A stretch of 64,000 nucleotides of DNA from Phyto melanocephala (lineage: Eukaryota > Arthropoda > Insecta > Diptera > Rhinophoridae). Below are positions 1-64,000 of the stretch, piece by piece. Below the pieces are notes generated by a model, which saw only the letters and a program-made list of their open reading frames with translations, was not told where the DNA came from and ran no database searches. The translations under genes were made by a program, and so were the position numbers. Positions within the stretch are counted from its first letter, which is position 1; every line of letters begins with the position of its first letter. Location: NCBI GenBank assembly GCA_941918925.1, contig OW799235.1, positions 22,111,201-22,175,200 of the forward strand. Direction: 5' to 3'.

Positions 1-2432
1 ACGATGCTAAATTTATTTTAAACTAGCTTAGAGTTAGCTGCTTAAAGTAGTGCCATTAATAAAGTTAACTTAAAGTTGATTTATTTATTTAAAGATTTAT
101 AATAAACATAAATGTATGAAACTGAATTTAGGTATATATAGCTATAGCAACGGGGCCTTAAGCTAAGTAATATTAAATTATTATACATACTAATGACTTT
201 ATGTAATTATTAGGGTGATCGACTTGGTTTAACAACCGGTGGAAAACCTGGTTTTTTACTCTTTCAGCAGGCAGTTTTTTTCAAATGTTAATTTTTCAAA
301 TGTCGAATACACCGGTTTTTTTACTCACAGAAGCCGGTTTTTTTCATTTTTAGTTTTGTGTTCATTTATCTTTGTAACCAAACGTACCATACTATATTTA
401 TTACTCAAAAAAGGTCCAAAAATCAGAAAATTTATTAAATTATCTTCCATAATATTGTAAGAAATTTATTTGTTGTTTGAAAAAAAAAATTAAACTAAGA
501 AATATAATAAGGCTTAAATATTATTTGTTTTAAATGGAGAGCAGGTATTTAATTCGTTGTTGCGCTTACAATTTGCTGTGATAGTCAGCTGTTCAGTTAA
601 GTTTTTTCACCAAATTGTTGTACTTTGCAATACTTTTTGATCTCATTATTGAATTTTATAATATTTTGTTTCTACGAAATCTAGCGACTTGTACTAAAGA
701 CTACTCATGGTTTAACTAAAATCTCTGATTTCATCTCTAAATCTCATGTAGAGAAACAATGGCATTTTTAAATTTATAACTTAAAAGTTAAAGGTGACTG
801 AAGCATAAACTTATATTTTCGGTTACTTTTAGGTAAAAAGTGTCTGTCCTTTTACATCTTTAGTTTAAATAACGGCATCTTATAATAATGCCATTGAATG
901 TGTGTCATTAAAATGCAATTAAACCATAGAACAAACGAGTTTATAGGTACCTACATATATATGTATCGCTGTCATGGGTATAAGAAAAATTATATTTTAT
1001 GTATTCGACCGGTTAACCGGTTTTTTCTAAATTTTTAAAAAAGCAACCGGTTTTTTTTTAATTTTATATTTCAAACTATTTGAAAACCGGTTTCTTAAAA
1101 ATGTCGAATAATCAATCACTCTAGTAATTATAGAAATTGGTGTTTTTAGGTATTGGACTATTCTTTTGATTGAAAGTTATGTAGGGGTGGTGAGGGAGTA
1201 AACGGGGTCCTTTTCTGCAAATATTTTTCTCTTACGAATATTTAATTTGGTGCACTCTGATATTAGGTGAGGGATGCTTAGTAAGGATGTGTTGTCACAA
1301 CTACATACTTATTAAATTATTTTGTCACTGACTTGACTTATTTCACTTTACTGACTTCCAGCACAAAAAGCCCCAAAAAGCTAAGTAATAAAAACAAACA
1401 AGCAAAAATATCGTTTATCGTCTATTTTTCTCAGATAAAAATGAAACAAGTAGGTGCACCTTTATATCATAACCAACCAGGTCTCAGATAATATACACTT
1501 TATGGAGTCTAAAATGGATATTTCGATGTGCTGTAAACGGAACGACAAAACGGATATACTTCCACAACATTTTTTTGCTGGTGGGTATAAAAACAAGAAT
1601 AAGAAAAAAAAACCCTCTTATATTATATGCTTTAAGTATGGGTAACTTCTGTACTACTTTGTAGTTAGCTTATAGTTAGTCTAGTTAGTTAGTTTGAGTT
1701 TGTAGCATGAACACAAACTATGCTGCTGTTTCAGTGTGGACACAAACCTTCGGCTGTTGTTTTGATTGATGAAATATTGAAATTTCGTATATTTACTTAT
1801 GTATCTAAGTGAAACAAAATGTTAGATGTGAATTTGAATTTAACATGGATATATAATTATAAAAAATATATGAAAAAATTAATTCATACATTTTTATGTT
1901 AAATGAAAGTGCTGCCACGTAAGCAAAATAACAATGCTGCTTGATGCTGTTTGACAGCAGTAACTATCAAATAAATAAATTCATTTGCTTATATTATTTA
2001 TCATTTGTTGTTATATATGTTTTCTGTCTTATCGGATGGCGTATTCTACGTTAAACTCAATGGCCTGACGCAGCCTGCAGGGACAGTCCGTGGCCAAAGG
2101 TCTCGGACAACTGTCTACTGTTTTTTTTTATATAAGTATCACCTCTACTTACTGCGTTGGGAAAGATATAATTAAGATGATCCTAGTAGAGATGAAAATG
2201 GAGTTTAAAATATGCAAAAATGAGACCTGCGAAGAGGGCATACCGCATACAAAAGTAATGCCTTCTAGAAGCGCTCTTGGAAGTAGGTAAGCACTAAGTA
2301 ACGATTCAAGAAGCGGTTTTTTGGTAATAAATTTTTTCTAGTGAGATTGTAAAGCGGAATTTAACAAAGTTTACTAAATCTGTTTATAGTTTTAATCCTC
2401 AGTTTGGTGTTAAATATGAGTTAATTAGAAAA
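1..2432. other. gene-free AT-rich region with AACCGGTT-like motifs
   Basis: I see no convincing gene. The notable content is a scatter of near-palindromic AACCGGTT-type motifs (about 234, 310, 334, 1007-1024, 1046 and 1085). The same kind of motif lies upstream of the defensin-like genes. Short open frames here lack domain signatures and are probably chance. Confidence 0.5.
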
Positions 2433-3557
2433 CAAGTAAGAGCGCTATATTCGGCCATGCCGAATCTTATATACCCTTCACAACGTGTAGTCATGCAATA
2501 ACAGTAGTTTGTATCACGATTCCCCATATGAAATACGTATATACATATAAAAAACATACATATATAAAAACATCCCATTGTATAATTATAAATTTACGTA
2601 TGTATGTTAAAAAAAAAATTTTAAAAAATATTAAAAAAAAAAAAATTTAAAAAAAATATAATTAAAATTTAAAAAAAATATAATTAAAATATATATAATG
2701 AATATAAAACAAAAAAAAAAATAATAAAAAAACATTAAAAAAATTAAAAAAAATAAAAAAAATATATTAATATATTAAATAAAAAATAAAAAAAAAATAT
2801 ATCGTCTAAATTTCTTGATCTTTTTTATTGATTATATATGATTTTTCCAAGCTTGAGATCAACTTTTTTTTTTTTTTTTTTTTAGTTTTTTTATAAAAAA
2901 TTATTTATTTTAACCAATATTTCGCTACCAAACAATGGGTAGCTTCTTCAGGGTAATATGTATACCTATGTATATGTATACATATTACCCTGAAGAAGCT
3001 ACCCATTGTTTGGTAGCGAAATATTGGTTAAAATAAATAATTTTTTATAAAAAAACTAAAAAAAAAAAAATTGATCTCAAGCTTGGAAAAATCATATATA
3101 ATAAAAAAAAAATTTTAAATAAATATAAAAAAAATAAAAAATTTTTTTTTTTTTTGGCTCAGCTGGGATTTGATGCCACGTTTTCTCTAACAAGTATATG
3201 TATGTATGTCGTTGTTGTAAAGTTTTTTTTTTTGTGAAAAAAAATCGAGGTGGTCGTGGGTTTTTGCTCATATCTCAGTTGTTTATGAACCGATGTCTCT
3301 GATTTTCAATACCAATCTATTCTCAAATATTTCTGATATTTTAATACCTCACGTGGATCCATGCGATATCGGGGGGCTTCAAAAAGTTGATTTCAACATA
3401 CACACGGACAGACGCACAGAATGACAGAGCTTAATCGACTCCCCTATTCATAAGCTTTCAGAAAATATATACTTTATGGGGTCGGAAATGAAAATTGTAG
3501 AAATTTCACACGGAATGACAAACCTATATATAACCTTTTTCACTGTGTGAAGGGTAC
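2433..3557 (-). mobile_element. DINE-1/Helentron-like repeat, type B, full-length
   Basis: The 5'-to-3' sense of this family runs from a TATACCC hairpin to a hairpin of the form GATTCGGC..GCCGAAT followed by CTCTTACTTG. This copy is reversed: it opens with CAAGTAAGAGCGCTATATTC and ends in the type B 5' hairpin (CACTGTGTGAAGGGTA). It also carries the (GTCY)n-like block and a long A/T homopolymer region. The order TATACCC, CATAAAGTATATATATTCT, GTCCGTCTGTCC, CTCTTACTTGTT recalls Drosophila INE-1 from memory. It is non-coding and non-autonomous. Confidence 0.75.
2831..3102. repeat. 272-bp near-perfect inverted repeat
   Basis: The two arms (about 2831-2965 and 2970-3102) are reverse complements apart from homopolymer length, meeting at an AT-rich centre near 2967. 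Each arm contains a CTGAAGA...GCTACC-loop-GGTAGC-GAAA arrangement (right arm 2990-3021) that resembles part of a hammerhead ribozyme core. It sits inside the A/T-rich part of the type B repeat and looks like an independent insertion or a fold-back duplication. Confidence 0.85.
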
Positions 3558-3689
3558 AAAAATAGCTATTTACGAGGGCTACTAATTATATTTCGGGAGT
3601 AGCAAATAATAACAAGCAATTTTAAATGAAAATGGCTTTATAAATAGTTTTTCGAAATATTACCCTTTGAGAACAATACACTTTTTGCA

Positions 3690-4056
3690 GCACCATGGTT
3701 GAACTTTTAAATCATTTTCTTACACCACTTGACTCGAGCTTTTTTTACAGATGAATTGATTGAATTACGGGGTATTAAGCGAGAACAGATTTTTTTCCAA
3801 AAAGGGTAAATGAAAAACCGTACATATTGAAGTGGAGCTAATGTGCAAGGATGGCTCTAACTCACATGACGATCTTGCCTTATCAATTCAGGCACTGCAT
3901 CGATGTTTTGTGGCACAACCACCGAGGACCTACACGGAATTCCTACGTACGGCGGAACTACGAACACTATTAAATTCACTATACCAGCGCTATACTGTGG
4001 TTTTCAATAGTGCTTTCTCACCATACAAAAAACTGAGTTCATCGACAGATTCTTGG
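3690..4056 (+). pseudogene. broken protein-coding fragment of unknown family
   Basis: Coding-like sequence continues across three frames. It starts MVELLNHFLTPLDSSFF, passes through DELIELRGIKREQIFF and PKRVNEKPYILK, and ends in a 75-codon open stretch containing LMCKDGSNSHDDLALSIQ and CFVAQPPRTYTEFLRTAEL. Two of the frame changes fall at 7-base T runs and one at a single-base loss near 3831. It stops at a TGA at 4057-4059. The composition is unlike the surrounding repeats, so it is real coding descent. I do not recognise the family. It could be a gene fragment, a degraded transposon ORF or an assembly-error-damaged exon. A GGTGAGAC donor-like site sits at the end. Confidence 0.45.
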
Positions 4057-4059
4057 TGA

Positions 4060-6701
4060 GACAATCGGCGTCAGAAGTTGTAAAAAATAACCTTCCCTTA
4101 ATATTTAAATTTTTTGTCAAATTGATTTCTTCTTGAACTAAAATTTTACTCAAAAAAATTTCTTTTAAAATTTTAAATATTTTAAGGATTTAACTTGTTT
4201 TACACTTAAACCTAAATATTACACAACAATGCGAAAATATTTCTCTGTAGTTTTTGCAATGTTTTAATTAAAAACCTTCAGCCTAAAAGACTATCATGTT
4301 CTTATTGCTCTCTACAGATTTAAAACAATTGAGTACACTTGTTTTATATAAAGAACATGATAAGTAGATTTACAGGATTTTCAGTGACGTCGTTTGAAGA
4401 AGAGATCTCTAAACTTAACGAAAAATTAAATTTTAATAGGCAAAATGGACAGTAGCAAATATATGTGTGTATATTGTGTCTTAAATGTAATAAGCGATTT
4501 TGCCTACTTTTATTTAAAATTAATTATTTATTTTATTCCTTCATATCCCTCAGGTAGATGCCTCTGCATTTCATACATAATTATTTACATTTTCTACTTT
4601 TAATCAAAATTTTTTATATATTTAAGCTTTTGGCAAAACTCCAGGGAAAAATTTCGCCACAAAATATCTTATTTTACTGTTATTACACTGATTTCAACAA
4701 ATTGCTTGTACCGCAAAGTAAAGAAAATTATGTTCTGTTACATTTTATTTTGTTCTTGTAAAAAAAAGCCAATTGTTGGAATTTAAGACAAAATATAACA
4801 AGAAAAAAAAAAAAGAAAGCATTGCTGTTGTCGCTTATCCTGTTTAGTTTTGTCGAGCAACATATTAAGAAAACAAAATTATGTGGCAGTTACGACAACA
4901 CAAACAACAAATGTTGTGAGTATGGATTTGACATACAATATAGCACACTTTTTGTTTTCACTTGCACACAATGTGTGCCACACATATCATAGCGTATAAA
5001 CCCTGCAGATAAAGTAACTAGTGTGAGTGTTTTAGAAATGTACTTAATGCTTTAACTTCGGACTTCTTACATATTTGTCTTTTTTTCATATATCAAACTA
5101 TCGATTTTAACATAAAGTTGTCATAAAAGTCCAACTAGTTCCTTTGTGTATACTTATATACCAGTTTAAATACTAGTTATTTTTAGTGGATTATGCGTGA
5201 GTGTACCCACCTCACACATACGAAAACGATTTTAATGTACATTTTACATAACAATTTGAGCATTTAAAGCACTATAAAATTCTTCTTGACTCAATGGAGA
5301 TCTGAACCGGGGATCTTGGGTTTCGCAGCTCCACCCTTTAACTACTACAACAGGCGATCAATACTTGTTCCGTAAAAAGTTGAAATGAGAAATTTTTGTA
5401 CTGTAAAAGGTATGGAGGTACCACACGGTATGACACTTAAAATGTTTTCATTTCACTGTTTCACAGAACAGGAATTAAGCCCCAGAACACTATTATTTTA
5501 AATGGATATTAATAAGGTTTTTGTTTGAAAAACAAGCAACTCCTTAGTTTTGCGATGGGCGAATGGTGAGTTTGTTTATTTTCAGTCAATGCATGAGAGA
5601 TCGACCACAGGCTTTTTATAACTAGATATATGTCTAATCCAAAACATTACTAGTTAGCAATTTAGCTACAGGGAATTTATAACTTGTTAAAGTGAGTGTA
5701 CAAAGTGTTTCAGTATAAGGGTATTTAAAACAGGAATTTCTAATAAAAAATTAAACAAAATTTTTTGCAAAATTTTTTCAGTAAAAATAAATTTTTTTTT
5801 TTAAATTGCACGACAAAATATTTTTTAATTTAGTGAAAGCTACATTGATTAATTCCATTATAACTCGTTGTGGAAAGGAAATATGAACAGACAACACAAT
5901 AGTCAACGAATTCAATTAGCTAAAACTGGAAGTTAAATAAATAATATTTAGGTAAGATTAGTTAAGGTTGAAGATAGGGCCATGAAAGTCCAATTGGCAT
6001 GATTTGCACTTTAAAAAAATGAAAATCGCATTTTAATTGTTGTAGGAAGAACATTGTTTGTTGACCTACTCTTGCATTACGAGCTATAACTCTCTTCCTT
6101 ATCGACCGATTTAGCCCATTTTTAATATCAAAAAAACCTTGTATATAAAAAATTTTCTGGCAAAATTTGATTCTTCTAACTTTTTTAACTCGATTAATCG
6201 TGCTCTCAACAGACGGACAGATGGACGGACATAGATAGATCGTCATAAAATTAATCTAAAACTCAGACGGACGAACAATGCTAGATCGTAGTAGAATGAA
6301 CTCAGGGCTCAGAAAATATATTATTTATGGTGCTAAAATAAGTACTTCGATGTGTTACAAACGGAACATTAAAATTAATATACCTCCACACCATATTTTT
6401 GATGGTGGGCATCGAAGATTGTTATTAACCCTATAAGTGACTCAAGCTGCATTTTACTTATTTTACATACAAAAGCTGATTAATATATAAATGAATCAAT
6501 AGAAGGAAAATTATAACTATCTCTTTTTCGAATTTAATGCCTTAAATGATATGCCAAATTGGTAAAAGAGTCTTAACATTACTTCCGCTTTTTCACTATT
6601 CTTTAGAGATACAACTTTTTGTTTCAACAGTCAACCCAGGAGGTGTTCATTGAAGGAGGTACTCATTAAAAATTGTTCCAACAAAATCCTAATAACGTTG
6701 T
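4060..6701. other. intergenic, no gene seen
   Basis: AT-rich sequence with no convincing gene. It includes a degraded DINE-like stretch on the plus-strand top (about 6050-6420, with a GACGGACAGATGGACGGAC microsatellite remnant and the 'cttcgatgtgttacaaacgg' 5' region reversed). It also includes a possible minus-strand SINE head listed separately. Confidence 0.5.
5291..5356 (-). other. possible tRNA-derived SINE head
   Basis: Read on the minus strand the segment has a box A-like TAGTAGTTAAAGGGTGGAG followed at a suitable distance by a box B-like CCGGTTCAGATCTCC. It does not fold into a full tRNA. Internal RNA polymerase III boxes without a cloverleaf suggest an old SINE, but chance similarity is possible. 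Confidence 0.25.
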
Positions 6702-7270
6702 TATACCCTTCACCTGTGGTTCACAAGGGTATATATAGCTTTGTCATTCCGTTTGTAATTTCAAAAATTTTCATTTCCGACCCCATAAAAGAAAGATTAT
6801 GAATAGAGGAGTCGATTAAGCCCCGACCGTCTGTCCGTCTGTCCATCTGTCCGTGTGTTGGTTGAAATCAACTTTTAAAAGCAACTATATGTTCCTCAGA
6901 TCTGTATATGGTATCAATCTACTGGACATATCCAGGAATGAATCGCTATTGAAATTCAGCACAATCGCCCCATAACTTTCTGAGATATGAGCAAAAAACC
7001 ACGACCACCTCGATTTTTTCACAATTACAACAACAACCTACATACATACACATACTGGTTAAAGTAAACGTGGCATCGAATTCCAGGTGAGCCATAAAAA
7101 TTTATTCTATTATATTTAATATATTATTTATATTTTTTTTTTTAATTTTTTTTTTTTAATTTTTTAAAAAAATTTTTAAGAAATTTTTTAAAATATTTTT
7201 AAAATTTTTTTTTAATATTTTTTTATTTTTTTTATTTATAATATTTTTTTTTTTAATTTTTTTTTTTTTT
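6702..7270 (+). mobile_element. DINE-like repeat, type B, 5' part
   Basis: Begins with the type B 5' hairpin (TATACCCTTCACC..ACAAGGGTATA), then the GTCCGTCTGTCC block, the conserved GAGATATGAGCAAAAAACCA region and the terminal A/T homopolymer region. The 3' hairpin end is missing. The short lysine-rich open frame on the minus strand here is a product of the A/T run, not a gene. Confidence 0.7.
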
Positions 7271-7817
7271 GGTTTCATTTGCAACTGGGGTTTTGAATTG
7301 CTGAGGATATGTTCTTGTTTCCCTATCGCCACAGAGGCCAGCGTTTGTTTCTGCATCCAGTTTTCTATCATTCGCGTCAACATTTTATATTTTATATGCA
7401 TCAAACTATAAAATAACAATCCCTTTTTTAATAAAATTGCGATTCATCCAGGATGTTAATAAAATTTTTTATATATAAATTAAATTTGAATATTAAAGCA
7501 TTCATAATGAATTAGAATTTTTTAAGTGCATTAAGATTTTAATGTATTCATTATGAGTTAGAATTTGTAATGTATACTAATACGGCTAGAAACTTTGCTA
7601 TACGCTGTACAACTTCAATATATTTATCCAATTTTTGGTCTTCCTATGTTTTCTCTAAAAAAAAACTTGTATAAAAAAATTAATTGGAATTAATTCTATA
7701 AGATTTAATTGGTCAAGCTTAAGGTCATACGCAATTTTTTTCATTTAACTCATGATTTTGATTTATAGTTTTGATACCAATACATACATGTGTATATATA
7801 GTGTTTACAATTTTATC

Positions 7818-8534
7818 ATGGACAGATATATGCAAGAACAACGTTTACAAATTATTCAGTTTTTTTTTTTTTTTTTTTTTTTTGTCAAAATAATCATTCT
7901 CCCATTGCAATTTTTCGTGCGCTTTTGCCATTTTATGCTCGTAATAATCGTTCAAGTGTGCTCGCATTATTTGAGCTTACAGTTTCTTTACATAATGTTT
8001 AAGTGCCAATAAGACAAAGAACCGCCCGAAGTAATGCAAATATTGCTGCCGTTTAGGCAAGTGTTGCTGAAGACAGCAGTTTTTCGATTCCAAGACGTTC
8101 TTAACAATTGGGACTGTCTTAAACCACAACCTGGAAGATTTTAAGAAATGGTTGGGTTTGCATCTATATAAAATTGTTTTCACTCAAGAACTGAAGCTAC
8201 TGGACCGCCGTAAACGTCGTGAGTTTGCTGATTTTGCCTTGGAACGAGAAAAAGTTCGGCGATTCGATTATTTAAAAAAAATTTCAATATTGAATAGCCT
8301 CCAAGAGGTTGTGATTAAATACGGTCAGACTATTTCTTGTGGAGTTATTCAAAATCATTGGTCTTTCGAAATAACCCAGAATCTTTTCAAGCTTTACAAG
8401 TCAATATTGCAAGTGCCATTCATGACGTACGCCTTGATTTAGTGGAAAAATTGGTCGATAATTGAGTTCATCGAATTCATTCCTGCAAAGGAACTCGTGA
8501 AGGCTATTCTAGTGACATTTTATTTAGAACTTAA
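7818..8534 (+). pseudogene. mariner-like transposase relic, internally deleted
   Basis: Reading several frames gives an N-terminal MDRYMQEQRLQIIQ, then HSPIAIFRALLPFYARNNRS (helix-turn-helix region), KIVFTQELKLLDRRKRREFA, and a C-terminal NNPESFQALQVNIASAIHDV...VEKLVDN followed by HRIHSCKGTREGY and a stop. These are the ends of a mariner transposase. The catalytic centre between them is deleted, and there are frameshifts, a T-run expansion near 7861 and stops. Related to the better preserved element at 43.1-44.3 kb. Confidence 0.8.
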
Positions 8535-9307
8535 TTGTATCGATTTTACTTTACAGTAAAAAAAATTTTTTTTTGAATTTTCTTAACAATAACTGTGTGT
8601 GTGTGTTTTTTTTAAGAAATCATATCACACACCATAAAATTGTGCAATTAAGCTTTAAGCACACACTACACCAGCATGGTAGTACAAAATTCATTTTTTA
8701 CCCAAAAATTGTGTGGAAAAGTTTGTAATGAATAGCGAAAAAATTTGTGCTGCACTTATTATTACTATTATCCTAAAACGAAAACGAATTAGGAGCAAAA
8801 AAAACGTGTTTGGACGAAGAAATGGCTATGAATTGGCATTTATATTTAAAATGTTGTATTTTTTGATGCTTATGCCTTGACGATTTAACTTTTATGAGCT
8901 AATTTTGCCACACACGACTTAATCATGCTGATACAATCAAAAGAATATCCAACTATTTTTGATAAAGCACCAACAGCTGGTAGAATCACACCACAACCTC
9001 ATACACGGCAAGCAGCTGGCATTGTCACTTGATTGCACAATTATTATGGTGTTGTGTATGGGCCCTACTATGGGAAAACCTTTAATCTTGGTTAAAACTG
9101 TTTTTTATTACATTAAATATGTTAGAGGGAAATAAGACAAAAAACTTATGCCGGAAAAAATTTTGAACTTTTTCTCGATTCTAACGCGCAAAATAGTTTT
9201 ATTTTTAAAGGTAAATTTAGTACCAAATGTTGGACGTATTCAGCTCTGAAAACAAATATTTCAAAATTGTACAACGGTTTTCTAATCAGTAGCATTTTAT
9301 TCATTAA
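8535..9307. other. intergenic, no gene seen
   Basis: No supported gene. It contains a short (TG)n run near 8595 and AT-rich sequence. Confidence 0.5.
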
Positions 9308-9469
9308 CGGCCCCTTTCACAAAGTGCGATTATAATTTAACATGAACTTTAACCGTAAGTTAGGCAAAATTGAATTTCACAAAGTACGGTTAGCATATAA
9401 CCGGCAGAGATTAATCAAAAAGTCTCTGTTAAATTTAACCGAACAAAATCTTCCGGTTAAAGGCTATGC

Positions 9470-9994
9470 AATAATATCTTTATACTTAAATATGTATCAC
9501 TTTCTTTTTATAACTTCGATATGCTAGTAAAATGTTTTCGTAAATTTAGTATTTCAAAGTGGACGCTAAAGTTGGCGTGTCAATAAAGTTTCTGCTAATA
9601 AATACAACTTAGATATTTCTATATAGTCCTTTATTCTTCCAAAATCTTAATTAATAGAGAAATTATATGAAGTTGAGATAAAGATAAAAATTTACGTTAC
9701 AAACGGAATGACAAAATGAATATACTCCCACCATTTTTTTGGTGGCGGTTATAATAAAAATATTATAATAAAATAACTTATAAAAATTTATACTTACCAA
9801 GGAACTCTATATAGTCCTTTATTCTTCCAAAATCTTAATTAATAGAGAAATTATATGAAGTTGAGATAAAGATAAAAATTTACGTTACAAACGGAATGAC
9901 AAAATGAATATACTCCCACCATTTTTTTGGTGGCAGTTATAATAAAAATATTATAATAAAATAACTTATAAAAATTTATACTTACCAAGGAACT
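9470..9994 (-). mobile_element. deleted DINE-like repeat, type A, without mariner passenger
   Basis: The segment has the type A landmarks TATGTATCACTTTC then TTATAACTTCGATATGC, and the 5' region with CCCACCATTTTTTTGGTGG. At the point where other copies carry a mariner insertion, this copy reads straight through, so it represents the pre-insertion state. Most of the middle is deleted. Confidence 0.65.
9619..9994. repeat. 188-bp tandem duplication
   Basis: Bases 9619-9806 are repeated almost exactly at 9807-9994. The only clear difference I see is GGTGGCGG versus GGTGGCAG. Each unit holds the 5' end of the type A repeat. The near identity implies a recent duplication. Confidence 0.9.
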
Positions 9995-10382
9995 GTATTT
10001 AAACTGTTTTAAGTAAAAAATTTATTTTAAATATATATTTGTCTTTCATCAAAATATTGCTAAGAATTTTTGTATAATATTTTTTGATTCTTTTCTTTCA
10101 TTCCACTATTTTTCGTAAATAATAAAAACCAGTAACTAACCGAAAGATGGTGAAACGCAAAACACTAACCGTATGTTAAATAGTTTCGGTTAACGATATC
10201 GGTGGTTTGTTAATGTTCCTGTTAAGTTAATATAATCACAAATTGTGAAAAGGGCCGTAAGTGCGTTAACATTTCTTTATCGCTATAGATTCTTAAAAGG
10301 CCTTTAATTGATACAAAGTTTGAACACAAAAAATAATTATCATTTTATATACAATTTATCCATACAATACATTTTTTTGTAG

Positions 10383-10519
10383 AAAAGAAAATGGCATTAG
10401 TTTTAAACTTTTCTAGCCATCAAAGGTTGTATCAAAAGGGTGAGGGCTACGTTGGTAATATCACAAAAAGTATCCAAAAAAGCGGTGAACTTGATCACAT
10501 TACTACAGCTTTCATTCAG
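10383..10519 (+). CDS. possible isolated coding exon of an unidentified gene
   Basis: A TTTTTTTGTAG acceptor is followed by AAAAGAAA and an ATG at 10391. A clean 43-codon frame begins MALVLNFSSHQRLYQKGEGY and ends ITTAFIQ, exactly at a CAG|GTAATA donor (10519/10520). The exon is in the opposite direction to the defensin-like genes, just beyond gene 1's 3' end. A decayed version lies at the same place in unit 2 (about 14655-14755), with stops and a damaged donor. I do not recognise the protein and see no partner exons, so it may be the first exon of a larger gene or a fragment duplicated with the array. Confidence 0.4.
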
Positions 10520-10674
10520 GTAATAAAGTGGATGAATATATAAAAACATGTGCATGTATCTTTTAAATATATTTTTTATTTAATTTTTTTTTTTTAAATA
10601 TACATTTTTACTTTTATGGTACATTTTTGAATAAATACATTCAACATGATTTTAAACGCATGAAGGTCATAGCC

Positions 10675-11283
10675 TTACTTGTGGCAAATACAAATACCTT
10701 CGTAATTACAAAAACCAGACCTAAAGTTATGTTGTACACACTGAGATTCACAATTCACGTTATTAAATCCAAAATAATTTAACTGTAACATTACGGTACA
10801 AACATCTCTTAGTGCAATTAAATCTGGTTCTGTACGTTCAACGTTGTCAGTTTCTTTTTTATCAGATGCAAACTTTGCAGTTTTTGTTTTATCAGATTCA
10901 ACCTTTTCAGCTTCTGTTTTATCAGATACGACAAATTTGCAGGCGCTACATTCTTTGAAAACGTGGCGTTGACAAATGCAAGTATTTTTGGATTTGCATT
11001 GACCAGTCTTGTAGTTACGCCTTCTGCAATGAAAAACACAGAAGAAATGATTTTGTGGGGAAGAAGTTGTCGTTGAGCTGCAAAAATCTTGATTGACACC
11101 TTTAAAACCAATATTTCCTCCTATATCAACTTCAACAAATTCTTCTTGTCTGACCTCAGATGTGTTATCAGTAACATCAGATACGACCGTATCCTTCTTT
11201 TTAGAGTGGGTTTCGTCGACGGCTTGCACAAGACCAACAGCGAAAATTGCAAGGAATGACAGCAATGTCCACAACAAGATCAT
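10675..11283 (-). CDS. gene 1: secreted two-domain defensin-like protein (202 aa)
   Basis: Residues 1-21 are a signal peptide ending VQA. An acidic region follows, with an NTS glycosylation sequon at 40-42. Domain 1 has Cys at 68, 82, 86, 96, 102 and 104, and domain 2 at 162, 178, 182, 192, 198 and 200. Both have the x3, x9, x5, x1 spacing of insect defensins. The Gly before the fourth Cys and the CxC ending fit a CSalpha-beta fold. The linker (about 105-160) is longer than in the paralogues and repeats the theme SDK(T/K)E..K; it also has two extra cysteines (112, 115). Residues equivalent to FNDIY after the signal are missing. No furin-type site separates the domains. Secretion and antimicrobial activity are inferred from the family. 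Confidence 0.85.
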   Translation of the reverse strand: MILLWTLLSFLAIFAVGLVQAVDETHSKKKDTVVSDVTDNTSEVRQEEFVEVDIGGNIGFKGVNQDFCSSTTTSSPQNHFFCVFHCRRRNYKTGQCKSKNTCICQRHVFKECSACKFVVSDKTEAEKVESDKTKTAKFASDKKETDNVERTEPDLIALRDVCTVMLQLNYFGFNNVNCESQCVQHNFRSGFCNYEGICICHK

Positions 11284-12796
11284 TTTTTGATAAACTTTAG
11301 TCTAAGACGTTAGATCGTTGAGAGTTAATAGATTAAAGTAATTTGGCAGTATTTATACTAAAATTGTTGTTTATCTTTGAATCTGTCAATATTTGTCTTT
11401 CAAACAGGACAAAATTTTTATTGTTTAAAAATACTGTTTGCTAACTCGTGTATTAAACAATGGTTTATTATATTCGTTTTAAATACATGCGTTATGAAAA
11501 AAACTAAAGATACTGGTTTCTTAATTGCAAAACCTAATTAAGTTTGTGATCTACTAAATTATTTGTAATACATGAAAATGATCTAAGTCAATCTATAAAG
11601 AAGAGTGTTATAGCAAAAGTATGTAAAAAAAAATTTCTTTCTGACATCGAATAAAAGGCAATTGCATCTAAACGTAACTACATGGAGTGATAAAATTTAA
11701 CAGGTATATTTTTTTAATCCATCTATTAAGAAATGTGTGTTAATAAAAATTTACCCCGCACGCACAGTACAATTTTTAGGCTATTAAAAAATCAAAACGT
11801 CATTAAACCAACAGAATTAGTTTATCATTCTAAAATGTCGCTCTTATAGCTATGTCGATATGATATTATATAATCTCGAAATATAATAGTAATGCAGCTA
11901 TTTTTACGACCAACTTCCATAAAACGAGTTTACTGTAATTTATATAATTTATATATGGAATCTAACAGAGATATAAGCACACAAATTGAACTACTATGAT
12001 GTTTTTCCTAAGCAGAGTATTATACACTAACAAGCAACTTATAATGCATGATGCCCACTCCATTTTACCATTAAATATTGACTTTTTGAAATTCTTTTAA
12101 AATTTGAATAAAATATAAACTAAATTATTTATTGTGTGTTTTTTTATAATTTTTCTATTAACAAAAACATAATACAAAACCGGTTAATCAAATCGGTTTA
12201 ACGTGTAAAAAACCTAAAAACCATTTTCTTTGGTTTAAAAAATTTTAATTTTCGAATTATTGTAAAACTGGTGAAGGTAACACGCCTACTTTAAGACCTT
12301 TTTCCCATTTAGTTTTTTCTTTAATTCATCTTGCTTAAATTTGAACAAAGATCTTTGAAAACTAAAGAACAGTTTACTGTAATGTCTAAGTTTAATTTGC
12401 TAGCATAGCCTACCTTGATATGTCTATTCGCAAATATAAGTTTATTTGTTATTATCACATGTTATAAGTGGTCATAATATGCAGGTAGTCCAAACAAAAT
12501 ACATATTCTTTCTAGCTATTATTTTATATATAGTTATGCATACAGTTATTATTTCAAAAATTTAAAAAAAACCGGTTTTCGCTTTTTTTACCAGTTTTTT
12601 TTTATTTTGTTAATAAAAAAATTTAAAGAAAAAACAAATTTTATTTACATTAATTGTTATTCAGAGTAGAACTTAAATAAATTCAGACTTTAAATTGTTT
12701 TTTTTAATACATTAACAATACAAAATTGTTTTTAAAAAAACACTGTATAAATAAACAAAGGAAAATATGGTTGACTTTATTAAAATAATATTTCAA
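11284..12796. other. unit 1 upstream flank
   Basis: No gene. This block is repeated upstream of gene 2 (17361-17592 plus 19828-20540), and related versions lie upstream of genes 3, 4 and 5. It contains several AACCGGTT-like motifs (about 12179, 12200, 12570) set in A/T runs. Confidence 0.7.
11351..11375 (-). promoter_or_regulatory. gene 1 TATA box and GATA site
   Basis: On the minus strand TAGTATAAATACTG lies about 70 bases before the ATG, and AAGATAAAC (a GATA factor site) lies just upstream. The same arrangement occurs before genes 3-5. I found no convincing GGGRNNYYCC kappa-B site within about 200 bases. Confidence 0.65.
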
Positions 12797-13140
12797 TAAG
12801 TAAGAATGATATATTCGGCCGTGCCGAATCTGACAATTCTCTTCACCATCATATACGTATGTATAGTGACCATATCGCGGCTAAGCTTAGACTTAATCTC
12901 ACTAATGCAAATTAAAATTTTGCTGTGACAGACGACAGTTTTTGCATTTAGTGAAAATTGTGAAAATTGTAAAGGCACTAGCAATTACAAATCTGAACAT
13001 GTTGCTACAAGTTGGGATGGCAGAAGGACAGTCTGAAATAAGAGAAAGTGAATTGTGGAAATTCATAGGTTCAATGGCATTTTTTCATGGAGGTTATAAT
13101 TCATATGTGGGTATATGGTATTTTTTTAAAGGACCGTAAC
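12797..13140 (-). mobile_element. DINE-like repeat, type C, 3' end fragment
   Basis: Begins with the reversed 3' terminus (AAGTAAGAATGATATATTCG, GCCGTGCCGAATC), then CTTCACCATCATATACGTATG as in other type C copies. It then loses similarity. The same fragment type begins at the far end of every unit's upstream flank. Confidence 0.6.
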
Positions 13141-13254
13141 AGCACTTTTTGGTAGAGTGACGTGCTTACGATGGACGATACCAGTATTAAGGAAAACTTA
13201 CACCTTAAAAGAAAGGTATTCCAAAAAATATGTAATAAAGTTCAACATATCGAT

Positions 13255-14650
13255 AAATAAAGTATATATATTCTGAATCGGGGTTTCATTTTATGATGAT
13301 CTAGATATGTCTGTCCGTCTTTCCGTCTGTTAAAAGCACAATTAAGGTCGGACCAAAAAAGCTAGGGAGCTAAAATTTTGCCAGAATATTTCTCATACAC
13401 AAGGTTTGTTTGGCATTGAAAATGCAATTAATCGGAATATTAGGAAGAAAGTTGTAGCTCGTAAAAAAACCATGTCTTTCCAACGTTGAATAAAATGGAA
13501 TTGTGTCCAAACGCATTAACGTAGAGCCATGAAATTTCGAATTCACATTAACTGAGTAGACAAAATATTTTTCCATAAAAATTGCTTAAATATATTCCTT
13601 AGGAAAAAGAGTTATAGATCAAAATGTATGAAAGTTTATACCGCACAGTGTATTTTTCGGTATATTCAAAATGTAAAACGTAATAAAACTGACCAAATTA
13701 GATGTGCGATTCTGAAATTTTGAAAACATTGCTTTTGGTAAAAGAAAAATAAATGTGACACGCCCCATTTTACGCCCACTCACAGAACGCCTTATCTCAA
13801 ATTCGTATAATTTCTATGTAAATAAATATTTTGAAATAATAAAAAGCTATACTGAGTTATCTATTTTGTATTTATTAGCAGAAACTTTATTGATACGCCT
13901 ACTTTAATGTCCACTTTTCACGTAAGCTATGGTTAGTGAAATTTTAAAGCTCATAAAACCGACAAGATTTCAGGTAAGATGTTGAAATTTCGGTCACGTA
14001 GCTTTCTAGGCAATGTCATTTTAATTCTAGAAAATGAAGGTATTCATATAATTTCTCTATAAATAAAAATTTTGGAAGAATAAAAAATTCTATACAGAAT
14101 GTCTGAGTTAAGTATGTTGGCAGAAACTATTCTGACACGCCTATTGTAACACCCATTCTTCACGGAATCTGCTGAAATCTAAAAGCTCAGAAAACCTACA
14201 AAATTAGTGGTCTGATAAAAAATGTCGATCAAATAGCTTTCTAGGCAATGTCATTGTTATGTCAGAAAATTAAGGTGATACGACCACTTTAACGCCTACC
14301 TTCCATATAACGCTTTATCTTCAATTTATATAATTTCTCTGTGAACAAAGTTTTAGGAAGAATAAAGGACTGTACTGAAATAGCTAAGTTGTATTCATTA
14401 GCAGAAACTTTGTTGACACGCCTACTTAAACGCCCACTTCCATTGAAGGACTAAATTTACGAAAATATTTTAATAGGATATCGAAGTTATACAAAGAAAG
14501 TGATACATATTTTAGTATAAACAGATTATTAAATTGCGGTTACAGTTAATAAAAAAATAATAAATTCTGTGCTGTAAAAGTACATCAAATTAATTGGTGG
14601 TGGGTATTAAAGATTCGCACGGCTAAATATATAAGTCTCTTATTTGTTTA
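13255..14650 (+). mobile_element. DINE-like repeat, type A, 5'-truncated, no passenger
   Basis: Starts in the (TA)n part (AAGTATATATATTCTGAATC), has the GTCTGTCCGTC block, the CACGCCCACTT units and a degenerate 3' hairpin (AAGATTCGCACGGCTAAATA). At about 14475-14510 the sequence reads ATCGAAGTTATACAAAGAAA with no mariner insertion. This is an empty version of the site filled in seven other copies. Confidence 0.75.
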
Positions 14651-14654
14651 GTAT

Positions 14655-14766
14655 CAAAAGAGCGTAGGATTCGTTGGTAATATCATTAAATAGTATCCAC
14701 AGAAGCGCTGAATTTAATACACATTACTACAGCTTTCATTCAGTGAATAAAGTGGACGAAATTAAA
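14655..14766 (+). pseudogene. decayed copy of the 10.4-kb exon, unit 2 downstream flank
   Basis: GTTGGTAATATCA and ACATTACTACAGCTTTCATT match the exon next to gene 1, but the frame contains stops and the CAG|GTAATA donor has become CAGTGAATA. This marks the downstream edge of unit 2. The DINE copy at 14767 is inserted just beyond it. Confidence 0.6.
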
Positions 14767-16668
14767 CAAGTAAGAGCACTATATTCGGCTGTGCCGAATC
14801 TTTTATACCCACCACCAATTTTGTGTACATTTAAAGCACAATATTTATTATTTTGTTAATCGCTATTGAATAATATCTTTATAATAAAATATGTATCACT
14901 TTCTTTGTAGAGGGTGGTTAAATTTTTTAGGGCCCATGTTGATGGTGAACTACACCTAGTCTTTAAATTTGTTTTCTGCATTTCACTTGACATTTCTCAA
15001 TCTCAAACTTACTCAATTTGATCTGTAGAAAGATACGCAAATGAGCAACTGTTTAAAGTTATTCAGGTTTTTTTTATGAAAATGGGTGTTTAAATGCACT
15101 TCGTAATTCTTTTGATCAACATAATCATTCAAATTCATCCACAATCGGGAAAATTGTAAAAAATATTTAAATTTCTGCAAAACAGGTCTGTATAAAATGT
15201 TAGAAAATCTGTGAATGCCTTCTTATTTCGTTGAATAGGAAGCATGGTTGTTTTTTTCGATAGTGTGGCAAAAGAGCAGTCAACCTCGACTCATCATCGT
15301 GCCCAACAATTGAGCATCAACATTGTCATTGAAAATTTGGACCATCAGATAGAGGAGTGGCGCCAAGGATGGGGGGGGGGGGGGGGGGCATTTGGCCGAT
15401 ATTTTGTTAAATACATAATTGAACCGTACAAATATTATCATTACAAAAAGAAATAATAATAATTTCCTAAATAATTTGAATAATTCAACATCAGCCCTTA
15501 AAATTTAACCACCCTTTATAACTTCGATATGCTACTAAAAGGCTTTTGTAAATGTAGTCTTTTAATGAACGTGGGCGTTATAGTAGGCGTGTTAAAGTTA
15601 TTTTTACGAATGAGTACATTTTAGATGTTTCAATATAGCCTTTTATTATTCCAAAATCTTTATTAATAGAGAAATTATATGAATTTTAGGTAAAACGTTA
15701 TATGGGAGGTGGGCGTAAAAGTGGGCGTGGCACCTTGATTTTTTTGTACAATAATGACACTGCCTAGGGGGATATACGTAGCAAATTTGATCATCATACC
15801 TCTAATTTTGTCGGTTTTATGAGCTTTTAAATTTCATTAACGGTAGATAACGTGAAAAGTGGGCGTTATAGTAGGCGTGTCAAAGTTATTTTTGCGAATG
15901 AGTACATTTTAGATGTTTCAATATAGCCCTTTATAATTCCAAAATCTTTATTAATAGAGAAATTATATCAATTTTAGGTAAAACGTTATATGGGAGGTGG
16001 GCGTAAAAGTGGGCGTGGTACATTGATTTTCCGTTAAAAAAAAGCCTTTCACCAAAAAGCAAAGTGTGCAAAATTTCAGAGTCGTACATCCAATTTTGTT
16101 GGTTTTATGACGTTTTTGTTTTTAAATATACCGAAAAATACACTGTGCGGTATAAATTTTCGTACATTTTGATCGATAACTCCTTTCCTAATGATTAGAT
16201 TTAGGTAATTTTTGGTGAGAGATATTGCTTTGACTCGAGAAATATATATTCGAAGTTTCATGACTGTACGTTAATCCATTTGGACACAATACCATTTTAT
16301 TCGATGTTCGTAGGACACGGTTTTTTCGACCTACTCTTGCATTCCGAGCTATAACTCACTTCCTAATATTCCGATATAGCCCATTTTCAATACCAAACAA
16401 ACCTTGTCTATAAGAAAGATTCTGGCAAAATTTGAGCCTCCTAGCTTTTTCGGTGCGACCTCTATCGTGCTTTCAACAGACGGACAGACGGACAGACGGA
16501 CAGACAGACGGACAGACGGACAGACGGACGGACATAGCTAGATCGTCATCAAATCAAACCCTGATTCAGAATATATATACTTTATGGGGTCTAAAATGGA
16601 TATTTCGATGTGTTACAAACGGAATGACAAAATGAATATACCCCCACCATTTTTTTGGTGGCGGGTAT
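14767..16668 (-). mobile_element. DINE-like repeat, type A, full-length, with mariner passenger
   Basis: Complete from CAAGTAAGAGCACTATATTC with the GGCTGTGCC hairpin to the 5' hairpin CCCACCATTTTTTTGGTGGC ending GGGTAT. Contains two 288-bp internal units and a long (GACAGACG)n tract at about 16477-16533. It is almost identical to the copies at 27.3 and 52.4 kb, which suggests recent spread. Confidence 0.85.
14910..15516 (+). mobile_element. internally deleted mariner carried inside the DINE copy
   Basis: Inverted ends AGGGTGGTTAAATTTT...AAAATTTAACCACCCT flanked by TA. It keeps pieces of the transposase N-terminus (GAAAGATACGCAAATGAGCA, reading ERYANEQ) and C-terminus (VIENLDHQIEEWRQGWGG) but no catalytic centre. 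A run of 18 G interrupts the C-terminal part. Confidence 0.85.
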
Positions 16669-16793
16669 AAAAATAGGTGATTTTTTTTAATAAATATTTT
16701 TAATTCATTATTTTAAATACACATCTTTATCTTTATGGCTAGTTTTTGAATAAATACATTCAACATGATTTTAAACGCATGAAGGTCATAGCC

Positions 16794-17360
16794 TTACTTG
16801 TGGCAAATACAAATATTTGCGAAATTACAAAAACCAGACTTAAAGTTATATTGTATACACTTAAATTCACAATGATCATAATTAATTCCAAAAAAATTAA
16901 ACTTTGTTTCGGTACAAACATCTTTTAAGGCAATTAAATCTGGTTCTTTACGTTCAACCTTTTCATTTTCTGTTTTATCGGATATAACAAATTTGCTGGC
17001 GCTACTCTCGTTGATTATGTAGCGTTGACACATACAAGTGTTTTTGGATTTGCATTGACCAGTTTTGTATTTACGCCTTCTGCAGTGAAAAACACAACGA
17101 AAATGATTTTGTGTAGCAGAAGTTGTCGTTGAGCTACAAAGATCTTGATTGACGCCTTTCAAACCAATATTACTTCCGAATTCAATTTGAACAAATTCTT
17201 CCTGTCTGACCTCAGATGTGTTATCAGTAACATCAGATACTACCATATCCTTCTCTTTATAGTGGGTCTCGTCGAGAACGTAAATATCGTTAAAGTCTAC
17301 AGCTTGCACTAGGCCAACAGCGAAAATTGCAAGGAATGACAACAATGTACAGAAGAACAT
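16794..17360 (-). CDS. gene 2: secreted two-domain defensin-like protein (188 aa)
   Basis: Signal peptide 1-20, then VDFNDIYVLDETH and an acidic region with an NTS sequon at 47-49. Domain 1 has all six cysteines (75, 89, 93, 103, 109, 111), and so does domain 2 (149, 164, 168, 178, 184, 186), with spacing x13-x3-x9-x5-x1 and x14-x3-x9-x5-x1. The linker SDKTENEKVERKEP is the short form, unlike gene 1. With gene 1 it keeps what I take to be the ancestral two-domain cysteine set. It is intronless. An unrelated Cys4 lies in the signal peptide. Large DINE copies sit on both sides, inserted in its flanks. Confidence 0.85.
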   Translation of the reverse strand: MFFCTLLSFLAIFAVGLVQAVDFNDIYVLDETHYKEKDMVVSDVTDNTSEVRQEEFVQIEFGSNIGLKGVNQDLCSSTTTSATQNHFRCVFHCRRRKYKTGQCKSKNTCMCQRYIINESSASKFVISDKTENEKVERKEPDLIALKDVCTETKFNFFGINYDHCEFKCIQYNFKSGFCNFANICICHK

Positions 17361-17452
17361 AATTTTTTATTAAAAACTAAATGAGAACTATAGTCTAAGA
17401 CGTTCGATATTTGAAAGTTAATTGCTTAAAGTAAGTTTGCAGTATTTATACT

Positions 17453-17460
17453 AAAAGTTT
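17453..17460 (-). promoter_or_regulatory. gene 2 TATA box; GATA site lost
   Basis: TAGTATAAATACTGC lies about 95 bases before the ATG. At the position of the GATA site of the other four genes this gene reads AAAATAAAC, so the motif is gone. This may alter expression of gene 2 relative to its paralogues. Confidence 0.6.
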
Positions 17461-17734
17461 TTGTTTATTTTTGTATTTGTCAATATTTGTTTTTAAGACA
17501 AGACTAAAAGTTTATTTTTAAAAATACTGTTTACTAACTCGTGTATTAAACAAATGTTTCTAATATTCGTTTTGGGTATATTCGTTATGAAACAAGTAAG
17601 AGCACTATATTCGGCTGTGCCGAATCTTTTATACCCACCACCAATTTTGTGTACATTTAAAGCACAATATTTATTATTTTGTTAATCATTATGGATAATC
17701 TCTTTATAATAAAATATGTATCACTTTCTATGTA

Positions 17735-18328
17735 GAGGGTGGTTAAATTTTAAGGGCCCATGTTGAAGATGAGCCACACAAACAACAAGTTTTTTTTGCA
17801 TTTCATTTGACATTTCTCAATCTCAGACCAACTTAAAAGTGGAAAGATACGCAAATGAGCAACGCGTTAAAGTTATTCAGGTTTTTTATATAAATGGGCG
17901 TTCAAGTCAAAATGCATTTTGTGCACTTCGTAATTCTTTTGATCAACATAATCGTTCAAATTCGTCCACAATCGGGAGAATTGTAAAAAATATTTAAATA
18001 TCTGCAAAACAGGTCTGTATAAAATGTTAGAAAATCTGTGAATGCCTTCTTAGTTCGTTGAATGGGAACCATTGCTGTGTGGCAAAAGAGCAGTCAACAT
18101 CGACTCATCATCATGCCCAACAATTGACCATCAACATTGTCATTGAAAATTTGGACCATCAGATAGAGGAGTGGCGCCAAGGATGGGGGGGCCATTTGGC
18201 CGATATTTTGTTAAATACATAATTGAACCGTACAGATATTATCATTACAAAAAGAAATAATAATAATTTCCTAAATAATTTGTGTTTTATTTAAATTCAA
18301 CATCGGCCCTTAAAATTTAACTACCCAT
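17735..18328 (+). mobile_element. mariner passenger, best-preserved N-terminus
   Basis: Same insertion point as at 14910. Here the N-terminal helix-turn-helix region reads openly from about 17849 as ERYANEQRVKVIQVFYINGR and SSQNAFCALRNSFDQHNRSN and STIGRIVKN before a stop. A C-terminal HQIEEWRQGWGGHLADILL follows. The G run is only seven bases long. Confidence 0.85.
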
Positions 18329-18538
18329 TATAACTTCGATATGCTAATAAAATGCTTTTGTTAATGTAGTCTTTCAAGAAAGTGGGCGTTAAAGTAGGCA
18401 TGTCAAAAAAGTTTCTGCTAATAAATACAACTTAGACATTTCAATATAGTCCTTTATTTTCCCAAAAACTTTGTCAATAGAGAAATTACATGAATTTAAG
18501 ATAAACTGTTACTGTTAAACAGTACAACTAAGGTATTT

Positions 18539-19400
18539 CAATATAGTCCTTTGTTATTCCAAAATCCTTATTAATAGAGAAATTATATGAATTTCAGCTA
18601 AACCGTTATATGGGAAGTGGGCGTAAAAGTGGGTGTGGCACCTAAATTTTTTGGCACAGTAATGATATTGCCTAGGGGGATATACGTAGCAAACTTTACC
18701 ATTATACCTCTAATTTTGGCGGTTTTATGAGCTTTTTAATTTCATTAACGGTAAATAACGTGAAAAGTGGGCGTTATAGTAGGCGTGTCAAAGTTGTTTT
18801 TGCGAATGAGTACAACTTAGGTGTTTCAATATGGTCCTTTATTATTCCAAAATCTCTATTAATAGAGAAATTATATGAATTTTAGGTAAAACGTTATATG
18901 GGAGGTGGGCGTAAAAGTGGGCGTGGCACCTTAATTTTCTGGCACAGTAATGAAATTGCCTAGGGGGATACACGTAGCAAATTTGATTATCATACCTCTA
19001 ATTTTGGCGGTTTTATGAGCTTTTAAATTTCATTTACGGTAGATAACGTGAAAAGTGGGCGTTATAGTAGGCGTGTCAAAATTGTTTTTTCTAATGAGCA
19101 CAACCTGATGTTTCAATATAAAGCTTTATTATTCCAAAATCTATATTAATAGAGAAATTATATGAATTTTTGGTAAAACGTTATATGGGAGGTGGGCGTA
19201 AAAGTGGGCGTGGCACATTGATTTTCCGTTACAAAAAAGTGTTTCACCAAAAAACAAAGTGTGCAAAATTTCAGAGTCGTACATCCAATTTTGTTGCTTT
19301 TATGACGTTTTTGTTTTTAAATATACCGAAAAATACACTGTGCGGTAAAAATTTTCGTACATTTTGATCGATAACTCTTCTCCTAATGCATCGATTTAGA
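18539..19400. repeat. three tandem 288-bp units inside the DINE copy
   Basis: Each unit runs from CAATATAGTCCTTT through AATAGAGAAATTATATGAAT, GGGAGGTGGGCGTAAAAGTG and GCGTTATAGTAGGCGTGTCA to the next start. Measured starts 18539, 18827 and 19114 give a period of 287-288 bp. Confidence 0.85.
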
Positions 19401-19827
19401 TAATTTTCAGGGACAAATATTGTTTTTACTCAGGAAATATATATTCAAAGTTTCATGAGTCTACGTTAATGAGTTTGGACACAATTCCATTTTATTCGAT
19501 GTTCGAGGGACACGGTTTTTTCGACCTACTCTTGCTTTTCGAGCTATAACTCTCTTCCTAATATTCCGATTTAGCCCATTTTCAATACCAAACAAACCTT
19601 GTCTATAAGAAAGATTCTGGCAAAATTTGAGCCCCCTAGCTTTTTCGGTGCGACCTCTATCGTGCTTTCAACAGACGGACAGACGGACGGACATAGCTAG
19701 ATCGTCATCAAATCGAACCCTGATTCAGAATATATATACTTTATGGGGTCTAAAATGGATATTTCGATGTGTTACAAACGGAATGACAAAATGAATATAC
19801 CCCCACCATTTTTTTGGTGGCGGGTAT

Positions 19828-21043
19828 AAAAACTAAAAAAACTTGTTAAACCCAATTTAATTTGTGGTCTACTATATGTAATACATCAGTATTACTAAAT
19901 GAATATAATTAAAATTTAATAAAAATTTACCGCCATATTTGGGCTATTTTATCAATTAGATTTACCATTCTAAAATCTCGCTTTCATGGATTTTTGATAA
20001 ATATTATTGTAATATCGGAAAAATTAATTTATATAATTTCTATATGGGAACTCACTCACATAAATTAAATCACTATGATGTTTTTTCTAATCAGAGTATT
20101 ATAGACTAACAAGCAACTTAAAATGCATGATGCCCACTCCATTTTACCATTAAATATTGACTTTTTGAAATTCTTTTAAAATTTGAATAAAATATAAACT
20201 AAATAATTTTTTTTGTGTTTTTTTTTATAATTTTTCTATTACCAAAAACATAACACAAAACCGGTTAATCAAATCGGTTTAACGTGTTAAAAAACATAAA
20301 AACCGTTTTCTTTGGTTTAAAAAATTTGAATTTTCGAATTATTCGATAACTGGTGAAGGTAACACGCCTAACTTAAGACCTTTTTCCCATTTAGTTTCTT
20401 CTTTAAATCATCTTGTTTAAATTTGGACAAAGATTTTTGAAGAATAAAGGATTGTATACTACAATGTCTAAGTTTAATTTGCTAGCATAGGCTACCTTGA
20501 TATGTCAATTCGCAAATATAAGTTTGTTGTAAAAGTAATTATAATGTTACAAAATGAACGTGACAAGCCCACTTTAAAGCCCACTATTAAACTAGAGATA
20601 AAATAGTGGAATGTACGCGTGGACTAAGATATCATGGTTGTTGAAATCACCACATGATTTGAAAGTGCATAGAAAATAGGTATTCTTTGTAATTACACTG
20701 CTCAACAAAAATCATTTTTTGTCTTCCCGTTAATTAAAACTATGTTGACTACATCGATTTTGATACGATGAACTCAAATCCGTTGTTGGTTTATTTTTCC
20801 ATCGAATCGGGATTTCTTTTTATGGGCGTGGCAAATGTTTTCCACTAAATTAGTCAGGTACGGAGACATATTTCATCCTAACTCGAGCACCAGTCCTCCG
20901 ATTTTCAAAAATACACCAGTAGATGTCTAACAAAATTATATTTATTTTAGTTGAATAGAGTTTTTCTCTATCTCTTATCGTTTTGGAATTATATAAAAAT
21001 TAATGGAGAAAAAAATTTTTTCCTACAAAATTCGTAATATTTG
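19828..21043. other. unit 2 upstream flank, continued
   Basis: No gene. It continues the gene 2 flank after the DINE insertion and parallels 11490-12440, including the AACCGGTT-like motifs near 20262. From about 20520 it follows a variant also seen at 23.8 kb. Confidence 0.7.
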
Positions 21044-22716
21044 TATACCCGCCACCAAAAAAATGGTGGGGGTATATTCATTTTTTCATTCCGTTTGTAA
21101 CACATCAAAATATCCATTTTAGACCCCACAATGTATATATATATTCTGAATCAGGGTTTGATTTGATGACGATCTTGCTATGTCCTTCCTTCTGTCCGTC
21201 TGTTGAAAGCACGATAGAGGTCGCACCGAAAAAGCTAGGGGGCTCAAATTTTGCCAAAAACTTTCCTATAGGCAAGGTATGTTTAGTACAGAAAATGGGC
21301 TAAATCGGAATATAAGGAAGTGAGTTATAGCTCGTAATGCAAGAGTAGGTCGAAAAAACCGTGTCCTTCGAACATCGAATAAAACGGAATTGTGTCCAAA
21401 CTCATTACCGTACAGTCATGAAACCTCGAATATATATTTCCCGAGTCAAAACAATATCTCACCTTAAAAACTGCTTACAGTTATGCATTAGGAAAGGAGT
21501 TATAGATAAAAATGTTCGAAAATTTATACCGCGCACTGTATTTTTTAGTATATTTTAAATTTAAAACCTAATAAAACGGACAAAATTACATGTCCGATTC
21601 TGAAATTTTGCACACTTTGCTTTTTGGTGAGAGGCTTTTCTGTAATGGAAAATCAATGTGCCACGCCCACTTTTACGCCCACCTCCCATTAACCGTTTTA
21701 CCTAAAATTCATATAATTTCTCTATTAATAAATATTTTGGAATAATAAAGGACTATATTGAAATATCTAAGTTGTACTCATTAGCAAAAATGACTTTGAC
21801 ACGCCTACTATAACGCCCACTTTTCACGTTATCTACCGTTAATGAAATTTAAAGATCATAAAACCGCCAAAATTACCTCCCAACGGTTTATCTTAAATTC
21901 ATGTAATTTCTCTATTGGCAAAGTTTTTGGGAAAATAAAGGACTATATTGAAATATTTAAGTTGTATTTGTTAGCAGAAACTTTGTTGAGACGCCTAATT
22001 TAACGTCCACTTTCACCAAGAGACTAAATTTATGAAAACATTTTACTATCATATCGAAGTTTTAAAGGGTGGTTAAATTTTAAGGGCCGATGTTGATTTA
22101 AAATAAAACACAAATTATTTAAGAAATTATTATCATTTCTTTTTGTAATGATAATATTTGTGTGATTCAATTATGTATTTAACAAAATATCGGCCAAATG
22201 ACCCCCCCCCCCCCTATCCTTGGCGAAACTCCTCTATCTGATGTTCCAAATTTTCAATGACAATATTGATGCTCAATTGTTGGGCATGATGATGAGTCGA
22301 GATTGACTGCTCTTTTGCCACACTATCGCAAAAAACACTATCCCACTCAAAGAACTAAGAAGGCATTCACAGATTTTCTAACATTTCATAGAGACCTGTT
22401 TTGCAGAAATTTAAATATTTTTTACATTTCTCCTGATTGTGGACGAATTTGAACGATTATGTTGATCAAAAGAATTACGAAGTGCACAAAATGCATTTTG
22501 ATTTGAACGACCATTTTTATAAAAAACCTGAATAACTTTAAAGCGTTGCACATTTGCGTATCTTTCCACCCTCTAAAAAGAAAGTAATACATATTTCATT
22601 ATAAAGATTTTTCCATAGCGATTAACAAAACAAAAAATATTGTGCTTTAAATGTACACAAAATTGGTGGTGTGGGTATAAAAAATTCGGCACAGCCGAAT
22701 ATAGTGCTCTTACTTG
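21044..22716 (+). mobile_element. DINE-like repeat, type A, near full-length
   Basis: TATACCCGCCACC hairpin at the start, 3' hairpin ATTCGGCACAGCCGAAT and CTCTTACTTG at the end. More diverged than the 14.8, 27.3 and 52.4 kb copies and missing part of the middle. It carries the mariner passenger at 22065-22573. Confidence 0.8.
22065..22573 (-). mobile_element. mariner passenger, truncated at one side
   Basis: Left inverted end AAAGGGTGGTTAAATTTTAA is intact. The other end has lost the stretch between the N-terminal codons and the terminal CCACCCTC. Contains a run of 13 C. It has the same orientation relative to the DINE copy as all other passengers. Confidence 0.75.
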
Positions 22717-22980
22717 TTCAATTTGAAAATGGAATTTAAAAAAATATAAAGCAAATATTCAACATTTTGCACTTTTTTCTAAGAGCTACTAATCTTTAAA
22801 ATAAAAAAAAACATAAACCATAAAAATCAGTTGAAAAATGTAGATTTTTGTATCAATTTACCGCAGGTACCCCATATTGACCAAAAGCAAACAATGTCAG
22901 AGTGGGCGCACTAAAGCGCCTTGTAGCAACAATGAATGGCAACTCTTAACTTCCATTTATTTACTTAGTTCTCAAAAATC

Positions 22981-23593
22981 AAGTCTGAGCTTCTTGCATC
23001 CCAATTAAAAGAATTGAATTTGATGCAAAAGGACGTTAAGGTCTCGTACTTTCGAAATAGAGAAAAACATTTTTTTAGTTATTTCAGCAAAGAGTAAGGT
23101 TTGGTTATTTGTGATAATGCTGATGGACTTTTGCGACAACTGTGTTTCAGTCATAAATCTGAGGATTGCCGGCTTTTTATTGATTCATCCAAGATAAGTT
23201 TGAAAGCCGTTTTACTTCATAATGGCAACAAATTGCCATCGGTCCCACTCGCTTATGCAAGATATATGAAAGAAAACTATTGTAGCATGAAGATGATACT
23301 ACAAACAATTTTTATATTCCCATTACTCATTGAATGTGAAGATTTGAATGTCGTAGCAATGTTAAATAGATTGCAAAGTGGATATACTAAGTTTTTTTGC
23401 TTCTTATGTAAATGGGATAGCTACGCAAAAAAAAAAGCACTACAAGGTTAAAATTTGGCCGAAAAGAGTAAATTTTATTTCAGAAGAAAAAAATGTAGCA
23501 GAAGAGCCTTTAATTCAAATAGAAAAAATTCTTCTGCCTCCTCTTCACATAAAGCTAGGCCTAAACAAAAATTTATGGTTCAAATTGAGTTAG
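22981..23593 (+). pseudogene. transposon-like ORF relic of an unnamed arthropod family
   Basis: In one frame from 22981: SELLASQLKELNLMQKDVKV, a stop near 23095, then GLVICDNADGLL, CRLFIDSSKISLKAVLLHNG and GYTKFFCFLCKWDSYA. A frameshift at a 10-base A run (about 23427) leads to KHYKVKIWPKRVNF and ILLPPLHIKLGLNKN. From memory, the phrases RLFIDSSK..LKAVLLHNGN, CFLC.WDSRA and LPPLHIKLGL recur in repetitive uncharacterised proteins of many arthropods. That suggests a mobile-element protein whose enzymatic class I cannot state. It is dead here. Confidence 0.6.
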
Positions 23594-23689
23594 TCTGAAA
23601 TTGAGAAATATCAAATGAAATTCAGAAAAAAAACTTGACGTTTAGGTGAGGTTCATATTCCCCTTAATTTTATTCACCCTTTATAAATA

Positions 23690-24344
23690 ATATTTTAAAC
23701 TTCTTTAATTCATCTTATATAAATTTGCACAAAGATTTCTGAAGAATAAAGAACTGTATACTGCAGAGGCTACCTTGATATGTCTATTCGCAAATATAAG
23801 TTTGTTTTAAAAGTTATTTTAATGGTACAAAATGAACGTGACGAGCTCACCATAAAGCCCACTATTATACTATAGATAAAATAGTGGACTGAAATGTCAC
23901 GGTTGTTGCAGTCACCATAAAATATTATGATTTGAAAGTCCATGCAAAATAATTATTCTTTGTAATTATTAGTGTAATAAATTATTCAGTATATAAGAAA
24001 AACTAGTTTTCGAGTAATTCGAAAATCCACAGTTTTCAAAAAACCGGTTTAAGGTTTTTTCCAGTAAAACCGGTTTGAATAACCGTTGTTTGTTTTGTTA
24101 ATATAAAAATTTAAAAAAAAAATCTAGTTTTATATAGGTTATTTTTTATTCAAAATTGAGAAAAACTTAAAACAAATCAATCTATAAAATTAAATTCAAT
24201 TCATTAAATAAACTACTTAATACATAAGCAGTAAAACTTTATTGTCAAAAAACACTGTCTGAATAAACAAAGAAACAAATTGAGATTAATCAAATACACT
24301 TGATAAATGTGCATAGTTTGTTGAATTTCTTAAAATTATTTTTT
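23690..24344. other. orphan unit flank
   Basis: This block matches the far upstream flank of genes 1 and 2 (AGGCTACCTTGATATGTC, CGCAAATATAAGTTTG, the AACCGGTT cluster at 24035-24085) but has no adjacent defensin-like gene. It is probably the remnant of a lost or rearranged unit. Confidence 0.6.
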
Positions 24345-24480
24345 AAGAAAGAGTGCTATATCCGCCCTTGTCGAATCCGATAATACCCTTCACCATTATG
24401 TACGTAGGTATAGTAACCACATGACAGCTAAGCTAAGATTTCAGATTTGACCACCACCAGAAATCGCAGGAATATTGTAA
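24345..24480 (-). mobile_element. DINE-like type C 3' end fragment
   Basis: AAGAGTGCTATATCCGCC, CTTGTCGAATCCGATAATAC and CTTCACCATTATGTACGTAG match the type C terminus that ends each unit's upstream flank. Confidence 0.55.
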
Positions 24481-24615
24481 ATTCTTTTGAAACAAATGTT
24501 TGTGGGACTCTAATTAAGAAAAAGTTCAAAAATTGTTTCCTCCCGACCTATCGTTTCCTTTATATAGACTGGTCGATAAATCGACCATTAGTCAAAATTT
24601 ACCGTTTTTGATATA

Positions 24616-25537
24616 AAGGGTGTTTTTTTAAGCCCGATAGAACTTGAAATTGTAAAAAATAACACAAAAAATTAAATTGTAATCAAAATTTTTTTTTTTT
24701 CGAAAGATCAATACGTGACATTAACATTTGAAAATGATTTCGGGCATATGGGCACCGCGGCTGTTCTTGACGAAGCGCATTCTGGACGTCCAATTTTGGG
24801 CCACTTTTTCGAGCACTGCTGGCCGTATGTCACGAATAACACGAACAATGCTGGCCTCCAAGGCGTCAGTTGTTGCTGGTTTATCAGCATAAACCAGTGA
24901 CTTCACGTAGCCCCACAGGAAATAATCGAGAGGTGTCAAATCGCACGACCTTGGAGGCCAATTGACAGGTCCATTTCTCGAAATCAACTTATCGCCAAAT
25001 TTTGATTTCAATAAGTCGATGGTTGCGTTCGCCGTATGGCACGTAGCGCCATCCTGTTGAAACCACATCTCCTCCGGATCAATGTCATCCATATTTTCAA
25101 ACAAAAAATCATTGATCATGGTGCGGTAACGATCTCCATTGACCGTAACGCGAGCTCCGGCCTCATTTTTCAAGAAATAAGGTCCGATGATGCCACCAGC
25201 GTGAAAACCGCACCAAACGGTGCATTTTTCTGGATGTAATGGAGTCTGTAGGGTCTCTTGTGGATTGGTCTCGCTCCATATGCGGCAATTTTGCTTATTA
25301 ACAAACCCGTTAAGCCAAAAATGCGCCTCATCGCTGAACACAATTTTGCGATAAAACAACGGACGTCCAGAATGCGCTTCGTCAAGAACAGCCGCGGTGC
25401 CCATATGCCCGAAATCATTTTCAAATGTTAATGTCACGTATTGATCTTTCGAATAAAAAAAAATTTTTGATTACAATTTAATTTTTTGTGTTATTTTTTA
25501 CAATTTCAAGTTCTATCGGGCTTAAAAAAACACCCTT
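24616..25537 (-). mobile_element. rearranged mariner with about 176-bp inverted ends
   Basis: Flanked by TA (24614-24615 and 25538-25539). The arms 24616-24791 and 25361-25537 are reverse complements, far longer than normal mariner ends. The left arm is the true 3' end of the transposase gene. The right arm is an inverted copy of it that replaces the gene's 5' half. Both arms stop at the same 8-bp palindrome GGACGTCC. Confidence 0.85.
24721..25437 (-). pseudogene. chimeric mariner transposase, 5' half replaced (238 codons)
   Basis: The open frame is intact, but its first 26 codons (MTLTFENDFGHMG...HSGRP) are the antisense reading of the duplicated 3' end, so they are not transposase. Genuine sequence starts at LFYRKIVFSDEAHFWLNGF with the first catalytic Asp, continues to WFQQDGATCHT (second Asp), and after 41 residues reaches TPLDYFLWGY (third Asp), i.e. 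a DD41D-type centre as in rosa-like elements. It ends MRFVKNSRGAHMPEIIFKC. The DNA-binding N-terminus is absent, so activity is unlikely. Confidence 0.85.
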
Positions 25538-25559
25538 TATTTGATAAAAAAAATAAAAC

Positions 25560-26430
25560 ATTATCGTATCTAAGAAACTTTATTATGACTTCAGAACGGA
25601 AATCAATTTGTGACAAAGGATTTTTCTTTTGGATTTTTTGCTAACAAACAGTGCATTTTCCACGCATTGACCATTGCCTTACCAAGAACATTAATCCATA
25701 TTGGCCACCATCATTTCTTTCCTTTAACACATATGCGGTAATTGGTCACGGCGTTATCATGAAGGTCGACGCTACCCATACCATGATTATACTCCTGAAT
25801 CACTTTCGGTTGCGAAATAGTAATAATTTTCTTTTGCTTTTGACAATATCTTTAAAATTGATCATTGGTACTACTGTGGAGTTATTAGTAATTACATTGA
25901 CAACTGAATTGTCATTCCAGCGCACTAAAAATATTTCCTGTTAACTAACAAACAACTGGTCAAATTCTCCGCGCTGAGCACTTTTTAGAACCTTCAACGA
26001 GATGTTTGCCATTCTATTTTCTCGTACAGTACCAGTTGCATAAAATTTGCAGTCATTTAACAGGCACATAAGATGATTAGAGGAAAAAAGTTATAAAAAA
26101 AACAATGTTGCAATGGGGATCAGAAACGTTAGCTAGCAAATCTAAAACAGTTCTAGCGCCAACACCGATGTTTTTGTCGTGTGGTGTAGCTGAACCTGCG
26201 AATAAAATACTGTAGAATAAGTACCCACTTTCCGAGCACAAGCGCCATGACATAAATCCAAAACGGATTATTTTTCTTACAGGAGTGTCGCCCAAAGTAT
26301 GGAATCATCTGTTCATCAATTGAAATGATGTGGCTAAAAACTCCAAACATCATATACCTTTTATTTAGAGCATGAACAAGTGGACGAACTTTTGCAAAAC
26401 GATCTGATGTATCTAATACTATGTTCACAC
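25560..26430 (-). pseudogene. piggyBac transposase relic, C-terminal half
   Basis: From the high-coordinate end: SDRFAKVRPLVHALNKRYM, FGVFSHIISIDEQMIPYFGR, a frameshift, IIRFGFMSWRLCSESGYLF, then TGTVRENRMAN, LVRWNDNSVVNVITNNSTVV, GMGSVDLHDNAV, and WPIWINVLGKAMVNAWKMHC. These follow the order of piggyBac transposase (DDE_Tnp_1_7), including the GGVDLHD-like segment. Several frameshifts and stops are present. The fold-back mariner lies directly beyond its 3' end. The small plus-strand open frame at 25.65-25.94 kb is a shadow. Confidence 0.8.
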
Positions 26431-27047
26431 AGGCGCCTTTATTGACAATTTATAATATTATCGCAATTAAAGGCCTTATTGAGCTCAATATGCCATACTG
26501 AAAATTATTTTTAAATTGAGCAATATATACTTAATTGTTTCACTTATTGTCTAAAACTCGAAACACAACTCTTGAGAAGTATGTTCAGTGAGAAGAAAAT
26601 TCTATAGATGGCATTTCTAATGTCAAACAAATAAATATACAAAAAAAAAATTAAGAAAATGAAAAATTTTTGAAGAAAATTTAAAAAAAATTTAAAAAAA
26701 TTTGAGTAAATTCAAATACATACATATAAGTATATATATGTATAAGTATAATTGTAAATATATTTTATCAACAGGAAAAACACTGAAAAGAAGGCATTAT
26801 TTGATATGGTATAAATACATCGTATTTTACAGCTATCAAATGCTAATGGAGTAAGATAAATTGAGTATGTCTGAACACTTATTTTAATTGCTCAATCAAC
26901 ACTAAATTGAAACAATAAAAAATATCTGTCTGAACAGGGTATAAGCTATTATTATCTGCCAGATGAAAATACCTTTTAATTGTTCTAAACCGATTGCGGC
27001 TAATCGCCTGTTTGACCATTCAAACTCCCTCTGCTCTTAATTGTTTT
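26431..27047. other. intergenic, no gene seen
   Basis: AT-rich sequence with an A-rich stretch near 26640-26710 and nothing recognisable. Confidence 0.5.
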
Positions 27048-27278
27048 TGTTAAGTTTTCGTCTTGGTGAACTACCTTGACGAACCTTGGTGGCTAAACGA
27101 AACTAAATGGTAATTATCCTAGCGTATCACTTGAATTGGATTAATTAATTATTCTAAGAGTACAGCGAGGCAAACGAGCCTTGACTTTACATATAAATTT
27201 TTTCATATTTATTTTTACATAAATACACACATACAGACATAAATAGTTTCAATTACATTTTGTTTATTTTAATTAAAA

Positions 27279-29158
27279 CAAGTAAGAGCACTATATTCGG
27301 CTGTGCCGAATCTTTTATACCCACCACCAATTTTGTGTACATTTAAAGCACAATATTTATTATTTTGTTAATCGCTATTGAATAATATCTTTATAATAAA
27401 ATATGTATCACTTTCTTTGTAGAGGGTGGTTAAATTTTTTAGGGCCCATGTTGATGGTGAACTACACCTAGTCTTTAAATTTGTTTTCTGCATTTCACTT
27501 GACATTTCTCAATCTCAAACTTACTCAATTTGATCTGTAGAAAGATACGCAAATGAGCAACTGTTTAAAGTTATTCAGGTTTTTTTTATGAAAATGGGTG
27601 TTTAAATGCACTTCGTAATTCTTTTGATCAACATAATCATTCAAATTCATCCACAATCGGGAAAATTGTAAAAAATATTTAAATTTCTGCAAAACAGGTC
27701 TGTATAAAATGTTAGAAAATCTGTGAATGCCTTCTTATTTCGTTGAATAGGAAGCATGGTTGTTTTTTTCGATAGTGTGGCAAAAGAGCAGTCAACCTCG
27801 ACTCATCATCGTGCCCAACAATTGAGCATCAACATTGTCATTGAAAATTTGGACCATCAGATAGAGGAGTGGCGCCAAGGATGGGGGGGGGGGGGGGGCA
27901 TTTGGCCGATATTTTGTTAAATACATAATTGAACCGTACAAATATTAACATTACAAAAAGAAATAATAATAATTTCCTAAATAATTTGAATAATTCAACA
28001 TCAGCCCTTAAAATTTAACCACCCTTTATAACTTCGATATGCTACTAAAAGGCTTTTGTAAATGTAGTCTTTTAATGAACGTGGGCGTTATAGTAGGCGT
28101 GTTAAAGTTATTTTTACGAATGAGTACATTTTAGATGTTTCAATATAGCCTTTTATTATTCCAAAATCTTTATTAATAGAGAAATTATATGAATTTTAGG
28201 TAAAACGTTATATGGGAGGTGGGCGTAAAAGTGGGCGTGGCACCTTGATTTTTTTGTACAATAATGACACTGCCTAGGGGGATATACGTAGCAAATTTGA
28301 TCATCATACCTCTAATTTTGTCGGTTTTATGAGCTTTTAAATTTCATTAACGGTAGATAACGTGAAAAGTGGGCGTTATAGTAGGCGTGTCAAAGTTATT
28401 TTTGCGAATGAGTACATTTTAGATGTTTCAATATAGCCCTTTATAATTCCAAAATCTTTATTAATAGAGAAATTATATCAATTTTAGGTAAAACGTTATA
28501 TGGGAGGTGGGCGTAAAAGTGGGCGTGGTACATTGATTTTCCGTTAAAAAAAAGCCTTTCACCAAAAAGCAAAGTGTGCAAAATTTCAGAGTCGTACATC
28601 CAATTTTGTTGGTTTTATGACGTTTTTGTTTTTAAATATACCGAAAAATACACTGTGCGGTATAAATTTTCGTACATTTTGATCGATAACTCCTTTCCTA
28701 ATGATTAGATTTAGGTAATTTTTGGTGAGAGATATTGCTTTGACTCGAGAAATATATATTCGAAGTTTCATGACTGTACGTTAATCCATTTGGACACAAT
28801 ACCATTTTATTCGATGTTCGTAGGACACGGTTTTTTCGACCTACTCTTGCATTCCGAGCTATAACTCACTTCCTAATATTCCGATATAGCCCATTTTCAA
28901 TACCAAACAAACCTTGTCTATAAGAAAGATTCTGGCAAAATTTGAGCCTCCTAGCTTTTTCGGTGCGACCTCTATCGTGCTTTCAACAGACGGACAGACG
29001 GACAGACGGACAGACGGACGGACATAGCTAGATCGTCATCAAATCAAACCCTGATTCAGAATATATATACTTTATGGGGTCTAAAATGGATATTTCGATG
29101 TGTTACAAACGGAATGACAAAATGAATATACCCCCACCATTTTTTTGGTGGCGGGTAT
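27279..29158 (-). mobile_element. DINE-like repeat, type A, full-length, absent from unit 4
   Basis: Nearly identical to the 14.8-kb copy. The empty site in unit 4 (38150-38165, AAGTCAAAAAAAAATATAAA) fixes the ends as CAAGTAAG...GCGGGTAT between A residues, i.e. T and T in the element's own sense. This insertion is younger than the duplication of units 3 and 4, unless unit 4 lost it cleanly. Confidence 0.85.
27422..28026 (+). mobile_element. mariner passenger
   Basis: Same ends, TA flanks, position and relative orientation as at 14910, with a run of 16 G in the C-terminal remnant. Confidence 0.85.
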
Positions 29159-30393
29159 AAAAATATAAATCATTAGAATATATACAATAAATAAATGAAT
29201 AGGTAGGAAACGGTCACATAACCGAGCGCCTTATGGGTGGCATCCTCAAACAAATTTACCTGTAAAAAGCCTTGATCAAATGGAGGGAAGGAATTTAAAT
29301 AATAACTTACCTATTTAGATAGCTATACGAATCGAAATGAAATTTGACACGCAGATAGTAACCTAGGTCAATGCATCGGTTATACTTGATCCCGATAACT
29401 ACGCTGACAAATTAACGGGCACATGCTAGACTGTAATAAAATTGAAGCCTTTTGTTATGTAAAAAAACAAAGTCTATATATTACCTACATTTATGTATGT
29501 TCTTATTAGAACATAATCCTGCGGATTTGCAACTATATTTTATTATTCAGCCCAATCTTTAAATGATCGCAATCTCTTAAACTTATTTCTTATCTTATTC
29601 TTCTTCAAAAATTATATTTTTCAATTTAATTTTTCATTAAATATTTTTTAAGCTGACAGCTATTTTTTTGGGGTTTCGAAAAAAATCAATATCAGGTAAA
29701 AAGTTTATTAATGTCAAGTAAAAATATAATTCAACGTTTTAGTTTTATTGGTTGTTGGGTTTAAGCTGGTCTAAATGAATTTCACTGGTTCTTATGCCAG
29801 ATCATCAGTAAACCTTTACCCAAATTCTTGAAAATGTTTAAAGGGAATAGGGTAAACAGTTTAGGGTAAACAGAATAGGGTAAACAATTTAAAATGTTAT
29901 CAGTTATATTTTCAAATTCTTACTAACAAAATGAGAATTCAAAAATATAACAAAAAACTATAAAAAACTTTTTCAAAAACCCAACCAACAATTTTTCAAT
30001 TTTGCATTATTTTATTATTCTAATCCCTTAATAAAACTAAAATTTTGAAAATTATTGGGAGAATATCCTAAACAATTAGTAAATTTTTTATGTAAATATA
30101 ATTCAAATTTATAAATAAATCAATTAGTCAAATAATTAAAAAAAAAAATAACAAAAATTTTTTCTGTGCAAAGACAATATATATTTATTTCTACCTTGAG
30201 CTCAGTTTTATTATTCTATACGAAGAGATTAAATTTTTTATTTGTGATAATGGAAGAATAATCTGAAAAAGTAAGTTTTTATCCCAAAACCATTTATTTA
30301 TATATTATTATTTTAAATATGCATTTTTAGCTTTATGGTACATTTTTGTATTAATACATTAAACACGATTTTATACGCATAAAGGTAATAGCC
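29159..30393. other. unit 3 downstream flank with possible splice signals
   Basis: No complete gene. On the minus strand a TTTATTACAG acceptor (about 29435), an AATAG|GTAAGTTATT donor (about 29316) and a second GCTTTTTACAG acceptor (about 29263) outline a roughly 50-base, fly-sized intron. The second block reads VNLFEDATHKALGYVTVSYL, but the first block has stops. A triple GGGTAAACAG repeat lies near 29850-29890. A possible AATAAA poly(A) signal for gene 3 lies at 30293-30298 (minus). Confidence 0.4.
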
Positions 30394-30978
30394 TTACTTG
30401 TGACAAAGACAAACACCTGCGAAATTACAGAAACCAGACTTAAAGTTATGATGTCTACATTTAGATTTACAATACATGTTATTAAGTCCAGCAAAATTAA
30501 ACTTTAGCATTACGGTACAAACATTATTTAAGGCAATAATATGTGGTTCTTTACGTTCAACCTTTGGAGAATCAGTTGTATCCGATATGACAAAATTGCT
30601 GGATTTACTTTTGTTGATTATGTGGCGTTGGCACATACAAGTGTTTTTGGATATGAATTTACCAGTCTTGTATTTATGCCTTCTGCAATGAAAAATACAA
30701 CGGAAATGATTGTTTGTGGAAGTAGTGGTCGTTGAGCTGCAACCTTCTTGATTGTCACTGTTCGAACCAATATTTACTCCTAAAGTAATTGTAACAAATT
30801 CTTCTTGTCTGACCTCAGAAGTGTTATTAGTAACATCAGATACGACTGATCCTTCTACGAGATCCTTCTCTTTAAGGTGGGTCTCGTCGAGAGCGTAAAT
30901 ATCATTAAAGTCTACGGCTTGCACTAGACCAACAGCGAAAATCGCAAGGAATGACAACAATGTCCACAAGAAGATCAT
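30394..30978 (-). CDS. gene 3: two-domain defensin-like protein, domain 1 lacks Cys4 (194 aa)
   Basis: Signal peptide 1-21 (cut after VQA), acidic region with an NTS sequon at 52-54. Domain 1 has Cys at 80, 94, 98, 114 and 116; the fourth position is Phe108 (YKTGKF where genes 1 and 2 have YKTGQC). In insect defensins Cys1 pairs with Cys4, so Cys80 should be left unpaired. Domain 2 (154, 170, 174, 184, 190, 192) is complete, ending FCNFAGVCLCHK. TATA at 31059-31065 and a poly(A) signal at 30293-30298 bracket it, and it is intronless. Nearly identical to gene 4. Confidence 0.85.
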   Translation of the reverse strand: MIFLWTLLSFLAIFAVGLVQAVDFNDIYALDETHLKEKDLVEGSVVSDVTNNTSEVRQEEFVTITLGVNIGSNSDNQEGCSSTTTTSTNNHFRCIFHCRRHKYKTGKFISKNTCMCQRHIINKSKSSNFVISDTTDSPKVERKEPHIIALNNVCTVMLKFNFAGLNNMYCKSKCRHHNFKSGFCNFAGVCLCHK

Positions 30979-32370
30979 TTTTTAAAAGAAACAAAATGAG
31001 AACTATAGTCTATGACGTTAGATAGTTGAAAGTTTCTTGCTTAAAGTAATTTTACTGCATTTATACTAAAAGTTTTTGTTTATCTATGAATTAGTCTATA
31101 TTTGTCTTTTAAACAGTTCAAAATTTTTATTGTTTAAAAATACTGTTTATTAACTCGTGTATTAAACAATTGTTTCTAATATTCTTTTTGGGTATATTTG
31201 TTAAAAAAAAACTAAAAAAAAACTGGTTTTTTAATTGTTAATACATCCGAAGTGCTTGATATTGAAAACGATCTAAGTCAGAAGAGTGTTTTAGTTCATA
31301 ATGTATAAAAGTATATCATAAAAAATGACTTTCTAACATCGAATAAAAGGCACTTGCATCCAAACGTACATACGTAGAGTGATAAAATTTCAGAGGTATA
31401 TTTGTTTTAGGTCCATGTATTACGAAATGAGTTATAATTAAAAAAGTTAGTAAAAATTTTACCCTGCACAGTGTCTTTTTTAAGCTCGTTAAGAATCAAA
31501 ACGTCATAAATCCAACAGCATTAGATGTACCATTCTAAAATTTCGCTTACACATCTTTTGCTTAATGTCATTGTAATATTGGATAATGAAAGTAATGCAC
31601 CTACTTAAACGCCCAACTTTCATATAAGGAGTTTACTTTAATTTATATAATTTCTACTTACATGGAAACTGACTGAGATATATGCACACAAAAAAACTAC
31701 TTTGGTGGTTTTTCTAAGCAGATTATTTTACACTAACAAACAATTTGAATTTCTAGTCTTTTGAAATTCCTGTCAATTTTGAATAAAAAATAAACTAAAA
31801 AAAATATATATAATTAAAAAACATGGCATGAATACTTTCACTTTCACCTGCAATGTTAAGCATACTCACTATTATACTTGAGATAAATTGGTGGAATATA
31901 CGCGTGAGGCGCCCATATTATGTCCACTTACAACATGGACTGATATGTCATGGTTGCAGTCACCACAAAATATTATGATTTAAAAGTCCATGCGAAATAA
32001 ATATTCTTTGTAATTAGTAGTATAATAAACTATTCGGTATATAAAAAAACCCGGTTTTCGAATAATTCGAAAAACCGTAATTTTCAAAAACCGGTTTTCG
32101 ATTTTTTGCCAGTAAAGCCGGTTTGAATAACCGTTTTTAGTTTGTTTTGTTAATATAAAAATTAAAAAAACAAAACAAACAAATGTTATTTAGTTTATTA
32201 TCTATTAAAAATTGAGCACTTAAATACTTAACAAATACTTAAATACATTAACAGTAAAACTTTATTGTCAAAAACACACTGTATGAATAAACAAAAGAAC
32301 ATATTGAGATTAATCAAATAATCTTGATAAATGTGCATAGTTAATTGAATTTTCTAAAATAATATTTTAA
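30979..32370. other. unit 3 upstream flank
   Basis: No gene. Contains a cluster of ACCGGTTTT-type motifs at about 32046-32130 (AAACCCGGTTTTCGAATAAT, CAAAAACCGGTTTTCG, AAAGCCGGTTTGAATAACC). The block is shared with units 4 and 5. Confidence 0.7.
31059..31084 (-). promoter_or_regulatory. gene 3 TATA box and GATA site
   Basis: TAGTATAAATGCAG 81 bases before the ATG, with TAGATAAAC about 20 bases further upstream. Spacing is identical in genes 4 and 5. Confidence 0.65.
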
Positions 32371-34376
32371 CAAGTAAGAGTGCCATATTTGGTCTTGCCG
32401 AATCTAATAATTCCCTTCACCGTGATGGACGTAGGTATAGCGACCACATCGCAACTAAACCTATATTTCAGATTTGTTGTCAGACACCATTTTTCTTTAT
32501 TACTTCCATTGCAATTTTTGATTTTGAATTTTACAAAGTTAGTTGTATTTTACTTGGCAAGCCATTTCATTTTACATCCATATTGATGGCGTTTAAAAAA
32601 AAGCTTTCCACCATTTTGTTTAGAGCGACATCTTGGATTTTAACTTTTTCATTATTTACTGTATTTTAGCCGTCAAGCCTTTTACTTTTATACACATATT
32701 GGGTTAATGGGGGCAAAGCCGTAAAAACTATTTTTGACCGCTATATCCTCCGTTTTATTTCAAACGCCATCTTGGATTTAAACTGTTTAATTTTTTACTG
32801 TATCGTACTGGCCAAGTCCTTTCGTATGATATCAATATCGAGGTGGTATGATTGGCTGCATTTTTTTTAAATTCTAGATTTTACCCATATATAAATTAAT
32901 TATGCCCCATTTTGTAGTGGCGACCACCTTGGACTTAATTTTTTTAATGTTCTATATTTTGCTTGTAAAGCCCTTTCTTTTTTGCCCATATGGTTCCTTT
33001 CTCCTGTCCAGAAGCTGTTTCCCCCCACCGGAATGAATCCTTGCCTATTCCCAGGCCTTGGTGGATTGTCAGTACGGGGAAGAGAGGTGAGACCAACACC
33101 TCTGGCTTCTTGGGTCCATAATTTTGAATAATAAAACTCTGGTCATATTTCAAGGTTGGCCAGAAACCTGTCTGGTACCATTCGAACCAGTGAGCCCCCA
33201 GAAATTGTTCTGGACTGGGTATGGTCTCTTCGGAGAGCAATGGAAAAGAGATTCATAGGTGGTTAATGTCGATGCTTGACTTCTATCAGACTTCTGACAA
33301 TCACGTATGTTTTTATGTGCTGTTGCCATCTCAACAGAATAGAGAGTGATGGTTTAATGGCCGATGCTCACAGTGGGACGACACTGTGGACTTCGGGCAA
33401 CAATTATGTATCGGGTGCTTTTGCTTTTCAATAGAAGTACTTAAATGGTGGATTGTTGGGATTCTTTCAGGAGGCATACCTGATTCTGTTCTCGACCAGT
33501 CTATACCATGTAGCAAAGAAAACATAATAATTAGGGGATAGATAACCGGAGTCTCAAACAAGCTGCATCTACATGAACCAAGAATTAATGTAGGTAAGAT
33601 GGCTACCTGTGACATGGCTGAGCTGGCCAATATGATCGCAGGGGCTGTGGTTGGGAGTCATGGACCCAGCCCAATTATAAGACCACCGTCAGATTATGGC
33701 AGACGATGCCGGTGCTAACGTTAATCAAATCACGAATTGTTCAGAAGGTTAAAAAATCGATTTTAGCTTGTAAATTTATGAAAAACATTTGTATGTTAAT
33801 GCTTATGTCTCAGTTAGTTTCAAGCCGCTTTGTAAAATTTTCTCAGTAGTAATTGTCGAGACTACCTTTTGTATTCTTATGCCTTTTTTTTGTCCAAAAT
33901 TTCATTTGGCGCTTTAATACTTTGATATATGAAAAAAATATATGTTTTTCAAAAATATGTTTGCCTATAACTTTGTTGGTTAGTAACCGACAGGTCAATA
34001 AAAATGTAGTAATATTCCTAGAGGCATATAACCTGGCCCTGAAAACTGTTGATTTTCCTGGGAAAAAACAGAGGTAGTCGTGTTAATTTGCTCTTATCTC
34101 AGAAGTTATTTGGCGATCGGGCTGGATTTCAATAGCGATTTAGTACCGGATACTTGTAAAAGATTGATACCACACACAGATCTAAGAAACATGTGAGGAC
34201 CTCTTAAAGATGATTTCAACCAACACACACAACAGACGAGCTGGCGGACACGGCTTAATCGACTCCCCTGGTCATAAGCTTCCAAAAAATATGTTCCTTA
34301 TGGAAATAGATATTGTGGAAATTACAAACAGAATGACAAAGCTATATATACACTTGGCAACACGGGTGAAGGGTAT
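32371..34376 (-). mobile_element. DINE-like repeat, type C, both ends present
   Basis: Opens with CAAGTAAGAGTGCCATATTT and closes with a type B-like 5' hairpin (CGGGTGAAGGGTAT). The interior has repeated GCCATCTTGGATTT-like units (about 32622, 32767, 32920) and then a block (about 33000-33745) shared with 58.1-58.75 kb. Confidence 0.65.
33000..33745. repeat. unidentified repeat block shared with 58.14-58.75 kb
   Basis: Both copies contain CTTTCTCCTGTCCAGAAGCT, GGCCTTGGTGGATTGTCA, GAGGTGAGACCAACACCTCT, and CATCTACATGAA followed by AAGAATTAATGTAGGTAAGA. A plus-strand fragment reads LHLHEPRINVGKMATCDMAE then LANMIAGAVVGSHGPSPII. It looks like transposon-derived coding sequence that I cannot assign. 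It is not intact. Confidence 0.5.
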
Positions 34377-35651
34377 AAAAAAAAACGCAGTTTGAATTAC
34401 TTGCAGACATTCTATTGCTTAACTTACTTTTTATTACCGAAGAAACTGAAACCACATGTTGTCTTATAGCTGAGGTAAAATTAATTGACAAAATTGCATT
34501 ATATAATATATGAAATTTTTTCTTTCGTTTTGAAAACCTATTGAAATTCTAAAACTCTTCTTTCAAATCGCTGGTTTTAACAATTTCAAATTTTTTTTGC
34601 TGGGTTTTGTACATCTTTTAATGATAAAATTACCTGTTCCTCTAAGATTTGCCATCAAGCGTATCAATGCGTTTGCCATTGCTCATAACCAGTTCACAAG
34701 ATGATTTTAGTTGGCCAACAGAAATGTCAACTGGCATTCCAACATCATCCTCATCAGCATCACCCGTTTCACTAAGTACGCCACTTTCAACTTCAGGTGG
34801 GAGTACATATAAGGAAGCAACAGGTTCGTTTTAATCATCATTACACAAATCAATAATGAAATCTATGGCTTCTTCTGTACTTATAGATTTATTTTTCTAT
34901 GCCCATTGTGTGTGTGACCATATGGTTACGTTGGGTTGATTCGGGTTAAATTTATGATAAATTGTTCTGATTAATTTTATTTAAAAAAATAAAGTACCTT
35001 TTCGGTCGCCCATATCATTTTCAGTCTTATCTAGTATCAATAGTCATACTTTCAAAATTCTACCATCATTAAAGTAGAAAGTTCAAAGAGTATCATAAAA
35101 ACTCGCAAAAGTACCTTTTCGATCTCCATAACATTTTCAGTGTAATAGTCGCTAACTTAAAAATTCTAGTTTCGTAAACGTAGAAAATACAAAAAGTACC
35201 ATAAAAATGCCATGAAGTACGTTTTTGGTCGCCATTAACATTTTCAGCAGCAGCTCGGATCAATAGTTTCTGATTTTATTTCATAATTCTAGCTTTATAA
35301 ACGTATAAAATACAAAAAGTACAAAAAAAGTAGTACATTTTTAGGGTTTTTCATATCAATGTATAAATTTCTAGTTTAAAATATTTAAATATCTACGCAA
35401 CAAAAAACTATTTTCATAGACATTATTTAAAGTGAGTAAATCTACTCTATTTTGCATCAAAATAATTATGTTCTAAAAAGTATTAAAATGTTTTTCCGAA
35501 TTTTCCCCTTCTATGAATGTTATGAATGTGTTTAAAGCTTTACATCGAAAGATAAACCGATTGTCCAAATTGTATGTCTCTAGCTTCTTGCGTTTTGGCT
35601 GTGCAATGATGAATCAGTCAGTCACGTTACTCTTTTATATATATATATTTT
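34377..35651. other. piggyBac fragment and unassigned sequence
   Basis: Apart from the piggyBac fragment listed separately, the stretch has several imperfect repeats of AAAGTACCTTTTCGGTCGCC-like sequence (about 34998, 35110, 35217) spaced near 110 bases and no gene. Confidence 0.5.
34647..34905 (-). pseudogene. piggyBac transposase relic, N-terminal region
   Basis: Minus-strand reading in one frame with a single stop: KSISTEEAIDFIIDLCNDD, stop, NEPVASLYVLPPEVESGVLS, ETGDADEDDVGMPVDI. An acidic region around YVLPPEVD and DEDD is typical of the N-terminus of insect piggyBac transposases. It is separate from the relic at 25.6-26.4 kb. Confidence 0.6.
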
Positions 35652-36505
35652 ATTATACTCTTCACCTGTGGTGCCCGAGGGTTATATAGCTTTGTCATTC
35701 CGTTTGCAATTTCTACAATTTTTATTTCCGACCCCATGCAGTATATATTTTCTGAAAGCTTATGAATAGAGAAGTCGATTAAATAAGACATATCCGTTTG
35801 TCCAACTGTCTGTGTGTTGATTGAAATCAACTTTTAGAAGCAACCACATGTTTCTCAGACCTGTGTGTGGTATCAATCTTTTGGAAATATCCGGAAATTA
35901 ATCGCTTTTAAAACTCAGCACAATCGCCCCAAAACTTTGTGAGATAAAATTAACACGACTGCCTCTGTTTTTCCCCATATTTTTACAACCAAAATTAAAA
36001 TTTTTCAGCCATAGAATAATTGATAGGTACATTTGTTACTATTTGTAGATACAATATGCATCCTTAAGCCCCCTGTAAATTACAGTACACTATGAAAAAG
36101 TTAAAATCCAAAATGGCGGCCTAAATAATATGGCGGATATATGGGTCAATTATGGTAATAACGTCTGTGTCCCCTTCAACCCCCACAATAATGCCATCAA
36201 ATGGAAAGGCTTGACAAGAAGAATACATAAAATTATTAAATAATTTTAAATTCAAAATGGCGTCTTAAACAAAATGGCGGAATTTTTCTTTTCTTAACCC
36301 CATCAATATGGGTAGCAATGGCTTGACTAGTAGAGTACAGTTACGTATGTACAAATTTAAAATCAACGATGGCGTCGGAAATAATGAAGAAAAATTGCTT
36401 ATAACATGAAATCTAGGTTCGGCTACGATGTGGGATTATACCTATGTACATGATGGTAAAGGTTATTATCAGATTCGGTATGGCCGAATATAGCACTCTT
36501 ACTTG
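35652..36505 (+). mobile_element. DINE-like repeat, type C, both ends present
   Basis: Begins with TATACTCTTCACCTGTGGTG and a degenerate hairpin, and ends GATTCGGTATGGCCGAATAT, CACTCTTACTTG. The interior has the GCCAT-bearing units read as AAAATGGCGGCC, AAAATGGCGTC and ACGATGGCGTC (about 36112, 36256, 36366). Confidence 0.7.
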
Positions 36506-36981
36506 TTAAGAGTAAGTCAAGGCAAATTTATTCATCAGGTAGTCTTGATTCGTCAGCTGATCATTTTTTTCTTCATTTATTTTAAATTTCAGCTGTCAAA
36601 GTCCACAGATAAAAAATAATTTTTTCTCTTCTCTCATTTATTTCAAATGCCAAGCTTCATATTAAAAAAATATTAACAAAAATTGTGTTTTTGAACTGCG
36701 GTTAGAGTTAGTACAAGAAAGTCTCCCAAACATTAATATTTTAGGGTTGAATAATAAACATACAAAAATAAATACTTACTTAGTAAATATATAAATTCAT
36801 TTGTTTTCAAATCACTTTCTTTTTCGCTCTTAGCAATTTGACACTATTATTGAAAAAATCTGTTGTAAGAGACAAAGTGCTCTTGTATTTTTAATATATT
36901 GATAGAACTGTTGACTAGGTTCTTTTTATGGAACCACATGAAAATATTGGAACCGTAGTTTTACTTGTACATTTTATAAAA
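36506..36981. other. intergenic, no gene seen
   Basis: AT-rich linker between two DINE-like copies, nothing recognised. Confidence 0.5.
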
Positions 36982-37927
36982 TTATGGGGGTTTATTCATT
37001 TTATCATTCCGTTTGCAATACATCGAAATATCCATTTAAGACCCCATAAAGTATATATATTCTTAATCGGGGTTTCATTTTATGACAATCTTTCTATGTC
37101 CGTCCGTCTGTCCATCTGTTGAAAGCACGATAGAGGTCAGACTGGAAAAGCAAGGAGGCTCAAGTTTTGCCAGAATATTTCTTATACACAAGGTTTGTTT
37201 GGTACTAAAAATGGGCTAAATCAAAATATTAGGAAGAGAGTTATAGCTCGTAATGCAAGAGAAGGTCAAAAAACCGTGTCCTTTCAACATCGAATAAAAT
37301 GGAATTGTGTCCAAACGCATTAACGTAGACTCATGAATCTTCGAATATATATTTCCTGAGTAAAAAAAAAAAATATTTTTTCCAGAAAATTTCCAAAATC
37401 TATGAATTAGGAAAGGAGTTATAGATCAAAACGTACGAACATTTATATAACGCGCAGTGTATTTTTTGGTATATTAAAAATTTAAAACGTAATTTAACTG
37501 ACAAAATTAGATGTATGATTCTGAAATTTTGCAACCATTGCTTTTTGATCAAAGGCTTTGTACTAACGGAAAATAAATGTGAAACGATTGTTTTTACTCC
37601 CATATAACGCTTTATCCCAAATTCATATAATTTCTCTATGAATAAAGTTTTTAGAAGAATAAAAGATTATATTGAAATATCTAAATTGTATTTGTTAACA
37701 GAAACTTTATTGACACGTCTACTTTAACGTCCACTTTCATTGAAGGACTAAATTTACGAAAGCATTTTACTAGCATATCGAAGTTAAACAAAAAAAGTGA
37801 TACATATTTTAGCAAAAAGATATTATTTCATAGCGATTACTGTTAATAAGAAAATAATAAATTCTGTACATCAAATTGGTGGCGGGTATAAAAGATTCGG
37901 CACAGCCGAATATAGTGCTCTTACTTG
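36982..37927 (+). mobile_element. DINE-like repeat, type A, short, no passenger
   Basis: The 5' hairpin is partly lost (ATGGGGGTTTATTCATTTTA). The 3' end is intact (GATTCGGCACAGCCGAATAT, CTCTTACTTG). At about 37780-37790 the sequence is ATCGAAGTTAAACAAAAAAA with no mariner insertion, and the 288-bp block is largely missing. It abuts unit 4. Confidence 0.75.
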
Positions 37928-39398
37928 TTTTTGTTAAGTTTTCGTCTTGGTGAACTACCTTGACGAACCTTGGTGGCTAAACGAAACTAAATGGTAATTA
38001 TCCTAGCGTATCACTTGAATTGGATTAATTAATTATTCTAAGAGTACAGCGAGGCAAACGAGCCTTGAATTTTCATATACATTTTTCAATATTTATTTTT
38101 ACATAAATACACACATACAGACATAAATAGTTTCAATTACATTTTGCTTATTTTAAGTCAAAAAAAAATATAAATCATTAGAATATATACAATAAATAAA
38201 TCAATAGGTAGGAAACGGTCACATAACCGAGCGCCTTATGGGTGGCATCCTCAAACAAATTTACCTGTAAAAAGCCTTGATCAAATGGAGGGAAGGAATT
38301 TAAATAATAACTTACCTATTTAGATAGCTATACGAATCGAAATGAAATTTAACACGCAGATAGTAACCTTGGTCAATGCATCGGTTACACTTGATCCCGA
38401 TAACTACGCTGACAAATTAACGGGCACATGCTAGACTGTAATAAAGTTCAAGCCTTTTGTTATGTAAAAAAACAAAGTCTATATATTACCTACATTTATG
38501 TATGTTCTTATTAGAACATAATCCTGCGGATTTGCAACTATATTTTATTATTCAGCCCAATCTTTAAATGATCGCAATCTCTTAAACTTATTTCTTATCT
38601 TATTCTTCTTCAAAAATTATATTTTTCAATTTAATTTTTCATTAAATATTTTTTAAGCTGACAGCTATTTTTTTGGGGTTTCGAAAAAAATCAATATCAG
38701 GTAAAAAGTTTATTAATGTCAAGTAAAAATATAATTCAACGTTTTAGTTTTATTGGTTGTTGGGTTTAAGCTGGTCTAAATGAATTTCACTGGTTCTTAT
38801 GCCAGATCATCAGTAAACCTTTACCCAAATTCTTGAAAATGTTTAAAGGGAATAGGGTAAACAGTTTAGGGTAAACAGAATAGGGTAAACAATTTAAAAT
38901 GTTATCAGTTATATTTTCAAATTCTTACTAACAAAATGAGAATTCAAAAATATAACAAAAAACTATAAAAAACTTTTTCAAAAACCCAACCAACAATTTT
39001 TCAATTTTGCATTATTTTATTATTCTAATCCCTTAATAAAACTAAAATTTTGAAAATTATTGGGAGAATATCCTAAACAATTAGTAAATTTTTTATGTAA
39101 ATATAATTCAAATTTATAAATAAATCAATTAGTCAAATAATTAAAAAAAAAAATAACAAAAATTTTTTCTGTGCAAAGACAATATATATTTATTTCTACC
39201 TTGAGCTCAGTTTTATTATTCTATACGAAGAGATTAAATTTTTTATTTGTGATAATGGAAGAATAATCTGAAAAAGTAAGTTTTTATCCCAAAACCATTT
39301 ATTTATATATTATTATTTTAAATATGCATTTTTAGCTTTATGGTACATTTTTGTATTAATACATTAAACACGATTTTATACGCATGAAGGTAATAGCC
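37928..39398. other. unit 4 downstream flank
   Basis: Same content as 29159-30393, including the candidate small intron on the minus strand, the triple GGGTAAACAG repeat near 38860-38895 and a possible poly(A) signal at 39298-39303 (minus). No complete gene. Confidence 0.6.
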
Positions 39399-39983
39399 TT
39401 ACTTGTGACAAAGACAAACACCTGCGAAATTACAAAAACCAGACTTATAGTTATGATGTCTACATGTAGATTTACAATACATGTTATTAAGTCCAACAAA
39501 ATTAAACTTTAGCATTACGGTACAAACATTATTTAAGGCAATAATATGTGGTTCTTTACGTTCAACCTTTGGAGAATCAGTTTTATCCGATATGAAAAAA
39601 TTGCTGGATCTACTTTCGTTGATTATGTGGCGTTGGCACATGCAAGTGTTTTTGGATATGAATTTACCAGTCTTGTATTTATGCCTTCTGCAATGAAAAA
39701 TACAACGGAAATGATTGTTTGTGGAAGTAGTGGTCGTTGAGCTGCAAACTTCTTGATTGTCACTATTCGAACCAATATTTACTCCTAAAGTAATTGTAAC
39801 AAATTCTTCTTGTCTGACCTCAGAAGTGTTATTAGTAACATCAGATACGACTGATCCTTCTACGAGATCCTTCTCTTTAAGGTGGGTCTCGTCGAGAGCG
39901 TAAATATCATTAAAGTCTACGGCTTGCACTAGACCAACAGCGAAAATCGCAAGGAATGACAACAATGTCCACAAGAAGATCAT
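39399..39983 (-). CDS. gene 4: two-domain defensin-like protein, domain 1 lacks Cys4 (194 aa)
   Basis: Same layout as gene 3: signal peptide 1-21, NTS sequon, domain 1 with Phe108 in place of Cys4, domain 2 complete. It differs from gene 3 at eight residues: G79V, K123E, K125R, V130F, T134K, A163V, K173T and F179Y. All lie at or after residue 79. I count eleven base changes in the gene, eight amino-acid-changing and three silent, and none in the first 230 or so bases. This means either a very recent duplicate with little constraint on the mature part, or gene conversion of the 5' part. Confidence 0.85.
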   Translation of the reverse strand: MIFLWTLLSFLAIFAVGLVQAVDFNDIYALDETHLKEKDLVEGSVVSDVTNNTSEVRQEEFVTITLGVNIGSNSDNQEVCSSTTTTSTNNHFRCIFHCRRHKYKTGKFISKNTCMCQRHIINESRSSNFFISDKTDSPKVERKEPHIIALNNVCTVMLKFNFVGLNNMYCKSTCRHHNYKSGFCNFAGVCLCHK

Positions 39984-41397
39984 TTTTTAAAAGAAACAAA
40001 ATGAGAACTATAGTCTATGACGTTAGATAGTTGAAAGTTTCTTGCTGAAAGTAATTTTACTGCATTTATACTAAAAGTTTTTGTTTATCTATGAATTAGT
40101 CTATATTTGTCTTTTAAACAGTTCAAAATTTTTATTGTTTAAAAATACTGTTTATTAACTCGTGTATTCAACAATTGTTTCTAATTTTCTTGTTTGTTAT
40201 ATTTGTTAAAAAAAAACTAAAAAAAACTGGTTTTTTAATTGTTAATACATCCGAAGTGCTTGATATTGAAAACGATCTAAGTCAGAAGAGTGTTTTAGTT
40301 TATAATGCAAAAGTATATCATAAAAAATTACTTTCTAACATCGAATAAAAGGCACTTGCCTCTAAACGTACATACGTAGAGTGATAAAATTTCACAGGTA
40401 TATTTGTTTTAGGTCCATGTATTACGAAATTAGTTATAATTAAAAAAGTTAGTAAAAATTTTACCCTGCACAGTGTCTTTTTTAAGCTCGTTAAGAATCA
40501 AAACGTCATAAATCCAACAGCATTAGATGTACCATTCTAAAATTTCGCTTACACATCTTTTGCTTAATGTCATTGTAATATTGGATAATGAAAGTAATGC
40601 ACCTACTTAAACGCCCAACTTTCATATAAGGAGTTTACTTTAATTTATATAATTTCTACTTAAATGGAAACTGACTGAGATATACACACAAAAATACAAC
40701 TTCTTTGGTGGTTTTTCTAAGCAGATTATTTTACACCAACAAACAACTTAAATTTCTAGTCTTTTCAAATTCCTGTCAATTTTGAATAATAAATAAACTA
40801 AATAAAATATATATAATTAAAAAACATGGCATGAATACTTTCACTTTCACCTGCAATGTTAAGCATACTCACTATTATACTTGAGATAGATTGGTGCAAT
40901 GTACGCGTGACACGCCCATATTGTGTCCACTTACAACATGGACTGATATGTCTTGGTTGCAGTCACTACAAAATATTATGATCTTGAAAGTCCATACGAA
41001 ATAAATATTCTTTGTAATTAGTAGTATAATAAACTATTCGGTATATAAAAAAACCCGGTTTCCAATCATTAGAAAAACTGTTATTTTCAAAAAACCGGTT
41101 TTCGATTTTTTCCACTAAAACTGGTTCGAATAACCGTTTTTTGTTTTGTTTTATTAATATAAAAATTAAAAAAAAAAACAAACAAATTTTATTTAGTTTG
41201 TTATCAATTCAAAATTGAGCACTCAAAAAATTTGTCTTTAAAAATAAATTCAATTTATTAAATAAACTTTTAAATACATTAACAGTAAAACCTTATTGTC
41301 AAAAAACACTGTATGAATAAACAAAGAAACAAATTGAGATTAATCAAATACACTTGATAAATGTGCATAGTTTGTTGACTTTCTTAAAATAATATTT
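39984..41397. other. unit 4 upstream flank
   Basis: No gene. Parallel to unit 3, with ACCGGTTTT-type motifs at about 41055-41130. Confidence 0.7.
40064..40089 (-). promoter_or_regulatory. gene 4 TATA box and GATA site
   Basis: Identical in arrangement to gene 3: TAGTATAAATGCAG with TAGATAAAC upstream. Confidence 0.65.
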
Positions 41398-42560
41398 CAA
41401 CAGTAAGAGTGCCATATGCGGCCTTGCCGAATATTGTGAGAGTTGATGTGTTCAAAGTAGTAATTACTATTTTTGACCGATATATCCTCCATTTTATTTC
41501 AGACGCCATCTTGGATTTAAACTTTTTAATTTTTGACTATATTCTACTGGCCAAGTCCTTTTGTTTGATACCAATATTGAGGTGGTACAATTGGGTGCAT
41601 TTTTTTAAATACTAGATTTTATCCAAATTAATTATACGCCATTTTGTAGAGGTGGCCATCTTGGATATAAAATTTGTTTAATCTTAAATATAAAATTGTC
41701 GTGTCGTGGTGCTTGTGATTAAACTCCGCCGAAATGGCTTGACCGATTTTCATGAAATTTTGTGTGCATATCGGGTAGGTCTGGGAATCGGTCAACATCT
41801 ATTTTTCATTCTCCCCAACGCCACCTGTTTTTTCATGCCCCATCAGGTAGGGCAGACTGCTGGACCGATCTTCTTGAGATTTTCACATAATATAACTAAG
41901 GCTCTGATATGATTGCAAGTTTTTGGTAAAATAATAATAATAAAATAATAATTATTATTATGATACTTTTTTTACCACTACTTTAATTCCCACTTTTTTA
42001 ATGATGTACTTTCATCGACATAGTTTTAAGTATTTTTCTTCAAATTGTAAACAATTTACAGTCCAGCCAATGCCGAAATAAACGTTTAAGAATCGGTCAA
42101 CATCTATTTTATATACTCCCAAATATTTAGGGTGACTCACCCCAAGGGACAATTTACGCCTCACCTAAACAACGTAATGACTTCGATGAAAGTTTAAACT
42201 AATATAATATATCTGCATGTTTTTTGTTTAAGGTAAAAAAAAATATACTTGAAATAATTTATATGGCAAAACAACGTTTGCCGGGTCAGCTAGTATTCTA
42301 TATTTTGCTTGCCAGCCTTCCCTTTGTATGCCCATAATGTTCCTTTCTCTTGTCCAGAAGCTCAAAATCGTTTTTAGATTGTAAATTTTATGAAAAACAC
42401 CGAAATACTTGTATTTTTGCTCTTATATCTCAGACAGTTTTAAACCGCTTTGTCTGTTTTTCTCACTAGTAATTTTCGAGACTACGTTTTGTATTCTGGT
42501 GCCTTTAGTATGTACAAAAATTCAATAGGCGCTATGATATACATATGAAAAAAAATATTT
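41398..42560 (-). mobile_element. DINE-like repeat, type C, 3' part, interrupted by a Helitron
   Basis: Starts CAGTAAGAGTGCCATATGCG at the end of unit 4, has the CGCCATCTTGGATTTAAAC units (about 41503, 41653), is split by a Helitron, and resumes with TTCTATATTTTGCTTGCCAG. The 5' hairpin was not found. Confidence 0.6.
41682..42293 (+). mobile_element. non-autonomous canonical Helitron
   Basis: 5' end TCTTAAATATAAAATTGTCG and 3' end CGTTTGCCGGGTCAGCTAG, inserted between A and T (A41681, T42294). Interior CTCCGCCGAAATGGCTTGAC and CGATTTTCATGAAATTTTGT is typical of insect Helitrons. No Rep/helicase is encoded. The related type C copy at 32.93 kb shows the uninterrupted target (AATGTTCTATATTTTGCTTG). 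Confidence 0.8.
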
Positions 42561-43117
42561 TTGCCGATTGCGATTGTATCTAAACGCTTTGACGTGGAGC
42601 AATTTCCTAATTACATTTCCGGAATGAAAAATATCTTTCCTTGAAAAATGCTCAAATCTACATAATCAACATAATCAGGATAGGAGTTATAGATCAAAAT
42701 GTACGAAAATTTTTATCGCACAGCGTAATTTTCGGTATATTCAAGATTTAAAACGTAATGAAACTAACAAAATTAGATATGCGATTCTGAAATTTTGCAA
42801 ACATAATTTTTTTATCAAAATATTTGTAAAAACGGAAATTTAATGTGACACGCCTACTTTAACGCCCACCTTCCACATAATGCTTTATTTTAAATTAATA
42901 TAATTTCTATATGGACGAAGATTCTTGAAGAATAAGGGCCTGTATATTGAAATATCTAAAATTTTCTCACATAATTGTCTGTTAATGAAATTTAAAAGCT
43001 CATAAAAACGTCAGAATAAGATGTATGATCAACTTTGACATGCCTACTTGAACGCCCGCTTCTCACATAATTTACTGTAAGTAAAATTGAAAAGCTCATA
43101 AAATCGACAGAATTTTA

Positions 43118-44321
43118 AAGGGTTTTCTTTTCAATAAGAGCACTACAAAAGTTTTTTTTTTTTTAATAAAACAAAAACGGTCAATGTAATTCTTTATTCC
43201 TGTAAAAGTACGTTTAATGCCATTATGTATGGAATTCGATTTCTTTTGCATGGCCACCAGTCCAGACGCTGAACAATTTTCGACGGTTTTCAAGCATAAA
43301 TCTGGCGATACTGCATAGACCATTTGATGTAGCCTTAAAGAAAATAGTCTAACGGCATCAAATCGCACGACCGAGGCGGCCAATCGACTGTACTATTTCG
43401 TGAAATAACACATTTTCCAAACTTGGTTTCCAATAAATTGATTGTGACATTCGGTGTGTGGCTTGTAGCGCCGTCGTGTTGGAACCACATGTCTTCCAAG
43501 TCTATATCATCCAATTGGGGCCAAAAATATTCTGTTATCATTGAACGGTAGCGATTCCCATTCACAATAACGTGCCGGTCTTTATCATCACGGAGGAAGT
43601 ACGGCCCAATGTCGCCGCCGGCCCATAAACCACACCAAACCGTAATTTTTTCGGGATGCAATGATGACTTATGGAGTACGTGTGGATTGCTGTCTGACCA
43701 ATAACGCATATTTTGCTTATTGACGAAGCCATTCAGCCAGATCGCTGAAGATGATTTTTCGATGAAAATCCGAATCATTTTCAAGTTGTTGATCAGCCCA
43801 ATTCACGAACATACGACGCTTCTGGTGGGCAAGCGGCTTCAGTTCTTGTGTCAATTTGATCTTGTTAGGATGTAGACAAAGATCTTTTCGCAAAATTCGC
43901 CACAACGACGTCACAGAGATACCCAGAACGACGTGTGAGAGCCACATTTGGGCTTTCTTCAACTGAAGCCTCAGCGGCAGCAATATTCTCGACACTATGG
44001 GTACTTCTTTGTCTCACTGGCACGAGAACATTTTGTACTCTGCCTGTGTATTCAAATTTTTCCACTAGACGCTCAATTGTTGATCTGGTAGGATGATTAT
44101 GACGACCATAAATTGGACGTACCGCTCTTAACGTTAAGGCCACTGACTCGGAATTTCGGTAGTAAATTTTAATAATTTCGACTCGTTGTTGGCTCGTATA
44201 TCTTTCCATGATGAAATGGCAAACCTTACTGAAGAGAAATGTCAAAAGAGTGGCAAAAAATATGGCGTCGTTTGCTGTCCCTATCGGTCTAATTTGGTAG
44301 CGTGCCTGTTGAAAACCCCTT
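43118..44321 (-). mobile_element. mariner element, about 1.2 kb, near full-length
   Basis: Ends AAGGGTTTTC and GAAAACCCCTT are inverted and flanked by TA (43116-43117 and 44322-44323). The transposase gene runs on the minus strand but is broken. It is related to the 24.6-kb and 7.8-kb elements. Confidence 0.8.
43135..44209 (-). pseudogene. DD41D mariner transposase pseudogene
   Basis: Starts MERYTSQQRVEIIKIYYRNS with a helix-turn-helix region (TLRAVRPIYGRHNHPTRSTI). After a frameshift come VLGISVTSLWRILRKDL and LTQELKPLAHQKRR, then FHRKIIFSD (first Asp), a small deletion, WLNGFVNKQNMRYW, WCGLWAGGDIGPYFLRDD, WFQHDGATSHT (second Asp) and MPLDYFL (third Asp), with 41 residues between the last two. 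The C-terminus is degraded (VENCSASGLVAM in a shifted frame). At least three frame disruptions make it inactive. Confidence 0.85.
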
Positions 44322-44813
44322 TATGTATTAGATAATAAAATTTCGCTTAAGCTTTCTGGTAAATTTAACTATGCCAAAAGTATAATTCCAAGATATTAAG
44401 GTGAAATGCGTACTTCATCGCTCACCTCCAATATAACGGTTCATTTTCTTAAATTCATATTATTTCTATGTGGATAAAAATTAAAAAAAAAAAATAATGA
44501 TAAAAAATGAAATCTGTAATGGATTATCTAAGTTGAATTGTTAGATTTTTATAAGTTGAATTCAAACACTAATTATATTATTTTAAAAGTAGGAGGTAAC
44601 ATGCCAACACAAAGCTAATATTATTTTATAACTACCTCTGGTACCCATTATATTTCGGTAATTATCGTTTTCAGTTTCCGTAAAAATACAATTTTGTAGT
44701 AAAAAAGACTCAGTGGTAAGTAATAAATAAGTTGGGTTCTATTTTAAGACTTAATATAAGAAAATACATTAATAGCAGATCAAACTTAAACAAAGAAAGT
44801 AATACTTCTTTTT

Positions 44814-45475
44814 ATACCCTTCACCTTTGGTGCACAAGGGTATAATAGCTTTGTCATTCCGTTTGTAATTTCTACATTTTTCATTTCCGACCCCATAAAG
44901 TATATATTTTCTGAAAGCTTATGAATAGGGGAGTCGATTAAGCCCTGTCAGTCTGTCCGTCTGACCGTTTGTCCGTGTGTTGCTTGAAATCAACTTTTAG
45001 AAGCCACTATATGTTCCTCAGATCTGTATATGGTATCAATCTCTTGGAAATATCCGGGAATGGATCGCTATTGAAATTCTGAGATATGAGCAAAAAACCA
45101 CGACCACCTCGTTTTTTTTTCACAATTACAACAACAACATGCATATATACTGGTTAGAGTAAACGTGGCATCGAATCCCAGCTGAGCCAAAAATTTTTTT
45201 TTTATTTTATATATTATTTATATTTTGTTTATATATATTTATTTTTAATTTTTTAAAAAAAATTTTTTTGTAAATTTTTTTGTTGTTTTTTTAATATATT
45301 TTTTTTTTAATTTCTTTTTAGAAACATAAATACGTAAACTCAATTTATAATTTTACAATGGTTTTTTATATGTATGTTTTTTACATGTATGTACGTATTT
45401 TATATGACATGAATGGTGATTGCAAGATTACACGTTTTGAAGGGTGTATAAGATTCGGCACGGCACTGTTACTTG
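44814..45475 (+). mobile_element. DINE-like repeat, type B, full-length
   Basis: TATACCCTTCACCTTTGGTG and ACAAGGGTATA hairpin at the 5' end, GTCTGTCCGTCTGACCGT block, A/T run, and 3' end GATTCGGCACGGCACTGTTA, CTTG. The surrounding type A sequence shows insertion between T residues. Confidence 0.8.
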
Positions 45476-45614
45476 TTTTATAAACAGATTATTCTACCCT
45501 GATTACATTTATTAATAAAATAATTAATTTTGTGGTATAAAAGTACTAGGCAAAATTTGTGGTGGGTATAAAAAATTTGGCGCAAGGCGAATCTAGTGTT
45601 CTTATTGTTTCTTA

Positions 45615-45738
45615 CCCTCATACCTAAACAAGAGCGTCAAGCGTTGCATTTTTGCATGTATTTTGTTATTGTAACAAAAACAAAACACATGTACAACTCC
45701 AACGCTTGACGCTCAACGCTCTTGTGTATGTATGAGGG
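45615..45738. mobile_element. 124-bp MITE with TTA target duplication
   Basis: Inverted ends CCCTCATACCTAAACAAGAG and the complement CCCTCATACATACACAAGAG, each followed by a TCAAGCGTTG-type segment. Flanked by TTA on both sides, as for PIF/Harbinger elements. Non-coding hairpin. Confidence 0.75.
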
Positions 45739-45884
45739 TTAGAAAAATGTTTTCTTTTAAACAACACATTTTTTTTCGATAATGATAGCAAATAAAACTT
45801 TAAACAATATTTTTTGTGCTGTCGGCATTTATCTTGTTCTTATTACATTCTTAAGAGATCACATCGGAATTTTGTTTTTGTTTT

Positions 45885-47873
45885 TTTTTATATATATATT
45901 CTGAACCAGGGTTTGATTTGATGACGATATAGCTATGTCCGTCCGTCTGTCCGTCTGTTGAAAGCACGATTGAGGTCGCATCGAAAAAGCTAGGGGATTA
46001 AATTCTGCCAGAATCTTTCTTATAGACAATGTTTGTTTGGTATTGAAAATGGGCTAAATCGGAATATTAGGAAGAGATTTATAGCTCGTAATGCAAGAGT
46101 AAGTCGAAGAAACCGTGTCCTTCGAACATCGAATAAAATGCAATTGTGTCCAAACGCATTAACGTGCAGTCATGAAACTTCGAATATATATTTATCGAGT
46201 CAAGACAATTAATATTCCCAAAAATTGCTTACATCTATGCATTAGGAAAGGAGTTATCGATCAAAATGTACGAAAATTTATACCGCACAGTGTATTTTTC
46301 AGTATATTTTAAATTTAAAACCTAATGAAACGGACAAAATTAGATGTACGATTCTGAAATTTCGCACACTTTGCTTTTTGGTGAGAGGCTTTTCTGTAAC
46401 GGAAAATCAATGTGCCACGCCCACTTTTACGCCCACCTTCCATATAACGTTTTACCTAAAATTCATATAAATTTCTCTACTAATAAAGATTTTGAAATAA
46501 AAAGGACTGTATTGAAACATCTAAATTGTACCCACTAGGAAATTTAAAAGCTCATAAAACCGACAAAATTTGAGGTATGATGATAAAATTTGCTACGTTA
46601 TCCTTCTGGTCAATGTCATTACTGTTCAAGAAAATTAAGGTGCCACGCCCACTTTTACGCCCATATAACGATTTAACTGAAATACTTATGATTTCTCTAT
46701 TAATAAAGATTTTGGAATAATAAAGGGCTATGTTGAAACATCTAGGCTGTACTCATTCGCAAAAATAACTTTGACACGCCTACTATAACGGCCACTTTTT
46801 ACGTTATCTACCGTTAATGAAATTTAAAAGCTCAAAAAACCGATAAAATTCGAGGTATGATGATGAAATTTGCTACATATATCCTTCTAAACAATGGAAT
46901 TGTTGTGCCAAAAACTTTAAGTGACACGCCCACTTTAACGCCTACCTCCCATATAACGGTTTATTCTAAATTCATGGGAAAAAAATGACTATATTGAAAT
47001 ATCTAACTTGTATTTATTAGCAGAAACTTTATTGACACGCCTACTTTTACGCCCACTTCAATAAAATACTAAATTTACGAAAACATTTTACTATCATATC
47101 GAAGTTATTAAAGGTGGTTAAATTTTAAGGGCCGATGTTGATTTTAAATAAACACAAATTATTTAAGAAATTATTATTATTTATTTTTATAATGATAATA
47201 TTTGTATGGTGCAATTATGTATTTAACAAAATATCGGCCAAATGGCTACCCCCCCCCATCCTTGGCGCCACTTCTCTATCTGATGGTCTAAATTTTCAAT
47301 GACAATGTTGATGCTCAATTGTTGGGCATGATGATGAGTCGAGGTTGACTGCTCTTTTGCCACACTATCGCAAAAAGCAGCAATAGTTCCCATCCAACGA
47401 ACTAAGAAGGCATTCACAGATTTTCTAACATTTTATACAGACCTGTTTTGCAGAAATTTAAATATTTTTTACAATTCTCCCGATTGTGGACGAATTTTAA
47501 AGATTATGTTGATCAAAAAAATTACGAAGTGCACAAAATGCATTTTGATTTGAACGCCCATTTGTATAAAAAACCTGAATAACTTTAAAGCGTTGTTTAT
47601 TTGCGTATCTTTCCACGGATAAAATTGAGTAAGTTTGAGATAGAGAAATGTCAAATGAAATGCAGAAAACAAATTTAAAGACTAGGTGTAGTTCAGCTTC
47701 AACTTGGACACTTAAAATTTAACCAACCTCTACAAAGAAAGTCATACATATTTTATTATAAAGAGATTATTCCATAATGATTAACAAAATAATAAATAAT
47801 GTGCTTTAAATGTACACAAAATTGGTGGTGGGTATAAAAGATTCGGCACTGCCGAATATAGTGCTCTTACTTG
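45885..47873 (+). mobile_element. DINE-like repeat, type A, 5'-truncated, with passenger
   Basis: Begins in the (TA)n region and keeps the GTCCGTCCGTCTGTCC block, the 288-bp units and the 3' end GATTCGGCACTGCCGAATAT, CTCTTACTTG. Confidence 0.8.
47111..47730 (-). mobile_element. mariner passenger
   Basis: AAGGTGGTTAAATTTTAAGG and CACTTAAAATTTAACCAACC ends with TA flanks. C-terminal remnant SINIVIENLDHQIEKWRQGW. C run of nine. Same position and relative orientation as the other passengers. Confidence 0.8.
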
Positions 47874-49713
47874 TTTTTATTATTTTCGACGCCGACTCTA
47901 ATTTAGAATTTTGACATAGTTACCCAGCAAAAACTAGGTAAAGGCTGGTTTTTACTAAACAACATACTTTTCGATGACTTTTTCATATTGTCTGTCTTAC
48001 TTAGAAGTGTTTCAGTAATGACTTGAGACTCATAAGTACTTATTTTTAGACATTTGCTAAGATATATGGGTCAATTTCAAAAAAAACGTACACATCGAGT
48101 TTTTTTTTTCTTATTTTTAAAGTTTTTCCAATTCGCCGGTAAGAATGGCCAATTTATGTAGAAATTGATGAAGATTCCGGTGGTACTTTTAGGCTCTCAA
48201 AAAGATCAATATTGTGTGACGATCTAGAGATTTTATTGCACGTAAACAAGAAATAATGCCAAATTTAAAGTTTAACGAAAAAAAGTTTATTCTTTTACAA
48301 AAAGTAAGTAAAAAAAAAACAAAAAATCTTAAAAAAAAAATTTTCATACAAAACTAAACATATATATATTCTTTGATGTCTTTAACAAAAATGGAAAAAA
48401 GGAAGTAATTCTTGAAGAAACTTAGACACGTATGTAAATATTTGACGCAAAACAATAACTTAACTTAATTTAGTTTAAAAAATTTTATTCGAATTCTTAT
48501 TCTGAATCTGTATAAACTTCTTGAAATGACAACCGGCTTTGTTTTTTTTTATTCTCATTAATTTTTACTACTTTCGAATTAAGTTTGTGGCAGTTGCATT
48601 AATGTCCGGTCCCCAAAAGATTTATGTTGAAAAGTATTATACCTTTCTTTCTTCTTTATTTTATACTCGTCGTTACGAGCTTTATCGAGCTTTACTTTCT
48701 CTCGATATCTTCGCTCTTTCAGCCGCCGTTAATTTTGTTGTTTTACTCTTAAAAATTAAAAAATAAAATCATAATTAAGCATTTTAAGCTATGAAGCAAT
48801 ATATATCAAAAGTGATGCTCATGAAATATTTGCCTATTCTGGGTTTTTTTCATAGGCAATTTATTTCTCAAACTCACAAAATATAAAAAAATGAGTTGAA
48901 ACCACGTAAACAATGATTGCCAACTTAAAATTTTTACATTTAATATATTCACTTTTAAAAAAATTAGCGTGACGCTCATGAATTTTTATCGCGCCCTTAC
49001 CATGGTGTTCACAAAAACTGCGCAAATGCACACTTTTTTACAAAGATTTTTTTTCGCTTTTTCACTTTTGTAATAATTAAGGTTTGTACTTTCCTTACGT
49101 TATTTAATTTATTTAAATGCAAATTGAAAACAAGTAATATTACTTGAATTATAAAAAAGTGACGCTCAATGCAAATTGTGGGGACAACCTTTCTTTGCAA
49201 CACCAAATTCCCACTAGTTCAGTTTTGACGACTATAACAAATGAAAACACAAGAAAGAAACTCAATAATTCGAAAACTGTTATTAAATGTTTCATATTTA
49301 CATTTTTCTGGATTTTATTTAATTTTGTTTACTAAAAATTCTAACGGGGGACACACGCTTTTGTATGGAAGGAGTCCGAGGGAGAAACAAAATACCATTC
49401 TAAATAAACAAAAAAACAAACATACAAATTTGAGAATTACGTTTTTTTGTTGCATATTCCTCGCTGATCACTCTCAAATTTTTTATTTTTTTGTTGTTGT
49501 TTTTTTTTACCTAAAATAGTAGTGTTAAGTGCGGGGACACAAAAATTGCGTTTTTTTTTTAATTGACCCATGTACATATGTATGTGTGTTCTTATTAGAA
49601 CATAATCCTGCGGATTTGCAACTATGTTTTATTATTTAGCTCAATCTTTTACATTATTGCAATTTCTTAAACTTATTCTTAAAATCTTGACAAAAATCAC
49701 ACTTTTCAATTTT
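47874..49713. other. unassigned region with a weak transposon-like ORF trace
   Basis: No intact gene. On the minus strand near 48600-48740, two frames join as KSKTTKLTAAER and RRYREKVKLDKARNDEY, then KIKKKERYN. This resembles the basic N-terminal segments of repetitive insect proteins (AAERQRRYREK-type). From about 49585 a 130-base block with TTATTAGAACATAATCCTGC matches the downstream flank of the array units, so it is an array fragment. The rest is AT-rich. Confidence 0.45.
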
Positions 49714-52146
49714 TATACCCGCCACCAAAAAAATGGTGGGGGTATATTCATTTTGTCATTCCGTTTGTAACACATCGAAATATCCATTTTAGACCCCATA
49801 AAGTATATATATTCTGAATCGGGGTTTGATTTTATGACGATCAAGCTATGTCCGTCCGTCTGTCCGTCTGTTGAAAGCACGATAAAGGTCGCACCGAAAA
49901 AGCTAGGGGGCTCAAATTTTTCCAGAATCTTTCTTATAGACAAGGTTTGTCTGGTATTGAAAATGAGCTAAATCGGAATATTAGGAAGAGAGTTATAGCT
50001 CGAAAAGCCAGAGTAGGTCGAAAAAACCGTGTCCTTCGAACATCGAATAAAATGGAATTGTGTCCAAACGCATTTACGTAGACTCATAAAACTTCGAATA
50101 TATATTTCCTGGGTAAAGACAATATTTTTCCTCGAAATTTGTCTAAATCTATGCATTGGGAGAGGAGTTATCTATCAAAATGTACGAAAATTTATACCGC
50201 ACAGTGTATTTTTCGGTATATTTAAAAACAAAAACGTCATAAAAGCAACAAAATTGGATGCACGACTCTGAAATTTTGTACACTTTGCTTTTTGGTGACA
50301 CGCTTTCTTGTAACGGCAAATCAATGTGCCACGCCCACTTTTACGCCCACCTCCAATATAACGTTTTACCTAAAATTCATATAATTTCTCTATTAATAAA
50401 GATTTTGGAATAATAAAGGACTATATTGAAACACCTAAGTTGTACTCATTAGCAAAAACAACTTTGACACGCCTACTATAACGCCCACTTTCACTTTTGA
50501 ATTGTGTCCAGACGCATAAACGTAGTCATGAAACTTCGAATATATATTTATCGAGTCAAAAGAATATTTTTCCCTGAAAATCGCTTAAATCTATGAATTA
50601 GGAAGAGAGTTATAGATAAAAATGTACGAAAATTTATACCGCACAGTGTATATTTCAAATTTAAAACGTAATAAAACTGACTAAACTATATGTACGATTC
50701 TGAAATTTTGCAAACATGGCTTTTTGGTCAAAGTCTTCGTTATAACGGAAAATAGATGTGCCACGCACACTTTTTTTCTTAAATTTTTATAAAAATATAT
50801 TAGTCATATATATTAGCATTTATTCATCTCACACTGCACCATTTATTGTACTGTAGCTAAATATAAGATAAAGATGATAAGATAGATGACTCTACTAGCA
50901 ACTACTAGATGGCACGCTAACAACTTATGCTTATGTTCTCCTGAAGTTATGCTCTATTAAAAATGGGAATTTAGGAAAATTTTGACCTAAGTAAAAATAA
51001 ATTATCTCTAAACATTATAAACAATTTATTTTCATGTACTTATGGCTAACAAATTTTAAAATTATACAAAACTTATTTCGTTTGAAAATCTTTTAAAAGC
51101 AAAATGTTATAGAAGTTTAAAAATCAAAATCTTACTAATAAATTTCCCATTTTAGAAAAATGCAGAGAATGTATATTTTAAATCACCCTGTGGCCCTTAA
51201 AATTTAACCTTAAATTCACTTTCTTCCTCTTAAATTCTCTATGAATAAAGATTTAAGAATACTAAAGGACTATATTGAAATATCTAAGTTATGTTTATTA
51301 GCAGAAACTTTATTGACACGCGTATTTTAACGGCCACTTTTATTGAAAGACTAAATTTTCGAAAACATTTTACTAGCATACCGAAGTTATAATGGGTGGT
51401 TTAATTTTAAGGGACTATGTTGATTTTGAATAAAATTATTATGAAATTATTATCATTTATTTTTATAATGATAATATTTGTATGCTTCAATTATGTATGG
51501 AACAAAATATCGGCCAAATGGCCCCCCAACCTATGCGGCACACCACGATCCGATAGTCAAAATTTTCAATGACACTGTTGATGCTCGATTGTTGGGCACG
51601 ATGATGAGTCGAGGTTGCTTGCTCTTTTGCCACGTTATCGTGAAAAACAGCAATGTTTCCCATTCAACGAACTAAGATGGCATTCACAGATGTTTTCACA
51701 TTTCATACAGACCTGCTTTGCAGACATTTAAATATTTTTTACAATTCTCACGATTGTGGACGAATTCGAACGATTATGTTGACCAAAAGAATCACGAAGT
51801 GCACGAAATGCATTTTGATTTGAACGCCCATTTTTATAAAAATCTTTAATATTTAAAAGCGTTGCTCGATTGCGTATCTTTCCACGGTTCAAATTGAGTT
51901 AGTCTGAGATTGAGAAATGTCAAATGAAATACAAGAAAAAAGTTGAAGTTTAGATGTTTTTCACCTTAAACATGGGCCCTTAAAATTTAACCACCCCACC
52001 CTCTACAAAGAAAGTGATACATATTTTATTATAAAGAGATTATTCTATAGCGATTAACAAAATAATAAATATTGTTCTTAAAATGTTCACAAAATTGGTG
52101 GTGGGTATAAAAGATTCGGCACAGCCGAATATAGTGCTCTTACTTG
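49714..52146 (+). mobile_element. DINE-like repeat, type A, with internal rearrangement and passenger
   Basis: Intact 5' hairpin (TATACCCGCCACC..GGTGGGGGTATA) and 3' end. Part of the 5' interior is repeated (GAATTGTGTCCAAACGCAT at about 50053 and again at 50498). A foreign AT-rich block (about 50790-51190) interrupts it before sequence resumes near 51230. Confidence 0.75.
51392..52003 (-). mobile_element. mariner passenger
   Basis: Ends GGGTGGTTTAATTTTAAGGG and GGGCCCTTAAAATTTAACCA. More diverged than the others, and the C run is only six bases long. Confidence 0.8.
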
Positions 52147-52224
52147 TTTTTATTGTATTTGTTGTAGTTATGTAGTCACCTGTTTGATTCGCCTTTGTCT
52201 ATATTTTGCCTACATATATGTACA

Positions 52225-52382
52225 TATGTATGTGTGTTCTTATTAGAACATAATCCTGCGGATTTGCAACTATATTTTATTATTTAGCTCAATCTTTTAC
52301 ATGATTGCAATTTCTTAAACTTATTCTTAAAATCTTGACAAGAATCACACTTTTCAATTTTTTTTTTTTCATTAAATATTTT
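52225..52382. other. array-unit fragment left of the DINE copy
   Basis: TTCTTATTAGAACATAATCC and GCGGATTTGCAACTATATTT match the downstream flanks of units 3 and 4. This is the outer part of unit 5, split from the rest by the DINE insertion at 52383. Confidence 0.75.
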
Positions 52383-54269
52383 TATACCCGCCACCAAAAA
52401 AATGGTGGGGGTATATTCATTTTGTCATTCCGTTTGTAACACATCGAAATATCCATTTTAGACCCCATAAAGTATATATATTCTGAATCAGGGTTTGATT
52501 TGATGACGATCTAGCTATGTCCGTCCGTCTGTCCGTCTGTCCGTCTGTCAGTCTGTCCGTCTGTTGAAAGCACGATAGAGGTCGCACCGAAAAAGCTAGG
52601 AGGCTCAAATTTTGCCAGAATCTTTCTTATAGACAAGGTTTGTTTGGTATTGAAAATGGGCTATATCGGAATATTAGGAAGTGAGTTATAGCTCGGAATG
52701 CAAGAGTAGGTCGAAAAAACCGTGTCCTACGAACATCGAATAAAATGGTATTGTGTCCAAATGGATTAACGTACAGTCATGAAACTTCTAATATATATTT
52801 CTCGAGTCAAAGCAATATCTCTCACCAAAAATTACCTAAATCTAATCATTAGGAAAGGAGTTATCGATCAAAATGTACGAAAATTTATACCGCACAGTGT
52901 ATTTTTCGGTATATTTAAAAACAAAAACGTCATAAAACCAACAAAATTGGATGTACGACTCTGAAATTTTGCACACTTTGCTTTTTAATGAAAGGCTTTT
53001 TTTTGACGGAAAATCAATGTGCCACGCCCACTTTTACGCCCACCTCCCATATAACGTTTTACCTAAAATTGATATAATTTCTCTATTAATAAAGATTTTG
53101 GAATTATAAAGGGCTATATTGAAACATCTAAAATGTACTCATTCGCAAAAATAACTTTGACACGCCTACTATAACGCCCACTTTTCACGTTATCTACCGT
53201 TAATGAAATTTAAAAGCTCATAAAACCGACAAAATTAGAGGTATGATGATCAAATTTGCTACGTATATCCCCCTAGGCAGTGTCATTATTGTACAAAAAA
53301 ATTAAGGTGCCACGCCCACTTTTACGCCCACCTCCCATATAACGTTTTACCTAAAATTCATAAAATTTCTCTATTAATAAAGATTTTGGAATAATAAAAG
53401 GCTATATTGAAACATCTAAAATGTACTCATTCGTAAAAATAACTTTAACACGCCTACTATAACGCCCACGTTCATTAAAAGACTACATTTACAAAAGCCT
53501 TTTAGTAGCATATCGAAGTTATAAAGGGTGGTTAAATTTTAAGGGCTGATGTTGAATTATTCAAATTATTTAGGAAATTATTATTATTTCTTTTTGTAAT
53601 GATAATATTTGTACGGTTCAATTATGTATTTAACAAAATATCGGCCAAATGCCCCCCCCCCCCCCATCCTTGGCGCCACTCCTCTATCTGATGGTCCAAA
53701 TTTTCAATGACAATGTTGATGCTCAATTGTTGGGCACGATGATGAGTCGAGGTTGACTGCTCTTTTGCCACACTATCGAAAAAAACAACCATGCTTCCTA
53801 TTCAACGAAATAAGAAGGCATTCACAGATTTTCTAACATTTTATACAGACCTGTTTTGCAGAAATTTAAATATTTTTTACAATTTTCCCGATTGTGGATG
53901 AATTTGAATGATTATGTTGATCAAAAGAATTACGAAGTGCATTTAAACACCCATTTTCATAAAAAAAACCTGAATAACTTTAAACAGTTGCTCATTTGCG
54001 TATCTTTCTACAGATCAAATTGAGTAAGTTTGAGATTGAGAAATGTCAAGTGAAATGCAGAAAACAAATTTAAAGACTAGGTGTAGTTCACCTTCAACAT
54101 GGGCCCTAAAAAATTTAACCACCCTCTACAAAGAAAGTGATACATATTTTATTATAAAGATATTATTCAATAGCGATTAACAAAATAATAAATATTGTGC
54201 TTTAAATGTACACAAAATTGGTGGTGGGTATAAAAGATTCGGCACAGCCGAATATAGTGCTCTTACTTG
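52383..54269 (+). mobile_element. DINE-like repeat, type A, full-length
   Basis: Nearly identical, in reverse, to the 14.8 and 27.3 kb copies. Units 3 and 4 show the uninterrupted site CATTAAATATTTTTTAAGCT. Here CATTAAATATTTT precedes TATACCC, and CTTACTTG is followed by TTAAAGCTGACAGC, so insertion was within a T run (T|T). Confidence 0.85.
53524..54126 (-). mobile_element. mariner passenger
   Basis: AAGGGTGGTTAAATTTTAAG and AATTTAACCACCCTC ends, TA flanks, C run of fourteen. Same site as in six other copies. Confidence 0.85.
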
Positions 54270-54610
54270 TTAAAGCTGACAGCTATTTTTTTGGGTTTTC
54301 GAAAAAAATTAATATCAGGTAAAAAATTTATTAATATTAATTAAAAATATAATTCAAATTTATAAATAAATCAATCAGTCAAATAATTAAAAAAAAATTA
54401 ACAAAAATGTTTTCTGTGCAAAGACAATATTTATTTATTTCTAGCTTGAACTCAGTTTTATTTTTAATTATTCTATACGAAGAGATTAAATTTTTTATTT
54501 GTGACACCATTTATTTATATATTTTTATTTTAAATATGCATTTTTAGCTTTATGGTACATTTTGGTATTAATACATTAAACACGATTTTAAAAGCACGAA
54601 AGTAATAGCC
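54270..54610. other. unit 5 downstream flank
   Basis: Matches 29650-29710 and 30090-30390 of unit 3 with an internal deletion. A possible AATAAA poly(A) signal (minus) lies at 54510-54515. Confidence 0.65.
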
Positions 54611-55183
54611 TTATTTGTAGCAAATACAAATACCTGCGAAATTACAAAACCCAGACTTAAAGTTATGTTGTATACAATTATATCCACAATACATGTTATT
54701 AAGTCCAAACAAATTTATTTGCTCTACGTTACAAACATCTTTAAAGGCAATTAAATATGGTTCTTTAATTTCAACTTTGCGGTAATGAGTTTTATCCGAT
54801 ATGACAAAATCATTGGCGCTACTTTCGTTATTTATGTGGCGTTGGCACATATAAGTGTTTTTGGAGATGAATTGATCAGTCTGCGTTCTGCAATGAAAAA
54901 TACAACGGAAATGATTGTTTGCGGAAGGAGTAGTCATTGAGCTGCAATTTTTTTGATTGTCACCGTTCGAACCAATATTTTCTTCTAAAGTAATTGTAAC
55001 AAATTCTTCTTGTCTGACCTCAGAAGTGTTTTCAGTAACATCAGACACGACTGATCCTTCTACGAGATCCTTCTCTTTAAGGTGGGTCTCGTCGAGAGCG
55101 TAAATATCATTAAAGTCTACGGCTTGCACTAGATTAACAGCGAAAATTGCAAGGAATGACAACAATGTCCACAAGAAGATCAT
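54611..55183 (-). CDS. gene 5: two-domain defensin-like protein with decayed domain 1 (190 aa)
   Basis: Signal peptide 1-21 (LAIFAVNLVQA), NTS sequon at 52-54. Domain 1 keeps only Cys80, 94, 98 and 113: Cys4 is Phe105, Cys5 is Tyr111 (KNTYMC), and three residues are missing between Cys3 and position 4 (CRTQTDQF). The defensin disulphide set 1-4 and 2-5 is therefore impossible there, and only 3-6 remains. Domain 2 is complete (151, 166, 170, 180, 186, 188) and ends FCNFAGICICYK. The open frame is otherwise intact and has the TATA and GATA elements, so it is probably still expressed. Confidence 0.85.
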   Translation of the reverse strand: MIFLWTLLSFLAIFAVNLVQAVDFNDIYALDETHLKEKDLVEGSVVSDVTENTSEVRQEEFVTITLEENIGSNGDNQKNCSSMTTPSANNHFRCIFHCRTQTDQFISKNTYMCQRHINNESSANDFVISDKTHYRKVEIKEPYLIAFKDVCNVEQINLFGLNNMYCGYNCIQHNFKSGFCNFAGICICYK

Positions 55184-56343
55184 TTTTTAAAAGAAACAAA
55201 ATGAGAACTATAGTCTATGACGTTAGATAGTTGAAAGTTTATTGCTTAAAGTAATTTTACTGCATTTATACTAAAAGTTTTTATTTATCTATGAATTAGT
55301 CTATATTTGTCTTTTAAACAGTTCAAAATTTTTATTGTTTAAAAATACTGTTTATTAACTCGTGTATTAAACAATTGTTTCTAATATTCTTTTTGGGTAT
55401 ATTTGTTAAAAAAAAAACTAAAAAAAACTGGTTTTTTAATTGTTAATACATCCGAAGTGCTTGATATTGAAAACGATCTAAGTCAGAAGACTGTTTTAGT
55501 TTATAATGCAAAAGTATGTCATAATAAAATTACTTTCTAACATCGAATAAAAGGCACTTGCATCTAAACGTACATACGTAGAGTGATAAAATTTCAGAGG
55601 TATATTTGATTTAGGTCCATGTATTACGAAATTAGTTATAATTAAAAAAGTTAGTAAAAATTTTACCCTGCACAGTGTCTTTTTTAAGCTCGTTAAGAAT
55701 CAAAACGTCATAAATCCAACAGCATTAGATGTACCATTCTAAAATTTCGCTTACACATCTTTTGCTTAATGTCATTGTAATATGAGATAATAAGCAGATT
55801 ATTTTACACTAAGAAACAACTTAAAATTCTGATTTTTTGAAATTCTTTTTAATTTTGAATAATAAATAAACTAATAAAAATATATATAAATGAAAAAAGT
55901 TTGGCATGACTACTTTCACTTTCACCTGCAATGTTAAGCATACTCACTATTATACTTGAGATAAATTGGTGCAATGTACGCGTCCACTTACAACATGGAC
56001 TAATATGTCATGGTTGCAGTTTTCGAATAATTCAAAAAACCGTAAAAAAACAGTTGTGTGGTTTTTCCAGTAAAACCGGTTCGAATAACCTTTTTTTATT
56101 TTGTTAATATAAAATTAAAAAAAAAACACAAATTTTAGTTAGTTTATTTTTAATTCAAAATTGAACACTTAGAAAAATTTGTCTTTAAAATTATATTCAA
56201 TTTATTGAACTTTTTATACATTTACAGTAAAACTTTATTGTCAAAAACACACTGTATCAATAAACAAAAGAACAAAGTGAGATTATTCAAATACTCTTGA
56301 TAAATGTGCATAGTTAATTGAATTTCCTTAAATAATATTTTAA
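55184..56343. other. unit 5 upstream flank
   Basis: Parallel to 30979-32370 with a deletion near 55790. The ACCGGTT-type cluster is reduced (clear only near 56075). No gene. Confidence 0.7.
55264..55289 (-). promoter_or_regulatory. gene 5 TATA box and GATA site
   Basis: TAGTATAAATGCAG 81 bases before the ATG and TAGATAAATA upstream, spaced as in genes 3 and 4. Confidence 0.65.
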
Positions 56344-58750
56344 CAAGTAAGAGTATCATATACGGCCGTGCCGACTATAATAATTCCCTTCACCGCCATG
56401 GACGTAGGTATACCGACCAAATGGCAGCTAAGCCTAGATTTCAGATTTGATGTTAGACGCCATTTTGCTTTATTACTTCCAATGCAATTTTTTATTTTGA
56501 ATTTTACATACATAGTAAGTTGTATTCTACAAGGGCTCCACGAAAAGCCCCCCAATGAAATAACCCCCAAACAAGAAATGAAATATTCTCAAAATTTTTT
56601 TCATACATTTTTGGGTGTTATTTCATATGAAATAGCTCCCAATTTTTTTGGGCCGTCTTTCATTTTTTTTGGAAATTATTTCATTTCTCATTTGGGGTTT
56701 TCAAAGTATGAAATAATCTCCAATGAAATAACACCCCACAAATTTTTAAAATTCGGGGCTTGTTTCATAGCGTGTATAATTTGGGTGATATTTCATTTTG
56801 TATTCGGGGGTTATTTCATTTTTAAAGCTTTTGGTTTTGGGGGTGTTTGTAAAAAAATTATATAAAAATAGGCCTTTTACAAGAAAACTTTTAGCCTGTG
56901 AATATATTACAATATCTTTTTAAATACACAAATGATAACGTTTGGGATTTGGATGGTGCGACCTTCGTGACAGACTACGAAATTAGGCTACGGACGGCAA
57001 TAATTATTGTTTTCCTTAATTACTTTTGAAATCGGTTGTTGGTTCCACTTTTTCCAAGCAGTGAGGAGGTCCATAATACAACGTATATTTTCTCCATCTT
57101 GATTTCATGAGCAACCATTTTGTTTTAACTTATCATTTCTTACGTATAATGTATTAAGTTTATTATTTATGTATGTACATGAAAATAATTTTTTGGTAGT
57201 TGGGTTTCAAAAATAAATATATTGGAAATATTATACAAGTCTTTGTCCATATTTCCTTACATCTCCATTACAGAAAATTACTGCCTTCTTTACAATATTG
57301 ACTCTATAATAACGTCTCCCATGAGTTGGATTTTCAAGCCGTTTTAAGTTTTAAGATAGCTCGTTGGTGGCTGATCTGAAATTGCGTCCATCGTATAATG
57401 GAAATTTACTGCACTGGACTTAGTCCATCTACAAAACCAAAAGTAGTCACTATTAAACGAGCTTTGTATGTTCTTTCACCAAAAAAAATTGATTTTGAAT
57501 GCTGGCACACTTTCGAAGTTGCATATATTCTTAATATGAAGAAGACGCCTGCGGGCCTCCACACGATTTATATCAATAAATTTGCGATTTTGCTGTTGGT
57601 CCATATTGACTTCATGAAATCCTTAATGAATCTGACTCTTTTATAAATTTTGGGCATAATTTCATTTTTGTTGCTGATGGGGTTTATTTCATTGGGGATT
57701 ATTTCATTTTCATCATTGGGATTTATCTCATATGAAATAACTCCCAAATATTGGGGGTTGTTTCGTTTTCGCTTTGGGGTTTATTTCATTTATTTTTGGA
57801 TGTTATTTCATCCACTGTTTTTGGGCGTTATTTCCAATTTTTTGGGGTTTACTTCATTGGGGACTGTTTCCTGGGCGTTATTTCATTGGGGGGCTTTTCG
57901 TGGAGCCTTCTACAAGTGAAGCCAAATCGCCATCTTGGATTTGAACTTTTAAATTTTTTACTGTATCGTACTGGCCAAGTCCTTTTGTATGATATCAATA
58001 TCGAAGTGGTATGATTGGCTGCATTTTTTTTAAATACTAGATTTTACCCATATATAAATTAATTATGCGCAATTTTGTGGTGGCGGCCATTTGGATTTTA
58101 ATTTTTTTTAATGTTCTTTATTTTGCTTGTTAAGCCCTTTCTTTTTTGCCCACACGATTGCTTTCTCCTGTCCAGAAGCTGTGTCCCCCGCCGGCATGTA
58201 TCCTTGGCTATTCTCAGGCCTTGGTGGATTGTCAATACGGGGTAGAGAGGTGAGACCAACACCTCTGGCTTCTTTGGTACCAGAAACCTGTCTGGTACCA
58301 TTGGAACCAGTGAGCCCCCCGAACTTGTTCTGGACTGGTTATTGGTGTGGCCTCTTCGGAGAGCACGGAAAAAGGGGATTCGTATATGGTTAATGTGTGA
58401 TGCTGACAATCACGATGTTTCTGGGTGCTGTTGTCATCTCGACAGAATAGAGAGTGATGGTTTAATGGCCTATCCTCACAGTGGGACGACAACACTGTGG
58501 ACTTCGTGCAACCATTTATGTCTCGGGCTGCTGTTACCTTTCAATAGAAGTAATTATAAGGCGGATTGTTCGGCTAAGGAGGCATACCTGATTCTGTTGT
58601 CGACCAGTCTATACCATGTAGCAAAAAAAACATAATAATAAGGGAATTGATAACCGGAGTCTTAAACAAGGTGCATCTACATGAATCAAGAATTAATGTA
58701 GGTAAGATTGCTACCTCTGATATGGCTAAGCTGCCCATTATGATCGCAGA
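56344..58750 (-). mobile_element. DINE-like repeat, type C, 3' part, interrupted
   Basis: Begins CAAGTAAGAGTATCATATAC after unit 5 and is split by the 56534-57907 element. It resumes at GAAGCCAAATCGCCATCTTG and runs into the block shared with 33.0-33.7 kb (58140-58750). The apparent long open frames here are repeat translations. Confidence 0.6.
56534..57907. mobile_element. 1.37-kb TIR element with 9-bp target duplication (Mutator-like?)
   Basis: 36-bp inverted ends with one mismatch, starting GGCTCCACGAAAAGCCCCCC and continuing AATGAAATAAC. They are flanked by a perfect 9-bp direct repeat TTCTACAAG (56525-56533 and 57908-57916). A 9-bp duplication fits Mutator-like elements best. About 18 copies of TTATTTCAT or its complement fill the 300-base subterminal zones. 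The centre (about 56900-57640) is different in character. On the minus strand it reads QNRKFIDINRVEARRRLLHI and FESVPAFKINFFGERTYKAR, which may be a captured or relic coding piece. Confidence 0.8.
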
Positions 58751-60838
58751 GGCTGTTTAGCAGACATTCTATTTCTAAACTTACTTTTTATTACCGAAGA
58801 AACTGAAAACAGACGTTCTCTTAAAGCTGAGGCAAGATCAATTACCAGAATTTCATTATAGTTATAATATATTAAATTTTTTCGTTCGTTTTGAAACATT
58901 ATCGAAATACTCAAAATCTTCTTTCAAGTCGCTAGTTTTTACAATTTTACTTTTAGTGATAAATTTTGCCTGTTCCTCTAAGATTTGCGATTGATTATTA
59001 TAGTTTTTTTAAAGTAAACTAGATGAGTTTTCATTAAATTCCGACTCCTGCAAATTCATTAAAAGTCTATTATAAAGTTCTTCTGCAAACTTTACAGAGA
59101 AAAAGACATAAATCCATAGGAAAATCCCCAGTATGTAAGTATAAAACGAGTGCTTTAAGTATTTCGTCGCTCCCTTATTCTTTGTTTTAAACAAACAAGC
59201 AATTTTAACGATACACTATGATTTCGTTTATTTAATGTTGTTTAAAGCATAAAAATACCCTCCTTATTAGTACAGCAATTTCCAAAGTCTGCAAAGTTTT
59301 TAAATGGTTTTCTAGTATTTGTAAATCAGCTTAGCAGAATGAATTTCAATGCAAGTCGAATAAAGCAAGGTTCACACTGTCTTTAGTTTTTAAAAATGTA
59401 CTAAACATTTTAGTAAATGAGTTCCATCGATGTTTTACGTCTAATTGAAGCAACACTTTGTTACCAATTTCTTTCTTTACATAGTCTTGTAATTTTTCTT
59501 TTTCTGTTGTAATTTTTTAAATAATTTAACGCACGACCTTGATTTGAAAATAACGGGTTCAATATTGCGGAAAAGAAATATTTTTAATAAAGAATTCGTT
59601 TTTCCAGTATTACTATCCCAATTAGCAAACAATATTAATAAAATTTAATGAAATTACCGAGTGTCTAGAGACGAAAGTAATTTCTTAAAAGGGAGTAAAG
59701 AAATATAACAGAACTATTCGATATTATCGAATAATTCGATACATAAAAACCGTTTATGGAAGGATTCGAAACCCGAAAAATTTAAAAAAAAACGGTTTAA
59801 AAACACAGAAAATTTTTAAACTAACGGCCTTTAGAATTACTCGGACACCGATATTTAAAGTTTGTCTACAATCTATGTATTAAATATTATCAAATATGTT
59901 AATGTAAAAGTAGGAGGCAAAATTATTATTAATTTTTAACTACCTCTAGGTATCGTGATAAAAATTAGATAGTCTTATTGTTGTTGTAGCAATACTTTAG
60001 GTTTCATTGTGGGACCAAATTTAGGAAAATAATTTAATGGCAAATCGAATTCTAACAAAGAATGCAAAACAGATTTTAATATAAAAGATTATTTTATTTG
60101 CTTATATTTTAGAAAGTTATTAGGTGATTGTGCTGAATTTCTTTAGAAATTCAAAAAAAAAGTTAGAATAAAACAAAATTGTTTAATGCCTTAATAAAAG
60201 TAATGTACTTCCTTATATATTAAATTATTTTTCGCAAATGGTTTATGAACTGTTATTAAAAGTTTTTGTTTCTTTATTAAACCAAGTACATAAGGTTTGG
60301 TTAACTAGCAACAAGGCCAATTATCTTTTGTATCTATTCATACAGCAGACCAGAAAATCCATTAACAAACCTAATGAATAGAAAAGTTCTGCAACATTAT
60401 CAGCACGGGTTTTCTCAATTTTATTTGAAATACAAAAAACTTAAACAAATATTCCTTTAGTTATTTTTTTTAAGGGCAATATAAAAGACAACACTTTTTT
60501 CAATTCATGTATTAAAGCTATTTTGCTTAAAACTACACACATAAAAGAGTTGATTGCATAAAAGATAAAAAATATATATGTATAATATTTAGAGGTGTAC
60601 AGTTTTTGTTCTTTTTTTATAATTTTCGTTTATTCATGTAGTACATGTGCATTTTACTTAACATAATTATATTCTAAGTAACAAAAAAACAGTAAGTTTG
60701 CATATTGTTACTTAATCCAAGACTAAAGGTTACAACTAAAAGCTAAAAGTTTACGCCTGTGTGGTGGTGAGATCACGGTTTGCTGCTGTTGCTAAAAAAC
60801 TCAAAAATAAAAACTCTAAATGAATGATTACATCTTTT
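58751..60838. other. piggyBac-adjacent remnant and unassigned AT-rich sequence
   Basis: 58760-59000 matches 34400-34640 (ACTTTTTATTACCGAAGAAA, TGCCTGTTCCTCTAAGATTT), i.e. the region beside the piggyBac N-terminal relic, but the coding part is gone. A CGATATTATCGAATAATTCG palindrome lies near 59720. No gene recognised. Confidence 0.5.
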
Positions 60839-62339
60839 TATACCCTTCACACAGTAAACAAGTAACAGTGCTATATTCGGACGTGCCGAATCTTATATAC
60901 CCTTCACCATTCATCCCATATAAAATACGTGCATACGTACACGTTAGAATAAATGTGGCATCGAATCCCAGCTGAGCCAAAAAAATTTTATTGTATTTTA
61001 TTTAATATATTATTTATATTTTATTATTTTTTTTTATATTTTTTTTAAATTTTTTCAAAAAATTTTTTTAGAAAAAATTTTAAAAAATTTTTTTAAATTT
61101 TTTTTTAAATTTTTTTAAAATTTTTTTTTTTAGTTTTTTTTATTATTTTTTTCTTATTTTTAATATTTTTTTTTTGTAATTTTTTTTGTTTGGTATGTTT
61201 TTTACATGTATCAATGTATGTATGTTGTTGTTGTAATTGTGAAAAAAAACGAGGTGGTCGTGGTTTTTTGCTCATATCTCAGAAAGTTATGGGGCGATTG
61301 TGCTGAATTTCAATAGCGATTCATTCCTGGATATTTCCAAGAGATTGATACCATATACAGATCTGAGGAACATATAGTTGCTTCTAAAAGTTGATTTCAA
61401 CCAACACACGGACAGACGGGCAGACGGACAGACGGACAGACGGTCAGGGCTTAATCGACTCCTCTATTCATAAGCTTTCAGAAAATATATACTTTATGGG
61501 GTCGGAAATGAAAATTGTAGAAATTACAAACGGAATGACAAAGCTATATATACCCTTGTACACCACAGGTGAAGGGTATAAAAAGGGTATCTATAGGTTT
61601 GTCATTCCGTGTGAAATTTCTACAATTTTCATTTCCGACCCCATAAAGTATATATTTTCTGAAAGCTTATGAATAGGGGAGTCGATTAAACTCTGTCAGT
61701 CTGTCCGTCTGTCCGTGTGTATGTTGAAATCAACTTTTTGAAGCCCCCCGATATCGCATGGATCCGGGTGAGGTATTAAAATATCAGAAATATCGGTTCA
61801 TAAACAACTGAGATATGAGCAAAAACCCACGACCACCTCGATTTTTTTCACAAAAACAACATTACAACAACAACATACATACAAACGTGTATACTGGTTA
61901 GAGAAAACGTGGCATCGAATCCCAGCTGAGCCAAAAAAATTTTTTTTTTAATTTATTTTTTATTTAATATATTATTTATATTTTTATTATTTTTTTTAAA
62001 AAATTTTTTTTTATTATTTTTTTTTGTTTGTTTTGTTTTTTATTTATTATATATATTTTAATTATTTTTTTAAAAAATTTTTTTTTTTAAATTTTTTTTT
62101 TTAAATTTTTTTTTTAAATTTTTTTTTAATTTTTTTTTAAATATTTTTTTTTATTTTTTTTTTAACATACATACGTAAATTTATAATTTTACAATGGGAT
62201 GTTTTTATATATGTATGTTTTTTATATGTATGTACGTATTTCATATGAGGAAGGGTGATACAAACTACTGTTATTGCATGACTACACGTTGTGAAGGGTA
62301 TATAAGATTCGGCATGGCCGAATATAGCGCTCTTACTTC
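60839..62339 (+). mobile_element. DINE-like type B repeat split by another copy
   Basis: The first 20 bases (TATACCCTTCACACAGT) lie at 60839-60858 and the remainder at 61580-62339, ending GATTCGGCATGGCCGAATAT, GCTCTTACTT. The gap is filled by a second type B copy inserted in the loop of its 5' hairpin. The 2.4-kb copy shows the unbroken hairpin (complement CACACAGTGAAAAAGGTTAT). Confidence 0.8.
60859..61579 (-). mobile_element. DINE-like type B repeat inserted in a sister copy
   Basis: CAAGTAACAGTGCTATATTC start, A/T run, GACGGACAGACGGACAGACG tract and the 5' hairpin ending GGTGAAGGGTAT. Complete. Confidence 0.8.
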
Positions 62340-62360
62340 TTTAATATATTTTTAGCATAA

Positions 62361-63115
62361 CAAGTAAGAGCACTTTATTCGGCTGTGCCGAATTTTTGAT
62401 AACCACCAACATAAAAATCACACAAAATTTATTATTTTTTTTATTAACTGTAATCGATATGGAATGATCTATTTATACTAAAATATGTATCACTTTCTTT
62501 GTGTATTTCCAATTTGATAATAATTTGTTTTCTTAAATTAAATCTTGTAATGAAATCTAAAGTATTTCTACACTAGGAAAGCTACAATGTTGTATTTCTA
62601 CGGAAGCTGAAGAACAGAATTTTATAGCCAGAGTTAGTTATAAAATAATATTGGTTTTGTGTGGGCATGGCATATCTTATAAAATAAAATTAATGTTTAA
62701 ATTTCGTTTGAGATAATTCTTTCTAGATTTATTTTTTCCATAAGATTTTTACATATGAAATAATATGAATTTAAAATAATTAAACAAATTATAACAAAAT
62801 TTATGCGAAATTCCATTATCTAATACATATAAATCTATTGGTTTTATAAACTTTTCAATTACATTGATAACAGAATATGTGAGAACCCGGCTTTAAAGTA
62901 GGCGTAAAGTATTTAATTCTTCAACAATCTTGTTCACATGAGAAATTCCCGAAAACAAAGACAACCCGTTGTATGGGAGGTGGGTGTTCAAGCGAGCGTA
63001 TTACGTTCACCTTCTGGGATTAAAATTACATTGATCTGAAAGCTTTATCTGCGAATTTAATTATCATACCTCTAGTTCGGTCGGTTATACGAGCTTTAAA
63101 TTTCGTTAACCCTTC
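62361..63115 (-). mobile_element. DINE-like type A repeat, 3' end only, degraded
   Basis: CAAGTAAGAGCACTTTATTC and the GGCTGTGCCGAAT hairpin at the left. Later GGGAGGTGGGTGTTCAAGCG and ATTATCATACCTCTAGTTCG resemble the 288-bp unit. The 5' hairpin is absent. Confidence 0.6.
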
Positions 63116-63219
63116 GATATTTTATAACCTTAGTGCCACTAAATACACCACCTGGTCTGGCCAGACCACGAAAGAAAAACCCACCAAAATAAGTAAACTA
63201 AACGATATTTTGTACTTAT

Positions 63220-63490
63220 TTTGTTTTTATTTAAAACAAATCAGTCTTGAAATAGAATTATAATTGTAAAACATTTAAATAAATCTTTTAAAATATAATT
63301 GCATTCGGTTTTGTTTTTTGCCATGTAGAAGGCACCGCAGCAAAAACAAGCTTTTCTCTGAATTTTGGTTATAGTTTTGCATATAACGCACAACTGACGG
63401 TTATTAGCTGAACTAGATGAGAATGTAAATGCAACGATTGCAGGTTGGAATTTTGGCCCTGCATAAATTTTACCTCTTAAGAAATAATTT
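63220..63490 (-). pseudogene. possible cysteine-rich tail of a piggyBac-like transposase
   Basis: A minus-strand frame without stops for about 80 codons reads SNYFLRGKIYAGPKFQP, then NRQLCVICKTITKIQRKACF and CCGAFYMAKNKTEC. The paired cysteines resemble the zinc-binding tail of piggyBac transposases, but the match is loose. Upstream fragments are frameshifted. It could be another zinc-binding protein. Confidence 0.3.
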
Positions 63491-63803
63491 GATCTGGCGT
63501 CACATATCCACGAAACTTTTTTTTACTTACTTAGCGGGTGTTTGCGTTTTCGAAACGAATAAATCGTAGCAAAAGTTTAAAACGTTCTCTGGATAAGGCG
63601 CCAATAGTTCCTTAAGAGGTTGTGTTGCACATTTAAAAAAGCCAGAAAAAAAAACAATTCAAAAAGGCATACATGAATTGTTTTAATGTTTGAACAAAAC
63701 AATTCAAAGAAGGCATACATTTCATATTAATTTGTGAGCTCCCTCTCTCCGAGTTTTTGTTTTTTGGGTTTTTTTTTTTTATTGGCTCAGATACATTTCC
63801 TGT

Positions 63804-63882
63804 AGAGTGCCCCTGTGGACTAGTCAGTAAAGGACAAGTCAGTTGTTTGGGGGCTGCGGGTTCGATTCCCGCCGGAGACTCT
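63804..63882 (+). other. tRNA-derived SINE head
   Basis: GACTAGTCAGTAAAGGAC is box A-like. GCGGGTTCGATTCCCGC (63856-63872) is a perfect T-arm with box B. The acceptor and anticodon arms do not pair well, so this is not a working tRNA gene. A pyrimidine-rich tail follows to the window end. Confidence 0.55.
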
Positions 63883-64000
63883 GGAATTGTCTGCTTCTCT
63901 TTCTTTTCTATTCTAAATATTTCTATTCTTATTCTATTCCTCTCTCTATTAAGGCGTCACAATGGACCGTAATGGTCTCCGGGTGAAGGTGTGAGGGTAA

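What the first reader, a model, noticed from the sequence alone, without database searches (positions are those of the whole stretch)
10675..55183. Tandem family of secreted proteins with two insect-defensin domains in one chain
Seen directly: five intronless minus-strand genes, each with a signal peptide and two six-cysteine modules spaced like insect defensins (x3-x9-x5-x1 at the end), the second closing the protein. Known insect defensins are single-domain peptides released from a pro-region by a dibasic cut. Here I see no such site between the domains. A double-domain form could bridge two targets, bind cooperatively, or act as a seminal, venom or salivary factor instead of a classical antimicrobial. 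I recall no named family with this design.
Basis: partly seen in the sequence, partly recalled or inferred. Interest (0 to 1): 0.9.

Follow-up and report, generated by a model that had tools for sequence, protein, structure and literature searches.

The report
Two-module fly defensin gene cluster
A cluster of five insect genes each encodes a probably secreted protein with two defensin-type modules in one chain, without the usual cutting site directly before each module, which suggests that an antimicrobial peptide has been turned into something that acts as one larger protein.

Summary
Each is one open frame with a hydrophobic N-terminus, an acidic region and two cysteine modules of insect-defensin type. 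Only 7 of 10 modules have all six cysteines: module 1 has lost one in g3 and g4 and two in g5. Module 1 of g1 and g2 passes Pfam's Defensin_2 cut-off; no module 2 does. A profile search found 111 PF01097 proteins, all single-module. Of 105 such precursors, 101 have a dibasic pair within 4 residues of the first cysteine; 0 of 10 modules here do. A modest AlphaFold2 model gives helix-strand-strand for both modules of g2. Module 1 is cationic (weakly in g5) and mildly constrained; module 2 keeps its cysteines but otherwise shows no constraint. Best reading: a defensin-derived two-module protein that mostly works uncut. The design is known elsewhere (X-tox, nasonin-2/-6, MtDef5, AvBD11); I found no fly example. 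Function, tissue and species are open.

The parts
10675..11283 (-). gene g1, 202 aa, two complete six-Cys modules, two extra Cys and a linker 20 residues longer than in the others
10972..11082 (-). g1 module 1, six Cys, net charge +6
   Evidence: Pfam Defensin_2 31.6 bits
10684..10800 (-). g1 module 2, six Cys, net charge -1 (C1 to C6)
16794..17360 (-). gene g2, 188 aa, two complete modules
17028..17138 (-). g2 module 1, six Cys, net charge +8
   Evidence: Pfam Defensin_2 29.0 bits
16803..16916 (-). g2 module 2, six Cys, net charge 0 (C1 to C6)
30394..30978 (-). gene g3, 194 aa, 11 Cys after the signal part (odd)
30631..30741 (-). g3 module 1, C4 missing
   Evidence: coordinates worked out from residue numbers
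30403..30519 (-). g3 module 2, six Cys
39399..39983 (-). gene g4, 194 aa, near-copy of g3 (98.1% DNA identity), 11 Cys
39636..39746 (-). g4 module 1, C4 missing
   Evidence: coordinates worked out from residue numbers
39408..39524 (-). g4 module 2, six Cys
54611..55183 (-). gene g5, 190 aa
54845..54946 (-). g5 module 1, C4 and C5 missing and three residues deleted; no Pfam match at E <= 1 on its own
   Evidence: coordinates worked out from residue numbers
54620..54733 (-). g5 module 2, six Cys
11350..11357 (-). TATA-box-like site 74 bp upstream of the g1 ATG
17443..17450 (-). TATA-box-like site 90 bp upstream of the g2 ATG
31058..31065 (-). TATA-box-like site 87 bp upstream of the g3 ATG
40063..40070 (-). 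TATA-box-like site 87 bp upstream of the g4 ATG
55263..55270 (-). TATA-box-like site 87 bp upstream of the g5 ATG

Best explanation
A fly-type prodefensin gene came to carry two defensin modules in one chain, and the cleavage site that normally sits next to the first cysteine is absent before both. The gene then multiplied in tandem. The product is most likely secreted and works mainly as one two-module protein rather than as released antimicrobial peptides. Proposed working: module 1, strongly cationic in g1 and g2, supplies electrostatic binding to an anionic surface; module 2, with all six cysteines kept in five of five genes while other residues change freely, supplies the variable contact surface. 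In g3-g5 module 1 has lost cysteines and module 2 carries the function. Shown: genes, modules, absence of the usual processing site, open frames kept despite divergence. Inferred: secretion, lack of cutting in vivo, the binding roles, loss of classical killing.
For: Module 1 of g1 and g2 matches Pfam Defensin_2 at 31.6 and 29.0 bits, cut-off 20.4. A profile of the modules finds 111 proteins, all PF01097, each with exactly one module. Of 105 precursors, 101 have a dibasic pair within 4 residues of C1 and 98 the R-x-[KR]-R form; 0 of 10 modules here have such a pair. Tree of 121 modules: m1 clade 100/100, m2 clade 100/100, all ten together 93/100 (not starred), so two modules existed before the copies. 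Coding indels 7 of 7 in multiples of three, against 1, 1 and 13 in 210 bp upstream (none in 95 bp downstream); under simulated drift at 0.1 changes per site 3.8% of frames stay open. Omega 0.47 in m1, 1.30 in m2. Module 1 charge +8, +7, +7 in g2-g4, above the maximum of +6 in 111 single defensins (C1 to C6). Helix-strand-strand predicted in both modules. Precedents: nasonin-2/-6 'without protease processing signals'; X-tox, secreted and not processed into bioactive defensins.
Against: Each linker has a dibasic pair; cutting there would free module 2 with a 10-18-residue extension. X-tox itself is cut into smaller components in haemocytes, though not into active defensins, so that parallel does not show an uncut chain. 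Intact two-domain defensins can be antimicrobial (MtDef5). Module 2 charge (C1 to end) is 0, +1, +6, +5, +1 against a median of +4; low values also occur in 7 of 111 single defensins (at most +1), so neutrality is unusual but not unique. Omega of m2 does not differ from 1 (2dlnL 0.46) and the m1-m2 difference is borderline; 1 of 3 gene pairs shows it by Fisher's test. No expression or protein data.
Confidence: 0.55

Rival explanations
1. A polyprotein precursor: cutting at the linker's dibasic pair releases module 2, with module 1 and the acidic region acting as pro-part.
For: One dibasic pair in each of five linkers, R-K at the same place in g2, g3 and g4; acidic region before module 1 (-6 to -11). 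Decay of module 1 in g3-g5 would then be tolerated.
Against: The pair is not at the same place in g1 (K-K) and g5 (R-K) and lies 10 to 18 residues from C1; 101 of 105 known precursors have it within 4. Module 1 is kept complete and constrained in g1 and g2.
Confidence: 0.2
2. A two-warhead antimicrobial: the intact chain kills microbes itself, the two modules giving avidity, as described for the plant bi-domain defensin MtDef5.
For: Two defensin modules, strongly cationic module 1 with six Cys in g1 and g2; MtDef5 is antifungal as a two-domain protein, and gamma-core changes that stop its oligomerisation stop its activity (abstract).
Against: Module 2 near neutral in g1, g2 and g5 and module 1 incomplete in g3-g5; MtDef5 is called highly cationic, while the chain after the signal part is -8 to +5 here. 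No kB-type motif in 800 bp upstream of any of 5 genes, but only about 0.3 were expected per gene by chance and no known immune promoter was scanned.
Confidence: 0.17
3. A decaying cluster: relaxed remnants of an immune gene family with no current function.
For: Cysteine losses in module 1 of three genes, omega near 1 in module 2, transposon fragments between the copies.
Against: Five of five frames open, 7 of 7 coding indels in frame, six of six module 2 cysteines kept in all five genes, proximal promoter conserved in all five.
Confidence: 0.08

Closest known systems
Single-domain insect defensins, above all of Diptera (phormicin, sapecin, lucifensin; Pfam PF01097 Defensin_2)
   Same: Cysteine spacing x3-x9-x5-x1 and a signal part plus pro-region before the module; 111 of 111 profile hits carry PF01097.
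   Different: One module in 111 of 111 and a dibasic pair within 4 residues of C1 in 101 of 105 precursors; here two modules and no such pair.
X-tox proteins of Lepidoptera (Spod-11-tox and others)
   Same: Several imperfect CSab defensin motifs in one secreted chain; spacers without conserved cleavage sites; not processed into bioactive defensins (PMC2728511: abstract, introduction and discussion read).
   Different: 3 to 11 motifs; first loop x4 and cationic domains in Spod-11-tox; induced in haemocytes and there cut into smaller components. Here two modules, first loops x13-x15, expression unknown. Reported as restricted to Lepidoptera.
Nasonin-2 and nasonin-6 of Nasonia vitripennis
   Same: Defensin-like unit repeated in one chain without protease processing signals (PMC2853521: section 9 and passages).
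   Different: 4-5 repeats, subfamily without propeptide and with a short n-loop, one repeat per exon in nasonin-6; here two repeats, acidic N-terminal region, long n-loop, one open frame.
MtDef5, bi-domain plant defensin of Medicago truncatula
   Same: Two defensin domains in one chain (PMC5700942, abstract).
   Different: Seven-residue linker, domains of 50 residues, highly cationic and antifungal; here a linker of 37 or 57 residues and untested activity.
AvBD11, avian double beta-defensin
   Same: Two defensin domains and 12 cysteines in one chain; second domain richer in acidic residues (PMC9138766, passages).
   Different: Beta-defensin fold, not CSab (recalled); domains on separate exons and thought by the authors to have different ancestors.

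Membership tests
Insect defensins (PF01097 Defensin_2) | profile match above the curated cut-off, g1 and g2 | tested here: met
   Whole proteins 31.5 and 27.9 bits, cut-off 20.4; the match lies in module 1 (31.6, 29.0), not module 2 (10.5; not listed).
Insect defensins (PF01097 Defensin_2) | profile match above the curated cut-off, g3, g4 and g5 | tested here: not met
   14.2, 17.1 and 16.7 bits; best single module is g5 module 2 at 19.7.
Insect defensins (PF01097 Defensin_2) | six cysteines spaced C-x5-16-C-x3-C-x9-10-C-x4-7-C-x1-C (consensus as quoted in the abstract of PMC3234185, seen in the listing), module 2 of all genes and module 1 of g1, g2 | tested here: met
   7 of 10 modules.
Insect defensins (PF01097 Defensin_2) | the same six cysteines in module 1 of g3, g4 and g5 | tested here: not met
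   Five, five and four cysteines.
Insect defensins (PF01097 Defensin_2) | CSab fold (helix plus two strands) | tested here: inconclusive
Classical insect prodefensins | one module, released at a dibasic site directly before C1 | tested here: not met
   Two modules; 0 of 10 with a pair within 4 residues of C1, against 101 of 105 database precursors.
X-tox | several CSab motifs in one chain without conserved cleavage sites between them | tested here: inconclusive
   Two modules; each linker has one dibasic pair, at the same place in g2-g4 only.
X-tox | derived from lepidopteran defensins (first loop x4 in Spod-11-tox) | tested here: not met
X-tox | induced in haemocytes on infection, not antimicrobial | not testable with these tools
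   No expression or activity data.
Nasonin-2/-6 type repeats | 4-5 nasonin-like repeats, no propeptide, short n-loop | tested here: not met
   Two repeats, 46-58-residue acidic region before module 1, long n-loop.

The most novel reading that the evidence does not exclude
A fly lineage has, independently of moths and parasitic wasps, turned a defensin into a two-module ligand that is not cut next to its modules, and the segments that used to be cut off have become structural: in the model a strand precedes each module (residues 53-60 and 142-146 of g2), giving a strand-helix-strand-strand unit like plant defensins and scorpion toxins. The second module then diversified as the recognition surface, for instance in reproduction or in contact with a host.
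Probability: 0.18. Interest if true: 0.7.

Novelty: new variant of a known kind. Interest (0 to 1): 0.43.

Why it matters
If right, flies add another independent case of chained defensin modules freed from the usual maturation step, beside moth X-tox and wasp nasonins. That would make a general question testable: what becomes of an antimicrobial peptide once it no longer has to be released. The cluster holds its own series, from two intact modules (g1, g2) to one incomplete and one intact (g3-g5), so loss of module 1 can be tied to function within one genome.

Tried and rejected
Whole-chain protein search (g2): 209 candidates, none with E <= 1. N-terminal half as a four-row alignment: 1360 candidates, none with E <= 10. 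Both need shared exact 5-residue words, so distant two-module relatives are not excluded; single-domain precursors under about 103 aa could not be candidates.

That the linker is a decayed propeptide: linker and pro-region of the same gene resemble each other in g2 (4 of 2000 shuffles reach the score), g3 (2) and g5 (19), not in g1 (788) or g4 (162); profile comparison P 0.008 but probability 5%, with controls pro/m2 and linker/m1 at P 0.53 and 0.55. Against the 105 database propeptides the mean scores are mostly within shuffles (linker g2 47, g3 21, g4 79, g5 74, g1 146 of 300; pro 66 to 222 of 300), the best case being the top score of the g5 pro-region (9 of 300). Suggestive only.

Internal duplication against fusion of two defensins: all ten modules group (93/100, not starred) on 36 columns with odd composition and long branches. 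Not settled.

Immune induction: no kB-type motif (GGGRNNYYYY or GGGRN4-5CC) in 800 bp upstream of 5 genes, with 0.24 and 0.10 expected per stretch by chance; no GGG in the 250 bp next to any ATG, one CCC each in g2, g3 and g5. No known immune promoter was scanned, so this is weak.

Species: not identified. Nine of the 63 frames were scanned with Pfam; two gave transposon or helix-turn-helix domains, seven nothing.

Papers: ten searches (the last found none) of an open-licence library lacking most subscription journals; listings were capped (20 of 89, 20 of 52, 10 of 104). I saw titles and starts of abstracts there, and no fly protein with two defensin domains. The passages seen of the Stomoxys genome paper describe 11 defensins in two clusters without saying whether any has two domains.

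Full report
What is there. Each runs from ATG to stop with a hydrophobic start, an acidic region (net -6 to -11), module 1, a linker of 37 residues (57 in g1), and module 2, which ends the protein two residues after its last cysteine. A six-frame scan for a defensin-type cysteine pattern finds seven matches in the 64 kb, all in these genes, and none in 30 Markov-simulated windows. Module 1 of g3 and g4 lacks the fourth cysteine; that of g5 lacks the fourth and fifth and three residues. g3 and g4 therefore have 11 cysteines after the signal part, an odd number, which leaves one free or available for a link between chains (inference).

What it is related to. Whole-protein Pfam scores pass the Defensin_2 cut-off (20.4) in g1 (31.5) and g2 (27.9) and not in g3 (14.2), g4 (17.1) or g5 (16.7). 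Module by module, the credit belongs to module 1 of g1 and g2; module 2 of g1 to g4 scores best, below cut-off, with the plant gamma-thionin or the scorpion-toxin profile, and module 2 of g5 nearly reaches Defensin_2 (19.7). The two PDB segments pull the profile towards insect defensins, so this places the relatives without by itself proving membership. Each of the 111 has exactly one module. PDB sequence searches give Anopheles defensin constructs, insect defensin A, sapecin and lucifensin at or near the top.

Maturation. Of the 105 database precursors longer than 60 residues, 101 have a dibasic pair ending within four residues of the first cysteine, 98 as R-x-[KR]-R. None of the ten modules here does. 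Each linker does hold one dibasic pair: R-K with 10 residues between it and C1 in g2, g3 and g4, R-K with 14 in g5, K-K with 18 in g1; g1 also has K-K-K in its acidic region.

Origin. In a tree of 121 modules the five module 1 rows form one clade (100/100) and the five module 2 rows another (100/100), so two modules existed before the genes multiplied; all ten fall together against the 111 others at 93/100, which fits an internal duplication but is not secure on 36 columns. Module 1 and module 2 profiles match each other (hhalign probability 85%, P 6e-6). The likeness of linker and pro-region is suggestive only. g3 and g4 lie in a duplicated block of about 3.3 kb (29159-32403 and 38164-41432, 96.1% identical).

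Selection. Coding indels (24, 12, 12, 9, 60, 3, 3) are all multiples of three; upstream ones are 1, 1 and 13, and the 95 bp downstream have none. Simulated drift leaves 20% of frames open at 0.05 changes per site, 3.8% at 0.1 and 0.15% at 0.2; pairwise synonymous distances are 0.03 to 0.37. Omega is 0.77 overall, 0.47 in module 1 and 1.30 in module 2. With kappas held at their estimates, omega = 1 costs 2dlnL 4.0 in module 1 and 0.46 in module 2: module 1 is mildly constrained, module 2 is compatible with 1, and positive selection is not shown. One shared omega, read off the grid, costs at most about 3.9, a borderline difference. Of three overlapping gene pairs tested, g1-g2 alone shows more amino-acid change in module 2 (Fisher p 0.0056; g3-g5 1.0, g1-g3 0.71). 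The six cysteines of module 2 are kept in all five genes.

Charge. From C1 to C6, module 1 is +6, +8, +7, +7, +2 and module 2 is -1, 0, +5, +4, 0; the 111 single defensins have median +2, range -1 to +6, with 9 at or below 0. From C1 to the end, module 2 is 0, +1, +6, +5, +1 against median +4, with 7 of 111 at or below +1. Module 1 of g2-g4 is thus outside the range on the cationic side; module 2 of g1, g2 and g5 is at the low end but not outside it.

Regulation. All five genes share a TATA-like box 74 to 90 bp before the ATG and roughly 200 bp of alignable upstream sequence, and none has a kB-type motif in 800 bp. This leans away from classical immune induction but is weak, since few were expected by chance and no positive control was run.

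Known parallels. Spod-11-tox of a moth carries 11 defensin motifs, is secreted, is cut into smaller components in haemocytes, and is not processed into active defensins (abstract, introduction and discussion of PMC2728511). Nasonin-2 and -6 of a wasp carry 4-5 repeats without processing signals (PMC2853521, section 9 and passages). MtDef5 shows that a two-domain chain can kill fungi (abstract of PMC5700942). AvBD11 is a double beta-defensin in birds (passages of PMC9138766). [quoted passage not shown] whether any of those has two domains is not said in what I saw.

Verdict. A real two-module defensin family, so far seen only in this window, and a new variant of a known kind. That it is defensin-derived and that two modules predate the tandem copies I hold at about 0.9; that it works mainly uncut, about 0.62 (lowered); that it is no longer a classical released antimicrobial, about 0.55. 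Target, tissue and species are open.

Noticed in passing
14760-16675, 27271-29165, 52377-54274: A repeat of about 1.9 kb occurs three times at 98.6-98.7% identity to the first, once inverted, with more diverged copies elsewhere in the window; one copy ends where the g3 duplication block begins.
   Followed up: partly
43865-44320 (-) and 26153-26449 (-): Mobile-element pieces: helix-turn-helix domain DUF4817 (64.5 bits) and DDE_Tnp_1_7 (29.0 bits) by Pfam.
   Followed up: partly
24721-25470 (-) and 43335-43802 (-): Two related frames that look like mariner-type transposases (label recalled); no Pfam match at E <= 0.01.
   Followed up: no
upstream of g1-g5, about 70 to 180 bp before each ATG: Repeated RTAAAYA sites, like forkhead-factor motifs (recalled), in AT-rich sequence; no chance test was made.
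   Followed up: no
10675-11283 (-), linker of g1: g1 has a longer linker with SDK-type internal repetition and two extra cysteines between the modules.
   Followed up: no
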